Shown here: positions 1-64,000 of the stretch, one piece after another
Layout: every line of letters begins with the position of its first letter
How positions within the stretch are numbered: the first letter of the stretch is position 1
Origin: Maylandia zebra
Lineage: Eukaryota > Chordata > Actinopteri > Cichliformes > Cichlidae
NCBI RefSeq assembly: GCF_041146795.1
Contig: NC_135168.1
Span: 11,356,131 to 11,420,130, forward strand
Reading direction: 5' to 3'
DNA length: 64,000 bases
Translations under genes and position numbers: made by a program
Notes under the pieces: generated by a model
Database searches by the model: none
What the model saw: only the letters and a program-made list of their open reading frames with translations
Told to the model about the DNA's origin: nothing

Positions 1-423
1 CTCTCCTCTCACTCTGTCATTTATCCACAGTCTGCCTCCCTCTGCTCCGTCAGCTGACGTCCTCTCTACACCACCTGCTGTGTTTTATCCTGCAAAAACA
101 CATTTAAGAAGCGTTGCACCGAGTAACGGGAGGAACTGCTATAAAATCCATTTAAAGGAGGTGGTGCTGAGTGCTGTGACTGGGGTCCCACCACTGACAT
201 CACGGGTGGAGGACATGTTGGAAAACTGCTACAAAGTGCTGTGCAGCCAGCAGAGCTTACAGTCTGTCCTGTGTGTCATACAGGCTCTCACACTTAGTGT
301 TTCTGTGACACATTGAAGAGAAGTTTGTGTTGTTCACAGTTGTGCTTGTACTGAGTGACAGCTGACATGACCTAACAGGAATAATGTGTCTGTGCTGAAT
401 GAGAAGTAACACACAATGAAGTC

Positions 424-660
424 TTGATGCATCTCAATCATCCAGGAAAGTGAGTCTGTTGCTTCTGTTCATCTGGACGCAGCGTTTTGTGGGAGAAACG
501 TGTCGTCATCATCAGGTGACGTCTTCAGTCTCAGCTGCAGGTTTCAGTCTTACAAACAGGACATTTGCATAAAGACTGAAAGCAGCTGCAGGAACGATGG
601 GCTGGGAGCTCCGTTCCTTCATCTTAATTATGCAGATTCTCAGGACCATTGATCAACAAC
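424..660 (-). repeat. Penelope-like 3' UTR-type repeat fragment
   Basis: Read on the minus strand, this stretch resembles 28800-29040 on the plus strand: both share a block with GCTGAGACTGAAGA, CACCTGAT, ACGTTTC and CCAGATGAACAGA in the same order. The same layout, with different stem bases, occurs at the 3' ends of the GIY-YIG Penelope-like elements at 25.1 kb and 57.5 kb. I infer a decayed 3' piece of a PLE family. No coding sequence is attached. Confidence 0.45.
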
Positions 661-1044
661 CACTGATCCATGTCCATGAGTCCCATTCACAGAGATGTGG
701 GAATGGCTGCAGTCACAGCATGTAAGATGGAAATAAATGAGAAGTATTTAGCTGAAGTGGATTTGATTTATGTTACTTCTTTTTTAACTTGTAGTTCTAC
801 ATTGGAAGATTATTGTGATATTGGAATCTAAAAATACATTTATATTCTATTATTTTCTCAAAATAAGCGTCACACTCGTGGAAGCCGGTGTAGCCGCCGA
901 AACGCCTGCATTTATGGAGACTTTCAGCCCCAGGTAGGCCAGTTATGGATCTTCGGATCCACATTATGTCAGCAGCTGTTCTCCACCGTGAACTGTGTTC
1001 AAACAAACACGCTCACGCCTCACAGACGACAGCTTACAGTCTGT

Positions 1045-3062
1045 AGAGATAAAGTGACTTCGTACAGCCCCGTCTTCAGTCTTGTGGAGATGATCTCGAC
1101 GCTTTGGTGGATGTTACTAGCTCCTGTGCAGTATTTTGTAAAGACATGATTATACCCTGTAAGCGCGTTAAAATTTACGCTAACAATAAGCCATGGGTCA
1201 CTAAAAGTGTCAAATCCTGTTTAAGGAAAAAGAGACAGGCCTTTAAAGAGGGGCTGTTACCGATTTTCAGACAGCCACCAAGGAAATGAAAATCGAGATC
1301 TTGAAAGCAAAACAGACAAAAACCTTCTTGAAAGCAAATTTGCTGCAAAAACTTTTGGGTCTGCCTGGACTTGTATGAAAACCATAGCAGGGTTTCAAAA
1401 TCCCCAGAGCAGCAGTCAGGTCATTTTAGATGTTTTAATTCAGACAGAGATTTTCAAACGCTTTAAACATGTTTTATGCTCGTTTTAGTTCTTCTGATTT
1501 CAGCGAGGATATTTGGGAACTGAAACAGAAACTGAGAGATACTCAGCACTTTATCATTGAACTCAGCGATGTTAAAAAGGCCTTTCATACAGTCAATGTG
1601 AACAAGAGCCAGGTCCTGATAATATTAGTGGCCGCCTAATTAAATCTTGTGCTGATGAACTCAGGCCTATATTTCAGGTTATTTTTAACAAATCCTTGCA
1701 AACACAACATGTGCCCTCTCTTTGCAAAGAAGCAGTCGTGGTTCCTGTCCCTAAATCTAAACGACTTCAGGCCTGTTGCCTCACTTCAGTTGTAATGAAA
1801 GTCTTTGAAAAAATCCTCAGAAATGTGATTATGAAGAGACTGAAGGTCAGCTGGATCCAATGCAGTTTGCATACAGGCCCAACAGAGGAGTGGAGGACGC
1901 ACTTTTGACTTTAATAAATCTGATTCTTAAACATGTAGAGAGTAAAGGGACTTTTGCAAGACTTCTTTTCATTGATTTTTCTTCGGCTTTTAATACAACA
2001 CAGCCCCATATTTTAATTAAAAGACTTTTAGAACAGTTTGAAATCAGGAAAAACCTGCTGGGCTGGATTTTAGATTTTCTAACTGACAGGTCACAAAGAG
2101 TGAGAATAAATGGGGTTCTGTCTGACCCAGTGTTCTCCTCCACAGGTTCTCCTCAAGGCTGCGTCCTATCGCCCTTATTATTCACTCTCTATACAAACAT
2201 GTGTCAGGGCAGACATGAAAACAGGGTCATTATTAAATATGCAGATGACTCTGTTATTGTCAGCTTACTGAAAGAGGGTGAAACTAACCACGGTCCAGTC
2301 ATTGATGACTTTGTTCAGTGGTGGGAGGAGTCTTATCTCCAGCTGAACATATCTAAGACAAAAGACATGGTTGTTGATTTTAGGAAACAACAAAATGGGC
2401 ACGGAGTCACTTTAATTAAAGGTCAGAAAATAGAGCAAGTACAATCATATAAATATCTTGGGACCATAATCAATGAAAAACTGAACTTTGATCAAAATTG
2501 CAAATCAGTTTGTAAAAAGGGTCACCAGCACCTTTATTGCCTTAGGAAACTTGTTCATTTCCACATTGACCAAAACATTTTAACTTTGTTTTATCGTTCT
2601 TTTATTGAGTCTGTTTTATCCTTTTGTTTGGTGGCATGGTTCGGTCAGACCTCTGTCACAGAGAAAAACTCTCTGAATCAGATAGTGAGATGGTCCAGTC
2701 GTCTGATAGGTGAGCCACAGTCTTGTTTAGCCTCCCTGTACTCTGAGCAGGTACAGAGGATGGCTTTATCAATCCTTAAAAATGGTTCCCATCCTCTAAG
2801 GGGTGAATTTCAGCTTCTTCCCTCAGGACGGAGGTTTCTATTTCCGAGATGCAGGACAAAGCGTTATAAAAACAGCTTTGTCCCCGTTGCTGTCACTGAA
2901 TTAAATAAGAACTGTTTTTGATTCGAAATATTAAAGTATGTGTCACAGTGAGCTTTATATATTTACTAGGTATGTGTGTTTTTAAAGGGATGTCAAATGC
3001 TGCCATTTGTCTGTAAAGCAAATTTACCTTGCCTTTGGGTATAAATAAAGTTACCTTACCTG
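1045..3062 (+). mobile_element. Degenerate non-LTR retrotransposon (L2/CR1/Rex1-like LINE)
   Basis: This is a decayed LINE. The endonuclease-RT linker region (NNKPWVTKSVK, near 1183-1215) and the early RT palm appear in pieces interrupted by stops and frameshifts between 1100 and 1860. The RT frame then becomes open to 2921. A short 3' tail ends in ATAAATAAAGTTACCTTACC at about 3043-3062. The upstream half is too broken to encode an active protein. Clade assignment rests on motif style and could be wrong between L2 and Rex1/CR1. Confidence 0.85.
1860..2921 (+). pseudogene. LINE reverse transcriptase, C-terminal two thirds
   Basis: The open frame covers about 353 residues of a non-LTR reverse transcriptase. 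Visible motifs in order are FIDFSSAFNT (palm, first catalytic Asp), GSPQGCVLSPLLF (fingers/palm) and YADDSVIV (catalytic YADD), followed by the LNISKTKDMVVDF thumb-proximal block and a C-terminal domain with SFIESVLSF. The protein would copy its own RNA at a nicked chromosomal site. The start is arbitrary: homology continues upstream in another frame (1696-1860), so this is a truncated remnant rather than a gene. The stop TGA at 2919-2921 precedes the element's short 3' UTR. Confidence 0.88.
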
Positions 3063-3239
3063 CAGACGCTGTGCGCAGAGGTTCAGGAGCAGAAGTCCCG
3101 TTGTAAACATATCACGGCAGACCCGACGATGTTTGCATGAACGCGCTTTTTTTAAAAGTCAGGTCAAGGCTCCAAAAGCCCAAAGGCGATATAACAGTTT
3201 GTGTTTGCTACATGGATCATTGTAGTTCAGCTTTCCTTT

Positions 3240-3498
3240 GTTATATTTCTTTAAGAGCTCAAAATGTGTTCATTACATAAATCAAATGTAATTTTCTCTG
3301 TAGCACTTCATGGATTTCATAAGCAACACACTGTAGTTGTTCACACAAAGCATAAAGGTAAAAACAATATACACAGTGTTATCTTCATTTTAGATGTCAC
3401 AAAGTATTTGCGGCTCCCAGTGTTTTCCCGAACCCTGACCCTTTGCGTGGAAACCGGGTCCAAAAGGCTCTTTGGGTGTTAAAGGTTGCTGACCCCTG
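3240..3498 (+). repeat. hAT transposon terminal fragment
   Basis: The stretch ends in GGTTGCTGACCCCTG, the inverse of the CAGGGGTCAGCAACC start typical of Charlie/Buster-like hAT elements. The preceding GGCTCTTTGGGTGTTAAA is the usual subterminal sequence. No matching opposite end was found, so this is a one-ended fragment with an uncertain left limit. Confidence 0.6.
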
Positions 3499-3625
3499 CA
3501 CTAGGCCCAACTGACACATATATTTGATTCCAAATACAAAAAATAATGTGTAACCTGCTGGAAGAATGTAGGAGGTTGAGACAGGATCTCAACACTTGGT
3601 GTCTGCAACAAAAGACAACAATATG

Positions 3626-3790
3626 TGGGCCGATCGTGGCTCAAGAGTTGGCAGCTCGTCTTGTAATCGGAAGGTTGCCGGTTCGAGCCCCGGCTCGGAC
3701 AGTCTCGGTCGTTGTGTCCTTGGGCAAAAAAGCACTTTGGGGTCCTTAGGGACGAGTAAAGCGCTCTACAAATACAGGCCATGTAATGGC
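3626..3790 (+). repeat. tRNA-derived SINE (African cichlid AFC type), internally deleted
   Basis: The tRNA-like head carries an A box (TGGCTCAAGAGT, 3637-3648) and a B box (GGTTCGAGCCCC, 3680-3691), the internal RNA polymerase III promoter. The SINE body (GTCTCGGTCGTTGTGTCC) is followed after GGGCAA by a jump directly to the 3' part (GCACTTTGGGGTCCTTAGGGAC...AATACAGGCCAT). The middle of the element is missing. Recognition as AFC SINE is from memory of the family, whose known range is African cichlids. Confidence 0.85.
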
Positions 3791-4034
3791 AGAAACATTC
3801 TCTAGTGTAAATCCTGACTAGTTCATTAACTACAGATCAGTTTCAGTGAACATTATTCACAGAGGGATCTGAGTTCCTTATACCAGACTCTACAGAAACT
3901 GTAACACTGTACAGCTCTGCGACTCAACAATATGACAACAATGTAACACACACTAGAATCATCAAATAAAGCCCCACTAACCACTAGAACTAGAACTAAC
4001 TAACTAGCACTGGACACTTGCATATTAGAGATTT

Positions 4035-4700
4035 CTACCACCATAGGAGGCGAGATATCATCCTTGAACCAGAGCATCCAGCCCTCAATTTCGGACATAA
4101 AAAGCGACGTGGCCAGGCATGATAACACTTTGACTGAACTGCAGGACTGTGCCTCGAACCACTCTGACACCATCGCCACTCTCCAGGCCACTGTGGAGCG
4201 TTTGTCTGCGGAGGTAAAGAAGTTAGATGAGAGATGTGGAGCTCTTGAGGCACTCCAGGAGGAATAATTTAAGAACTGCAGGAATACCAGAAGGCACAGA
4301 GGGACCCAAGATGACTGAGTTGGTTCACACCTGTTGGCGGAGGCGCTATCTCTCGAGGAGAAGCCACTCATCGATCGAGCACATAGAGTGAATCGCCAGC
4401 GTCCCAAACAAAGTCATCTTCCTCATCATCTTGAGATTGCACTACTACCACATTGGTGAGGAAATTCTGCTGAAAGCTGCAGAGAACAAGAACCTGATGT
4501 ATAAGGGTTTTTAAAATAAACATCCTCCCAGATTTCCCTCCCTCTGTTGGAAACGCAGAGCCGCATTTGCAAATATGAGAGGAAGACTACGTGGGATGAC
4601 CGGCGTCAGGTACAGACTGCTATACCCTGCAAAGCTGTTAGTGACATGAACTTGACATAAGAAAACGAATTTATCCCTTTTTGATTCTGTGTATCTGGCG
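4035..4700 (+). pseudogene. L1-type LINE ORF1 fragment
   Basis: Translation of 4064-4267 gives a coiled-coil-like segment with regularly spaced Leu/Ile (DNTLTELQDC, TIATLQATVERLSAEVKKLDE). It continues in shifted frames into RRNNLRTAGIPEGTEG and a later LRLHYYHIGEEILLKAAEN block. This order (coiled coil, then the RNA-binding RRM-like R-N-N-L-R-x-x-G-I-P-E-G signature) is that of L1 ORF1p, the nucleic-acid chaperone that packages L1 RNA. Stops and frameshifts are frequent. The RT fragment at 9.7 kb is L1-like too, but I see nothing linking the two. Confidence 0.72.
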
Positions 4701-4867
4701 CTCATCCAGTGAGTTCACACTTGGCAGAAACAGACTGAATTTGTCTGGAGAACTTTGGCTTCAGCCAAGTTAGATAAACACACTGTGTCTCTGTCAAAAC
4801 AGCAGTGTAGTTGTGGCACCCCTGTGAGGGAATGACCACATGAATATTATTTTGTGTAAAACACTCA

Positions 4868-5924
4868 TGTAACGGGACATTTTTCATTGCTATATGTATT
4901 TATTTTCAGTTTCTTTAAGAGGATAGAAAATCCATGTAACAGGGATTCATTTTATGTTAGAAAGCAGTGAGGGCGGAACTTTGGTGCTTGCTCCGGGGTT
5001 TCGGGGAGCAGTAAGTGGAGCCCACCTTCCGCTGCTTCCTCAGACACGTTCTGGAGGAAAGCAGAGACGCATCGTGTCTTCCTTACTCTGCTCTTCACCT
5101 GCTTTTACAGGTCGGTACACGGTGCTCGCACCGAAAATGTTGTTTATTGTCACCATGGTTACCCACGTTAATGTGAATGGGAGAGTTAAGGCGGTCCGCC
5201 AAAGTTATTTATATGTAAACACGGGAGAAAACCAGAGGAGTGTCCCGCGCGACCGCACCGCGAGCCCGCTCGTTAGGTGGAGCGCTCGTGAAGCAGAGTC
5301 AGTGCGCTCCTATGCTCTGTGCAAACGTGTTGTAATGCTCCAATCAAATCAGTTCTGTGAGATGTGAATGTTAATAGTTCTGTTAAAGTGACTGAGTAGA
5401 TTAGCTAGTGTAACACAAGCACTCTGAGCAACTCTGTGTAGCTAACAGAGGCATTCATGGGTTGATTAAACAAGCTGTGTTTCATGATGCACTAAATAGT
5501 GATTTTGCCAGTAAATTACTGGAGGGAACAAATGTAATGTATTTACCAATGCTGTTATTGAATAGAACTGTTTAGCCAGTAAGACACTGCAGAAGACAAT
5601 GTGATGTGTTTATTGATATGATAAAAGGATGTAGCTGTTATGGAAAGAAGTGTGAACTTGAGAAAGTGAACCAGTTAAAAAGAGTATATTTCACTGATGT
5701 TGTGAAATAAGTAAATGTAATTGATGTGAATGAGGAACCAGCTGAACAGTATATTGAAAGCTCATGTTTAGTGTTTTATAGCATTTATTTGTGTGAAATA
5801 AATCAGACTCAGACACGTTCTGGAGGAAAGCAGAGACGCATCGTGTCTTCCTTACTCTGCTCTTCACCTGCTTTTACAGGTAACATATTTGTCATCGAGG
5901 TCTTCATCCTTGGGACCCGTAACA
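4868..5924. repeat. Possible solo LTR or MITE with an internal 72-bp direct repeat
   Basis: A 72-bp block (5040-5111) containing AGACACGTTCTGGAGGAAAG and ending in CTTTTACAGG recurs exactly at 5809-5880. The second copy is preceded by AATAAA (5797-5802). Outer sequences ATGTAACGGGAC (4867-4878) and the complement of GACCCGTAACAT (5914-5925) form a weak inverted repeat. I cannot find a target-site duplication or coding sequence, so the class is undecided. The direct repeat itself is certain. Confidence 0.4.
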
Positions 5925-6189
5925 TAGTAACTTCTTCATTGTTATACTTCTATAGTTTTCCCATTTTGTGAGCTGTGGATGTGGAAAGTGTCACAGTGAC
6001 ACATCCACATGAAAACGGCGTTACCTTCGTTCATTTGCACGTCAAATGAACGAGCTGTTTGGACTTTAACGTCACAGCTGATGCTTCGATACTCGAACTC
6101 AAGAGTTCAGCTTCCACTCAGAGGTACAAGTACACACAGCAAAGATAAACGTGTACACAAGGTTGAACCTACAAGTGCACAGCTCCAAC

Positions 6190-6480
6190 CAGAGATGGGA
6201 AGTAATCCGATTACTTTTTTCAAGAAACGAGTAAAGTGAGGGATTACTATTGCAAAAAAGGTAATTAGATTACTGTTACTTTGCCGTAAGCACGCTGCGT
6301 TACTGCGTTACTAAAACCGCAGCTGTGTGCAGATGAACAATGGATAATCTATCGAGTGTGGAGAGAGTGTGAGCGTGCAGCGTTTAAAGCGTGGAAGCAC
6401 TGACCTTACTTTGAGTTTGACTCTGTAAAAAGTGACAAAAACATTAGCATCCGCTGTTCACTGCGTGGGAAGACAACATG
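6190..6480 (+). repeat. hAT transposon 5'-end fragment
   Basis: The sequence CAGAGATGGGAAGTAATCCGAT and the alternating GTTACT/AGTAAT motifs are typical of a family of fish hAT termini. The sequence downstream loosely resembles the 5' coding region of these elements but contains stops. No second terminus was identified. Confidence 0.5.
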
Positions 6481-7027
6481 CTCACTCACTATGTGTTAAT
6501 GGGCATGCTTATTTATAACTTTGATAAAATGTCATAAAAATAATTCCATGCCAGCTCACCATTGGTGATCAGGTAGTTTCTGTTCCAGTTCCAGTCCCAT
6601 AAATCATGAAGCTTGCTGCCAGAAAAGCTTCAAATCTCCTTTGAAAGCTGTTTGTGGTCTTGATTGTGGGAGCTTCAGTTGTCTGACTCCAGCTGCCACA
6701 CAGTGCTCACTGATATCATTTGCAAAAACCCCAGTGTGACAATATTTATCAGGAAGTGACGACTTTTCTTTGAACATTTGCTAAGGCTAAGCTGTGCTTT
6801 CTACCACAGTTGGGAATTTCCTGGTTTACAACAAATTATTGTGTCAACACCGCATAAGATTTCAAACTACAGGAAAATCACTGGAGTTATAAGAGGCAGA
6901 CAACGACACACACACCACATGCATGCTGTTGCTATTTATTGTGGATTAACCTGTCAAGGGCAAGAACAAAATAATTCTGCCTCAAATACAGGAAATCATA
7001 GCTTTCCTGTATTTCCTCCATTGTTGG

Positions 7028-7215
7028 CATGCTGGTTAGTGCTGTTGCTCCACAGTAAGAAGGTCCTGGGCTAAATTATCCATGAATGTAAACGGCTGTG
7101 TGTTTCTATCTGATAGACTGGTGAGCTGTCCAGGGTGTACCCTGCCTGGTAACCTATCACTTCAGGGTTATTTCCCAGCCCTGCTGCAACCAGGATAGAG
7201 ATAGGAGGATGGTAG
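7028..7215 (+). repeat. Old SINE-like dispersed repeat
   Basis: The order CTGGTTAGTGCTGTTGCTCCACAG...AAGAAGGTCCTGGG...GACTGGTGAGCTGTCCAGGGTGTACCCTGCCT...GGATAGAGATAGGAGG matches the layout of a very common tRNA-headed fish repeat. Several blocks are missing and the copy is strongly diverged. Confidence 0.5.
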
Positions 7216-7888
7216 TTGTTGTAGACCCATTCAATTTCAATTGAAGGATTAAAATGTTCCAGGAGCTCAACTTACTCCATCTGAACATGTTTCAATCGTG
7301 TTTTATGAACACAACATGCAGCTTTACTGAATATGAAAAGGTTGTGTTGATTTAACTCAGTTGTTTAAGTTTCTGCCAAAGCAAAACCTTTGTGTGCAAC
7401 CAGTGTCCACTATTGAATCAAGTAAATCCAACATGTTTTTGTCAGTGCAAAAGGAGTTACGGTGCCTGTATTCCTGCACAATATTGTCCCGGGAGGGAGG
7501 AAAACTTTCTGGTGAAGTTTTGGTTGATTTTTGGGTTTTGCTTGACACTAGGTTGATTTTATCAGTGAGGTTTGGATTGTTTTCTTTCTCTAAGAGAGAG
7601 AAAGATGGTTTTATGCTTGGACATGTTTGCAATGGGCCCCAGTATTTGTTACTTTATTAGTATTTTATTGGTTGCGTTTGTTTGTGCTTTTGTTACAGTG
7701 CACTGAGATAAGAACATCTGAGAGGTGTGATCCACCGCTGGTGATATTTTGGTATTTTGTGAGTTCCCGATTTAACAAATCAGCTCTTTAATCCAGACCT
7801 GAGAGGTTGAACTTTAAAGCGCTATAAAATATTCTTACTGGAAACAGTGGCAAAGTGTTTTTCTCCATGATTATAATGGGCTTGGGAG

Positions 7889-8950
7889 TAGAGCTGGGCG
7901 ATATATCGAGTTTTTAAAACATATCGATATATTTTTATACGAGATATAAGATGTGACAATATCCTTTATATCGATATAGTCTATGTTACGTTATAATTAT
8001 AGTTGTGGAGCCGCAAGTTTGCCTCTCTTTCGTCCACTTTTGTCTCTACGCAACGTTACTCCGCCTCGCCTTCACTGAAGACAACTCCCCCTCCTACCCC
8101 ATCGCTTCACGTGCAGGCAGCGACAAGACGGACACGGCAAATCTCCGTTAACGAGTTACTGCGCATCGCCCCATGCGTGGGGCTGGACGGCGTCAACGTG
8201 CTAACGAGCTAAACATGCTAACGAGCTAACCGCGCTAACGAGCTAACCGCGCTAACCCTAAAATCCTTTCATTCTCTCAAAAGTTGATAGCGCGCCTTAT
8301 GTATGAATTCTGGTTGTGCTTGGTGGCCGCGAACCGATTTTATATGGTACACGGCGTTCAGCAATCTGTCAAAAATGTTTGAGTACGACTTTGGTAAGCT
8401 ACGGAGCTGCACCGCTTGATAGATTGTCGGCGCATTACGGCTACCGAGGAGCTTCGCGGAGTGATACGTACTGTGCTTCAACGTAATATTACCGTATTGT
8501 GTGTGTATAAGGACCATAAATGGCACCTGTAAGAGACGTGGTTATGAAGCGGATTTCAAACTCCAGGCTATCAGTCACACAGTAAAACTTGGGAACAGAG
8601 CAGCTGTAAAATCTGTCTGTCTTTGTTATTACGCTCAGCGTCTTTTAGTTTACATTTTGACTGCACAATTGTGAGCTCTTTGTTTAGCACAAAAACAACC
8701 TTGTTTTCTTTTATTTATGGAGCATTATTATTTAATGAATGCTCATAATTTAATTTTGAGTAATTTTTCATGTACATCTGTGCTGTATGTTAATAAAAGT
8801 GCCTGTGTGACATCTGGGACACAGCTTTGACTAAGAACTCTTTTTGTTCTTACTTTATGGCTTAAAAAAAATATCGAGATATATATCTTATATCGCCATC
8901 CAGCTAAAAAATATCGAGATATGAATTTTGGGTCATATCGCCCAGCCCTA
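7889..8950. mobile_element. Non-autonomous hAT element with 8-bp target duplication
   Basis: Terminal inverted repeats TAGAGCTGGGCGATAT (7889 onward) and the inverse of ATATCGCCCAGCCCTA (ending 8950) bound 1062 bp. The flanks are identical 8-bp direct repeats, CTTGGGAG at 7881-7888 and 8951-8958, the duplication length expected for hAT transposase. Subterminal ATATCGATAT-type palindromes are dense at both ends. The interior has no transposase frame, so movement would need a transposase supplied from elsewhere. Confidence 0.88.
8198..8256. repeat. Short tandem repeat GCTAACGAGCTAA(CCGC)
   Basis: Three to four imperfect copies of a GCTAACGAGCTAAC unit of about 17 bp lie inside the hAT element at 7889-8950. 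No function is evident. Confidence 0.7.
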
Positions 8951-9732
8951 CTTGGGAGAAATTCACTTATATGTGACATTGATCACATGAGAAGTCCTGA
9001 GCCTAAAAGGATTGCAGCGAGTCAATCCAGTCCAAAAACAAGGAGCTGTTTTCCTTTAAAATGATGACGTCATCTTGCTGGTGATGGAGGCTCGAATAGG
9101 CTGCACGTGAGACTCCATTATCAGCAATATCTGGTATGAATGTGTGTGGATGTATGCATGTGACTGGACTGTGATGGACTGACGACTAAAAGTTTAACTG
9201 ACTTGATACTGAGACAAAAACGGTGCCGACTTTAGGATTAGTGAATGTCCACAACAATTCACCCAGCCTGTAGAAGAAGGGTGGAGGTTTTGTCTTGCTT
9301 TGTTGTTGCAGGAGCAGAAGGATGACAGAGACTAAAGGGGGAGGCTGTAGCTTCACATGAGTGTGAGCTGCAGACTGAACCCTTTGGTTGCTAATGTTGA
9401 GTCACTGATGTTTGCATTAAGAAAATTGTGTTTTATTAGCTGTGTTTTAATTAAGGTATCACATTATATTGTTGGGAATGTTAAATGCTAAAGTGAAGAA
9501 AAGCTTTGATTTCACTCATGACTGAACATGTTATTATTAACCATAGCAGGCCACTGTAAAGAGTCAATTAACTGTTATAGAGGAAAAAAGGCCAAAAACT
9601 CTGTTAATACCTATGAATAACAGGCAATGATAGACTTGTCACATTCAAAATAGAGATATGTAATAACAAACACGGGTCCGTGTCATTTAGGTTCTCCATT
9701 GAAATAGTCAATCATTTAGAAAAGTAGAATAT

Positions 9733-10720
9733 ATGTATATATATGTCTCAACGCTGTTTCTCAATAATATTAAAAACCTAAAAACTATTGTTGTGGAAGA
9801 TAGAAGTCACTGTGACAGCCCTCTGACTGTGGAGGACGTTTGTAATCCTATTTCTGCACTTAAGGCCAACAAATCTCCCGGCACAGATGGTTTAACTGCA
9901 GAGTTTTATGAATCATTTTCTAATCTCCTGGCTCCGTTCTTACTGCAGCTTTTCATAGGAAGTGTAGAGAATAACATCCTCCCTCCTACTCTTACTCAGG
10001 GTCTCATAACACTTATTCCAAAGCCAAACAAAGACTTACTTCTTATTGATAATTGGAGACCCATCTGTCTGCTCAATGATGACTATGAGATTATGGCTTT
10101 AGTACTTGCTAACAGAATGAAAGAGTTCTTGGACACAATTATCGATGAGACACAATCAGGCTTTATGAGAAACAGACACCTTTCTAAGAACATGAGACTG
10201 GTTTTAGATCTACTTGATTACTCTGATTTGGTATCTGACTATAGCTTCATTCTCTTCCTGGATTTTTAAAAGGCTTTTGATACAATTGAACATCAATTTA
10301 TTTTCCACTCTTTGGAAAAATTTGGCATTTTTCTGTAAAGCTATCAAAACCTTGTACACGAATGGCAATAGCTCAATTAAAACGATTAAGACTCCACCCC
10401 GAGATTTGACCTGTTATACAAGGAATCAGCACAGCTGATAAGGAGCTCATCATCAGCCAGCTAGCTGATGACACCACACTCTTCTTGAAGAATGCAAATC
10501 AAATCCGTCCAGCCCTTAGTGTTATTAGTGATTTCTCTGAGGCATCTGCTTTATGTCGAAATCTAAAAAAATGTGAATTACTAGCAATTAAAGGCTGCAC
10601 TGCAAATGCTCTCTGTAACATTTCTGTTAAACAAGAAGTCACATATCCAGGACTGTTAATATCCAAAGACCAAAAGTCAAGATGCTCATCAAACTTGTCA
10701 AACAGTGTTGGGGAATTCTC
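9733..10720 (+). pseudogene. L1-like LINE reverse transcriptase fragments
   Basis: An open stretch to 10269 carries KANKSPGTDGLTAEFY, then LIPKPNKD...NWRPICLLNDDYEIMALVLANRM, IDETQSGFMRNRHLS and the LFLDF palm start, all typical of L1-clade RT. A stop follows immediately and the next KAFDTIEH block is in another frame. Further down, near 10430-10490, SQLADDTTLFLKN represents the catalytic (Y/L)ADD region, with deletions between. The element is 5'-truncated, internally deleted and shifted at least twice. The tail beyond about 10720 no longer reads as RT. Confidence 0.8.
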
Positions 10721-11049
10721 AATGGTGCTTGGTGCCATACCCTCAGGGACTTTAATGTTATATAAAAACACTGACAGCTCAATATCTGCCTCAGTCACTC
10801 TCCCTGATCCAGCTGAGTCAGCAGTGGGAAAAATCTGCTTTTCACAGGAACTTGGTAACAGCAATAAGAGAATACGTAGTTTATTACGGCGGGGAGTCTC
10901 TGGCTGGCTGGAGCGGCATCTAATAACCAACTCGCAAAACAAAATAAAAACAACAAACAGATATTATGATACAGACTTATAATCTGCACCCATGTTTTTT
11001 CTAAATTCTATAAAGTGAGCGCGAGAGCCCTCGGTGCGCCTGCGCGCTG

Positions 11050-11265
11050 CTGAAGTCAAAGTAAACTTTATTGTCATCTCCGCTACAGACAGTCCAGCAT
11101 ATAGAGAGACGAGACAACGAGGCTGCAGTTACAGCGGTGCAAGTAAACAAACAATAAATATAAGAAGAGTAAGAAAATAAATCTACACTTTAGGACTCAG
11201 GGTAAAGGATCAATAACAATTTAAATTTATAATTTACAGTTTGATGATTTAAAGTCTCACACAAC
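11050..11265 (-). repeat. Dispersed repeat, probable LINE 3' end (low confidence)
   Basis: The block AAAGTAAACTTTATTGTCATCTC followed by GACAGTCCAGCATATAGAGAGACGAGACAACGAG is a layout I recognise from widespread fish LINE 3' ends. It would read 3' to 5' here. It has no coding sequence and uncertain limits. Confidence 0.35.
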
Positions 11266-11673
11266 CCGTCAAAAGGGGCGGGGCCGGCTGCTTCCACGTA
11301 GAGCACATTTCATTTATAATGATGTAAATCCAAGCCCATCATGGATTCACGATCTGAATCCTGGGTTGTGTGAAATCCCAGAAATCAACCTTAGACAAAG
11401 TGAATCTGTGAACTAAGGTGTAGGTCTGTTAGGTTAATTGTGCTGATCCTCGGGTTGGGGGATTTGTGTTTGTACTGGAGCGCAAAATTCAAACCAATGG
11501 AAGATGGACAACAAAAGTTCAAAGCCATCAGGTGCTCAGTTTATGTATTTATTTTTGGCCTACATCAGTAAGAAATGCCAAATTATATACACAAAGTTAC
11601 AGGAATCACCACTCCTGTTATTCATGATGATTTCAGTAACATCACATAATAACATGTAACGTTATTATGTGAT

Positions 11674-12282
11674 GTGCGTACTGTTAATGCTGATACTGTG
11701 GTGAAATTCTCTGCTTCTTTTGTGTATTCTGCATCTATTACGTCAGATTGTCTTACCCCTCATATGGTTGAGAATTTTGCCAATACCCTGTTAACTACAT
11801 GTTCCTCCATCCTCGACACTGTGGCACCTATTAAAATGAAGCGCCCCAGAACTTACTCACAATGTTGGTTAAGTGACTCTGTTCGCGCTCTACGACGTGC
11901 GTGTCGGCGGGATGAGAGAAGGTGGAGGAAAGATAAACTCCAGGCATCTTACGACATCCTACGTACTAGTCGCTTGAAGTTTCAAACTGCTGCCAAAATG
12001 GCTAAAGCAGCTTTTCTTTCAAAAATTATCTCTACCAATGGTAACAATCCTCGAATTTTATTTAAAATTTTTAACTCTGTGGTCAACCCCTGCCCCACTA
12101 TGCCGCTGCCGTGCTCCACGGTTCTTTGCGAACAATTTTTAAATTATTTTTTAGATAAAGTCTCATCTCTTAAATCTGCTCTTCCTTTAATGACAGGCCC
12201 TGCGTTTACCCCTGACTGTTCCTCTTCTATCAGTTTGAACCCGTTTCACTCCCTACTCTTAAGCGTCTGGTTGAACAACTGA
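11674..12282 (+). pseudogene. L2-type LINE endonuclease-RT linker region
   Basis: About 200 residues lie upstream of the RT. The segment APIKMKRPRTYSQCWLSDSV, the basic RALRRACRRDERRWRKDKL stretch and KIISTNGNNPRILFKIFNSV are the usual linker between the endonuclease and RT of L2/CR1 elements. The endonuclease catalytic motifs themselves are missing, so the copy is 5'-truncated. The frame stops at 12280-12282, roughly 80 bp before the RT frame opens. Confidence 0.75.
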
Positions 12283-12359
12283 ACAATACTAATCTCGTAT
12301 ATGATGTTCTTCCATCTCGTATAGTTAAGGACTGTTTTAGTGCAATTGGACCTAGTATA

Positions 12360-13430
12360 TTGTCCCTTTTGAACTCTTCTTTGCTCTCTGGTTGCGTACC
12401 ATCAGCCTTTAAACATGCTATAATTCAGCCTCTTCTTAAAAAAAGGAACCTCGATTATAATGATTATGCGAACTATAGGCCGATTTCCAAGCTTCCGTTC
12501 TTGGCCAAAATTCTTGAGAAGATAGTGTTGCTTCAACTCCAGGCCTACCTGGATGAGAATAGCATTAATGATAAATTCCAATCGGCCTTCAAACCACATC
12601 ATAGCACTGAGTCAGCGCTGCTCCGAGTTCTCAATGACCTTCTACTAATGGCTGATAATGGGCGCTCCTCGGTCCTAGTGCTATTGGATTTATCGTCGGC
12701 TTTCGATATGGTTGATCATAAAATCCTATTGGCGAGACTTGAGCACGCTGTAGGCATCAAGGGTGTTGCCTTGGATTGGTTTAAATCATACTTGTCCAAT
12801 CGGCTCTCCTCGGTTCACTTGGCCACTTCCTCTTCCTTCGCTGTACCTGTCTGTTGTGGTGTCCCTCAGGGATCTGTGTTAGGCCCTACTCTGTTCTCAT
12901 TGTACATGCTTCCATTAAGCGCTATCTTTGAGAAATATCACATCGCTTTTCATTATTATGCTGATGACATTCAGATCTACTTTGAGTTAAATGATGACCT
13001 AGCTTTGTCCTTGAATAGTTTTCGAGGGTGCATGTGTGAGGTCAGGCAATGGCTCCTGGCAAATACTCTTATCCTTAATGATAAGAAAACTGAAATTGTG
13101 GTCTTTGGCAGTGACGTCCTTCGTGCCAAACTTCGTGATGCTTTTGGTTTTCTCACTAGCTCCTTTTCCGACACTGTTAGGAATTTGGGCGTGTTACTTG
13201 ACAGCTCATTTAAACTTGATAGACAAGTGTCTGCTGTTGTTAGATCCAGTTTTTACCAACTCCGCCTTATTTCTAAGGCCAGGCAGTATATCCCGCATAA
13301 AGACCTGGAAAAACTCATCCATGCCTTTGTAACTTCGAGGCTGGATTACTGCAATTCACTCTATTTTGGACTCCACTCTCCCTCCTCCATAGTTTACAGA
13401 CAGTCCAAAATGCTGCTGCAGGCATTCTAA
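12360..13430 (+). pseudogene. L2-type LINE reverse transcriptase
   Basis: An open frame of about 356 residues carries, in order, NYRPISKLPFLAKILEK, LLDLSSAFDMVDH (first catalytic Asp), GVPQGSVLGPTLFSLYM and YYADDIQIY (catalytic YADD). RQWLLANTLILNDKKTE and the LDSSFKLDRQVSAVVRSSFYQLR region follow. It would act in target-primed reverse transcription. Near 13395 an indel shifts the frame; the conserved continuation (QNAAAGIL...LHWLPVKYRI) is in a different frame, so the protein is not complete. Confidence 0.9.
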
Positions 13431-14500
13431 CCAAAACTAAGAAGTTTGCCCACATTACTCCCGTCCTAGCTGATTTGCACTGGTTGCCTGTGAAATATCG
13501 TATCCAATTTAAAATTCTGCTGTTTACTTTTAAAATCACTAATAACACAGCACCGAGCTATCTTAAGGAACTCTTAAGCTTATATGTCCTGCTAGGGCTT
13601 TAAGATCATCCTCACAGTTACTGTTGGTGCAGCCTAGATCTCGGCTGAAGTCTAGAGGTGATCGAGCGTTTGCCCTGGCCGCACCAGAGTTGTGGAACAA
13701 CCTTCCCATTGGCATTCGGGCGTCTGACTCTATTCAATCTTTTAAATCACGGCTTAAAACGTATTTGTTTAATCTTGCGTTTTCTACCGGTTAAATGCTG
13801 GCCTTGTCTGCAGTGATTTATTTTACTAATTTTCCTATCTTGCTTTTTATTTGCGCTGTGTATGTCTTATCCCCATTGTGTGTTGATGGCACAGTTATAT
13901 TGTGCTATAGCTATGTGCTATAGTTATATTTTTTCTATTGGTGGCTTTTTCCTGTGAACATAATTCTACACTTTTATTTTTATGACTCTGATTATACTTG
14001 TGTTAATTTGTTCTATGTTAAGCACTTTGGCATGCCGTTGGTTTTTAAATGTGCTCTATAAATAAAGATTGTTGTTGTTGTTGTCCTGTAAGCACAGTCT
14101 GCCTGTGTCTTTTCTCTGCAAATGAACATTTTCAGCCAATATAGGTAATGCATCAACATGGCTGCCGTGGCTAAGTTAGGAATATTTATAATGTCATTTC
14201 CAAAACTTGCATATGATCTGCAATTTGTAGCAGATCTACTGACTGTCACAGAGCAGCTGGAGCAGTCTCAAATGCAGGTCAGTCCACTGCTGCCCCCTGT
14301 GGCCAAGTGCCATAGCTACTGCTGGATGAACTCGTGACACATGTGCACCTGTTTCTATGAACACATTGAGTCTGAGTGGCTGCACTTACACTGGTGCATT
14401 CAAACATATTGAAAGATGCCAGCAATGTGGATTGTCAAGACTCAAACTAACCATAATCGATGCCCTGGCTCTCTCTCTCTTGCTCTTCAATCTCTCTCTC

Positions 14501-14620
14501 TTGCTCTTCCATCTCTCTCTTGCTCTTTTATTTCTCTCTCTTGCTCTTCCATCTCTCTCTTGCTCTTTTATTTCTCTCTCTTGCTCTTCCATCTCTCTCT
14601 TGCTCTTTTATTTCTCTCTC
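14501..14620 (+). repeat. 40-bp minisatellite, three perfect copies, CT-rich
   Basis: The 40-bp unit begins TTGCTCTTCCATCTCTCTCT and starts at 14501, 14541 and 14581. A shorter degenerate copy precedes it (14466-14500). It is an asymmetric polypyrimidine tract inside the inverted-repeat element. Confidence 0.9.
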
Positions 14621-14870
14621 TTCCTTTTCCTAAATCCCTCGTTTTGCACAGTCCCTGACGTGCTCGCCGTTGTTTTTTCCCTGCTAATTTTAGCATCACA
14701 CGGCACAGCTTCTGTATCACGTGGTATAAGGCTCCGCCCTTGTCATTTGTTGAGCAGGAAGAGTGAGCGCTTGTTTTCATGCAGAGTACGTCCCGGATCA
14801 AAATGTGAAGTTTTACAAATCACCACTTCTTTAGTGAATATCATTTCAGTCTCAGACAATCTCGTTTCTC

Positions 14871-14968
14871 TTACAGAGGTTGAATGCACCTTCTGCGGAT
14901 GGCGGTACCACACAGTGTGCGTGGACTTCCCCTGCACAGAAGGAAACTACAAATGCTGTGAATGCTAA
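14871..14968 (+). pseudogene. PHD-like cysteine/histidine finger, C-terminal transposase remnant
   Basis: The translation contains VECTFCGWRYHTVCVDF followed by CTEGNYKCCEC and a stop at 14966-14968. The spacing C-x2-C ... H-x3-C ... C-x2-C, with the aromatic WRYH core, resembles the PHD-type finger at the C terminus of several DNA transposases. A polyadenylation signal AATAAA overlaps the end. The rest of the protein is absent, so the identity as transposase is inferred from the surrounding inverted repeats. Confidence 0.45.
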
Positions 14969-15219
14969 ATAAAGAGAAACAAATGATCCCTGTTGTCTTT
15001 GCTTGATGATTGGTTTGAGTCTTGACAATCCACATTGCTGGCGTTGCATCTTTCAATGCCAGCAATGGCAGGTATCAGTGCTCAAACCTTTTGTGTTTGT
15101 TTCCAACAAGTTGCCCACCTCGGGAAACAAAAATGTGTTCTTTTACTTGTCAGATGAACATATGAGACACTTTGACTCTTCAGTGCAGTGTGGAGCCTAA
15201 CAAAGATCTGTTTTGTGTC

Positions 15220-15329
15220 CCAGCTGATCAGCAGGAGGAGGAGAGTCTGACGGAGCAGCAGAGGAACATTTTCAGCTACTTGGACTCAGCTCAGCCACTA
15301 CAGAGGAAACAATGAGCTCAACACAGAAG
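15220..15329 (+). other. Probable first coding exon of the left zinc-finger gene
   Basis: An acceptor-like TTTTGTGTCCCAG ends near 15220. The exon would contain an ATG at 15312-15314 encoding M-S-S-T-Q-K, ending in AAG at 15329, directly followed by a GT donor (15330). The donor is phase 0 and joins in frame to the acceptor at 18161-18162. I also recall MSSTQK-DQHGARSQRSQ as the N terminus of fish poly-zinc-finger proteins. The non-coding part reads through several stops, consistent with 5' UTR. Confidence 0.65.
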
Positions 15330-17864
15330 GTGACAGACAGAGCAGGACCATATGACCAAAGATATTTATCACCATATACATTTGAACATTTGCCATAACG
15401 ATGTAGCTGACGATAGAATTGACACCAGACAAAATACTTTACAGCTGCACAACTTTATTAAAAACCCATCAATGTATTTTCACTGAAACAAGCAGCTGTT
15501 GTTTATGTGCATTAAAGTTATATAAAAATGTAACAGTGCAAATGCAAATTCCTCGCTGACAGTTTAACCAAAAGGCGTTTCCAGTGGAAACTGGCCGACA
15601 CATCCTGAGCATAACCATGTATAATATCCACTAAACTTCAGAAGAGGTTATACAGTCGTGGCCAAAAGGTTTGAGAATTGCATAAATATTGGAACCTGGA
15701 GAAGTTGGTGCTTAAGATTTTATAATACAGATTTGTACTTTATTTCAGATTGAACCTTTAAAGGGGCATTTCTGGACTTTTAAACGCCAGTATGTTCCTA
15801 TAGACCAAATATTTAAAGACCAAAAATGTTCTTCTCTCTTCTCTTCTCTCCCCTTGTTCTCTCTCGTATTTCTGAGAGTGTATCATGTAACACTATAGAT
15901 CAACTTAGCTCAGAATATATAAAGCATATAAACAATTACAGCAATATGATGCAACAAACACAGCAGCTACTGATCCAAAATACTCAAAGCTTCATAGAAC
16001 TGAAACAAACATTTATTTTTAGCTCCATCCTGCTGCTGATACAGACTTTAGGTTTCTGAACATTAAACTTGTTGCTGCCTTTCATAGTGTGTAACTTGAA
16101 GGCCCTGAGTACTTTCTCCCACACTGGAAACACTGGGATGATCACATTATTTGAACATTACCTAATAAGACTGATTCAGCACAGACAGTTATGTTAAACT
16201 TTCCTAGCAGTCCTTCACAAACAGGGAACAGTCTGTCTATTCTCTCCATCTGTCAGCTGCTGCTGGCTCTTCCTCCTCCTCTTCCTCACACACTGCTGAG
16301 TTTGTCCTGGTGGATCATCAGGGCTGCAAAGCCTCACAGATGATGTGCAGCAGTGGGTCCCTCAGTCTGTCCTCACTCTGGACACTTGCAGTCGTCACAC
16401 ATGGAAATCAAATGTGTGATAAGCTGCAGGATTCAAACACAAGTGTAACTTATAAACACATGTTCATACTTTTATTCCACAATCAGAGAGAAAGAAACAG
16501 AGAGAGAGTGCAGGACAGACAGGTGACAGTCTCAGGTGTACACACTGCTACACAACAGCAGCAGAGAAGCAGGATTTAGTGTTTGTGTTATTACGAGTGT
16601 AAACAAGAAGAGTTCCAGATGGTGCAGTGGACACATGTGTGACTGCTGTGATTAAAGCATCTTTCTTTCAGCTTAACGAGTGAACCGTCAGCTCGTTCAA
16701 ACACACGTTAAAGTGCGTTTGGCTCGACACCACCGAACAGAGGCAGCAATATAACATAGCTAACATTAACAGTGCAGTGGATCCTGCTTGTGCCGTGATG
16801 TTCAGGACTGCAAACCGAGCAGCATCACTGACTTTCAGCTTGTTGTGTTTGTGGATATATGACTGACTTTAATTATCCACAAAATCATCACATTCTCTGT
16901 CAGATTAAGGTCGACTATTGAACGGCGTATATTTTAAAGGCTTTAAAACCAAGTTAACGCTGAAAGTACAAACATCACTAATGTCACATAACTCTGCCGA
17001 CAAGGCATAGCTATGGCTATGAAATGCTCTTTGTGTATCACTTCTTCATTATGAAAGATGTCATTAATGCACTAGTAATGTCTCATCTGGAGTATTGTTC
17101 AATCATTTGGTCAGCAGCTAATAAGACAGATCTTAACAGACTTCAGTTAGTCCAGAATAAGGCGTCCAGATTAGTGTGAAGATGTTCATACTATACTAAT
17201 ATTGATCAAATGCATAATAACCTTTCTTGGCTTCCTGTACAGGCTAAAATATTCTATGGCTTACTTGTAGTTCTAAAGAAAGCAATTCTGTTAAACACAC
17301 CACATTTATTCTGCTCAGCTGCAGTATCCAGATGAAATACATCATCATATTACACAGTTTTCAACAAACTGCAATTTAGTAAATGCTCGAGTTAAAAGTA
17401 ACGTTTTGTTAAACTGTTACATTTAGAGCAACTTTTAAGTGGAATAAGTTGCCTTAAAAAATTAGAGAATTATTCAAAACTTCAATGAACACTTAAAAGC
17501 CGATTTACAGAGCTTTTAGTTGTTGTAAATATTGTAAGACATGATTTGTTTTTGAAATTTGTGTAATGTGCCTCAATGTTATTGATATTATTATTATTAT
17601 TATTGATTGCTTATATTTGAACAATTGTGAAACCTCACTGTGGATGTAAGAGTGAAATTATGTGGATATCTTGAATCCACTTTATTGTGTAATATTTTAT
17701 GTGAGTATTTGACGGAAGACGAGCAAAATCTGTTGTGGAAGCTAACGGGGTTCCTTTAGAATAAACAAACATAGGATTTATTATCACTGAATAATTCTGT
17801 ATAAATCTATACAAATTATAGAAATATGTAATAGGAAACAACAAAATAATCTAAATTATAAAAG

Positions 17865-17929
<65 letters not shown>

Positions 17930-20077
17930 AATCAGGAGGGATGGGCATGATTTTAGTGTTTGAACAGTCATGAATTATCTTTAACAGCAGGTTGGATGTA
18001 ATGTGTTAGAACTACCAGCAGGTGGGGATAAGAGACCTTTAAGGTGTTTGGTGCCACGCTCCACCTTCAGGTTTAAAACTAGTGTTAATGGAGTTTGAAG
18101 GTTGAGTTTGTTCCACGACTGCATTTCACTCACTGCCACTGTTTGTATCTCTGTCACTGCAGGACCAACATGGAGCCAGAAGTCAGCGCTCTCAGGAGGC
18201 CGACAAACCTCACAGAAGAAAGGGAGAGAAAAAACACACCTGTGACGAGTGTGGGAAGGGTTTTACTCTGAGGGCTAAACTAAAACGGCATCAGGTCATC
18301 CACACTGGAGAGAGACCGTTCAGCTGTGACTTGTGTGGAAAGTCTTTTTCCTTCAAGGGTCACCTAAAAACACACCAACTCATCCACAGTGGAGTTAAAG
18401 CGTACAGCTGTGATCAGTGTGGGAAGGGTTTTACTCTGAAGGCTTCACTAAAACAGCATCAGGTCATCCACACTGGAGAGAGACCGTTCAGCTGTGACTT
18501 GTGTGGAAAGTCTTTTTCCTTGAAGGGTTCCCTAAAAACACACCAACTCATCCACAGTGGAGTTAAAGCATACAGCTGTGATCAGTGTGGCAGAGCTTTT
18601 ACTCAAAGTAGCCACTTACAGAGGCATCTAGTTACCCACTCTGGAATTAAGCCATACAGCTGTGACGAGTGTGGAAAGGGTTTTACTGTGAGGGCTTCAC
18701 TAAAACAGCATCAGGTCATCCACACTGGAGAGAGACCGTTCAGCTGTGACTTGTGTGGAAAGTCTTTTTCCTTGAAGCGTTCCCTAAAACAACACCAACT
18801 CATCCACAGTGGAGTTAAAGCGTACAGCTGTGATCAGTGTGGCAGAGCTTTTACTCAAAGTAGCCACTTACAGAGGCATCTAGTTACCCACTCTGGAATT
18901 AAGCCATACAGCTGTGACATCTGTGGAAAAACTTTCAGCCAGAGAGGGAGACGAAATGAACACCTACGCATTCACACCAGACATGATGTGTACTGCTGTG
19001 AACAGTGTGGCAAATACTTTACAACTCACACACACTTACAAGAACACATGTTTACCCACACTGAGGAGAGACCTTATCAATGTGACCTGTGTGAGAAGAC
19101 TTTTAAATCTCCACATGACCTGAGACGACACCAACAGATCCACACCAGAAAGAGACTCTACAAGTGCAGCTACTGTGAGGTATGTATTTATATTGTTATC
19201 TTGTCATTTTAGCCTGACTGTTTGGAACAACTCTGCTCATTAAACTGTGTTAGCATGTTAGCAATTCTACTGCATGGAAAAGCAGCTCTGAGTGATTATT
19301 CAGATTTTCCTTTCAGTTATGATTTTAGTATTACTGTAGTATTATGGTGGTAGTATTGTAGTTATTGCAGCCCAGTAAACTGAGTGTGTTAACTGAAACA
19401 GTCAAATGTAGTTGGACGTCTGCAGAGATGCTCTTTATTTCAGGCGACGTTCAGGATACAAATGTTGAAGGACTGACTTACACTGTCTTTGTGTCTTTGT
19501 TTAGAAGCAGAGTGACACAGATGGATCCAGTTCTCAACCCTGTCATGACTGTGGTGGTGGGAAAGACTTTCATTGTGACCTCTGTGGAAAAACTTTCAGT
19601 TGGCAAAAGGCCCTAAAAAGACATCAACGTAGACACACTGGAGACAAACTGAAATACTGCAAAGAATGTGGGAGAAGCTTCACCACATCAAGTGAGTTAA
19701 AACAACATGAACTGATTCACAGTGGGGTTAAAAAGCACCTCTGTGATCAGTGTGGGTCATCCTTCACCACTGCAAGTCAGCTTAAAACACACAAAGGAGT
19801 CCACACAGGAGAGAAACCACACAAGTGCAGACACTGTGAGAGAAGCTTCTCACAGTCAGGTAATCGTAACATTCATGAACGTGGACACATGGAAGGAAAC
19901 TACAGCTGTGACCAGTGTGACAAGAGCTTCAGGAATCTCAGTTCATACTCTGCACACAAACGATCCCACGTTACTAATAAACTGTTTCACTGTTACCAAT
20001 GTGCCCAAACATTCACCTCATTGTCTGCTCTGTGCAAACATCAGCGCGATCACTCAGGGCTGAAATCATTCCCATGA
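15312..20077 (+). CDS. Poly-C2H2 zinc-finger protein, left copy (spliced)
   Basis: The model joins the start exon (15312-15329), exon 18163-19179 and exon 19505-20077, all in phase 0, giving about 535 residues. Acceptor CACTGCAG precedes 18163; donor GAG|GTATGT follows 19179; acceptor TTTAG precedes 19505; stop TGA is 20075-20077. The middle exon has a short basic leader (DKPHRRKGEKK) and 11 full C2H2 fingers of 28 residues with TGE(R/K)P- or SG(V/I)K-type linkers. The last exon has six more, less regular fingers; a partial C-S-Y-C pair ends the middle exon. No KRAB, SCAN or BTB domain is visible. Each finger binds zinc through Cys2His2, and the array would recognise a long DNA site in the nucleus. 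The frame is uninterrupted. Finger 3 looks chimeric. The targets cannot be named. Confidence 0.88.
15651..15745 (+). repeat. Tc1/mariner-type terminal fragment
   Basis: TACAGTCGTGGCCAAAAGGT followed by TTGAGAAT matches the recurring start of Tc1-like elements in fish. Only one end was found, inside the first intron of the zinc-finger gene. Confidence 0.5.
15746..17045. other. Intron sequence without recognised genes
   Basis: This part of the putative first intron of the zinc-finger gene contains only short frames with no recognisable domain. It may also be present in the right duplicate beyond position 64000, which cannot be seen. Confidence 0.6.
17046..17610 (+). repeat. LINE 3' fragment with ATT-rich tail
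   Basis: Read in frame near 17070, the translation gives ALVMSHLEYCSIIWSAANKT followed by LNRLQLVQNKASRLV, the C-terminal block found after the RT domain of many LINEs. It then decays through stops. The tail is (ATT)n at 17580-17603. The same fragment occurs inverted at 63540-64000, and 33 bp of its tail occur again at 28005-28038. Confidence 0.65.
17870..17927 (+). repeat. (TG)29 microsatellite
   Basis: A pure TG run of about 58 bp. The counterpart in the right arm (63198-63287) is about 90 bp. Left-arm sequence TACAATCAGGAGGGATGGG directly after the run is missing on the right. Confidence 0.95.
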
Positions 20078-20740
20078 CTGGATCACAGTGAATCTGAAGA
20101 CGCAGAAAGATCCTCTGGTTTCTGTGTCAGACTCAAAAAGCTTGAGATCAGGCTCCACAGAGTTCAGATAGAATCATTTAAACTTGTGTTGAACTGAACT
20201 GGTTGCTGGGCTGAACTTCTACATAATACAGATCTACATGGGATCTTCTTTTCTGTGTTTTACTGAGTCAGTTTTGTCCTTTTTTCTCTGTCCTGGTTTT
20301 GCTCGTCTGTAAATGATTGAAACTCAGTCAAATAGTTCATTGTTCTCCAGCAAAACGTTTTGGAAACTCATGTTTAACCTTTAAAACTCTGACATGTTTT
20401 AGCACACAAGGCTTCATCGGGGAGTTCACTCATGATTGGACCATGAGAACAAAGGTTTTTAGTTCTTTCAAAGAGAGTCTTGGAGATGTTTGATGTTTCT
20501 GTTTTTCTGAAACCACCTGAAAGAAAAACTATTTTTCTTGCTTTATGTAGTGTGGAAGTTTTTAATGTTTCTTCATCTGTGATGTTCTTGAATGTGTTCA
20601 CGTGAAGATGGTACAAATAAACTGTCCTTTCAGCTTTAGCTCCTAATTTATTCATTATTTATGGATGTAGCACAGGACTAATTTGCCCACTCAGTAAATC
20701 TCACTCATGGTCAAGAAATTGAAATAAACCTTGTTTCCCT
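20078..20740 (+). other. 3' UTR of the left zinc-finger gene
   Basis: Sequence after the stop is conserved in the right duplicate. AATAAA signals occur at 20616-20621 and 20723-20728. The stretch 20374-20655 has no translated difference from the right copy in its minus-strand frame, which I take as recent duplication and not as evidence of an antisense gene. Confidence 0.55.
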
Positions 20741-20859
20741 GCTGGATAGTGATCCACTGTAACTCTGCTGCTCCTTCCTGTTTAGGATTTCTGTGGCTGA
20801 AGTAAAATTCCCTCCATCCATCACTTATCCCAGCTAACCCAAAGCGGGAACGTAACAAG

Positions 20860-20877
20860 TGGGGGCTCGTCCGGGAT
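20860..20877 (+). promoter_or_regulatory. Primer-binding site, tRNA-Pro type
   Basis: TGGGGGCTCGTCCGGGAT is the classical 18-nt site complementary to the 3' end of tRNA-Pro, as in murine leukaemia viruses. It lies 2 bp after the LTR terminus, as expected for priming minus-strand DNA synthesis. Confidence 0.85.
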
Positions 20878-21300
20878 CTTTGAAAAGGGAGTTCTGTGTT
20901 GGATTTGGTTTTCTTTTTGATTATCTCGCTTTGGCACCTTTTAGAGATTAATAACTTCCCAGTTAAGGTAGGTGAGTACCCAGCTGAGCTTTTTAAGTTC
21001 CTCCTTCGGGCACTCTTTTGTTATTTTGCCTTTGTTGTTTTAGGAGTAATCCTGGGTGGGGATTAATTCTCTGTTGGGGGTAAGCAATTCAGGGCTGCGG
21101 TCGCTGAAGTTCTGCCTTTAAAGTTGCCTCGAGCCCAGCACGCTCCGGAAGATAGACAGGGCAAGGTTTTGGAACTGGGTAAGTTGTTTTGTTAACGTGT
21201 GTGTTGCGGAAGGTACGTTGGTCAGCTAAAGTAAGTTGTGTAGTGGTCTGTTAACTGTCTTAATTAGGTTGCGTTTTGCTAACTCTTCACCATCCCCAAA

Positions 21301-22277
21301 ATGGTTGACACAGCTGCTAGTGTACAGGTGTCTAGAGGCTTGTTTGTGAGCAATAACATTCACCTGGTTCCAGACTTCTGTGAATCCAGTGTTCACAGCT
21401 TTTTCAGTGTGTTCGAACGCTTGGCAACTGCACTGCAGTGGCCTCAAGATGTGTGGGGGGTGATGTTGCTGTGTCGGTTGACAGGTAAGGCTCAAGAAGC
21501 GTGTTCTTGTCTGTCTAGGCAGGACGGCCTGGTTTATGGAAAGATCAAAAGTGCCGTCCTCCAAGCCTATGAACTGGTACCTGAGGCCTATAGGCAGAGG
21601 GTTGGAGTTGGCACAGGGACAGTCTTGACTTCGCCAGGGAGAAGGCGAGGCTCTTTGATAGGTGGTGTGCGGCAACCCAGGTTAATGATGTGGGGTCCAT
21701 ACGTGAGCTTATGCTGGTGGAGGATTTTAAAATCTCTGTTCCTAAGTCTGTGGCCCTTTATTTAAGTGAACAGAGGGTTACAACTCTACAGCAAGCTGCC
21801 ACCCTGGCAGATGAGTTTAAGCTGACTCATACAGCAAGTGCGGTAGGACAGGATATCCCTCTGCACTATAGCGCAGCCTGGACAGGTAAAAGTGGGCCAG
21901 CTAAGAAGGAAAATGCAGTTATGGTGTTAAGACCTAGGCCCAAACTGTGTTTTTTCTGTCACAAGCCTGGCCATGTGGTTGCCAATTGTGTCAAAGTGGC
22001 ACTCAAACAGAAAGCCCACTCAACACAAAAGGGGCCTGTTTTGAGAAAAGTCAGTCGTGGCTCTCAAACTGACAAGCTTGCCAGGCCTACGGAAAGGCTA
22101 AACCTGGAGCATAATTGCTCGGTAGCACCCCGTAATCAGTGTACCCTGAGCTGCCGTTGGTTGACCCTTTCTCCGGTTCATGTTCAAAACCACCCTTCAG
22201 ATCTGCACCCCTTGCTAACAAGTATGTCTGTGTTTCAGCGAAGCCTGCTAGCTGCCTGCTGGGTTTTCCACACGTGA
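21301..22277 (+). pseudogene. Gag with SCAN/capsid-like domain and CCHC knuckle
   Basis: Two overlapping frames together describe a Gag. The first (from 21301) has LVPDFCESSVHSFFSVFERL and WPQDVWGVMLLCRLTGKAQE, then AYELVPEAYRQR, the layout of the SCAN-like capsid C-terminal domain of Gmr1-like Ty3/gypsy elements. After an indel near 21610 the second frame continues with REKARLFDRW and reaches CFFCHKPGHVVANC (21953-21994 region), a C-x2-C-x4-H-x4-C nucleocapsid knuckle. The protein would form the element's particle and bind RNA, but the frame is broken and pol is missing. The usable start is presumably ATG 21301, soon after the PBS leader. Confidence 0.8.
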
Positions 22278-22509
22278 TAGTTCGAAGCCCTGGCTATCCC
22301 ATGGGACACTGTTTCGAGGGTTTGGGGCCACTCTCTGGGAATGTTGTGAACCCACTGAGATGGGATTGGCAGCTCCCGCAGGTAATGCCTAACCGGTGCT
22401 ATGGGGTTTGGTAGGTGGAAACCCTGCAATTTCTTCATGAAACGGCTATGGACTCACTTTGTGTTATCGTAAATTTGACAAACCATGGGTTTGCATTTAT
22501 GGGAGGGGG

Positions 22510-22970
22510 TGTTACGGCCCTAGCACGGCCTCTCTCTCTCCTGAGGATGCCTGTGTGGGAGTGTCCCACTACTTCCTGCCCGAAGTGCCACCTTTCCCTC
22601 CTGTACAGCTGACTCCCATCAGCAATTAAAGGTATTTAAGCCCAGAGCAGGGTGAGCTCTGGGCCAGAGTGCCATTTGTGTGGGTACAGCTAGTGAGCTG
22701 AGTGTTTTTGCGGTGTTTCCAGCTGGTGAGCTGTGTTTTGTGGTTTTCAGCTAGTGAGCTGCGTTTTCCTTTTGACATTTTGCATTACTGACCAACGCCT
22801 GAGTTTTGTTTGTGTTACTCTTATGGTGATAGCGGCTTGTCCGTCTCTTTTAGTTTAATTACTTCAATAAAACTGTTTTATTTAACTGTTTCGCCTCCTT
22901 GATTCCTTTTTCTGACCCGGTCACTTTTGTTACTTCCCCCTCCCCGCCTAGACCCCAGGGGAACGTAACA
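22510..22970 (+). repeat. 3' LTR of the gag-only element (461 bp)
   Basis: It begins TGTTACGG directly after the G-rich tract and ends AACGTAACA, giving TG...CA termini. A TATTTAAG box lies near 22633 and AATAAA at 22866-22871, consistent with U3-R-U5 order. Confidence 0.82.
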
Positions 22971-23179
22971 CAAATGGAAGCATGTTTAAAAAACACAATG
23001 TGAGAGAGACGTTGAGGTCCTTAGAAGTTGCCCTGGGTTTTTCTGTCACCCTGCTAGATGTTACACACCTTGTTATTGGACTGATTTCTACTGCTGGACT
23101 ACTCCTGCGGAGAGTAACAATACTCTTACTAATTAGCTCCCTTTCACACCTTTGGGGATATTTATTTTTGTGTTTGCAG

Positions 23180-23617
23180 CGCTGTGAGCCAGAACAGCGA
23201 GAGAAAAATCTGCAACAGCGACGAGCCGAATGCTTACGTGAATCGCAGCAGCTGCACATGTGCTACGCTGAATTAGAGGATATCTTTGCTCTGGATTTCT
23301 ATTTCTACTTTTTCATTTCTATATGATTCTTCTTGCATCTAAACAAAGATGATTCAATTTGCTAAATGTTGATGGCTCTTCGTGCTCAGGTGTAAATGAG
23401 ATGTAATGTTTGCTCTTGGTTTGGTTCTCCTGTACAGAACCTTGCAGTACAACAGAAACCTAAAAACATTATTTGTAGTTGTTATTCTTAGTTGTTCTGC
23501 TGCCTAAATACCACAGGGTCTGATTATGAAGTTATTGAGCTGCACATACGTTACGACCTGCTTAAGTTCGAGGTCACAGCGTCTGTAGAGCAGCTGGAAC
23601 ATAATGAAGTCTACAAG
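23180..23617 (+). other. Two candidate exons of an unrecognised gene (left copy)
   Basis: A pyrimidine-rich stretch ending TTTGCAG (acceptor 23178-23179) precedes a frame starting RCEPEQREKNLQQRRAECL that stays open to 23325. A second stretch, 23517-23617 (101 bp), is bounded by ACCACAG and AAG|GTTAAA. It reads SDYEVIELHIRY then FEVTASVEQLEHNEVYK, with coding-like composition. Both pieces lie downstream of the zinc-finger gene and are duplicated at 58988-59423. I do not recognise the protein. In the right copy a CGA codon has become TGA. They could be exons of a small gene, remnants of one, or chance. Confidence 0.35.
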
Positions 23618-25102
23618 GTTAAAGTTTTCTCTTCAGTTATTGTTCTTTCTGCTGCTTGGTTTGATGGAGCTGAGAGCTTTTGTTTTTATTATTGTTATTA
23701 TAATTATCATTAATATTTTACTCTCTAGAAGCTTTAAAATAGTGTTTGTGTTTGAAAAAATTGATTTAAGAATTGAACAGAAACATCTGTCCTTCTGAAA
23801 ATCGCCCAAAGGCACGGAGACAAAGTCAAAGGATGCAACCTGTAACTTTCTCTTCCTTCATGTCAGGACCATCATCCATGATTTATATAAAATGCATATA
23901 GCAACAGTAGCACTTTAGTTTGGACTTTATGATTTCTGTAACTGGAAAATATTATTTTGTTTAAAGACAGAAGTGACCGCATAGTTGCAACATCAAAGGG
24001 AAATATTAATTAATTAGCATCAAGTATATTTGTTGCTTAAGCGTTTGCACTATAACTTAAGTAGGATTATAACTTTTAAGGAAGGAAAGATTTCAGATAT
24101 TTAGTTCACTGTTTCAGTTATTTTATATGAAATTAAAACATTTACGTTGGTCAAATATGATGCTCTAAATCAAATAAAAGTTTGAAAATAAATGATGTAT
24201 TTTTAAATGCTGCAACAAATGTTCACAAAAAGTAACTATAATTAAAACCAGTTAAACAAAATCAAATGTTTGAATCATGCTTAACCAAATGCCAGGCTGG
24301 AGAGCTGAACCTAAAGTATACGTAGAAAGATTTCAACATCTGAGCAGTTTTTAATGTTTTTATCACATATAAATGTCACAGCAGTGGGTCCTGGCCCAAT
24401 GCTTTGTGTTTTTGGTTTTCTTTGACTCTTGTTTTTCTTGGTTTTTGTTCTTCTTATTTATCAGGCTCTCAGTAATCTTAGTTCTCCCTCCCTCAGTGTT
24501 CATTTCAGCCTGTGTTTAGTTTCTGTTCCCGTGTCCCACATTTCATCGTTTCATGTCGAGTCAGCCCTGTCTCTCTGTTTCCTGTGTCTCCCCAGTCAGC
24601 CCCGCCTCCCTCGGGCACTCATGTGTGATACAGAGTAATAAACCTGACTACATTTGCTACACTCTCTTTATTACCTGTTACTTTAAAATTCATACACTAA
24701 TTATGTCTGCCCATCTCTCTAATGTGAAGGTCAAAGGTCAACATCCTAGTGACATAAGAATAATCCCAAAGGGGCAAAGGCAGCGGTTAATTTAGCACAT
24801 TTAGCATTAAGGGTACAGCAAGGATATACTTTTACTTATTGTGGCAGGGGTGTGGTCTCTGGCCTGCTGCAGTGGAGGCTGGTGGCGGGACGTTGGACGG
24901 CACAGGTGAGGGTGATGGAGCTCATGACTCTCCCCTTTATAGTGACGGAGGAGACTGGCGTGGGGGAAGCGTGTATTGGAGGAAGCCGAGGAGAGAGCTG
25001 GTTTCTGGCTACAAAGACCGCGTCAAACCAGAAAAGATTGCTCGTGGTCAAATGTCAAAGGAGCTTGCAAAGAAAAGCGTCTGGACTTCTTTAAGTTACT
25101 TG

Positions 25103-25137
25103 AAGACGTTTCACCTCTCATCCGAGAAGCTTCTTCA
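25103..25137 (-). ncRNA. Hairpin in the PLE 3' region, hammerhead-like (left copy)
   Basis: Read on the minus strand, CTTCTC-GGAT-GAGAGG forms a 6-bp hairpin, including one G-U pair, nested between GAAGA and TCTTC. It is followed by TGAAACG. Penelope-like elements are known to carry hammerhead ribozyme motifs, and GGATGA...GAAA resembles the two core boxes, but the fit is imperfect and no activity is claimed. Confidence 0.3.
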
Positions 25138-25184
25138 GTTCTAAGGTCAAATGGTGGAGAGTCCCAGATATAAACCTAGTGGGA

Positions 25185-25187
<3 letters not shown>

Positions 25188-25215
<28 letters not shown>
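25188..25215 (+). repeat. C28 homopolymer
   Basis: Twenty-eight consecutive C residues lie in the PLE 3' UTR. The right arm has only a short run of six G on its + strand at the equivalent place (57411-57416). It is either a real expansion or a sequencing or assembly artefact. Confidence 0.9.
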
Positions 25216-25335
25216 AGAGGGACAAAAGGACCCCCTGATGATCCTCTAATCGCCTGAGCCAAGGTGTGAAACTGGGTGTGGGCCCCAATCAGCCAGAGTT
25301 TCGGGTGAGTTCATTGTGAAACCTGGCCCCACCTT

Positions 25336-26355
25336 AATTCAATTCAATTCAATTCAATTTTATTTATATAGCGCCAAATCACAACAAAAGTCGCCTCAAG
25401 GCGCTTCATAGATACAGAGAAAAACCCAACAATCATATGACCCCCTATGAGCAAGCACTTTGGCGACAGTGGGAAGGAAAAACTCCCTTTTAACAGGAAG
25501 AAACCTCCGGCAGAACCAGGCTCAGGGAGGGGCGGCCATCTGCTGCGACCGGTTGGGGTGAGAGAAGGAAGACAGGATAAAGACATGCTGTGGAAGAGAG
25601 ACAGAGGTTAATAACAGATATGATTCAATGCAGAGAGGTCTATTAATACATAGTGAGTGAGAAAGGTGACTGGAAAGGAAAAACTCAATGCATCATGGGA
25701 ATCCCCCGGCAGCCTACATCTATTGCAGCATAACAAAGGGAGGATTCAGGGTCACCTGGTCCAGCCCTAACTATATGCTTTAGAAAAAAGGAAAGTTTTA
25801 AGCCTAATCTTAAAAGTAGAGATAGTGTCTGTCTCCCGAATCCAAACTGGAAGCTGGTTCCACAGAAGAGGGGCCTGAAAACTGAAGGCTCTCCCTCCCA
25901 TTCTACTTTTAAATACTCTAGGAACAACAAGTAGGCCTGCAGAGCGAGAGCGGAGCGCTCTAATAGGGTGATATGGTACTACAAGGTCATTAAGATAAGA
26001 TGGGGCCTGATTATTTAAGACCTTGTATGTGAGGAGCAGGATTTTGAATTCAATTCTGGATTTAACAGGAAGCCAATGAAGGGAAGCCAAAACAGGAGAA
26101 ATATGCTCTCTCTTTCTAGTCCCTGTCAGGACTCTTGCTGCAGCATTTTGGATTAGCTGAAGGCTTTTCAGTGAGTTTTTTGGACATCCTGATAATAATG
26201 AATTACAGTAGTCCAGCCTGGAAGTAATAAATGCATGAACTAGTTTTTCAGCGTCACTCTGAGACAGGATATTTCTAATTTTAGAGATGTTGCGCAAATG
26301 GAAGAAAGCAGTCTTACATATTTGTTTAATATGTGCGTTGAAGGACATGTCCTGG
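25336..26355 (-). mobile_element. 5'-truncated LINE (L2-like) inserted in the PLE
   Basis: The 3' end faces left and consists of repeated AATTG units (25338-25361), read TTGAATTGAATT on the minus strand. The 5' truncation is near 26355. The frame 26390-25767 encodes the post-RT C-terminal domain: HAFITSRLDYCNSLLSGCP, SLHWLPVKSRIEFKILLLTY and LLWNQLPVWIRETD. The right arm has no insertion; there TTATCATGTGATTTCCTGAG joins the same flanks, so about 18 bp of target was replaced or deleted during integration. Confidence 0.85.
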
Positions 26356-26390
26356 TCAAAAATCAGATGGCCCAGGATGTGAGTGGGCAT
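25767..26390 (-). pseudogene. LINE C-terminal coding fragment
   Basis: About 200 codons of the region after the RT domain are open to the stop at 25767-25769. Motifs include RNILSQSDAEKLVHAFITSR, the conserved LHWLPVKSRI block and WNQLPVWIRETDTISTFK. All catalytic RT motifs are absent because of 5' truncation. The apparent start beyond 26355 lies in PLE sequence and has no meaning. The C-terminal block is recognisably similar to that of the + strand LINE at 13.3-13.8 kb. Confidence 0.82.
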
Positions 26391-26502
26391 TAAGGCGTCT
26401 GGGAAGGGAACTCAAAACTGGATTATAGATGGCAGAGAGTTGGTGTCGTAAACCCCGCCTCTGTTCAAAGATGGTCGCTCACAGTTGACATTGATGCTTC
26501 TT

Positions 26503-27487
26503 CAGTGTTGGGAAGGTTACTTTTAAAATGTATTCCATTACAGAATACAGAATACATGCCCTCAAAATGTATTCTGTAACGTATTCCGTTACGTTACTCA
26601 ATGACAGTAACGTATTCTGAATACTTTGGATTACTTAATATATTATCATGCTTTTTACAACAACGTGAATGTACTATTGCTGTGTGATTTATTACTATTA
26701 CTGAAGGTCCGCGACTCCGAACTGTAGTAAAGGGACCTCTGACTAATACGGCGGGGTCCCTGTCGGCTCGTAGCCGAAAACTAGCTTTACTTTGTTGTGT
26801 GGGTCAACTTTTCTTGCGAGAGACAGAGAGAGGCGTTGAAAGACTGCTCCAACGGAATTTATTGTTTTCAGAGGAAAACACGAACACGGTGTACAGTCGA
26901 GTCTTAATAGCTTACTTACAACTGGGCTCGTCAGGCACTCTTCTTGGCTGAAGTGGTTATTATTATATTTACATGCTTCCAGCTCCCGTTTTTCCTTGAT
27001 GACAACTCCTACCTTTCCACTCCCCTTTTTCTCCCTCCTCGCGTTCACAGACCCATAACGTGTATGGCAGTCCATTCTCCCTGCAGCACGGACTACACTG
27101 CCCATGATGCTACATTCTTTAGAGCTATGCTTGTAGCATTCTGCCTGTTAGCTTAGCACAACAACAACAATGAAAAGGTGCTCTCTCACCCAGGAAACAC
27201 ACAGTCGCAGAGAGAGAGAGAGAGAGAGTTGCCCTGTAACCATGGCAACCATGGTAACGCTGCCGCCTGGAACAATAGAACGTAGCTGTCAAACAAAACC
27301 TAAACAGTCCTGACCCGCGAAAAAATGAAACAGGAGAGTACCGCAGTGTAATCCATTTATTTCAACAAAGTAACTGTATTCTGAATACCACCTTTTAAAA
27401 CGGTAACTGTAACGGAATACAGTTACTCATATTTTGTATTTTAAATACGTAACGGCGGTACATGTATTCCGTTACTCCCCAACACTG
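26503..27487. mobile_element. Non-autonomous hAT, 985 bp, with 8-bp target duplication and empty site in window
   Basis: Ends CAGTGTTGGGAAGGTTACTT and the inverse of CGTTACTCCCCAACACTG are flanked by TGCTTCTT at 26495-26502 and 27488-27495. Subterminal GTATTCCGTTAC-type repeats occupy both ends. The interior has no transposase. It splits the GIY-YIG reading frame of the PLE. The right-arm PLE at about 57130-57140 is uninterrupted, with one copy of the equivalent target sequence. Confidence 0.95.
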
Positions 27488-27495
27488 TGCTTCTT

Positions 27496-27937
27496 TCACT
27501 CCTCTTTCAAACCATCTGTCCTCTCTGCCCAAAATGTGAACATTGGCATCCTCGAAAGAGTGTCCTTTATCCTTAAGATGCAGATGGACTGCTGAGTCTT
27601 GTCCTGTGGAGGTGGCTCTTCTGTGTTGTGCCATGCGCTTGTGAAGTGGCTGTTTGGTCTCTCCAATGTAGAGGTCTGGGCATTCCTCGCTGCACTGTAC
27701 AGCATACACCACATTGTTAAGTCTGTGTTTTGGCGTTTTATCTTTCGGGTGAACCAGTTTTTGTCTGAGCGTGTTGCTGGTCTGAAATGCACCGGGATGT
27801 CATGCTTGGAGAAAACTCTCCTGAGTTTTTCTGATACACCGGCTACATAGGGGATGACAATGTTGTTGCGTCTGTCCTTCTTATCCTCCCTCGCTGGTGT
27901 CTGATCTTCTTTTCTGTGCCTCTTTGCTGACTTTAAA
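27496..27937 (-). pseudogene. PLE GIY-YIG endonuclease fragment (left copy)
   Basis: Frames on the minus strand give NVVYAVQCSEECPDLYIG, then HKRMAQHRRATSTGQDSAVH and HSFEDANVHILGREDRWFER, the order of the GIY-YIG nuclease of Penelope-like retroelements. The nuclease would nick target DNA for RT priming. The frame runs into the hAT at 27487 and ends with foreign residues; the N-terminal part near 27800 is frameshifted relative to the right copy. It has no start of its own. Confidence 0.8.
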
Positions 27938-28004
27938 GTCTAGAAGCGCTAGAATAAAGGTTTTTAGTGGTTTTATTATAAAGGTTTTATTATTATATAA
28001 TAAT

Positions 28005-28038
28005 GATAATAATAATATCAATAACATTGAGGCACATT
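28005..28038 (-). repeat. Short LINE-tail copy next to the duplication boundary
   Basis: ATAATAATAATATCAATAAC followed by ATTGAGGCACATT is identical to the tail region of the LINE fragment at 17.57-17.60 kb (inverted) and 63.55-63.59 kb. It abuts the start of the SPRY remnant and lies within 100 bp of the left arm's inner edge. Confidence 0.75.
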
Positions 28039-28507
28039 GTGTGGAGGAGGTTCAGTCATATCCTGATCATCCAGACAGATTTGATGTTTGGGAACAGCTG
28101 CTGTGTAGAGAGATGGTCTGACTGGTCGCTGTTACTGGGAGGTCGAGTGGAGAGGAAACGTTTTTATATCAGTGAGTTACAGAAGCATCAGAAGGAAAGG
28201 AGACAGTGGTGACTGTGTGTTTGGACTCACTGATCAGTCCTGGAGTCTGATCTGCTCTGATCGTGGTCCTCATTCTGTCAGGCACAATAAGAGTCAAACA
28301 TCCATCTCCTCCTCCTCCTCCTCCTCCTCCTCCGTCTCTAACAGAGCAGCAGTGTATGTGGACTGTCCTGCTGGCACTCTGTCCTTCTACAGAGTCTCCT
28401 CTGACACTCTGATCCACCTCCACACCTTCAACACCACATTCACTCAAACTCTTTATCCTGGGTTTAGGTTTCTCTGGTCTCGTGGTTCCTCAGTGTCCCT
28501 GTGCTGA
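28035..28507 (+). pseudogene. B30.2/SPRY domain exon, frameshifted
   Basis: The translation starts EEVQSYPDHPDRFDV and LLCRE. After a frame change near 28110 it continues TGRCYWEVEW, SYRSIRRKGDSGDCVFG, DQSWSLICSD, AAVYVDCPAGTLSFYRVS and TLYPGFRFLW to a stop at 28505-28507. This is the PRY-SPRY fold that ends fish NLRC3-like receptors and many TRIM proteins, where it mediates ligand binding. A TCC triplet run (28306-28335) inserts about nine serines into a loop. Upstream exons are absent. The frameshift makes it a pseudogene fragment; which parent family is uncertain. Confidence 0.85.
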
Positions 28508-28799
28508 GTGGAGTGTAAAGAGTGTCTCCTGTTACAGAAACACTCTGACTGTTGAACAGATAGTTCAGTCTGTACATGTCTGTCTCTTTCACTCACAAAC
28601 ACGTTTTCAGATTCATGGATTCAATCAGTTGATGTTTGAAACTCTTCTAAATGATTCCTTGTAAACTTCTTCCTCTTCAGTCACAAACAAACAGGAAGTG
28701 ATGTCACATGTGTTCCTGTCCACACAGCAGAATGAGTCTATTGCTGACAGTGATGTACAAACAGAGTGAGCATTTCTGAGGCCCAAAATAAACTGAGTA

Positions 28800-29040
28800 G
28801 TTCACTGAATGAACAATGGACTGTGAGCTCAGTTCCTTCATCATTAGTATGGATTATATATGTATATGTATTATATTAGTATCATATATATCAGGTGCTG
28901 CTGCTTTCAGTCATTGTGCAAATGTGCTGTTTGTAAGCTTGTAAAGCTGCAGTCAGCTGAGACTGAAGAAGTCACCTGATCAGTGAGCAAACGTTTCTGA
29001 AAACGTCCAGATGAACAGAATCAACCTTTTGGGATCAGCC
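28800..29040 (+). repeat. Penelope-like 3' UTR-type repeat fragment
   Basis: It carries GCTGAGACTGAAGAAGTCAC, then CTGATCAGTGAGCAAACGTTTC and CCAGATGAACAGAATCAAC, similar to the inverted stretch at 424-660. It is non-coding. Confidence 0.45.
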
Positions 29041-29059
29041 AGCAATGCAGCATCATTAT

Positions 29060-31360
29060 TGTTCAGCTTCAGAGGTTTGCAGGAATGAACTGATGACCAG
29101 AAACAGCTGCAAAGTCCAAGAAAATACCAGCTGGAGTTCAGCTGCATTTGAAGAAGTCAAAGAAAAGTAAGGATGGCAAAGGGCGACGTTTTCTTCCAAA
29201 GAGCTGCAAACATGGTCGACGCCTCATTAGAAGAATCATCTGGACATTTGTGAGGAACTCTAACCAAGAAAGCAACGTCACACAGATCCAACAGACAGTT
29301 TCCATGACTGCAAGTGTTGAGTGGAAAAATGCTACATTGCATTATTGCATCCTCTCACCACAGGAGGCGCTGTTGGCACCACTGATTGCTGATCAGCTGT
29401 TCTCTGATGATCTGATTGATACTGTGAATAACGGGACTCACTGAACTCTGTGACACAGTGAAGATTACAGAGTTGAACTTCAACATCTGACTGACGTCAC
29501 ACAGACAGAAGGATGAACCAGTGAGGCACAGAACACAGTTACTGGAGATACTGGATCAGCTCCATGTGAACCTCTGATGGAGAAGCTGCTGAGCCAGAGA
29601 AACATCAGGACATGACAGCAGCTGCACTTATCTAACAACATGTAGCAGAGCTGATCTATGTTAGAGGATCTATCACAGCAGCTGAAGCCAAAGTCCAACA
29701 CTGGATACCAGCTGAGCCTGTGCTGAGTGTAGTGTTACAGGAAAAGGGCAGAAACACTGGTAGCTCCCAGTGATGCTGACTGGGGCACAGAGCTGAATGA
29801 TGCAGCATCAGGACACTGTTTCAGTCTGACTGACAGAGAAACCTGTAGCTGTATCTACATGTGAGGCAGAGGCCACACAAGCAGCTTTCTATGTTTCACA
29901 GTGACTGAGATCTTCAGTGGGGGTGGACATGCTCCTGTACAGACCTCTGAGGAGAACCAAGGTGCAGTCAAAGAGTCCAGTCTGTCCTCACAGATGTGAA
30001 CATGTGCTTTCATCAGGTCTGCTGTCAGCTAGCAGGCTCACATCAGAATCACTGTTCCTGAAAAACACAGTCTGTGTGACATCATCAGTCAGCTGATGGT
30101 CCCAGATCTGAATGGTTTCTGTCTCTACTGAGGAAGTCAGAGAATATCACTGAGGTGTGGATCAGGTCTGAGTGAGCTGTGGAGGGACAGCTTTAAACAG
30201 TCCACAGGTCTCACGTCCTGCTCAGTCTGGTAGCAGATATCGCGTATTGTTCCAGATGTGCTGACATCAGCAGCAGCACAGCTGTGTGATACCATGAATC
30301 TCAGTTATTGATCCAACACACAGTAAATACAAAGATCAGGATTTCTGAGAGTAATCATTATGAGTCTGAACACATGATCACTGAATGTTAGTCTCCACAA
30401 TAATAAGCTAACACAAGCAAACACAGCTTTCAGCTCTTATTTTGAAACTGGCTTATTTAGAGAGCTGTGATGTGAGCGTGCCTGGCTCTGAGGCACTTGG
30501 GTCAGCCTCTGTTGTTTAGAAGTGTTACAGACTGTGAATGACACAGACCTGTCAGTTTCCATGTTTGTCTGTAACACAGCTCAGGGCTCCATGCTGAACG
30601 CATCCATCCAGTGTTATTGATCCAGGACTGATACCAGCATTGGGATCAATACTACAACACACAATCACATGTGTCCACGTGATGCAGTTTGAAGAGCAAT
30701 CAGATGTCTCTGTATGAGGAGGCGGGGTCACAGGAGGTTCACAGAAACTCTGCAGCAGCATCATCAGCTCACATGGAAACTTTGATGATTCACTTCTGTG
30801 GTGTTTTTACAGAAACACGTCACAAAATTAGCTCCACCTGTTTTGTGAGCTTTGAGTTTCTTGTCTTCATCCTGGATTCTTGTGTTGCTGTTTTTACACA
30901 CAGCAGATATTTCCTGGTTGCTTCCTTGATGACCACATGAAGCTTTCTGAAGCTTGGATTGAAAACGCTTCATTACTCAAAGCTTTCCAACACAGGCCTC
31001 TGTGCTGCCATCTGGTGGACAAACATATGAAGTGCAGCGTGACGCTACAAATGAAACTGCTTCAGCTACGTTTATATATAACATACTATAACCTATATAA
31101 CTATATGTATAGTGTATTATGTAGGTTTTAGAGCTGGGGGTAGAACTGCTGATGGCCTGGTTGTTATTTATGTTCCCCATGGTTCACCAGCTCTCACACA
31201 ACATCAGCACTAATGATCCCACGTCCTTATAAACCTCTGAATCAGGTCCTGAAGCAGTGACGTCCTGAGTAAAGACCTCACTGATCACATGACTCTGTCA
31301 CCTGGACTCAGTGTTTCTGAAGCAGTGTGCTGGGTTTTTAAAAATACGTGGCTGCTGCCT
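29060..31360. other. No recognised genes
   Basis: Only short frames with no domain I can identify. AT/GC composition and CAG/CTG-rich words look like ordinary fish intergenic DNA. No complete transposon ends were found. Confidence 0.5.
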
Positions 31361-31366
31361 GATGTT

Positions 31367-31459
31367 GGGCCCACAGAGGAAGACGACTCACTCGCTCTTC
31401 TTCACTTCCTCCTTAAACATGTGGAAGGAGAGCAAAGTGCTGCCAGACTCTTATTTCTG
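31367..31459 (+). pseudogene. Small LINE RT fragment
   Basis: Thirty-one codons (beginning GPTEEDDSLALLHFLLKH and ending AARLLFL) align in pattern with the RT of the LINE at 1860-2921 just before its FSSAFNT motif. No other part is present. Confidence 0.5.
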
Positions 31460-32436
31460 ACAGGAACAGAAGAAACCACAGCAAACTGTTCCAGTTCTTC
31501 ATCTTCATCACAATCTGTTTATTTCTGATGGTGTCTTCAGTCTGAGGTTTGAAGTTTCCATGTCTGTGTGATGTGTGGTGTGAAGGCTGCTGGTTAAACT
31601 GCACTCAGAAAAATAAAGGTGCCAACTGGAACCAAAAGTGGTTCTTTAGAGTGATGCCATAGAAGAACCTTTTTTGGTGCCACAAAGAACCTTTCAAACA
31701 ATGGTTCTTTGAAGAACCATTTCTTTCAGTGGTTCATTGAAGAACCATTAAATGTGCCCCAAAGAACCATCAAGAAATGGTTCTTTGGGGCACCTTTAAT
31801 GGTTTTTCAAAGAACCTTTTTAAAAATGGTTCTTTAAAAGAACCATTTTAAATAACCTTTTTTGAGTGGTTCTTTAAAAAAACATTTTAAATCTTTCAAA
31901 ATAAAATGTATCATAAATTGAATTTGAGTAGGGTAAAATAAATACGAGCACAGCATAGACATATATTAATGGTTTATTGTCATTTTGTAGTATACCAAAA
32001 GACAAAAAGGCATTTTAACCCTCAGCACAACATCACTACTGATACATGTCACATATAAGTGTTTTAAACAGTAATAATTAAATATATTTGCTATACTATA
32101 AATAAATATACATATAAAAACTATAGCTACAGATAACACAACAATACATGTATTGTTTAATTAATAAAACATCAGAAAGTGATAAAACACATTAGAAATA
32201 GCAATAGCTTCATAACAGACCAATAAATCAACACATTTTCATCAGCAGATGTTTGCATGTTCAATAAAAACATTTCAACAACAAGTTTATGATTAAAATG
32301 ATCAATGAACTTCAGCCTTACGCTATGTAATGTATGTTTCATGTTGTACTCATGGTCCTTTGTTAGTCCAGTTTAGGATAATGTCTCTGACGTATGTTTC
32401 ATATCAAATATATGTCATATCAAAACAAGCCCACAC

Positions 32437-32740
32437 CTGCAGTTGTTTCAGTTTTTCACTGGTGTTTCCTGTCAGCTGGTCAACCTCACTCAGGCGGACA
32501 TCCATATCAGCCAACCAAACGACAAGCTCCTCCTTTTGTGCTTCAAACCCCTCCCACTCTGAGACAAGGAGCTGAAAGAGAGAGAAAAGAGTCAATTATA
32601 AAGAAGAGAGAAAAGTGAAACCCTCCTCAGAAGGTCTGACTCACATACCTGCAGTTGACCTGTGATGGACTCCAGTTTGGCGTTCACGTCATCCCTCGCC
32701 GATGCCAGCAGCCGAGTCTGCAGGGTGCCCTGGAAGAGCC
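32437..32740 (-). pseudogene. Nesprin (SYNE)-like spectrin-repeat exons
   Basis: On the minus strand, 32571-32437 is a 135-bp phase-0 exon bounded by CTTTCAG and CTGCAG|GTGTGG. It encodes SEWEGFEAQKEELVVWLADM and then DVRLSEVDQLTGNTSEKLKQ, a nesprin-type spectrin repeat. A 77-bp intron separates it from an upstream exon ending at 32649 with RLFQGTLQTRLLASARDDVN, then AKLESITGQLQ|GTATGT. Further upstream the frame meets TAG; another frame (VEPDQEESNINSA) carries the continuation, so the upstream exon is broken. Nesprins are giant spectrin-repeat proteins tethering the nuclear envelope to the cytoskeleton. Only a tiny piece is here, with its intron, so it was copied as DNA and not from mRNA. 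Confidence 0.72.
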
Positions 32741-32814
32741 GAGTTAATGTTCGACTCCTCCTGGTCAGGCTCTACAGCTGGATGAGCCGAGGTCTCCCCT
32801 CTCGCCGCTGCCTC

Positions 32815-33800
32815 TGAACACAGAAACACAAATTGCATCTGAAGCAGGAGGTGCAGATTTTTTTTGCTATTCTTTTCTAAATCCAGGCTTGATCACGTGG
32901 CGGTATTTGGAAAACTTTTTTGGCCAGTGGACGACTGTTGTCTTGCAGAAAGTCAAATCAAACATATGCGATACACAATCAATTCACAAGAACACATTAT
33001 AAAAAATAAGTCCAGTTCTTGCCTGATTTCAAGTGAAATCTGCATCAAAACAGGGTGACAGAAGTAAAACGAGTGCACAAAGCCTCATTTTGTACAAGCC
33101 TGCTATTACAGTTCTCCTCTATGCAGACGACTTTCCTGTTTTCAAGGCACAACTTGGATCTGCTGTACGAATCTTATGGATACACACTAAATGAAACAAT
33201 AGTGTGCATGACTCCAGATTCTGATCCCTCATCCTAATATGGTCCCAACATAGCAACAGCAATAATGCAAATGTTGAGGCTTCAAAATACAAAGTCCATA
33301 AACCAATGGCTGACATGGGTTTTATCATAAGGGTGATAAATATACAGATTTCAGTCTGTCTTAGAGATTTGATGTTCATTTACCTGCAGATGCAGTATAC
33401 GTGCCTGCTCCATGTTTTTTCACAACATTTTGCACATCACTATTTAATACAGGAAGTAGGTGAACTAAAACAAGTCATCGTTCTTTGTGAGAGGACCATA
33501 TTAATGAAACAAACCTCAATGACATCATAGGGATCCCTAAAGATGCTCCTGCTGCTTCTCTTCCTCCTCATCCTAAGCTTCCTTCTTCTTGTCCTCGCCT
33601 TCCATCCAATTGTAATTCAACCTAATTGTGTTTCTCCCCCTCCTCTTCCTCATTTTGTTGGAGCTGTGAACACAATTAATGTGAATCTGGATTAATTTGT
33701 GCAAACAAGAAAAATCTACAGCTTTTTGGTCAGAGGTGCTCTTGTGATTTAAGCCGGTGTTAAGGTTCAAAATATTGGGGATGGACACCAGAGGAAAAAC
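32815..33800. other. No recognised genes
   Basis: Sequence between the nesprin-like exons and the presumed retroviral LTR. Frames are short and without recognisable domains. It might be captured intron or transposon interior. Confidence 0.4.
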
Positions 33801-34603
33801 CCACAATAACAACACTGGTCCGGCCGGGTTAAGTCAAACGATGATTTTAATGGTCACACGTGGGAGATGGACACTGTATGCAGACAGTCTCAGATCTCAT
33901 CTCAAAAAACACATCACCATAGTTTTATGAAATCAGGGTATTAGAACGCCCCCTCATGCGTAGTGACAGGTGTAATACAATCAATGTTGACAATTTTATT
34001 TAACACAAAAAATAACATTGTCTCCTTCCCGAGGGCAGACGCTGACTGCCCCCGTCTCCTGGAACCGTCTGTACCCTGCTAAGACACAACATGGCAGCTA
34101 CAAGGACTCTTTCATTTATTAAGACCATCAGTGTGTATTGCTCTGAATCAAGTATATAATATTAAATGAATATTGCTGGATCAGCTACTTCTACTTAAAA
34201 CATATTAAAACATGACTAAGCACAAAATCACCAAGGATAACATCGTATAAGTGCTGTGTAAGCGCGTGTGGCCTTCCAAGCTCAAAGCCTTTGCCCTCCA
34301 TAGATCAGCCAGACATCACGCTGGCTGTAGCTTTTAACCTTTAATTAACTTGAGCACAACTCTAGAATAAGCAACAAACTGCAATGTGTATGGAATGATC
34401 ATGGTTACATCTGCAATGAAAAATCATGTTATTATTCTGGTACCTGTAAGGGAAAAATCAAACTAAAGTTAAAACCATCACTGTAATGCAAAGGATAATA
34501 TAAGGTCAAAAACTTCAATTTATGTAAAATGCAAAGCTGGTTATATACTTCTGATGAACTAATAATGCCATATTAAAATAATGGATAATAATGAGAAAAA
34601 ACA
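33800..34603 (-). repeat. Presumed 3' LTR of ERV1 (outer limit uncertain)
   Basis: On the minus strand, env is followed by a polypurine tract (AAGGAGGGGA, 34604-34613) and then TGTTTTTTCTC at 34603, the expected LTR start. A polyadenylation signal AATAAA (minus) lies near 33990. The CA end was not located and no 5' LTR exists for comparison, so the left limit is a guess. Confidence 0.45.
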
Positions 34604-34682
34604 TCCCCTCCTTATTCTACAATTCCCTCTATTGACCTCTGGAGAATCCAGAGGTCACAAAACAGTTGTGTCCCTCCTTGGC

Positions 34683-34946
34683 CTACACATTCGGTTCTAC
34701 ATGCATCATTGGCATCATGGACATTGGAGTAATAACTCCAGAGTCCACTGCCCTCACAGACATACTTTTAAACATTCTTCTGGCACAAATGATGAGACAA
34801 CAACAACAAATAACCATAATACCCACCACAACAGACAAAGAAAACATGACCGAAGCGATAACCCCCTTCCACCGTCCGAACACTGAGGTCAGCCAGCCTT
34901 CCAACGGACTATCAACACCGGAGTGATCATGCATATTTTCAGACAA
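34683..34946 (-). pseudogene. ERV1 Env transmembrane subunit, C-terminal end
   Basis: This frame gives WLTSVFGRWKGVIASVMFSL, followed by a hydrophobic membrane anchor and a Cys-rich ICCCCLIICARR junction with a short cytoplasmic tail. It corresponds to the last part of a retroviral TM. The fusion peptide, heptad repeats and disulfide loop expected between the cleavage site and this segment are not present. It is in a different frame from the surface subunit, so the two are not joined. Confidence 0.75.
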
Positions 34947-35724
34947 GAATTCCTCTCTTCCTCAAAATGTGTCTTTTGCGCCTGGCTGCCAATGTGCGCG
35001 TATTGTGTGTGGGAATTGATTTTACCTTATTTCCGATTAGCATAAGTGGCGCTCCTAATCTCACCATCGCGCACGTCCCCACGCTCCCAAGAGGAACATG
35101 AACCAGTAGAGTCCTGTGCCCGCAATAGTAATACAGCCCGCTCCTAGCCCAAGTCCCAATTAGAGTGGCTGCATCACTCACATTGTTGGTGGTCCTCCCC
35201 GTCTGGGTGACCGAACACCAACTGGGGTCAATTTCCCCCAACCGATATTTAACTTTATCTGTGGAAAACTTGAAGCACGTATAATTATCTTTCCGGGGCA
35301 TAAACGGCCCTACTTGCGTGAGCTTGCCAATAGGGGGAAATAGACTGGACAACACAGTGCAGTTCCCCGTATTCACAGCTCCTCTAGTTATTTGCAACAT
35401 ACAATTATAGCCCCACGAATCCTCTGGATGCAGAGGTGCAGGCTCTATAAATAAACGCGGCCTTGCAGAAGCGCAAGCTACACAATTAGCCACTTTTTGT
35501 TCTCTAGCATTTTTGGCTATCCAGTCCAGCCAGATGTTACTGTCACTGAACCCGGTAGCGCGTTCAATCAAATCCTGAGGTTTCAAGGTGGTGTAGTCCA
35601 CCGACACTACTCGCCTCTCCCTTGGTTCGTGCTCTTCTGGTGTAGCTTCCGACGACCCGCTCCCCTCTCGCCCTGTAAAAGATGCAACAGAGCTGGTGGG
35701 GCTGGAAATCACACGAGTTGTCAT
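34939..35724 (-). pseudogene. ERV1 Env surface subunit, C-terminal part
   Basis: About 261 codons with many cysteines, including CVAC (C-x2-C, a typical SU motif), a W-x-D-W-I block and CGHRTLLVHVPLGSVGTCAM, a pattern shared with the ERV2 Env. The segment ends with a basic furin-like site RRKR and a stop seven residues later. It overlaps the preceding env frame by ATGA (35721-35724). Function would be receptor binding on the virion; here it is non-functional as a fusion protein because the TM part is deleted and out of frame. Confidence 0.8.
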
Positions 35725-36449
35725 TTCTTCTCTACCTGACGGTACGCGATTAGTTTTTCTAGGAAATTAACCTTAATTAACCCTTTTGGATCAACCCCCG
35801 CTGTTTCCACCCCCAAAATTAAATACATAGATTGTTTACGATGCCAATTCCCCAATGATAAGGTTAACGCGTTTCCAGAGGGGCTGAAATCCCTCTGTAG
35901 TTTAAGCTCATTTTCGGATCCTAATTCTAACGGTTCCCAATTTTGCCCAGTGTAACCCCTTACCTGGTCCCAATTACGGCACCAGCTGTCATATGGACGA
36001 TTTCCCCTCTCGCAGTGCGTACTCACTGAATAATCCCAACAGACCCACACATTATATCCCCTCCAGGCACTGCCGACGTCCCTGCAATTAACAACATCAC
36101 ACAGATCAAACGTGAAAGAAGTTGTGGAGCCAATAACATAATCTAATTCTAAACCACCATATGTGCTGAGACACTCATCCTTTTTACCAGAGACCTCACG
36201 CTTCACTCTTGCCCGCAGTTTCAAATCACTATGGATCACGCGTGATGTAATTGGTGTATCAAACAACGCCGGACTGGCATGACCTCCGTGCTCAGACTGG
36301 TTTCCCGGGTCGGTCTGCAACAAACAAATCAAAAAACAAATAGCCATGATTAGCAACATAATTGACATCAAACTCATAATAATTTTAAACATTGTGATGG
36401 CTTTTAAAACTCTTCTTTCATCACCAGTGTCTGATTGTTGTGATGGCAT
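35721..36449 (-). pseudogene. ERV1 Env N-terminal part
   Basis: About 242 codons starting with a polar leader and a strong hydrophobic segment at residues 21-45 (signal or signal-anchor). An RARVKREV basic site and a cysteine-rich domain follow, with YNVWVCWDYSVSTHC and WCRNWDQ. It ends at a TGA whose last bases overlap the ATG of the next frame. This could be a one-base frameshift in a single env or, less likely, a real two-frame arrangement. Confidence 0.75.
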
Positions 36450-36673
36450 GGTGGTATGTGAATATTATGGTATAGTATAAAGTTCAAAGCCCTTTATCAG
36501 AGCCTCTCTCTTGTTCTAGGTCTTCAGTGTGGTACCGCTCCTTTTCGTTGGCGCGGCGATCTCCTCCTAGGCTGCTCTTCTTTCTTCGACCTTCCGGGTA
36601 GACCACCGGTCGGCCCGTTGCACAGGTGTGAGGGTTTATTCTGCCTCTCTATTTCACCTGTGTTGGGTGGAGA

Positions 36674-38056
36674 TTAATCCTTCCCCACCAAGCCCTCGTG
36701 CGCGGCCGTGCACTGCGTCCAGTGATACCAGGTGTCGCCTTTCCCCTTCAGTTGGACTGCTGTCGCCGTCCGAGCCGACACCTCATATGGACCAATCCAG
36801 CGGGGTTCCTTCCACTTGCGTTTGATGACTCTCAGCCACACTGCCTTCGCGTCCGGGACCTCTCCTTCTCCTGTGGGCCCTTTACAAGCCGCCTGTTTTG
36901 TGAAACTGGACACGAGCGCCTTTAACTCGTTCCAGTATTCTGCGTGGGACCGGTTCCCCTTTTTGTCCCGTTCAACCGAGCCCACCGTCCAAGGTGCCGG
37001 AAACTGTCTCCCGGTTTGCAGCTCGTATGGTGTAAAACCTGTGGATTGATTAACAGAACATCTTATGGTCATCAACGCAACCGGCAGGGCTGCGACCCAA
37101 TTTAGCCCTGTTTGCGCACAAATTTTTGCCAATTTGTTTTTCAAATTTAGGTTCATTCTTTCTACTTTTCCCTGGGACTGAGGATGATAGACCGTTCCAA
37201 ATTTATGCTGGACGCCCAACATTTTTTCTACTTTTGCCAAATCTTGATTTTTAAAATGGGTTCCATTATCTGATCTAATTCTTTTGGGGAACCCATGACG
37301 GGGAATGTAATGATTAATTAAACACTTAATGACAGTCTTAGCATCCTCCTTTTTTGTAGCCCACGCCTCTGGCCAGCCGGTCAGAGCATCTACACACACC
37401 AACAAATATCTTACACCGCCAGGCCCGGAATCAATCATATCAGTGAAATCAATAACAATCTCCTCTCCCGGCCTCTCAGGGGGCCGAAACTTACCCACTT
37501 CCGGTTTTACTGCTGGCTTAGGATTGTGTGCCCCACAGATTAAGCACATCCTGGCCTTTTCTCTTATCATTGCTCGCAGCTCAGGATGCCACCAATGACA
37601 CAAGTTTCTTTCCATCTGGGCTATCCCCACGTGGGCAAGTCCGTGGGCCTCATCCACCTTCTGTCCTGCCATTTTGGCTGTCAGCACGGGGCGCCCGTCT
37701 GGGCCCCTCCACAAATATCCATCCTGCCAGGCTCCTTTGTTTTTCCACACCCCCTTTTCCTCTGGGGATGCCTCCTCCTGGGCCTGTTTAACTTCCTCAA
37801 TCAGGTCAACAGATATCTCCTCTTCTGGAGTTACCTGTATCATTTGTCTCCGTCCTTTGTAGCCTGCGGCCTCCTTCGCGGCTTCGTCTGCTCTCTGGTT
37901 TCCTTTTTCCACCATGCTGGTTCCTTGGGAGTGAGCTTTGCATTTTATGATGTTCACCTCATCTGGGTCAGCCAAGGCCTTTGCCAGTTCCTCCATTTCA
38001 TGTTTGTGGGAAATAGGTGCATTGGTTGCTGTTCTGAATCCTGCTCTTTTTTCCAC
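36674..38056 (-). pseudogene. ERV1 RNase H end and integrase
   Basis: The frame begins in the last part of RNase H (KCKAHSQGTSMVEKGNQRAD) and continues into a complete-looking integrase. It has an H-x3-H (HGLAH) and C-x2-C (CLIC) zinc domain. The catalytic core shows Asp in VIDFTDM, Asp in IRSDNGTHF and Glu in SQGKVERMN. A C-terminal GPY-type domain (RWIGPYEV) and WYHWTQC follow. Integrase joins viral DNA ends to host DNA. It is about 460 codons without a stop, but out of frame with RT because of a shift at the A6 run near 38047-38052. Confidence 0.88.
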
Positions 38057-40314
38057 TGAGGCAGCTCCACATGCGCTGCTCCAAACGCATATGCCGAATC
38101 GGTGTAGATGTTCACTCTCCTGTTCTTGGCTAGTCTCAAGGCTCGAGCTAGGGCTATCACTTCAGCTCTCTGGGCCGACTGCTTTCCCTCAATTCTTCCT
38201 GACTCTCTGACCTGATAATCTCCTTCTACTCTGCAAACCACCGCATACCCTGCTTTCAGTCCTCCTTCATCTCGGTGGCAACATCCATCAGTAAACCAGT
38301 CCTCAGCTCCCGGTATGGGTTCGGCCTTCAGGTCCTCTCTAATCTTTTCCTCAATCTGTGCTCTTTTAACGCTGTCATGTGGTTCCCCTACTCCCATTAA
38401 ATCTGCCATGTTAATTCCTTCATGTGTGAATGTCAAATTTGGGGCCTCTAAGACTTTGCTCAGTCTCTGTTGTGCCCGTGGTGACATACAAAATGCTTGT
38501 GAATTCACGTATGCCACTATACTATGTGTAGTAAGTATTTTTAGTGGGTGTTCTCTCACTACATGTGCTGTTTTTTGGATAATTCTAGCGACCCCTGCTG
38601 CATGTTGTGTGCATGTAGGATGCTTTGCTTCTGTTGGATGTAGTTTTACACTTACATACATGAGCACATATCTACCCCCCCCCCCCCCCTTTTTCTGAAA
38701 CAACACTCCATTTACAATTGAGTTTGTTTCAGAAACATCCAAATAGAATGGCTCATCATAATTGGGTGTGGCTAAATCTGAGGCCCTTGACAAATCCTGT
38801 TTTACCCTAATAAATGCGGCTTCAGCTTCAGGCGTCCAAGGCAATTCAGCCTTAAGGTTTCGAACGCCAACTTGCTTCATTAGGCCCCTTAAAGGGGCAG
38901 TTTTGCCTGCGTAATCCGGAATGAACTGCCTGCTGTAACCTGTTAAACCAAGAAAAGAAAGCATTTCTCTCACAGTTCGTGGTTTTGGGTGTGTCAGAAT
39001 TTGGTCTCTGTGTGTGTTCATCAAGCCCACTGATTTGTGTGCGATTACCCGGCCCAAAAAGGTCACTTCAGGGCGAACTAACTGCAGCTTTTCTTTACTT
39101 ACTTTAAAGCCGCATTCCGCCAACCTATTCAACACAACGAACGACGCTGCTGTACAATCCGCTGCTGACGGGGCTGCAATGAGAAGATCATCAACATATT
39201 GTATTAATGTACAATCATCAGGCAAATTACATGACGACAGGGCTTCTTTAAGCACCTGATTGAAAATGCCTGGAGAAAGCGCAAAGCCTTGTGGCAAACG
39301 TGTGTATCTGAGTTGTTGGCCTCTGTATGTGAATGAAAAAATGTCTCTGAGTGACTCATGCAGAGGAAGACAAAAGAATGCATTTGCCAGATCAATGCAC
39401 GTGAACCACTTTTGGTCACATGTGATAGCTGATAAAGCTGTGTACGGATTTGGTACAGGTGCAGTGGTAGAGAGTAATATTTCATTAATGGCTCTCAAGT
39501 CATGTGCCATGCGGTATTTTCCTGTTCCATGTTTCTCCACTGGTAGAATTGGTGTGTTCCACAGTGAGTGAGAGGGCTCTAACACCCCGGCCCTTAACAG
39601 GCCTTCTATTGTTTCTGTAATTCCTTCCTCTGCTTCAGGTTTGTGTTTATACTGTGATCTATAGATTGGTGTGTTTGACTTGAGCTGGAACAAGACAGGA
39701 GGACACTCAGCTAGGCCAACATCCGTGGGCCCTTTTGACCATAGACTGTTGGGCAGATTTGACAGTCCAGCAACTGCGTGAGGATGATCTACACACTCCT
39801 CAGCATGTGTTTTTGAAATTTCTTTATGTTCCAAGATCACTGTATCATCACAGGCACAGGTTATGCGATAGGTTTTACAATTTGGAGCATAAGATAAGTT
39901 AGGAATTTGGGTTCTTTGCCACCCTGTGTCGTCCAGTGCTCGCCTGACCATTGGACCTAGATCACCTGCACCATGACCTTGGTGGACCGCCAATGCAATG
40001 TGGGGTGCAGAATTTTCTCCCACATTATACCAAAGCAATTGTTCATCAGTTAATTTCACAGCCGCGGCTACACCTTCTGGTCCGATGTAGATGTCATGTG
40101 TCTGCACATTCCACGTCTGACCCTCAAGATCAGACTGAAATAATTCACGATAGGTGTCGTCATTATCTTTATCATAAAACAGGGTGATGTGGTAAGGGTC
40201 GCGCGGAGGGGAGTAAACTGCCAAGCTCATTATCCAGGGTCTCCACAGCTGAAATTGCCTCAGAACATCCTCTTTCACTAATCTCCCCCAGTAGATGTCG
40301 ACTTTTTCTTTCAC
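37954..40314 (-). pseudogene. ERV1 reverse transcriptase and RNase H
   Basis: About 786 codons are open. RT motifs in order: NTPILPVEKHGTGKYRMAHD, FTCIDLANAFFCLPL (first Asp), LPQGFALSPGIF and LIQYVDDLLIAAP (catalytic YVDD), then FLGRVIAHKS and the connection domain. RNase H shows DWFTDGC, SAQRAEVIALARAL and IYTDSAYAFG. A run of 15 G preceded by five A at 38675-38694 encodes KKGGGGG in the connection region. The protein copies viral RNA to DNA. The N terminus (40314) is only the point where the frame opens; protease upstream is in another frame. Confidence 0.9.
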
Positions 40315-40736
40315 AGTCTTGAAGCAAATATTGAGTCTTTGTATTTGTTCCCAGGCACGGAAAATGCTGTCCTCCTGGCAGAGTCACAGATAATCCATCT
40401 GCTGAACATGTGATTGTTGTGTTGTGTGCCCAACTTCACGAGCAGGTCCCTGCCCGTGAGATTTACTGGCGCTTGCGATGACACCACATAGTTGTGTTTC
40501 AAAGTCTGCTTGCCCAGCTTTGTCAAAGCTGGGTCAGTCACTGGCAGAGTGATCGGGATCCCGGAAAAACCCACCACGTTCACTGTGTGGCAGGACAACG
40601 TTGCACTGTCTGGTGCTGCTCTCAAGGTTGAATATGTTGCTCCAGTGTCTACTAAGAAGGGCAATTCTGTCCCTTCTACAATCATTGACAGCATGGGATC
40701 TGCCATTCCCATGCTGTTTGGTCCCTCCGGGTCCCT
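40311..40736 (-). pseudogene. ERV1 protease
   Basis: The frame continues directly from gag after its TGA. The aspartic protease signature FLVDTGATYSTL is followed by VNLTGRDLLVKLG, where a G-R-D/N-x-L motif is normal near the C terminus. It would cleave Gag and Pol in the budding particle. The stop TGA is at 40311-40313; RT starts in a different frame, so an indel lies between about 40320 and 40390. Confidence 0.85.
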
Positions 40737-41159
40737 TCAGTACTGGTCCTCCCCCCAGTCAGCCACTGGATACTGCGCGGCTGGTGCTGCACTCGGATTT
40801 GGGGCCTGATATGCTCCCCTATAGCCATCTCTTGCTCTCGGAGCTCCGCGTGCCTGGGATTGGTAGTTTCGTCTTTGATAGTTCTGACGAGGTTCTGGGC
40901 AAATTCTGCTCCAATGACCCTCTGCTCCACACCTCCAACAGACATTCCAAGGCGCACCGCTGAGATTCCCCGTGTTACGAGCTCTTTGTACTCCCCCCGC
41001 TGAGCCACCACGCCCTCTGTACGATCCACCGGTTCCCCAATTCCCTGTGGGTTTGTTCTGCCTTGGTGCATTGGCGGGCCATCCGTCATTAGTGTAGGGA
41101 CCCGGGCCACTATCTGGCCATTCGGGCCCAGGACCAGGCTGGGTCGCAACTATCATCAT
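40737..41159 (-). pseudogene. ERV1 nucleocapsid part of Gag
   Basis: Gly/Arg/Pro-rich sequence with one CCHC knuckle, CWRCGAEGHWSRIC (C-x2-C-x4-H-x4-C), then an RNYQRRNYQSQARG basic stretch. Packaging of genomic RNA is the family role. It is in the same frame as capsid upstream (separated by TAA at 41175-41177) and protease downstream (separated by TGA at 40737-40739). Confidence 0.86.
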
Positions 41160-41174
41160 TTTTTCTGTTTTTTC

Positions 41175-41935
41175 TTATTCCTCTTTCTTCTTCTCGCCGG
41201 CTTTGTTTCTGGCCTCCGCCAACTGTAGTTTGAGCAGAGACGCTTGTGCCTCCTCCAACTCTTTTTTCTGCTTGTTCGCACTGTCCTGCTCCAGCTGTAA
41301 ACGATGTGAGACGTGTCTTTCCCACTGCACCGAATCTGCTACGGCAAAATCTGGATTTTTCTGTAGATCTTCTATGACCTGGTTTGGCAGCCCTGCCAGC
41401 ACCGCTGCACGAAACCACGCTTGATGTTCACCTTCTCTACCCGGATGAGTACCTGTTTCTAACAACCACTGATCTCTGGCTTTTTCTAAAAATTCTCTAG
41501 GTGTGTTTTGGGGGTCCCAAATTATTTTAGGTATGGCACCTGTATTGGGGGTTGGGTACTTGTCACGGACTGCGTCAGACAAGGCACATTGCACTTCAGG
41601 ATAAGGCAAATCATTTGCATAGCGAGTTGTGCGAGCTATGGCCTCTACATCTGCTAGCCCACCACCGAGCATACATCGCGCAGAAATGGCGCGAAAATCA
41701 CCAATAGCAAGCTCTTCTCCTTCTGTTAGCCTGCGTAATTCACGCAACCACCTTGCTCCTCCTCCAGTTATAGGTGGAAGCTGTTTAACCAATGCCTCCA
41801 AATCTCTTACTTTGTACGCGGGTACCCCTCCTTATTCTACACCGGGTAGAGTAGATTTATGTGTTGATGCTACCTGCTTCAGCTCTGGCTGCTGAGTGAT
41901 ATTTAGACCCCGGCTGGATTACAAACTTTAACCAT
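41175..41935 (-). pseudogene. ERV1 Gag capsid region
   Basis: Reading minus, STLPGVE is followed by an in-frame TAA near 41833, then GGVPAYKVRD and LEALVKQLPPITGGGARWLR. WFRAAVLAGLPNQVIEDL and a charged coiled-coil-like tail (KKELEEAQASLLKLQLAEAR) follow, up to TAA at 41175-41177. The WDPQNTPREFLEKARDQWL segment matches the gammaretroviral capsid major homology region in style. Capsid forms the particle shell. Two in-frame stops and loss of everything upstream of about 41935 make it inactive. Confidence 0.8.
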
Positions 41936-42302
41936 GTGCTGAACTTTGGCCCAGCATTGATACCTCTTGTTAGTATAACGACCTCTTCTTAGCTTGTATG
42001 TATGATGGTGGATAAATGAAATATACAACGAAAATTTAACTATATTACAAAAGAACATCTATCTTGGAAACATCAAATGACCGGAGCATAACAGCCTCGT
42101 TATAGTGAATAAATATTTATGCCATTTACACCATCAAACTTAGATTGCTAAGGATGAAGAACCTTTTGTTCTTTAAAGAACCATTTGTAATAGCTGAAGA
42201 ACCATCCACAAAATAAAAAGGTTCTTTGACGTATGATGGTTCTTTAAAGAACCATGAAGACATCTGAAGAACCATTTAAGAACCATAATTTTTCTGAGAG
42301 TG

Positions 42303-44144
42303 GGACTCACTGTTTAAAGCACTGAGTGCTCATAGAGAGATGCTCCATGAGTCCCAGTACAGACTACAAACATGGTGGAAACTTAGCTTTGATATCCACA
42401 CACTCTGCACGTCCGTGAGTAACTGTGATGAAGATGTGCAGAGATCTGTGTCCAAACAGGAGGAAGACTGTAAAGACTCTGTGCTTCTAACAGCCTCTGT
42501 TAACATATGTGAGGCTGTTTGTTGTTGTTGCCATGGAGCTTTGCACTGTTTGGGTCAGCAGGTCATGTGATCAGGTTTGTTCTGCTGGACGATGGTTCAG
42601 TGTCAGGTTTGTTTGCATTCATCAATAAATATCTAAATAAATCAAAGACTCCATGTTTGTTCTTTCATCATGTGACCTCTGCTCATCCATCTCTGTGTGT
42701 ATCAGGATACATTTGGTTCATAATACACAGAAAAATCAGAGTTATTACCTGTAATAAATGTGAAAGATTCCTGCAGTGATAACCAGGCAGGACTGAAACA
42801 CATCCAAGCTGTCACCACGGTAACAGCACCGCCCATCCACAGGTGAGGGGAGGAGCAAAAAGAGGGACTTTGACCATTTTATACTAAAAACACTCAACTA
42901 ATGTTTCTAATATGAAACAAATAAGCCCACATTAATGTGAGCGTTTATTAAATAATAATAATGATGATTTCCTCCTGATCTCATTTCCACAGCAGAGAAA
43001 ACTGTGGTGTATATTGAGGTGGAGGGTGTGGTCTGTGGCTCAGGTGTAGAGTGAGGGTGGGGTGCACCACAGCAGCATGCTGGGACTGCTGAGGGTGGAG
43101 GAGGGAGTGATGATGACATCAGAGCTGCAGCACAGAGACCAGTGAACACACAGTCTGTTCATCTTTGCATAGATACAATATACAGCACAATATTGAATGA
43201 CAGACACGCTGTGGGAGCTTCCACAGATACACTGACGTCAGCATCCAGAGTCCTCCTGCTGCTCCCCCCTCAGAGCCCCGTGATCAGCACCAACACATTC
43301 AGTTAGATGACAGAGTCCAGCTGCAGCTAGAATCAGCTCCCCTCTGTGAACAACAGCACAGCGTCAGTGTTTCACACTCAGTGAAAGGAGGAAACAGCAG
43401 AAGAACACCATGTGTGCTACGTTTCCCAGGACACACTACAAACTGCACAAATACAGAGCAGCACGTGGAAGGACCTGGAGCTGCATTTACAGAGCTGCAG
43501 ACAGCGTGATGTCCTGTATGGACAGGTGGAAGGAACCAAGTCCTCAGCTGGAACACTCGTGTTTGTCCACAGACAGGAAACACAGCAGGAAACTTCCTGA
43601 CAGAAGTGCAGCTCATGGATAACACACTTCCTGTCAGTCAGAATGAGGCTGCAGCCAAACACAGAAAGGTGTTTTTGTCCAGATGAGCCCAGAGAAGAAA
43701 CACGAGTGTTCACAGACATCAGAAGCTCAGAGAGGTGAAACATGAGGTTGGAGTCCTCGTCAGCATCCAGAAGAGCTGCTGTGAAACCCTGAGTACTCAT
43801 GACAGACTCTGATGGCACAAACACATCATGATTCAAACAGAAAGACAAACATGGAGCTCCTGATCCTCCTGCATGAGAACAAGCTGACATGAGCGCTGTG
43901 TCTGAGAGTGTCTCCCTGTCACAGTGACAATAACACAGCTGCTGCTCACAGTCATTAAACTGACCTGAGGTCAGCTGTGCTCCTTACATATGAACCATGT
44001 GACCTCACATCAGTGCTGTGGATGACTGTAGTCATAGAAGAGTAGAGCTGTAGCAGGTGGTGTGAGGAGGAGGTGGTGTATTCTAGTTAACGCAGTACTG
44101 AAACACTCCAGCAGAGGGCGCTGTTAAGTCCTTATTGTAACACA
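42303..44144. other. No recognised genes
   Basis: Host-like sequence between the transposon end and ERV2. Frames up to about 157 codons exist on the minus strand (43417-43890), but they show no domain, no homology I recognise and unlikely amino-acid composition. Confidence 0.5.
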
Positions 44145-44149
44145 GTTAC

Positions 44150-44808
44150 TGTTATGATATTTTGATACCACGGCAAGCATTTACAGGATATTGTTTTATA
44201 CAGGAAAACTGTTACTCAATAAGGCCGATCTACTAGTTGTTTTTCTCTTTCTCTGTGACCCAAGAATTAATGTGTAAGACTTACAGGCTGGTACCTCAAG
44301 GTCGAAAACACCACAGAGATGAGACCACTTCCTTACTCCCATCCTCCCTTTTTCTTTATCTCCTGGAAAAGGCTCGTTAAAGGCTAGGTGGTTTGTTTCA
44401 GAATTCACTAATGAAAGAACTCTGTATTTTATGTCTAGGAGTGTATTTTGCTGGGATGATCATAAATTGTAGCTGAACTGATAAACTACACAAGGGATAC
44501 TTTGCTCAGAAGGCAGGAAGACGTTTCCTTATTTGGTCTGTACCGGTTTGAACTGGGAAAGCTGACACACGAACCTTTTTTCATCTATATAAACTGCTGT
44601 GTATCAAATAAACCTTTGAGTCGATTGGGAAGGCAACCTAAAGCAGTCTCTGTTTTCTTGTTCTCCCAAGCTGCTCCCGAGCTCGTACTAACACGCTGAA
44701 TGGCATACCTGAGTGTTACTTTAAATAATTAGGAATCTTAGAAGGAAAGGACAGAACTCTGCTTATCGCTCACGCCACGGAGGAAACCCGGGAAGGCAAT
44801 TTCCTTCA
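44150..44808 (+). repeat. ERV2 5' LTR
   Basis: It begins TGTTATGATATTTTG and ends TTTCCTTCA. A TATATAAA box at 44586-44593 and AATAAA at 44607-44612 are close together, so the signal may lie near the transcription start, as in several retroviruses with the poly(A) signal in R. Confidence 0.95.
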
Positions 44809-44812
44809 ATTT

Positions 44813-44830
44813 TGGTGTCAGAAGTGGGAT
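44813..44830 (+). promoter_or_regulatory. ERV2 primer-binding site, tRNA-Leu type
   Basis: TGGTGTCAGAAGTGGGAT complements the 3' end of a tRNA-Leu (…ATCCCACTTCTGACA plus CCA). It lies 4 bp after the LTR. A splice-donor-like AAGGTAAAT follows at about 44839-44847 and could serve env mRNA. Confidence 0.85.
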
Positions 44831-44898
44831 CCTGACAGAAGGTAAATATGCGTCTTTCATATTTATATAAAGACCTATTATACCTCTCTCAGTGATCG

Positions 44899-45062
44899 AT
44901 CCATAAAAAAACGGGATATGCTGACGAAGTTTCACTTAGTGATCCAGAGAGATACACTGACTGACTTCCTCAGTCCCCGAATCCATAAAAAAACGGGATA
45001 TGCTGACGAAGTTTCACTTAGTGATCCAGAGAGATACACTGACTGACTTCCTCAGTCCCCGA
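44899..45062 (+). repeat. 82-bp tandem duplication in the ERV2 leader
   Basis: A unit beginning ATCCATAAAAAAACGGGATA and ending CAGTCCCCGA occurs twice, at 44899-44980 and 44981-45062, without visible differences. It lies between the PBS and gag, where packaging signals are found in retroviruses. Confidence 0.92.
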
Positions 45063-45076
45063 ATAAAGTAGATTAA

Positions 45077-45357
45077 CCCTTGTGACCCGCTAGAGTTGTG
45101 GCTTTCCAAATTAACACTATCAAACAATTTTATGTTAAATTACTATGAATTAATGTGCTTCTCGTTTTTCTTTTATATAAAATGTTATAAATAAATCAGT
45201 TATAATCAAGTGGAAAGACACAACACATTTATACGTAAAAAAAAAAAAAAAAAATAATAATAATAATAATTAATTGTTTAATTTTTCTTTTAAAAAAACA
45301 AAAAAACAAAAACAAAAACAAAAAAAAAAAAAAACAAAAAAACACGGGTCTCAAGGG
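45077..45357. mobile_element. piggyBac-type MITE inserted in the ERV2 leader
   Basis: Inverted ends CCCTTGTGACCCG and CCCTTGAGACCCG (second read on the minus strand) are flanked by TTAA at 45073-45076 and 45358-45361, the piggyBac target. The 281-bp interior is AT-rich, with an A/CA5-rich stretch at 45237-45343 and no coding capacity. Confidence 0.82.
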
Positions 45358-45552
45358 TTAAAAGCAGTAAATTAAAAGCAGAAAGACACAGGGAGTTGCC
45401 TGTTGTTTTGCGAGGAGTTGCTCGCTAAGTGAGAGTTGCTCACACAAACAAAAAATTGCTAGCAATAAATTTAAAGTGACCTCAGCTGTGCCGCAGCGAA
45501 AATACTAACCTAAATCCTCCTAGCATGTAAACCCCTCTGGAAATCACTGAAC

Positions 45553-46425
45553 ATGGGTCAGAATAATTCAAAGACCACAGACAGGTCCGATAAAAAATCT
45601 AAAGTACCTGTAAAACCAAAAATTAATAAAATACAAAATAAAGTCTCAAATAACGGCTCAGTATAACTCCCATTTCCGGTTACGTGTAACCTACGTCCGC
45701 GAATCGGTGAAGACGTCCATGATCACGTATCCAGAACATGCGGGAGTGCTTATGTGACTGACTTTGTTTACAACTTAAGAAGTTCAATGCATTCTAATTT
45801 CTTTTCGGAGCCTTATCCCGAACGATTATCGCCAGAAAACAGGTCAGTAGAAATGTTGAATATCATTTGTGATAAGAAAAGTAGTCTGCTTAAAAAGTCC
45901 TGTAGAAAATATATGATAGAATGCCGCGACGTGATACATCAAATGTTACCACTATGGAAAAAGGGACCGGAACCAGGTGTAGATGCTTTAACATCAAATA
46001 AAACTAGTGCAGGCTCTAGCAAAGAAAATAAATCTACTGCGGGAAAAGCTAGTCTTCCATGCTCAGCCATTCAGCCCACAGCCCCGCCGCCTTACGAAGA
46101 TGAGACCGAATTAATAGTTGCTGCAGCAGCTGCACGCAAACAATGTCAGCATTCTGATCCAACCAGCTTAAAAGACAGTGACAAAAAATCTGAATCACAT
46201 GCAACGGATCTTAGCCATCTCTTTAAACAAGATCAGGAAAAACAATATATACGCCGCGAGGAAGAATTAGCAGAACATAAAAAAAAAGAGAAAAAACTTT
46301 TGAAAGAAGAATGTGAGGAACTTATGAAAAACAATTTAGACGACTATGAAGAAAAACTTTTGCATCAGGCAGTGTCCACAATAGACACCCACATGACAAA
46401 GTCGCCGATTTCTTTAAGAATCTAA
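45553..46425 (+). pseudogene. ERV2 Gag matrix and late-domain region
   Basis: ATG at 45553 starts MGQNNSKTTD, an N-myristoylation-type start as in gammaretroviral Gag. A TAA at 45664-45666 interrupts it, but the same frame continues to 46425. The later part has matrix-like SVEMLNIICDKKSSLLKKSC, a double late-budding motif PTAPPPYED (PTAP plus PPPY) and a Lys/Glu-rich coiled coil (EEELAEHKKKEKKLLKEECE). A frameshift near 46410 leads into a short capsid remnant (LLTMSRDKIDLNAV). Most capsid and the nucleocapsid knuckle are deleted. Confidence 0.83.
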
Positions 46426-46637
46426 AGAAATTCCTGCTAACAATGTCCAGAGACAAAATTGACTTAAATGCAGTAACTATGTGTAAACAGAAGCCTGATG
46501 AATCTATCCTAGTATTCATAAAACGCTTTATGCACTGTTGGACAAGCTAGAGGTGCAAATTCAGCTCAGTTTTCCAGCAGCCGCAGACACCCAAAGCAAA
46601 AATAAATTTGTGTATTTAATTTAACATAAAGGGTGAA

Positions 46638-47261
46638 ATGTTTGCTGACACTGATAACAGCTTATGTTTTCTCTGCCCTATGTACCGACATGATGGAGAA
46701 GGAACATCCTCTGTGTCAGCTGGACCCTCAGCAGAGAATGAACTCAACATCCTTTTTGTCCGGTACTCTATGTCACACACTGTGCCAAAAAAAAAACGTG
46801 TACAGACGCCACTAACAGGTAATCCCATGACTGGGAGCCACACTTTTGTTTCTCTCACACTGTTCAACAACATGATAACTGCTCACACAAGTGAAGGTCA
46901 AACAGTGATTTTGTTACATAACTCAGACATAGGTTACGAAATATGTCGACACATAGATCTAACCTACCCTATCCACTGTACTATTTCTGCAGTTACATTG
47001 CCAGCTGAATACCAGAATATGACATTGTGGTCTAAAAGTGAGAATGAGATAGGATTTATTGACTGCATACCTTATCACGCACAGCTAAAAAACAAAAAGC
47101 GAGTATATGTCAGGCAATGTCCCCTTTCCACGGAAAAAGCCGCAGCTCTAGATGTCATCATAGGAGATTTATTGACTACAGGAGCAATAAAGCCCACACT
47201 CCTGTCAATCCTGTGCCAAAGCCTAACAAACCTGGCGTATGGCGTTTCATACAAGACTTGA
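46638..47261 (+). pseudogene. ERV2 pol, N-terminal fragment
   Basis: After a deletion joining gag to pol, this frame reads through a poorly conserved stretch into VYVRQCPLSTEKAAALDVII and LLTTGAIKPT, the usual entry to the RT fingers. It then shifts: NPVPKPNKPGVWRFIQDLRQ and INAVNIPLPP lie in the frame ending at 47383. No protease DTG motif is visible. Confidence 0.72.
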
Positions 47262-47330
47262 GGCAAATTAATGCAGTCAACATTCCTCTGCCACCTCTCG
47301 TTTCAGATGTTCACAGCATATTGACATGCA

Positions 47331-47891
47331 TTGCATACACATTTTACCGTGGTGGATTTATGCTCCGCTCCTTTTTCTCATGAAGACACACAGCCGTTAT
47401 TTGCATTCACACATAGAAATAAGCAGTACACTTGGACTCGTTTGCCTCAAGGCATGATAGACAGCCCTGCTGCTTTCTCAATGGTGATCCGTGCTACCCT
47501 GGACAGCTTTACTCCTCCTGAGGGCTGTACTCTGATCCACATGTGGATGACCTCCTCCTCTGTGCTGAAAGTGAAAAAACTATGTCAAACTGCTACACAC
47601 ATGCTTCTCCAGCACCTCAAAAAGACTGGCCACAAAGCATCAGCAAAGAAAATGCAGTACTGTCAGACTTCTGTTCAATATTTGGGATTCACACTGTCTC
47701 ACGGAAAACGTTCCATGACTGCAGACAGGGTCAAAGCTGTGACCTCCGTCCCTCGGCCCACTACACAGAAGGAAATGTTGTCCTTCTTGGGCATGGTGAA
47801 CTATTGCAGACAGTGGATACCAGACTGTTCTTTTCATGACCACATTCTGCGTGACTGTTGTAAAGAAGACAAGCCTCCTCGAATACTGTGA
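47331..47891 (+). pseudogene. ERV2 reverse transcriptase palm and thumb
   Basis: FTVVDLCSAPFSHEDTQPLF (first palm Asp), FAFTHRNKQYTWTRLPQGM and SPAAFSMVIRATLD are in one frame. At the catalytic site the frame changes for about 40 nt (VDDLLLCAES lies in the frame at 47543) and then returns to QYLGFTLSHGKRSM and EMLSFLGMVNYCRQWIPD. The aromatic residue before VDD is changed to His. A short deletion plus a compensating indel would explain the pattern. RT is inactive in this copy. Confidence 0.85.
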
Positions 47892-48156
47892 TCCACAGAA
47901 ATGACTGCCTCTTTCAATGCATTACAGGGAGTGCTGACCTCCGCCACTCAAAGGTGCTGCCTGAATTGTTCAGGAATGCCGGCCTGCCTGAGGGCAGTAG
48001 CAGCTTGCTCTATCATGATAAGGGACTGCGGGAAGCTCACACTCTCACATGACACTATTCTACACACCAATCACCAGGTCACGACCATTGTAGCAAACAT
48101 AACTAAACAACATATGCAAATCTCACTATAAAAGCGAGCAGCACACCTGATTCGCC

Positions 48157-48853
48157 ATGACATTTATTGATACTATTCTGTGTTCTTCTGACCGACAGGA
48201 TGGCTCAGACAGGCTTGATGTTCATGACTGCATGACACGTATACAGGAATCCACAGCACCATGTCCAGATTTAGAGCAAACACCTATCTCAGACTCAGCC
48301 ACGGTTTATGTGGACGGGTCCTGTTCAAGGCCGAGTGACAACTCATTTCTTTGTGGCTATTCAGTGGTAACAGTGCCTGACATCATACTAGAGGCTCACT
48401 CATTACCATTTCACTCAGCACAAAAAGCAGAGCTCATGGCTTTAATACGCGCCTGTGAGCTCCATTTGGATAAGCATGTGACGATTTACACAGACAGCCG
48501 CTATGCATTTGGCGTTGTGCATGACTTTGGCACATTGTGGAGACAGAGAGGATTTAGATCTGCTGATGGAAAATAAATTGCTAAATTCTGATTTTGTTCA
48601 AAGACTTTTTCAGGCTATACAGCTACCATCGGCCGTTGCAGTTGTAAAAACGAAAGGACACAGTACAGCTGACACAGACGAAGCAACAGGTAATGCTCTA
48701 GCAGACGTGACAGCCAAGGCTGCAGCTGCATCACAGCTCCCACCGCCGCAGGAAGTATTATCTGTGCCCCTACAGCTGCCACTTGTTACACTCCCAGACT
48801 ATTTAGACACGAATGTTGATTTAAAATTCATACAAGAGCAAGCCTCTGCATAG
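48157..48853 (+). pseudogene. ERV2 RNase H
   Basis: ATVYVDGSCSRPSDNSFLCG, then AQKAELMALIRACELHL and VTIYTDSRYAFGVV provide the catalytic Asp, Glu and Asp. A frame change near 48540 separates the last part, VVKTKGHSTADTDEATGNAL ADVTAK, which contains the His-loop. RNase H degrades the RNA strand of the hybrid. The frame is broken once, and the segment between RT and RNase H (47.9-48.15 kb) is also damaged. Confidence 0.83.
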
Positions 48854-49545
48854 AATAATGACTGTACCTTAGATGACAGAGATGGCTTATACAAAATCTT
48901 AAGGGTTTGATTGCCCTCCCATATTCCCTGATGCCAGTCCTTGCCCGACATTTTCACTGTGTGAGTCATGTCGGACAAAGAGGGGTAAATAGGGGCAATA
49001 AAATCAAGATTTGTAATTGAGAAAACATCACATGCAGTAAAAAGCATATTAGCAACCTGTCTAACATGTGCGCGAACTAATGTAGGTAGCTCAAAAGCGA
49101 AACATCAGCATTTACCACAACCAGATTTTCCATTTCATACATTACAAATTGATTTCACACATATGCCAGCACAAGGAAGCATCAAGTACTTACTGGTAAT
49201 AGTGGATCAATTTAGTAAATGAGTAGAAGCTTATCCAACCTCAAAAGAAACTGCAGAAGTAGTCTGTCAAAAGTTGAGCAATGAAATAATACCCAGATTC
49301 GGAATACCTCACCAGATTAACAGTGATAGAGGATCTTCATTCACATTAGAAGTAATTCAAAAGTGTGCTAAAACTTTAATGACCTGGGTCAAATTACTTA
49401 CTCAAGTCCTGTGTGAGATTAGAATGACTCAATCTGCAGTAACCAAATTATTTCCATTTGAAATAAGACTATTTCCAAGACCATGGTCAGCTTCCAGAGG
49501 GGCACCGCTAGTAGAAGGTGATGTATATTGCATTGTCCACTGATG
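48854..49545 (+). pseudogene. ERV2 integrase remnant
   Basis: An early zinc-domain region is unreadable through several stops. The core shows LQIDFTHMPAQGSIKYLLVI (first Asp), then FSK, a stop and VEAYPTSKETAEVV, then IPHQINSDRGSSF (second Asp). The stretch that should bear the catalytic Glu is deleted; the frame resumes at CEIRMTQSAVTKLFPFEI. The integrase is therefore inactive. The following part (49.55-50.0 kb) has a 50-55 bp imperfect tandem repeat containing GGCGAGCCAGCGCCCGGA. Confidence 0.8.
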
Positions 49546-50007
49546 TTCACAACCTGGTAGAAAAACTGAATAATAACTATCAGAAAGTTTGTCTCTCTCA
49601 GCTTTTCCCCTCCACAGTTCCACCAGTGGAGACAAGGAGACGCATGTTGGAGAAGCCACTAAAACCAAGGACACTCTGGGAGGCCGCGTTTTCCAGCCCC
49701 CAGGCTTTACTGGCAGTGACGAAGAACCAGCATCCTCACAGACGGACAACCTCAGTGGATTCATGCCAGCAGGGTTAAGACCAGCCCAATCGGACCATCT
49801 CAGGCGTCGGATCAAGCAGACGACATCTCCGGCGAGCCAGCGCCCGGAACTAGAGCAAATAAACACACACGGGTAGATGACATCTCAGGCGAGCCAGCGC
49901 CCGGATCCAATGTACACACACACAATCACTGATTAACACACAACGTCTGAAAGAACAACAACAAGGTACTCAAACATCCAGCAGGAACAGAAAGCCAAAA
50001 GTACCAC

Positions 50008-51330
50008 ATGATGTCTAACCTGATAAAGCCAGACTCATTTCATCCTGATAATGGAGAAAATGAAATGCCCATTGTCATCATACGACGCTTATTCAATGTC
50101 TCTCGAACCTGGGACCAGGCCAGGAGACAACTGAAGAACTGTTTTTCTTATATACTTTCTTATATATTTAGGTTATTTATCATATCTATCGCATTAACCT
50201 TAGGATTTCTCTTTGCTATTTTGTATTGTAAACTGCAACCATGTTCACATTTCTGCAGGTCGTATTTTGCTGACTATACCTCATGCTCCATTTTGCAAGA
50301 CACCTACTTAATGCACTCCTCACGTTCCCTAAAATCAGTAAATAGCAACATAGACGCCACTAATAAACCATCTTATGCGCCCTCTAGAACAGGAGCTAAC
50401 GCCTGGTATGAAAATGCCAGAACAGCCGCTCGTGATTTAGGAAACAGTAACTGTTATGTCTGTTCAAAGGCTAATCCAGAACAGGTAATAGTAGGATACC
50501 CCATATCCGGTTTCCCCCTCACTGAGGGACTAGAGAAAATCGGCGGAGATAATGCTCTCTTTAAAGACGCTTTACAGTTGACTCTGAGCCCTCTCGACTG
50601 CTTACTTAGACACACACACACACCAACTAACCCTGAGACTCCATTAGGCGAATTATTGAAGTTATCTAATGACACCGCAGGGACCTGCGCCCCAATGAAA
50701 CGCCCTAAGAATAGGTTAAAGCCCTCACTGCCCTTAGGACAGATCCCTCTCCATTTTAATACTAGTATGATATGTCTGCGCAGACTAAAGTTAACTGGCC
50801 CAGACACACACATAGATTATACAAAGGATAACTATACATTCTTCTCTGACTCCCCAGGTGCACGCTGTAATGAGACATGGCTAGCTGTCTCTGTGGCTGA
50901 AGTTGTATCATATCTGGAGGAACACACACACAGTTCAAGTTCGAGCAGAGAATCGATCATTGTTCCCCCAGACGGTGTCTTAAATGATACTGACTGGGGG
51001 GAGTTAGTTAAATCACACATGGTCACGCGCCTGACCAGACCAATCCCACATGCTTATTGGATGTGCAATAATACTCTTCGATTAGCTTTACCTGTTAATT
51101 GGACCGGTACCTGTGGTCTAGTAACCGTTGATGTATGCTGTACTTTCATTCCCAATAACACCGCTCCTAACGGTTCATTCACACAAGCTATGAATAAACT
51201 TGAAGCATTGCAGATAGAACTAATTGCCAATACAGGTCACGGTCAGTGGCTACATAAGTGGCTACAGGACACGTTTGGGAGATGGAAGGAACTAATTGTA
51301 GCCTTTGTAACCGTTGCAGCATGTTTTTGA
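50008..51330 (+). CDS. ERV2 Env-like protein, 440-codon open frame
   Basis: It starts MMSNLIKPDSFHPDNG and has a hydrophobic segment near residues 47-73 (signal-anchor type). The extracellular part has a C-x2-C motif (CYVC), several N-x-S/T sites (e.g. NDT, NTS, NYT, NET, NWT) and the block CNNTLRLALPVNWTGTCGLV shared in pattern with ERV1 Env. No furin site or fusion peptide is present. The frame passes directly into the pre-membrane region (WLHKWLQDTFGRWKELIV) and ends early in the membrane segment; the remaining anchor and tail are in the next frame (to 51488). It is the only long intact frame of this provirus. Expression is unknown. Confidence 0.8.
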   Translation: MMSNLIKPDSFHPDNGENEMPIVIIRRLFNVSRTWDQARRQLKNCFSYILSYIFRLFIISIALTLGFLFAILYCKLQPCSHFCRSYFADYTSCSILQDTYLMHSSRSLKSVNSNIDATNKPSYAPSRTGANAWYENARTAARDLGNSNCYVCSKANPEQVIVGYPISGFPLTEGLEKIGGDNALFKDALQLTLSPLDCLLRHTHTPTNPETPLGELLKLSNDTAGTCAPMKRPKNRLKPSLPLGQIPLHFNTSMICLRRLKLTGPDTHIDYTKDNYTFFSDSPGARCNETWLAVSVAEVVSYLEEHTHSSSSSRESIIVPPDGVLNDTDWGELVKSHMVTRLTRPIPHAYWMCNNTLRLALPVNWTGTCGLVTVDVCCTFIPNNTAPNGSFTQAMNKLEALQIELIANTGHGQWLHKWLQDTFGRWKELIVAFVTVAACF

Positions 51331-51488
51331 TGATTATTGTCTGTTGTGTGGTACCCTGTGTACGTTCAATGATAACCCGTATAGCTACTAGTACAGCTAC
51401 TTCAATGTATTTGCAATTGGCACAAATTGACCCAGATTATGTGTCAGATGTCATCAATGATGTTCCTGATATGTATATTGAACATTAG
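51258..51488 (+). pseudogene. ERV2 Env membrane anchor and tail, shifted frame
   Basis: From about 51325 this frame continues the hydrophobic segment (CMFLMIIVCCVVPCV) and a cytoplasmic tail ending in MYIEH at 51488. A single-frame shift at the T5 run around 51325-51329 separates it from the main Env frame. Confidence 0.7.
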
Positions 51489-51585
51489 GTTGTGAACTAT
51501 TACATTTTATGATTTGCTTTTTATATTATGTTATTACATTTGTGATTTTTCCTTTCTATTTGAGTTATTATTTTTAAAAAATAAT

Positions 51586-51595
51586 AAAAGAGGGG
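51586..51595 (+). promoter_or_regulatory. ERV2 polypurine tract
   Basis: AAAAGAGGGG lies 3 bp upstream of the 3' LTR's TG, the expected primer for plus-strand synthesis. Confidence 0.85.
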
Positions 51596-51598
51596 AAC

Positions 51599-52257
51599 TG
51601 TTATGATATTTTGATACCACGGCAAGCATTTACAGGATATTGTTTTATACAGGAAAACTGTTACTCAATAAGGCCGATCTACTAGTTGTTTTTCTCTTTC
51701 TCTGTGACCCAAGAATTAATGTGTAAGACTTACAGGCTGGTACCTCAAGGTCGAAAACACCACAGAGATGAGACCACTTCCTTACTCCCATCCTCCCTTT
51801 TTCTTTATCTCCTGGAAAAGGCTCGTTAAAGGCTAGGTGGTTTGTTTCAGAATTCACTAATGAAAGAACTCTGTATTTTATGTCTAGGAGTGTATTTTGC
51901 TGGGATGATCATAAATTGTAGCTGAACTGATAAACTACACAAGGGATACTTTGCTCAGAAGGCAGGAAGACGTTTCCTTATTTGGTCTGTACCGGTTTGA
52001 ACTGGGAAAGCTGACACACGAACCTTTTTTCATCTATATAAACTGCTGTGTATCAAATAAACCTTTGAGTCGATTGGGAAGGCAACCTAAAGCAGTCTCT
52101 GTTTTCTTGTTCTCCCAAGCTGCTCCCGAGCTCGTACTAACACGCTGAATGGCATACCTGAGTGTTACTTTAAATAATTAGGAATCTTAGAAGGAAAGGA
52201 CAGAACTCTGCTTATCGCTCACGCCACGGAGGAAACCCGGGAAGGCAATTTCCTTCA
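51599..52257 (+). repeat. ERV2 3' LTR
   Basis: It matches 44150-44808 base for base in my reading, with the same length and TG...CA ends. It is followed by the target duplication GTTAC at 52258-52262. Confidence 0.95.
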
Positions 52258-52262
52258 GTTAC

Positions 52263-55200
52263 TGTGTGCAGTTAGACTTCATACATAATCTGCACTTATT
52301 TCCATCAGACATGCTGTCAGTAAATCATTGGTTTCTATACATTTCTAAACACAAAACCTCTTCACACTTCTAACATGCACATTTACACAACTAAATGGCA
52401 GTATTGATGAAAAGAAACACATTCAACAAATCCATTTAAACCTTAAAACAAACAAAAGGAAGCATCTCTATGGACAAACAAACCCCTCCACTTGGTTTGA
52501 CCTGCTGATGTCATGTGTGGCATCAGCAGGACTTTAAAATGAGGAAATGCCGGGCGGGCGTTTCCCCACACCTGACCCTCATGAAGACTGGAAAGACAAA
52601 CAAAGTAAGAACAAATGACTTAATCTGTAACATAATAAAATGTAAAGAAACATGTAACTGAGTATTCAGCTTCATTTGCAGAATGTTTGATTTGCCAGCA
52701 ACTGAATGCTTCCACACACAAACCCGGCATAGTGAGTGAAGCAATGTTACTTAACAAATAGCAAATCATAGCAAATACATAGAAACAGAATAATGTGTTT
52801 AATATGCAAAAGAAGAAGAAGAAGTAAACACATATGGGACAAATGGAGACCATTGCAGCTCATCCACCAGTGAGGTAAAAAGAGCAACCAAGAAAGTGGC
52901 AGCCTGCACGGCCACAGATGTGCTGGAGGAGCTAGAAGCTCTACCCATGGAGAAACTCCTGGAGAACCTTGCTAAGCCTAACAGGGGACAGGTACTTCTG
53001 CCCAACCTGGCAGCCACAAAGTGAACTCATTTAGGTAAAGATAACCACATGCACCTAACCAGCCTGCACCAGCCTGACATTTCTTCCTCCTAAGTAAAAA
53101 CCAATGGATGGATTGAACTTAGAGTCTCAGCTCAGTTTTCTATTTTGACCACCTACACCCCAAGATACTCTTTTAAAAAGTGTTGTTTTCAGATCCCTTT
53201 GAAGTTCATAAAGGGCCTGTTCATTTTCATTCAGATGTTTTATTACATAAATGTTACTGTTTTCTTTTGATCTATGCTCCCACTACACTGCACCTCTACA
53301 AACAACAATGCCACGGACTGTCAGCTGCTTTTACATGCTGTGAACATGAGTAGGTTTGATCAGAGTTTCAATTATCAAAGAAAAGACAAACTGAGCAGAA
53401 AGAAGGAAAAAAAGACCAACTTCTTCCCAACTGACAAGAAAAATACTCGTCATGTTTTCATAATAAAGGATCAGGCTCCCCATTTATGACAGCTTGGACC
53501 AATAATGTATGTTACCCTGATGCTACTGTAGAGACAGGGTCAACATCTCTATTTAAATATAATTAATATACAAAACACAATCAAAGTTATACATGAATTA
53601 TTCATTATTTTTACTATTGATAAAATTCATGTATACTAATCAAAGTTATACATGAGTAACGACATTATTAATAATGATTAATAATAATAATTCTAATGCC
53701 AACATGATGACTGTTCATAGCTCCTGCTTTGAAATACTGAACTTAAACATTGACCTGATGAAAGATCACAATTCACAGTGGCCCACTGTCAGAATCATTC
53801 TGAATATAAACTCATCGAGTTAATCTGAACCTTTCTCAAATGTGCTGTGAATAAATGCTGCTGCAAGCCACTGTGGGAAAGCTGTGTTATTATCATGGAA
53901 ACATCTGTGACACAGAGGACGAGGACACAAAGGGACGACACGCAGAGGCTGTGTTAAAGTCAAAAATCCAAATCTTTAGTCCTAAACAGGCAGTGGTTAC
54001 AAACAGGAAGACGAGCAGTCCATTAAACAGTCTACAGGGTCAAACATACAGAGAATTCAAACAGCTATTAAAAACAAATAACTGGACACTGAAAAACTTC
54101 AGTGATGTGTGAGGCACCAAAGGGAAGCAGCTGAGTATATTCAATGAATTCTCTTCAAATACAAAGACAGAAACTCCTACAGGCAGCATGCAAACTGAGC
54201 AGGATACACAAAGATCAGAGATTACAAAAGAAATCAGAAAAGGATTTCAAACTTACTGAGAGCAAGGCCTCTGTTACAAATCTGTCTAATAGAAAAACAT
54301 GCTGTACAGATACAATACGCTCAGTGTTCATGGTCATTTAAAAACTGGCTCTACCTGAACCACTTCAATATTTTATGAAGTCACTGAGTCGACCATTTCT
54401 ACAGTTTGTTTCCTTCATTGCAGTTAGAGTGCGGCTGGTAAGGATGAAAACACACACAGAGCGTAAATTGTCTTTGTTAGTAAGAAACGTCAGCAAAGAA
54501 AAGACAAAACACACAAACACTCTCATGATATTCATGAATCATTAGAAAGCATCCAAACATTCTGCTCGTGGACTTTTACAGTCTTATTTGCACTCGCTCA
54601 TCTTCATAATCATCCTGATCAATACATGACAGGGGAGGCTTTGAGGTAGGCGGGGCTCTCTGCTGATGTCAGCATGAAAGGCAGGACCAGCGTCTGCCAC
54701 ATGTTGGTGAAACATCACAGTACACTGGCGTGGTTTCCTTTCCAGATGTTGGACGTTTGACACTTCAACGTTGAGGCCAACAAGAAGACACAGTTTTGGG
54801 TCGGGTTGCTGCAGGGTTTCTAACTGAGCAAAAGCAGAAGCACACAGACCAACAGGGATCAGATGCTGAGTGTTAGAGGAACATCTGTGCTGATCACTGA
54901 ATGCTGCTGTGGTCTCTTGTTGAAGTTGGCTGGTGGGACAGTCTAATAGTGATATCCTGCCCATCGGAGGAACACTTTTAAAAACACATGCAATACTTTG
55001 TTTGTATTACAGTCACAGTTTATGTTATTTTTGTCCTTTAAAAGTGTTGCTGTACTATAAAGTCCTATAATTTGAGGCTAAAACGGCTCAGAGAGTCTCT
55101 CTCTCAGAGGATCTCCTTTGAAAGTGGAGACGGCTTTATCCGCTGATCCACGTCACTTTACCTGGATGTTTTCTTTGAAGCTGGGTGAAGACTCCTCTCC

Positions 55201-56630
55201 CTCACTCCTGCTGCAGCTGTGTGGTCCAGTTGGCCTCTGAGGTCACAGTCAACATCTGTAGCAGAAGAGGGGAAATAAAAGTCCAGGTTACCAAAACTGG
55301 GAGCTTTTCCAAAATAGAGCGTAACTGGACTTTTTCAGCCTTACAGGCAGATAGTCGTCTGAAGCTGCAGCTTTTTAGCTTTTTCCAATCTCTGCTCTCG
55401 GCTTTCTTTGAGAACATGTCTGCTTTCTTGGCATGGGTCTGTCTGCTGTTGGTGAAGAGACTAAATCCACATACTCGCTACTAAGATCTCCTCAAGTAGT
55501 CTCAACCAGATTACAGTTTAAGAGTAAATGTCTCCTGAGAGTTTCACCTTGGGGAGATGCTGTCTGGCTAACATGCAATCATGAGCATTAATCTATGAGG
55601 TGAAAAAGTCATTTTAAAAGCTCCAGCCACAAGTTTTATTTCATCTGTGTTTTGGTCAGAGTCCCATCAGACCTCCAGAATGGTGTCAGAGTGTTTTCTA
55701 TCCACGTGATGAGCACAGGCCTCAGGTCCAGACCTCCACGGGCACCATAGCCTCTTTGGAGCTAATAGGTGCAAGAAGGTTTTGTTGGGATAGGAACTGA
55801 AGAGGAAACTGACGAGGAAGGCAAGGATCTTCTTCAGCTCCTCCGAGCCGGGACCTCTTTGTGTAGGCCAGCATTGGCCAGGTAGCCCTCCAGCATCGCT
55901 GGATGGCCAACAGTGGAAAACCTAGAGGAGTAGGAGAGAAACAGCAGCTTGGAGCATGTCTTTATACTGTTTAGTTTTTAGAGCCACAGACTTTCTTTTA
56001 ATGTCATTGTTCAGGATCTATGACTGATTATGTATTTATTGTATTCCTCCATGACTGTGTGACAGCAAGTGGAAAAAACCAGCTTCACCTTTGTTGATAT
56101 GCTTGTAATTTTAATATTGATCAAATGGCCATGAAATAATAGAAAGCTCATATATGAAAATGTATTTTAAGAAGTAAAATGTTAATCTGAGCACAAAGGA
56201 GTACACTCACCTTCTGGTAGATGGAGGTGTAGCGAGCGCTGGTGAACGAAGAAAACAGCGCTGGTGTTTTCTTCGTTCTACCCAAAAAGGAAACTAGCGC
56301 AACTTGTAAGCGAATTTGACTTTCAAAATAAAAGCACAAAGCACCAAAACGTTGACTACAAAAAACAAACAGTAATGTACAGCTTAAACAATTTAAAATC
56401 ATGACATGGATCTTGACAAGATAAAGAAATAATCCAAATTATATACAATGTCATCATGCCAACAGTTACAACATCGATGGAGGATCTTTGTAAGCGCTGA
56501 GGATCGTCCTGATGGACAGAACAGAAGGAGAGTGAGACAAGTGAAGATATACTAAACAACACTGTGACATGAACTGAGCCACACACAGTTTGATTCACAG
56601 GTGATTGACACATTATTTGACCACAAGTGT
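52263..56630. other. No recognised genes; two hairpins
   Basis: No domain or transposon was recognised with confidence. Exon-like signals occur (for example on the minus strand at 55722-55910) but do not add up to a known protein. A 10-bp perfect inverted repeat (CCTGCTGATG, 52501-52510 and 52521-52530) and a 13-bp one (56244-56278) are present. Confidence 0.45.
56244..56278. repeat. Perfect 13-bp hairpin
   Basis: GAACGAAGAAAAC and GTTTTCTTCGTTC are exact inverse complements separated by nine bases (AGCGCTGGT). The loop sequence AGCGCTGGT also occurs directly upstream (56235-56243). Confidence 0.9.
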
Positions 56631-56632
56631 CT

Positions 56633-56672
56633 GTGAAGGTTCTCAGTCATCCAGGTCATCATAGTCAAAGGA
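56633..56672 (-). repeat. Inverted PLE 3' terminus at the right arm's inner edge
   Basis: Read minus, GGCTCCTTTGACTATGATGA then CCTGGATGACTGAGAACC is the typical 3' end of this PLE family. It continues beyond the point where the PLE 3' end in the arm itself stops (GCTCCTTTGAC, near 57551). It lies head-to-head with the GIY-YIG part that follows. Confidence 0.6.
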
Positions 56673-56678
56673 GCCTAT

Positions 56679-57221
56679 TTGCCGAATTTAAAGTCAGAAA
56701 AGAGGCACAGAAAAGAAGATCAGACACCAGCGAGGGAGGATAAGAAAGACAGACGCAACAACATTGTCATCCCCTATGTAGCCGGTGTATCAGAAAAACT
56801 CAGGAGAGTTTTCTCCAAGCATGACATCCCAGTGCATTTCAGACCCAACAACACGCTCAGACACAAACTGGTTCACCCGAAAGACAAAACGCCAAAACAC
56901 AGACTTAACAATGTGGTGTGTGCTGTACAGTGCAGCGAGGAATGCCCAGACCTCTACATTGGAGAGACCAAACAGCCACTTCACAAGCGCATGGCACAAC
57001 ACAGAAGAGCCACCTCCACAGGACAAGACTCAGCAGTCCATCTGCATCTTAAGGTCAAAGGTCACTCTTTCGAGGATGCCAATGTTCACATTTTGGACAG
57101 AGAGGACAGATGGTTTGAAAGAGGAGTGAAAGAAGCCATCTATGTCCACTGTGAGCGACCATCTTTGAACAGAGGCGGGGTTTACGACACCAACTCTCTG
57201 CCATCTATAATCCAGTTTTGA
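56679..57221 (+). pseudogene. PLE GIY-YIG endonuclease domain (right copy)
   Basis: About 180 codons are open: NIVIPYVAGVSEKLRRVFSK (linker), then VVCAVQCSEECPDLYIGETK, HKRMAQHRRATSTGQDSAVH and EDRWFERGVKEAIYV. The YIG of the second motif and the R-x3-H helix are present; the first motif (normally G-I/V-Y) is varied. This is the C-terminal nuclease of Penelope-like elements. The upstream RT is missing, so the frame's start lies in the truncated element and is not a genuine start codon context. Confidence 0.85.
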
Positions 57222-57469
57222 GATCCTTCCCAGACGCCTTAACGCCCACTCACATCCTGGGCCATCTGACCTCAGGAAATCACATGATAAGGTGGGGCCA
57301 GGTTTCACAATGAACACACCCGAAACTCTGGCTGATTGGGGCCCACACCCAGTTTCACACCTTGGCTCAGGCGATTAGAGGATCATCAGGGGGTCCTTTT
57401 GTCCCTCTGTGGGGGGAAACTCCCACTAGGTTTATATCTGGGACTCTCCACCATTTGACCTTAGAACTG

Positions 57470-57502
57470 AAGAAGCTTCTCGGATGAGAGGTGAAACGTC
57501 TT
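57470..57502 (+). ncRNA. Hairpin in the PLE 3' region, hammerhead-like (right copy)
   Basis: GAAGAAG, CTTCTC-GGAT-GAGAGG, TGAAACG, TCTTC is identical to the left copy at 25103-25137. The nested stems are intact. Confidence 0.3.
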
Positions 57503-58987
57503 CAAGTAACTTAAAGAAGTCCAGACGCTTTTCTTTGCAAGCTCCTTTGACATTTGACCACAAGCAATCTTTTCTGGTTTGACGCCGTCTTTGTAGCCAG
57601 AAACCAGCTCTCTCCTCGGCTTCCTCCACTACACGCTTCCCCCACGCCAGTCTCCTCCGTCACTATAAAGGGGAGAGTCATGAGCTCCATCACCCTCACC
57701 TGTGCCGTCCAACGTCCCGCCACCAGCCTCCACTGCAGCAGGCCAGAGACCACACCCCTGCCACAATAAGTAAAAGTATATCCTTGCTGTACCCTTAATG
57801 CTAAATGTGCTAAATTAACCGCTGCCTTTGCCCCTTTGGGATTATTCTTATGTCACTGGGATGTTGACCTTTGACCTTCACATTAGAGAGATGGGCAGAC
57901 ATAATTAGTGTATGAATTTTAAAGTAACAGGTAATAAAGAGAGTGTAGCAAATGTAGTCAGGTTTATTACTCTGTATCACACATGAGTGCCCGAGGGAGG
58001 CGGGGCTGACTGGGGAGACACAGGAAACAGAGAGACAGGGCTGACTCGACATGAAACGATGAAACGTGGGACACGGGAACAGAAACTAAACACAGGCTGA
58101 AATGAACACTGAGGGAGGGAGAACTAAGATTACTGAGAGCCTGATAAATAAGAAGAACAAAAACCAAGAAAAACAAGAGTCAAAGAAAACCAAAAACACA
58201 AAGCATTGGGCCAGGACCCACTGCTGTGACATTTATATGTGATAAAAACATTAAAAACTGCTCAGATGTTGAAATCTTTCTACGTATACTTTAGGTTCAG
58301 CTCTCCAGCCTGGCATTTGGTTAAGCATGATTCAAACATTTGATTTTGTTTAACTGGTTTTAATTATAGTTACTTTTTGTGAACATTTGTTGCAGCATTT
58401 AAAAATACATCATTTATTTTCAAACTTTTATTTGATTTAGAGCATCATGTTTGACCAACGTAAATGTTTTAATTTCATATAAAATAACTGAAACAGTGAA
58501 CTGAATATCTGAAATCTTTCCTTCCTTAAAAGTTATAATCCTACTTAAGTTATAGTGCAAACGCTTAAGCAACAAATATACTTGATGCTAATTAATTAAT
58601 ATTTCCCTTTGATGTTGCAACTATGCGGTCTCTTCTGTCTTTAAACAAAATAATATTTTCCAGTTACAGAAATCATAAAGTCCAAACTAAAGTGCTACTG
58701 TTGCTATATGCATTTTATATAAATCATGGATGATGGTCCTGACATGAAGGAAGAGAAAGTTACAGGTTGCATCCTTTGACTTTGTCTCCGTGCCTTTGGG
58801 CGATTTTCAGAAGGACAGATGTTTCTGTTCAATTCTTAAATCAATTTTTTCAAACACAAACACTATTTTAAAGCTTCTAGAGAGTAAAATATTAATGATA
58901 ATTATAATAACAATAATAAAAACAAAAGCTCTCAGATCCATCAAACCAAGCAGCAGAAAGAACAATAACTGAAGAGAAAACTTTAAC

Positions 58988-59423
58988 CTTGTAGACTTCA
59001 TTATGTTCCAGCTGCTCTACAGACGCTGTGACCTCGAACTTAAGCAGGTCGTAAAGTATGTGCAGCTCAATAACTTCATAATCAGACCCTGTGGTATTTA
59101 GGCAGCAGAACAACTAAGAATAACAACTACAAATAATGTTTTTAGGTTTCTGTTGTACTGCAAGGTTCTGTACAGGAGAACCAAACCAAGAGCAAATATT
59201 ACGTCTCATTTACACCTGAGCACGAAGAGCCATCAACATTTAGCAAATTGAATCATCTTTGTTTAGATGCAAGAAGAATCATATAGAAATAAAAAAGTAG
59301 AAATAGAAATCCAGAGCAAAGATATCCTCTAATTCAGCGTAGCACATGTGCATCTGCTGCGATTCACGTAAGCATTCGGCTCGTCACTGTTGCAGATTTT
59401 TCTCTCGCTGTTCTGGCTCACAG
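58988..59423 (-). pseudogene. Two candidate exons of an unrecognised gene (right copy)
   Basis: Counterparts of 23180-23617. The 101-bp exon (58988-59088) keeps its splice sites and reading frame. In the other (from 59423 downward, frame RCEPEQREKNLQQ) the next codon is TGA where the left copy has CGA, a C-to-T change at a CpG. If these are real exons, the right copy is disrupted. Confidence 0.35.
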
Positions 59424-59634
59424 CGCTGCAAACACAAAAATAAATATCCCCAAAGGTGTGAAAGGGAGCTAATTAGTAAGAGTATTGTTACTCTCCGCAG
59501 GAGTAGTCCAGCAGTAGAAATCAGTCCAATAACAAGGTGTGTAACATCTAGCAGGGTGACAGAAAAACCCAGGGTAACTTCTAAGGACCTCAACGTCTCT
59601 CTCACATTGTGTTTTTTAAACATGCTTCCATTTG

Positions 59635-59910
59635 TCACTTCAGTCTTTACTCTGAAATACAGGAAGAGAAATCATGGCTGAAACAATTTCTCATGAAACC
59701 AGGGGTGTGGTCCAACAGTCAGTTTGGTGAGGAAGGTTCCTAACTGAGAGAAGTGACCCAGAAGTATCTGTGTAGCAGCCACAATGAATCCAGATCATGA
59801 GCTTTATTAACTGATCAAAGTCTCTTCTTTCATCTTCTGTATCATTCAGTTTGCATTGGTAATGCCCATTATTGTAATGCTTTTTTAAGACCAGCAAAAC
59901 TTTATTTCAC
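59635..59910. other. 276 bp present only in the right arm
   Basis: It lies exactly where the left arm has the gag-only LTR element. It shows no recognisable gene. It probably represents the original sequence deleted from the left arm when the 5' LTR was lost. Confidence 0.7.
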
Positions 59911-60609
59911 TTTGGGTTAGCTGGGATAAGTGATGGATGGAGGGAATTTTACTTCAGCCACAGAAATCCTAAACAGGAAGGAGGAGCAGAGTTACAGTGG
60001 ATCACTATCCAGCAGGGAAACAAGGTTTATTTCAATTTCTTGGCCATGAGTGAGATTTACTGAGTGGGCAAATTAGGGAGACGACACCATCAGATCCCGA
60101 GCCCTCCATGTGTTAATCAAGAGACGGCTGCTGTGCTACATCCATAAATAATGAATAAATTAGGAGCTAAAGCTGAAAGGACAGTTTATTTGTACCATCT
60201 TCACGTGAACACATTCAAGAACATCACAGATGAAGAAACATTAAAAACTTCCACACTACATAAAGCAAGAAAAATAGTTTTTCTTTCAGGTGGTTTCAGA
60301 AAAACAGAAACATCAAACATCTCCAAAACTCTCTTTGAAAGAACTAAAAACCTTTGTTCTCATGGTCCAATCATGAGTGAACTCCCCGATGAAGCCTTGT
60401 GTGCTAAAACATGTCAGAGTTTTAAAGGTTAAACATGAGTTTCCAAAACGTTTTGCTGGAGAACAATGAACTATTTGACTGAGTTTCAATCATTTACAGA
60501 CGAGCAAAACCAGGACAGAGAAAAAAGGACAAAACTGACTCAGTAAAACAACAGAAAAGAAGATCCCATGTAGATCTGTATTATGTAGAAGTTCAGCCCA
60601 GCAACCAGT

Positions 60610-62980
60610 TCAGTTCAACACAAGTTTAAATGATTCTATCTGAACTCTGTGGAGCCTGATCTCAAGCTTTTTGAGTCTGACACAGAAACCAGAGGATCTT
60701 TCTGTGTCTTCAGATTCACTGTGATCCAGTGATGGGAGTGATTTCAGCCCTGAGTGATCGCGCTGATGTTTGCACAGAGCAGACAATGAGGTGAATGTTT
60801 GGGCACATTGGTAACAGTGAAACAGTTTATTAGTAACGTGGGATCGTTTGTGTGCAGAGTATGATCTGAGATTCCTGAAGCTCTTGTCACACTGGTCACA
60901 GCTGTAGTTTCCTTCCATGTGTCCACGTTCATGAATGTTACGACTATGTGACCGTGAGAAGCTTCTCTCACAGTGTCTGCACTTGTGTGGTTTCTCTCCT
61001 GTGTGGACTCGTTTGTGTGATTTAAGCTGACCTGCAGTGGTGAATGATGACCCACACTGATCACAGAGGTGCTTTTTAACCCCACTGTGAATCAGTTCAT
61101 GTTGTTTTAACTCACTTGTTGTGGTGAAGCTTCTCCCACATTCTTTGCAGTATTTCAGTTTGTCTCCAGTGTGTCTACGTTGATGTACTTTTAGGGTCTT
61201 TTGCCGACTGAAAGTTTTTCCACAGAGGTCACAATGAAAGTCTTTCCCACCACCACAGTGATGACAGGGTTGAGAACTGGATCCATCTGTGTCGCTCTGC
61301 TTCTAAACAAAGACACAAAGACAGTGTAAGTCAGTCCTTCAACATTTGTATCCTGAACGTCGCCTGAAATAAAGAGCATCTCTGCAGACGTCCAACTACA
61401 TTTGACTGTTTCAGTTAACACACTCAGTTTACTGGGCTGCAATAACTACAATACTACCACCATAATACTACAGTAATACTAAAATCATAACTGAAAGGAA
61501 AATCTGAATAATCACTCAGAGCTGCTTTTCCATGCAGTAGAATTGCTAACATGCTAACACAGTTTAATGAGCAGAGTTGTTCCAAACAGTCAGGCTAAAA
61601 TGACAAGATAACAATATAAATACATACCTCACAGTAGCTGCACTTGTAGAGTCTCTTTCTGGTGTGGATCTGTTGGTGTCGTCTCAGGTGCTGTGGAGAT
61701 TTAAAAGTCTTCTCACACAGGTCACATTGATAAGGTCTCTCCTCAGTGTGGGTAAACATGTGTTGTTGTAAGTGTGCGTCTGTTGTAAAGTATTTGCCAC
61801 ACTGTTCACAGCAGTACACATCATGTCTGGTATGAATGCGTAGGTGTGTATTTCGGTACCCTCTCTGGCTGAAAGTTTTTCCACAGATGTCACAGCTGTA
61901 TGCCTTAATTCCAGAGTGGGTAACTAGATGCTTCTGTAAGCTGCTACTGTGAGTAAAAGCTCTGCCACACTGATCACAGCTGTACGCTTTAACTCCACTG
62001 TGGATGAGTTGGTGTTGTTTTAGGGAACGCTTCAAGGAAAAAGACTTTCCACACAAGTCACAGCTGAACGGTCTCTCTCCAGTGTGGATGACCTGATGCT
62101 GTTTTAGTGATGCCTTCAGAGTAAACTCCATCCCACACTCGTCACAGCTGTATGGCTTAATTCCAGAGTGGGTAACTAGATGACTCTGTAAGCTGCTACT
62201 GTGAGTAAAAGCTCTGCCACACTGATCACAGCTGTACGCTTTAACTCCACTGTGGATGAGTTGGTGTTTTTTTAGGGAATCCTTCAAGGAAAAAGACTTT
62301 CCACACAAGTCACAGCTGAACGGTCTCTCTCCAGTGTGGATGACCTGATGCTGTTTTAGTTTAGCCCTCACAGTAAAACCCTTCCCACACTCGTCACAGC
62401 TGTATGGCTTAATTCCAGAGTGGGTAACTAGATGCTTCTGTAAGTTGCTACTGTGAGTAAAAGCTCTGCCACACTGATCACAGCTGTACGCTTTAACTCC
62501 ACTGTGGATGAGTTGGTGTTGTTTTAGGGAACCCTTCAAGGAAAAAGACTTCCCACAAAAGTCACAGCTGAACGGTCTCTCTCCAGTGTGGATGACCTGA
62601 TGCTGTTTTAGTGAAGCCCTCACAGTAAAACCCATCCCACACTCGTCACAGCTGTATGGCTTAATTCCAGAGTGGGTAACTAGATGCCTCTGTAAGTTCC
62701 TACTTTGAGTAAAAGCTCTGCCACACTGATCACAGCTGTACGCTTTAACTCCACTGTGGATGAGTTGGTGTGTTTTTAGGTGACCCTTCCTGGAAAAAGA
62801 CTTTCCACACAAGTCACAGCTGAACGGTCTCTCTCCAGTGTGGATGACCTGATGCTGTTTTAGTGAAGCCCTCACAGTAAAACCCTTCCCACACTCGTCA
62901 CAGGTGTGTTTTTTCTCTCCCTTTCTTCTGTGAGGTTTGTCGGCCTCCTGAGAGCGCTGACTTCTGGCTCCATGTTGGTC
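60610..62980 (-). CDS. Poly-C2H2 zinc-finger protein, right copy (first exon outside window)
   Basis: Minus-strand exons 62980-61628 and 61302-60610 are both phase 0 with the same splice sites as the left gene; the start exon would lie beyond 64000. The first of these (1353 bp) encodes the DKPHRRKGEKK leader and 15 full C2H2 fingers, four more than the left gene. The last (693 bp) has six irregular fingers. After GLKSLP the left gene's TGA is TCA here, and the frame runs 40 residues further, including an amphipathic LKKLEIRLHRVQIESFKLVL, before TGA at 60610-60612. The frame is uninterrupted. The array repeats a three-finger module of types CDLCGKSFS, CDQCGRAFT and CDECGxxFT. Role as a nuclear DNA-binding regulator is inferred from the fingers. 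Confidence 0.88.
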
Positions 62981-63196
62981 CTGCAGTGACAGAGATACAA
63001 ACAGAGGCAGTGAGTGAAATGCAGTCGTGGAACAAACTCAACCTTCAAACTCCATTAACACTAGTTTTAAACCTGAAGGTGGAGCGTGGCACCAAACACC
63101 TTAAAGGTCTCTTATCCCCACCTGCTGGTAGTTCTAACACATTACATCCAACCTGCTGTTAAAGATAATTCATGACTGTTCAAACACTAAAATCAT

Positions 63197-63197
<1 letters not shown>

Positions 63198-63287
<90 letters not shown>
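63198..63287 (+). repeat. (CA)45 microsatellite
   Basis: A pure CA run of about 90 bp, the inverse counterpart of (TG)29 at 17870-17927. Confidence 0.95.
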
Positions 63288-63288
<1 letters not shown>

Positions 63289-63539
63289 TATTTTATAATT
63301 TAGATTATTTTGTTGTTTCCTATTACATATTTCTATAATTTGTATAGATTTATACAGAATTATTCAGTGATAATAAATCCTATGTTTGTTTATTCTAAAG
63401 GAACCCCGTTAGCTTCCACAACAGATGTTGCTCGTCTTCCGTCAAATACTCACATAAAATATTACACAATAAAGTGGATTCAAGATATCCACATAATTTC
63501 ACTCTTACATCCACAGTGAGGTTTCACAATTGTTCAAAT

Positions 63540-64000
63540 ATAAGCAATCAATAATAATAATAATAATATCAATAACATTGAGGCACATTACACAAATTTC
63601 AAAAACAAATCATGTCTTACAATATTTACAACAACTAAAAGCTCTGTAAATCGGCTTTTAAGTCTTCATTGAAGTTTTGAATAATTCTCTAATTTTTTAA
63701 GGCAACTTATTCCACTTAAAAGTTGCTCTAAATGTAACAGTTTAACAAAACGTTACTTTTAACTCGAGCATTTACTAAATTGCAGCTTGTTGAAAACTGT
63801 GTAATATGATGATGTATTTCATCTGGATACTGCAGCTGAGCAGAATAAATGTGGTGTGTTTAACAGAATTGCTTTCTTTAGAACTACAAGTAAGCCATAG
63901 AATATTTTAGCCTGTACAGGAAGCCAAGAAAGGTTATTATGCATTTTATCAATATTAGTATAGTATGAACATCTTCACACTAATCTGGACGCCTTATTCT
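63540..64000 (-). repeat. LINE 3' fragment, right copy
   Basis: The inverse of 17155-17608, with the (AAT)n tail at 63548-63570. It runs off the window end. Confidence 0.65.

Follow-up and report, generated by a model that had tools for sequence, protein, structure and literature searches.

Recent expansions of poly-ZF genes, with selection at the nucleotide-specificity residues of recent paralogs, are evidenced in fugu and zebrafish among others; gene conversion is reported for a few genes in many of the sets described and for the majority of genes in two sets from chicken (Emerson and Thomas 2009, PMC2604467). Cyprinid fish carry the FiNZ-ZNF family, with about 700 members in zebrafish and selection on base-contacting residues, which has been shown to repress transposable elements and is described as unique to cyprinids (Wells 2023, PMC10547256). 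In mouse, young KRAB-ZFP clusters have expanded, along with ERVs, through large segmental duplications, and their fingerprint arrays mostly differ between strains (Bruno 2025, PMC11952569); fishes are said to lack KRAB (PMC11753138). Zebrafish chromosome 4 holds ultra-large families in which hundreds of young paralogs are interspersed with zinc-finger genes (PMC5041008).

Here we analyzed a 64,000-nucleotide stretch of the Maylandia zebra genome (the window) in which two inverted arms each carry a C2H2 zinc-finger gene. Among the matches listed from the open-licence literature, no publication on this zinc-finger family was recognised.

Results

Self-BLAST and piecewise alignment showed that window positions 17154-27940 match 64000-56684 in inverse orientation through four collinear blocks: 17154-20846 with 64000-59909, 22969-25336 with 59636-57288, 26363-26502 with 57269-57130, and 27489-27940 with 57136-56684. 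A first-pass annotation had described these arms as an inverted duplication whose right arm is truncated by the window edge, and both the orientation and the truncation are confirmed: with outer flanks from the same assembly included, the arms stay collinear out to 14652 and 67319, through inverted blocks at 15881-17153 with 65277-64001 and 14652-15727 with 67319-66244. The amplified zinc-finger unit thus has its left copy at 14652..27940 on the forward strand and its right copy at 56684..64000 on the reverse strand, the homology of the latter running on outside the window. The arms are separated by 28,743 bp, which the annotation had taken for a discrete retrovirus-bearing spacer. That description does not hold, because from the right arm inward the sequence remains collinear with C33b, a further copy of the unit, down to 43059, provirus excepted.

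The left array exon encodes 11 C2H2 fingers (18163..19179, forward strand) and is followed by an intron (19180..19504) and a last exon with 6 fingers (19505..20077) that ends in a stop shared with C33a, a copy at C33:6.48 Mb. The right copy has 15 fingers in its array exon (61628..62980, reverse strand) and 6 fingers plus the full C-terminal tail in its last exon (60610..61302, reverse strand). Both window copies therefore have tandem C2H2 fingers, and finger number varies between copies. No KRAB match was found in the four finger exons scanned, and short fish-ZNF N-terminal motifs gave no match in ten copies or in window positions 1-18160. Nothing in the window matched the N-terminal parts of P0084 and P0022 with an E-value below 0.4, and a search of the window plus L009-L028 that allowed E up to 0.5 was likewise negative, so that these motif and N-terminal-part searches returned no N-terminal exon or effector domain for the zinc-finger gene. 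Rfam gave no matches at gathering scores and tRNA genes numbered zero.

Two probes placed at least 69 distinct matches to the zinc-finger unit, the arms being two of them, which lie on contigs C2, C33, C3 and C4 in this genome and in both orientations; first-look candidates numbered at least 411; counted within this one genome, the family thus consists of many recent, clustered paralogs. Noncoding divergence between the left and right copies is 0.74% (37/5020), compared to a family mean of 0.63-0.71% across four regions covered by 6 to 10 copies, and the pair lies below the mean in one region, equals it in one and exceeds it in two. Judged by these 6 to 10 long copies and the features shared with C33a, neither arm is the other's closest relative: a gag-like insert, a 52-bp loss, a 274-bp loss and the C-terminal stop, all derived, are common to the left copy and C33a and absent from the right arm. 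The first-pass annotation was right that transposon insertions and deletions distinguish the arms and that copying was recent. What finds no support is a self-contained palindrome from one inversion-duplication event, as both arms behave like ordinary members of a large family. Known neighbor pairs on C2 lie in opposite orientation in 15/18 cases less than 60 kb apart (p=0.0075), 19/25 less than 100 kb apart and 27/48 over all distances (p=0.47). Since close neighbors tend to opposite orientation, the inverted layout of the arms may reflect how the family spreads.

Mobile elements account for several differences between the arms. The left insert at 20847..22968 (forward strand), a putative gag-like retroelement piece judging by SCAN and zinc-knuckle-like Pfam matches, occurs only in the left copy and C33a among ten long copies, and its position in the right copy is occupied by 274 other bases (59637-59908). 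A fragment in the left copy at 25337..26362 (reverse strand), with 18 target bases missing, appears LINE-like from short similarity to a reverse transcriptase (RT) frame at 12216-13427 and had no Pfam hit. The insertion at 26503..27488 in the left copy has an 8-bp target-site duplication and an empty site in the right arm; it is putatively hAT-like from its terminal motif. At the inner arm ends lies a GIY-YIG retroelement fragment (27489..27940, reverse strand, paired with 56684-57136), presumably Penelope-like. These fragments are more divergent than other noncoding sequence (16/591 versus 27/4343, p=1.7e-5), an unexplained excess. Separate insertion of the two, which the higher divergence had suggested, was considered and rejected: the left one is split by the hAT-like element with its target duplication and is otherwise collinear, and it was therefore taken as part of the arm. 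Between the arms, the provirus at 44150..52257 (forward strand) is young, with LTRs that differ at 1/664 positions, a 5-bp target duplication and an empty site kept in C33b. A second retrovirus-like set of open frames lies at 34942..41831 (reverse strand), with RT, RNase H and integrase in two of the frames.

Coding divergence between the left and right copies is 3.4% (54/1593) versus 0.62% (27/4343) for noncoding sequence (p=5.5e-14), and amino acids change at 27/68 contact codons versus 9/462 other codons. The annotation's statement that translated differences are very few is contradicted by these 36 changes in 530 aligned codons. Exons of 25 aligned copies differ by about 3.5%, and coding divergence exceeds noncoding in 300/300 pairs. 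An identical 322-bp intron is found in 15/25 copies whose exons differ at a mean of 28.8/813 sites (105 pairs), and the best 40 genomic matches to intron stretch 19183-19504, both window copies included, are all 100% identical. In a second set, picked for identical introns and including both window copies, last exons differ by 3.35% and 21/21 proteins are distinct. Exon differences are ten or more times those of the intervening intron. Diversity at 20078-20500 is only 0.09%, compared to 0.63-0.71% in other noncoding sequence; such low diversity near the probes is partly a product of how copies were chosen, as best matches to the 3' or intron probe. Noncoding DNA unaffected by this choice is ~99.3% identical between copies.

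Across the 25 aligned copies, 28/36 contact codons vary in amino acid versus 35/235 other codons (p=5.5e-14), with differences concentrated at helix positions -1, 2, 3 and 6; this nonsynonymous excess at DNA-contact residues was found by counting methods and Fisher tests rather than codeml. As aligned, the coding copies appear near-identical except at the amino acids predicted to read DNA, which differ in nearly every copy in the manner of a shuffled set. Synonymous diversity is 0.046 at contact codons versus about 0.012 elsewhere, and codons with synonymous variation are not significantly enriched (contact 4/36, other 15/235, p=0.29). Finger backbone codons, with piN of 0.0140 and piS of 0.0129, have no clear purifying selection. 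In the last exon, finger 6 does not vary among 46 copies, and 35/46 have an identical finger 5. Finger exons are mostly open across copies; damaged copies include L059, with a frameshifted last exon, L029 and L037, with interrupted array exons, and the left copy and C33a, with their C-terminal stop.

Several observations bear on exchange between copies. Four-gamete failure was 0.530, compared to 0.586 (sd 0.008) under complete shuffling. Mean r2 was 0.120 at 3-15 bp and 0.045-0.062 beyond, where 0.042 is expected without linkage, and 0/500 permutations gave as strong a decay with distance. Coding variants are near linkage equilibrium, exon positions being combined almost at random across copies, and informative sites at intermediate frequency number 71 in coding versus 4 in noncoding sequence. 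Identical finger variants reappear beside different neighbor fingers, and in-frame finger-to-finger fusions delete the intron in 3/30 copies. Similarity of the left copy to C33a is a mosaic, with 25/3209 differences upstream versus 12/5024 over the exons and insert (p=0.0005, for a boundary picked after inspecting the data), and the shared tract has a weak exon excess by raw counts (6/1593 exon versus 6/3431 noncoding). No donor pool for exchange was found.

Discussion

The reading we favor, and consider reasonably probable, is that each arm is a member in its own right of a large and young family, spread over several contigs, whose segmentally copied polydactyl C2H2 units are subject to exon exchange and diversifying selection. 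It draws on the at least 69 placed matches, arms no closer than average, exon divergence above noncoding, the contact-residue excess, near-equilibrium variants, the mosaic and the fusions. The units would have spread by a burst of segmental duplication, and dispersed copies would have traded finger-exon sequence through short-tract gene conversion or unequal exchange; diversifying selection would maintain differing predicted DNA-binding specificities. The selected role is most plausibly recognition of retroelements like those littering the region, and the pattern suggests that the specificity of DNA binding is strongly selected, with retroelements as the probable target. Against exchange counts the four-gamete value, which is still below full shuffling, and recurrent mutation under selection could also yield four-gamete failure. 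Counted against the favored reading as a whole are the raised synonymous contact diversity, the lack of clear purifying selection on the backbone, the negative searches for an N-terminal exon or effector domain, the low diversity that probe choice partly produced, and the damaged copies.

Had a recent burst been followed by positive selection on new point mutations without exchange, a contact-residue excess would also be combined with low flank divergence, a kind of pattern already published for poly-ZF expansions (PMC2604467). We consider this alternative unlikely because variants at intermediate frequency are near linkage equilibrium, finger variants reappear beside different neighbors, synonymous diversity is raised too, and the exon excess in the tract shared with C33a is weak. 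The raised synonymous diversity, and changes clustered at the same codons across many fingers, would be expected of a mutational process targeting contact codons, but so few contact codons vary synonymously, and fingers 5 and 6 of the last exon are so constant, that such a process is very improbable.

Copying itself could be explained otherwise. The presence of matches on four contigs, in either orientation, would fit a gene dispersed as cargo of a mobile element, which seems improbable given that block ends differ by copy and no common terminal structure was noticed among ten long copies, although some differing ends stem from later insertions, which weakens this objection. A single recent palindrome homogenized by arm-to-arm conversion would leave near-identical inverted arms around an interval, as seen here, but it is disfavored by the distance between the arms, the many further copies elsewhere and the features shared with C33a, and we give it very little credence. 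An assembly artefact, through a haplotype retained inverted or a mis-join, is unlikely as judged from the assembled sequence alone, to the point that we give it almost none: the window contains no N, the arms are distinguished by substitutions, by how many fingers they have and by insertions, of which one has a target duplication, and matches with differing exons occur at many places.

Returning to the favored family of exchanging units, it is conceivable, though we hold it doubtful, that zinc-finger genes, hundreds of them and nearly identical, are kept in a vertebrate germline as a combinatorial library of specificities, exchange between dispersed copies continually re-assorting the modules while the rest stays homogeneous. 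If so, new retroelements would face a ready-made repertoire of DNA-binding proteins, which bears on the open question of how hosts gain new anti-transposon zinc-finger specificities quickly enough. Because the flanks date the copies and the contact residues record their diversification, selection, mutation and exchange could become separable within one genome. As a caution, finding an inverted repeat inside a cluster like this does not by itself imply a private duplication.

Compared with known systems, the locus resembles large sex-chromosome palindromes (PMC8981503) in its near-identical inverted arms, but its arms are not mutually closest and form part of a family spread over several contigs. 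Hundreds of young paralogs among zinc-finger genes recall zebrafish chromosome 4, although that account concerns NLR genes and calls its zinc-finger genes not characterised (PMC5041008). Mouse KRAB-ZFP clusters share segmental duplication, ERVs and variable fingerprint arrays, whereas their description does not appear to report contact-residue re-assortment and the term "gene conversion" is absent from its main text (PMC11952569). FiNZ-ZNF genes are likewise fish genes with hundreds of members and base-contact selection, but are given as cyprinid-only (PMC10547256), and no N-terminal domain was found here. Poly-ZF expansions share recent paralogs with contact-residue selection (PMC2604467); unlike in their description, coding variants here are near linkage equilibrium on flanks ~99.3% identical. 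Families of this kind are already known; what is unusual is re-assortment this free on DNA that is nearly identical.

Inverted arms belong to a dispersed zinc-finger family

Self-BLAST and alignment confirmed the large inverted duplication proposed in the first-pass annotation, with collinear arms, and extended it beyond the reported arms: homology runs on to 14652 on the left and, past the window edge, to 67319 on the right. The left (14652-27940, plus strand) and right (56684-64000 in the window, minus strand) copies each carry two inward-pointing exons of a polydactyl C2H2 gene. The array exon encodes 11 fingers in the left copy and 15 in the right; the last exon encodes 6 in both. Splicing between these exons is supported by a predicted Astatotilapia calliptera protein (P0089) that joins the same two sequences; a search for an N-terminal exon of the zinc-finger gene found none. 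The left last exon ends in a stop at 20075-20077, after finger 6, and the right one still has the C-terminal tail that Maylandia zebra P0142 shows as well. The closest homologs are cichlid (Oreochromis niloticus P0084, M. zebra P0142 and P0022, A. calliptera P0089). In the predicted P0142, an N-terminal part that looks unrelated precedes the C-terminal fingers and tail of this family; the prediction is possibly a chimeric gene model.

The two arms are not a private pair, as near-identical matches occur on four contigs of the assembly (962 Mb, 63 contigs), whose contig C2 holds the window at 11356131-11420130. With a 501-base probe, the best 40 of at least 411 first-look candidates (the query locus among them) showed 99-100% identity and lay on C2, the window's contig (20), C33 (16), C3 (3) and C4 (1). 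With an intron probe, the best 40 of at least 411 candidates were all 100% identical and all on C2, both window copies included. Merging both probes gave at least 69 matches, at least 49 of them on C2. Away from the probed sequence, 6 to 10 copies differed pairwise by 0.63-0.71% on average, and left and right differed at 37 of 5020 sites summed over four regions (0.74%).

The sequence between the arms, described earlier as a spacer, reads otherwise in C33b, a copy among the eight other long ones. There, sequence matching 56247-52256 runs straight on into sequence matching 44152-43059 and stays collinear with the right unit inward to 43059. The arm boundary at 56684/27940 is therefore the left copy's end and not a palindrome boundary. 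The plus-strand provirus at 44150-52257 is young, with LTRs differing at 1 of 664 bases; its target duplication is 5 bp long, and C33b retains the empty site. A second retrovirus-like element lies on the minus strand at 34942-41831; its open frames encode reverse transcriptase, RNase H and integrase domains, and self-BLAST of the window found no LTR pair for it. Reverse transcriptase frames also lie in the left flank at 1809-2918 (with a Pfam PF09004 match) and 12216-13427. A CT-rich tandem array with a period of about 40 lies upstream of the left unit (14472-14630), and related repeats are scattered over about 1 kb of the right flank (77938-78950 in window numbering).

Close neighbours tend to be inverted, which we treat as a lead: among the matches listed, and with distance limits of our choosing, orientation was opposite for 15 of 18 pairs of known neighbours less than 60 kb apart (p=0.0075), 19 of 25 less than 100 kb apart and 27 of 48 at all distances. 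On C2 between 4.9 and 13.5 Mb known close neighbours often alternate, as at 11331506 (-), 11375313 (+), 11417433 (-), 11464946 (+) and 11531655 (-), 42-67 kb apart.

Coding diversity is concentrated at DNA-contact codons

Left and right differed at 54 of 1593 coding sites versus 27 of 4343 noncoding sites (p=5.5e-14), the latter counted without the microsatellite, a poly-C run and GIY-YIG retroelement fragments (26363-26502, 27489-27940 / 56684-57269); the GIY-YIG fragments are more diverged than the rest of the noncoding arm, at 16 of 591 sites. Contact codons were taken as helix positions -1, 2, 3 and 6, the usual C2H2 convention. Of 68 contact codons, 27 carried an amino-acid change between the arms, versus 9 of the 462 remaining codons (p=1.8e-19, odds ratio 33); the counts were 15 of 36 versus 6 of 248 where finger alignment is unambiguous (p=5.8e-11), and 9 of 24 versus 4 of 166 in the last exon alone (p=9e-7). 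PMC2604467 and PMC11952569 use the same helix-position convention.

A first set of 30 copies comprised both window copies and 28 of 39 other places from the 501-base probe, and the 25 whose alignment covered 1650 or more of the 1741 bases were used for family statistics. Exons were mostly open, the 25 showing no indels and no stops in the compared coding part. Five copies were left out. L029 and L037 have an interruption in the array exon and an open last exon; C33d (L019/L020), L041 and L044 lack the intron, a finger of the array exon being joined in frame to one of the last exon, and these fusions are natural finger shuffling. Finger number also changes, the array exons of nine long copies with separate exons holding 6, 6, 8, 11, 11, 11, 13, 14 and 15 fingers.

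In all 300 pairs among the 25 copies, divergence was higher in coding than in noncoding sequence, the latter including probe-selected bases. Exon parts differed by 5.1% and 2.9% and the intron by 0.30%, probe choice lowering diversity close to the probes; 10 of 11 variable intron sites were singletons, a star-like pattern as read from these sites. Contact codons were variable at 28 of 36 versus 35 of 235 others (p=5.5e-14), with a nonsynonymous diversity of 0.222. Synonymous diversity was 0.018 overall, 0.046 at contacts and about 0.012 elsewhere, and codons with synonymous variation numbered 4 of 36 contacts versus 15 of 235 others (p=0.29). Backbone codons gave no clear purifying signal (piN 0.0140 vs piS 0.0129).

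Coding variants assort near-freely among copies

Informative sites numbered 71 coding and 4 noncoding. The four-gamete test was failed by 1296 of 2445 coding pairs (0.530) versus 0.586 (sd 0.008) under full shuffling of every column, so some linkage remains. Mean r2 fell from 0.120 at 3-15 bp to 0.045-0.062 at greater distances, with 0.042 expected without linkage, and decay this strong occurred in 0 of 500 permutations. The intron was base-identical in 15 of 25 copies, and their exons differed at a mean of 28.8 of 813 sites (range 9-42).

A second set held 20 copies on C2, 20 of the 40 intron-probe places, picked for a 100% identical intron; 19 last exons were open and one (L059) frameshifted. 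With both window copies, the open ones gave 21 of 21 distinct last-exon proteins, differing by 3.35% on average (0.18-5.44%). The 46 last exons (the 25, the 19, L029 and L037) yielded 41 different fingerprints, defined by five helix positions. Finger 6 never varied and finger 5 was identical in 35 of the 46, a pattern that speaks against a blind mutational process.

The left copy and C33a, a further copy at 6.48 Mb on C33, share a gag-like insert, losses of 52 and 274 bp and the stop; at that insert/loss site the right copy, C33b and the C4 and C3 copies have the same spacing, about 496 bp. Similarity between the left copy and C33a is mosaic, with differences at 25 of 3209 sites upstream versus 12 of 5024 over the exons and insert (p=0.0005, boundary set after seeing the data), as exchange or copying of a roughly 5-kb tract would produce.

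Proposed mode of evolution and known systems

We propose that a burst of segmental duplication spread the units and that exon tracts were exchanged between copies. Judged from sequence, selection may have favoured varied DNA recognition, with retroelements as putative targets of the finger proteins. At a mutation rate of about 3.5e-9 per generation, 0.65% pairwise divergence would correspond to roughly a million generations.

PMC2604467 establishes that recent poly-zinc-finger paralogs are under positive selection at their specificity residues, and PMC10547256 that a fish zinc-finger family represses transposable elements; PMC11952569 describes ERV-rich young KZFP clusters in mouse grown by segmental duplication. 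By its sequence the present family evolves like all three and may work like them, the likeness to KRAB and FiNZ groups being one of mode of evolution. It differs in the extent to which coding variants re-assort over otherwise nearly identical DNA, as seen among copies within one genome.
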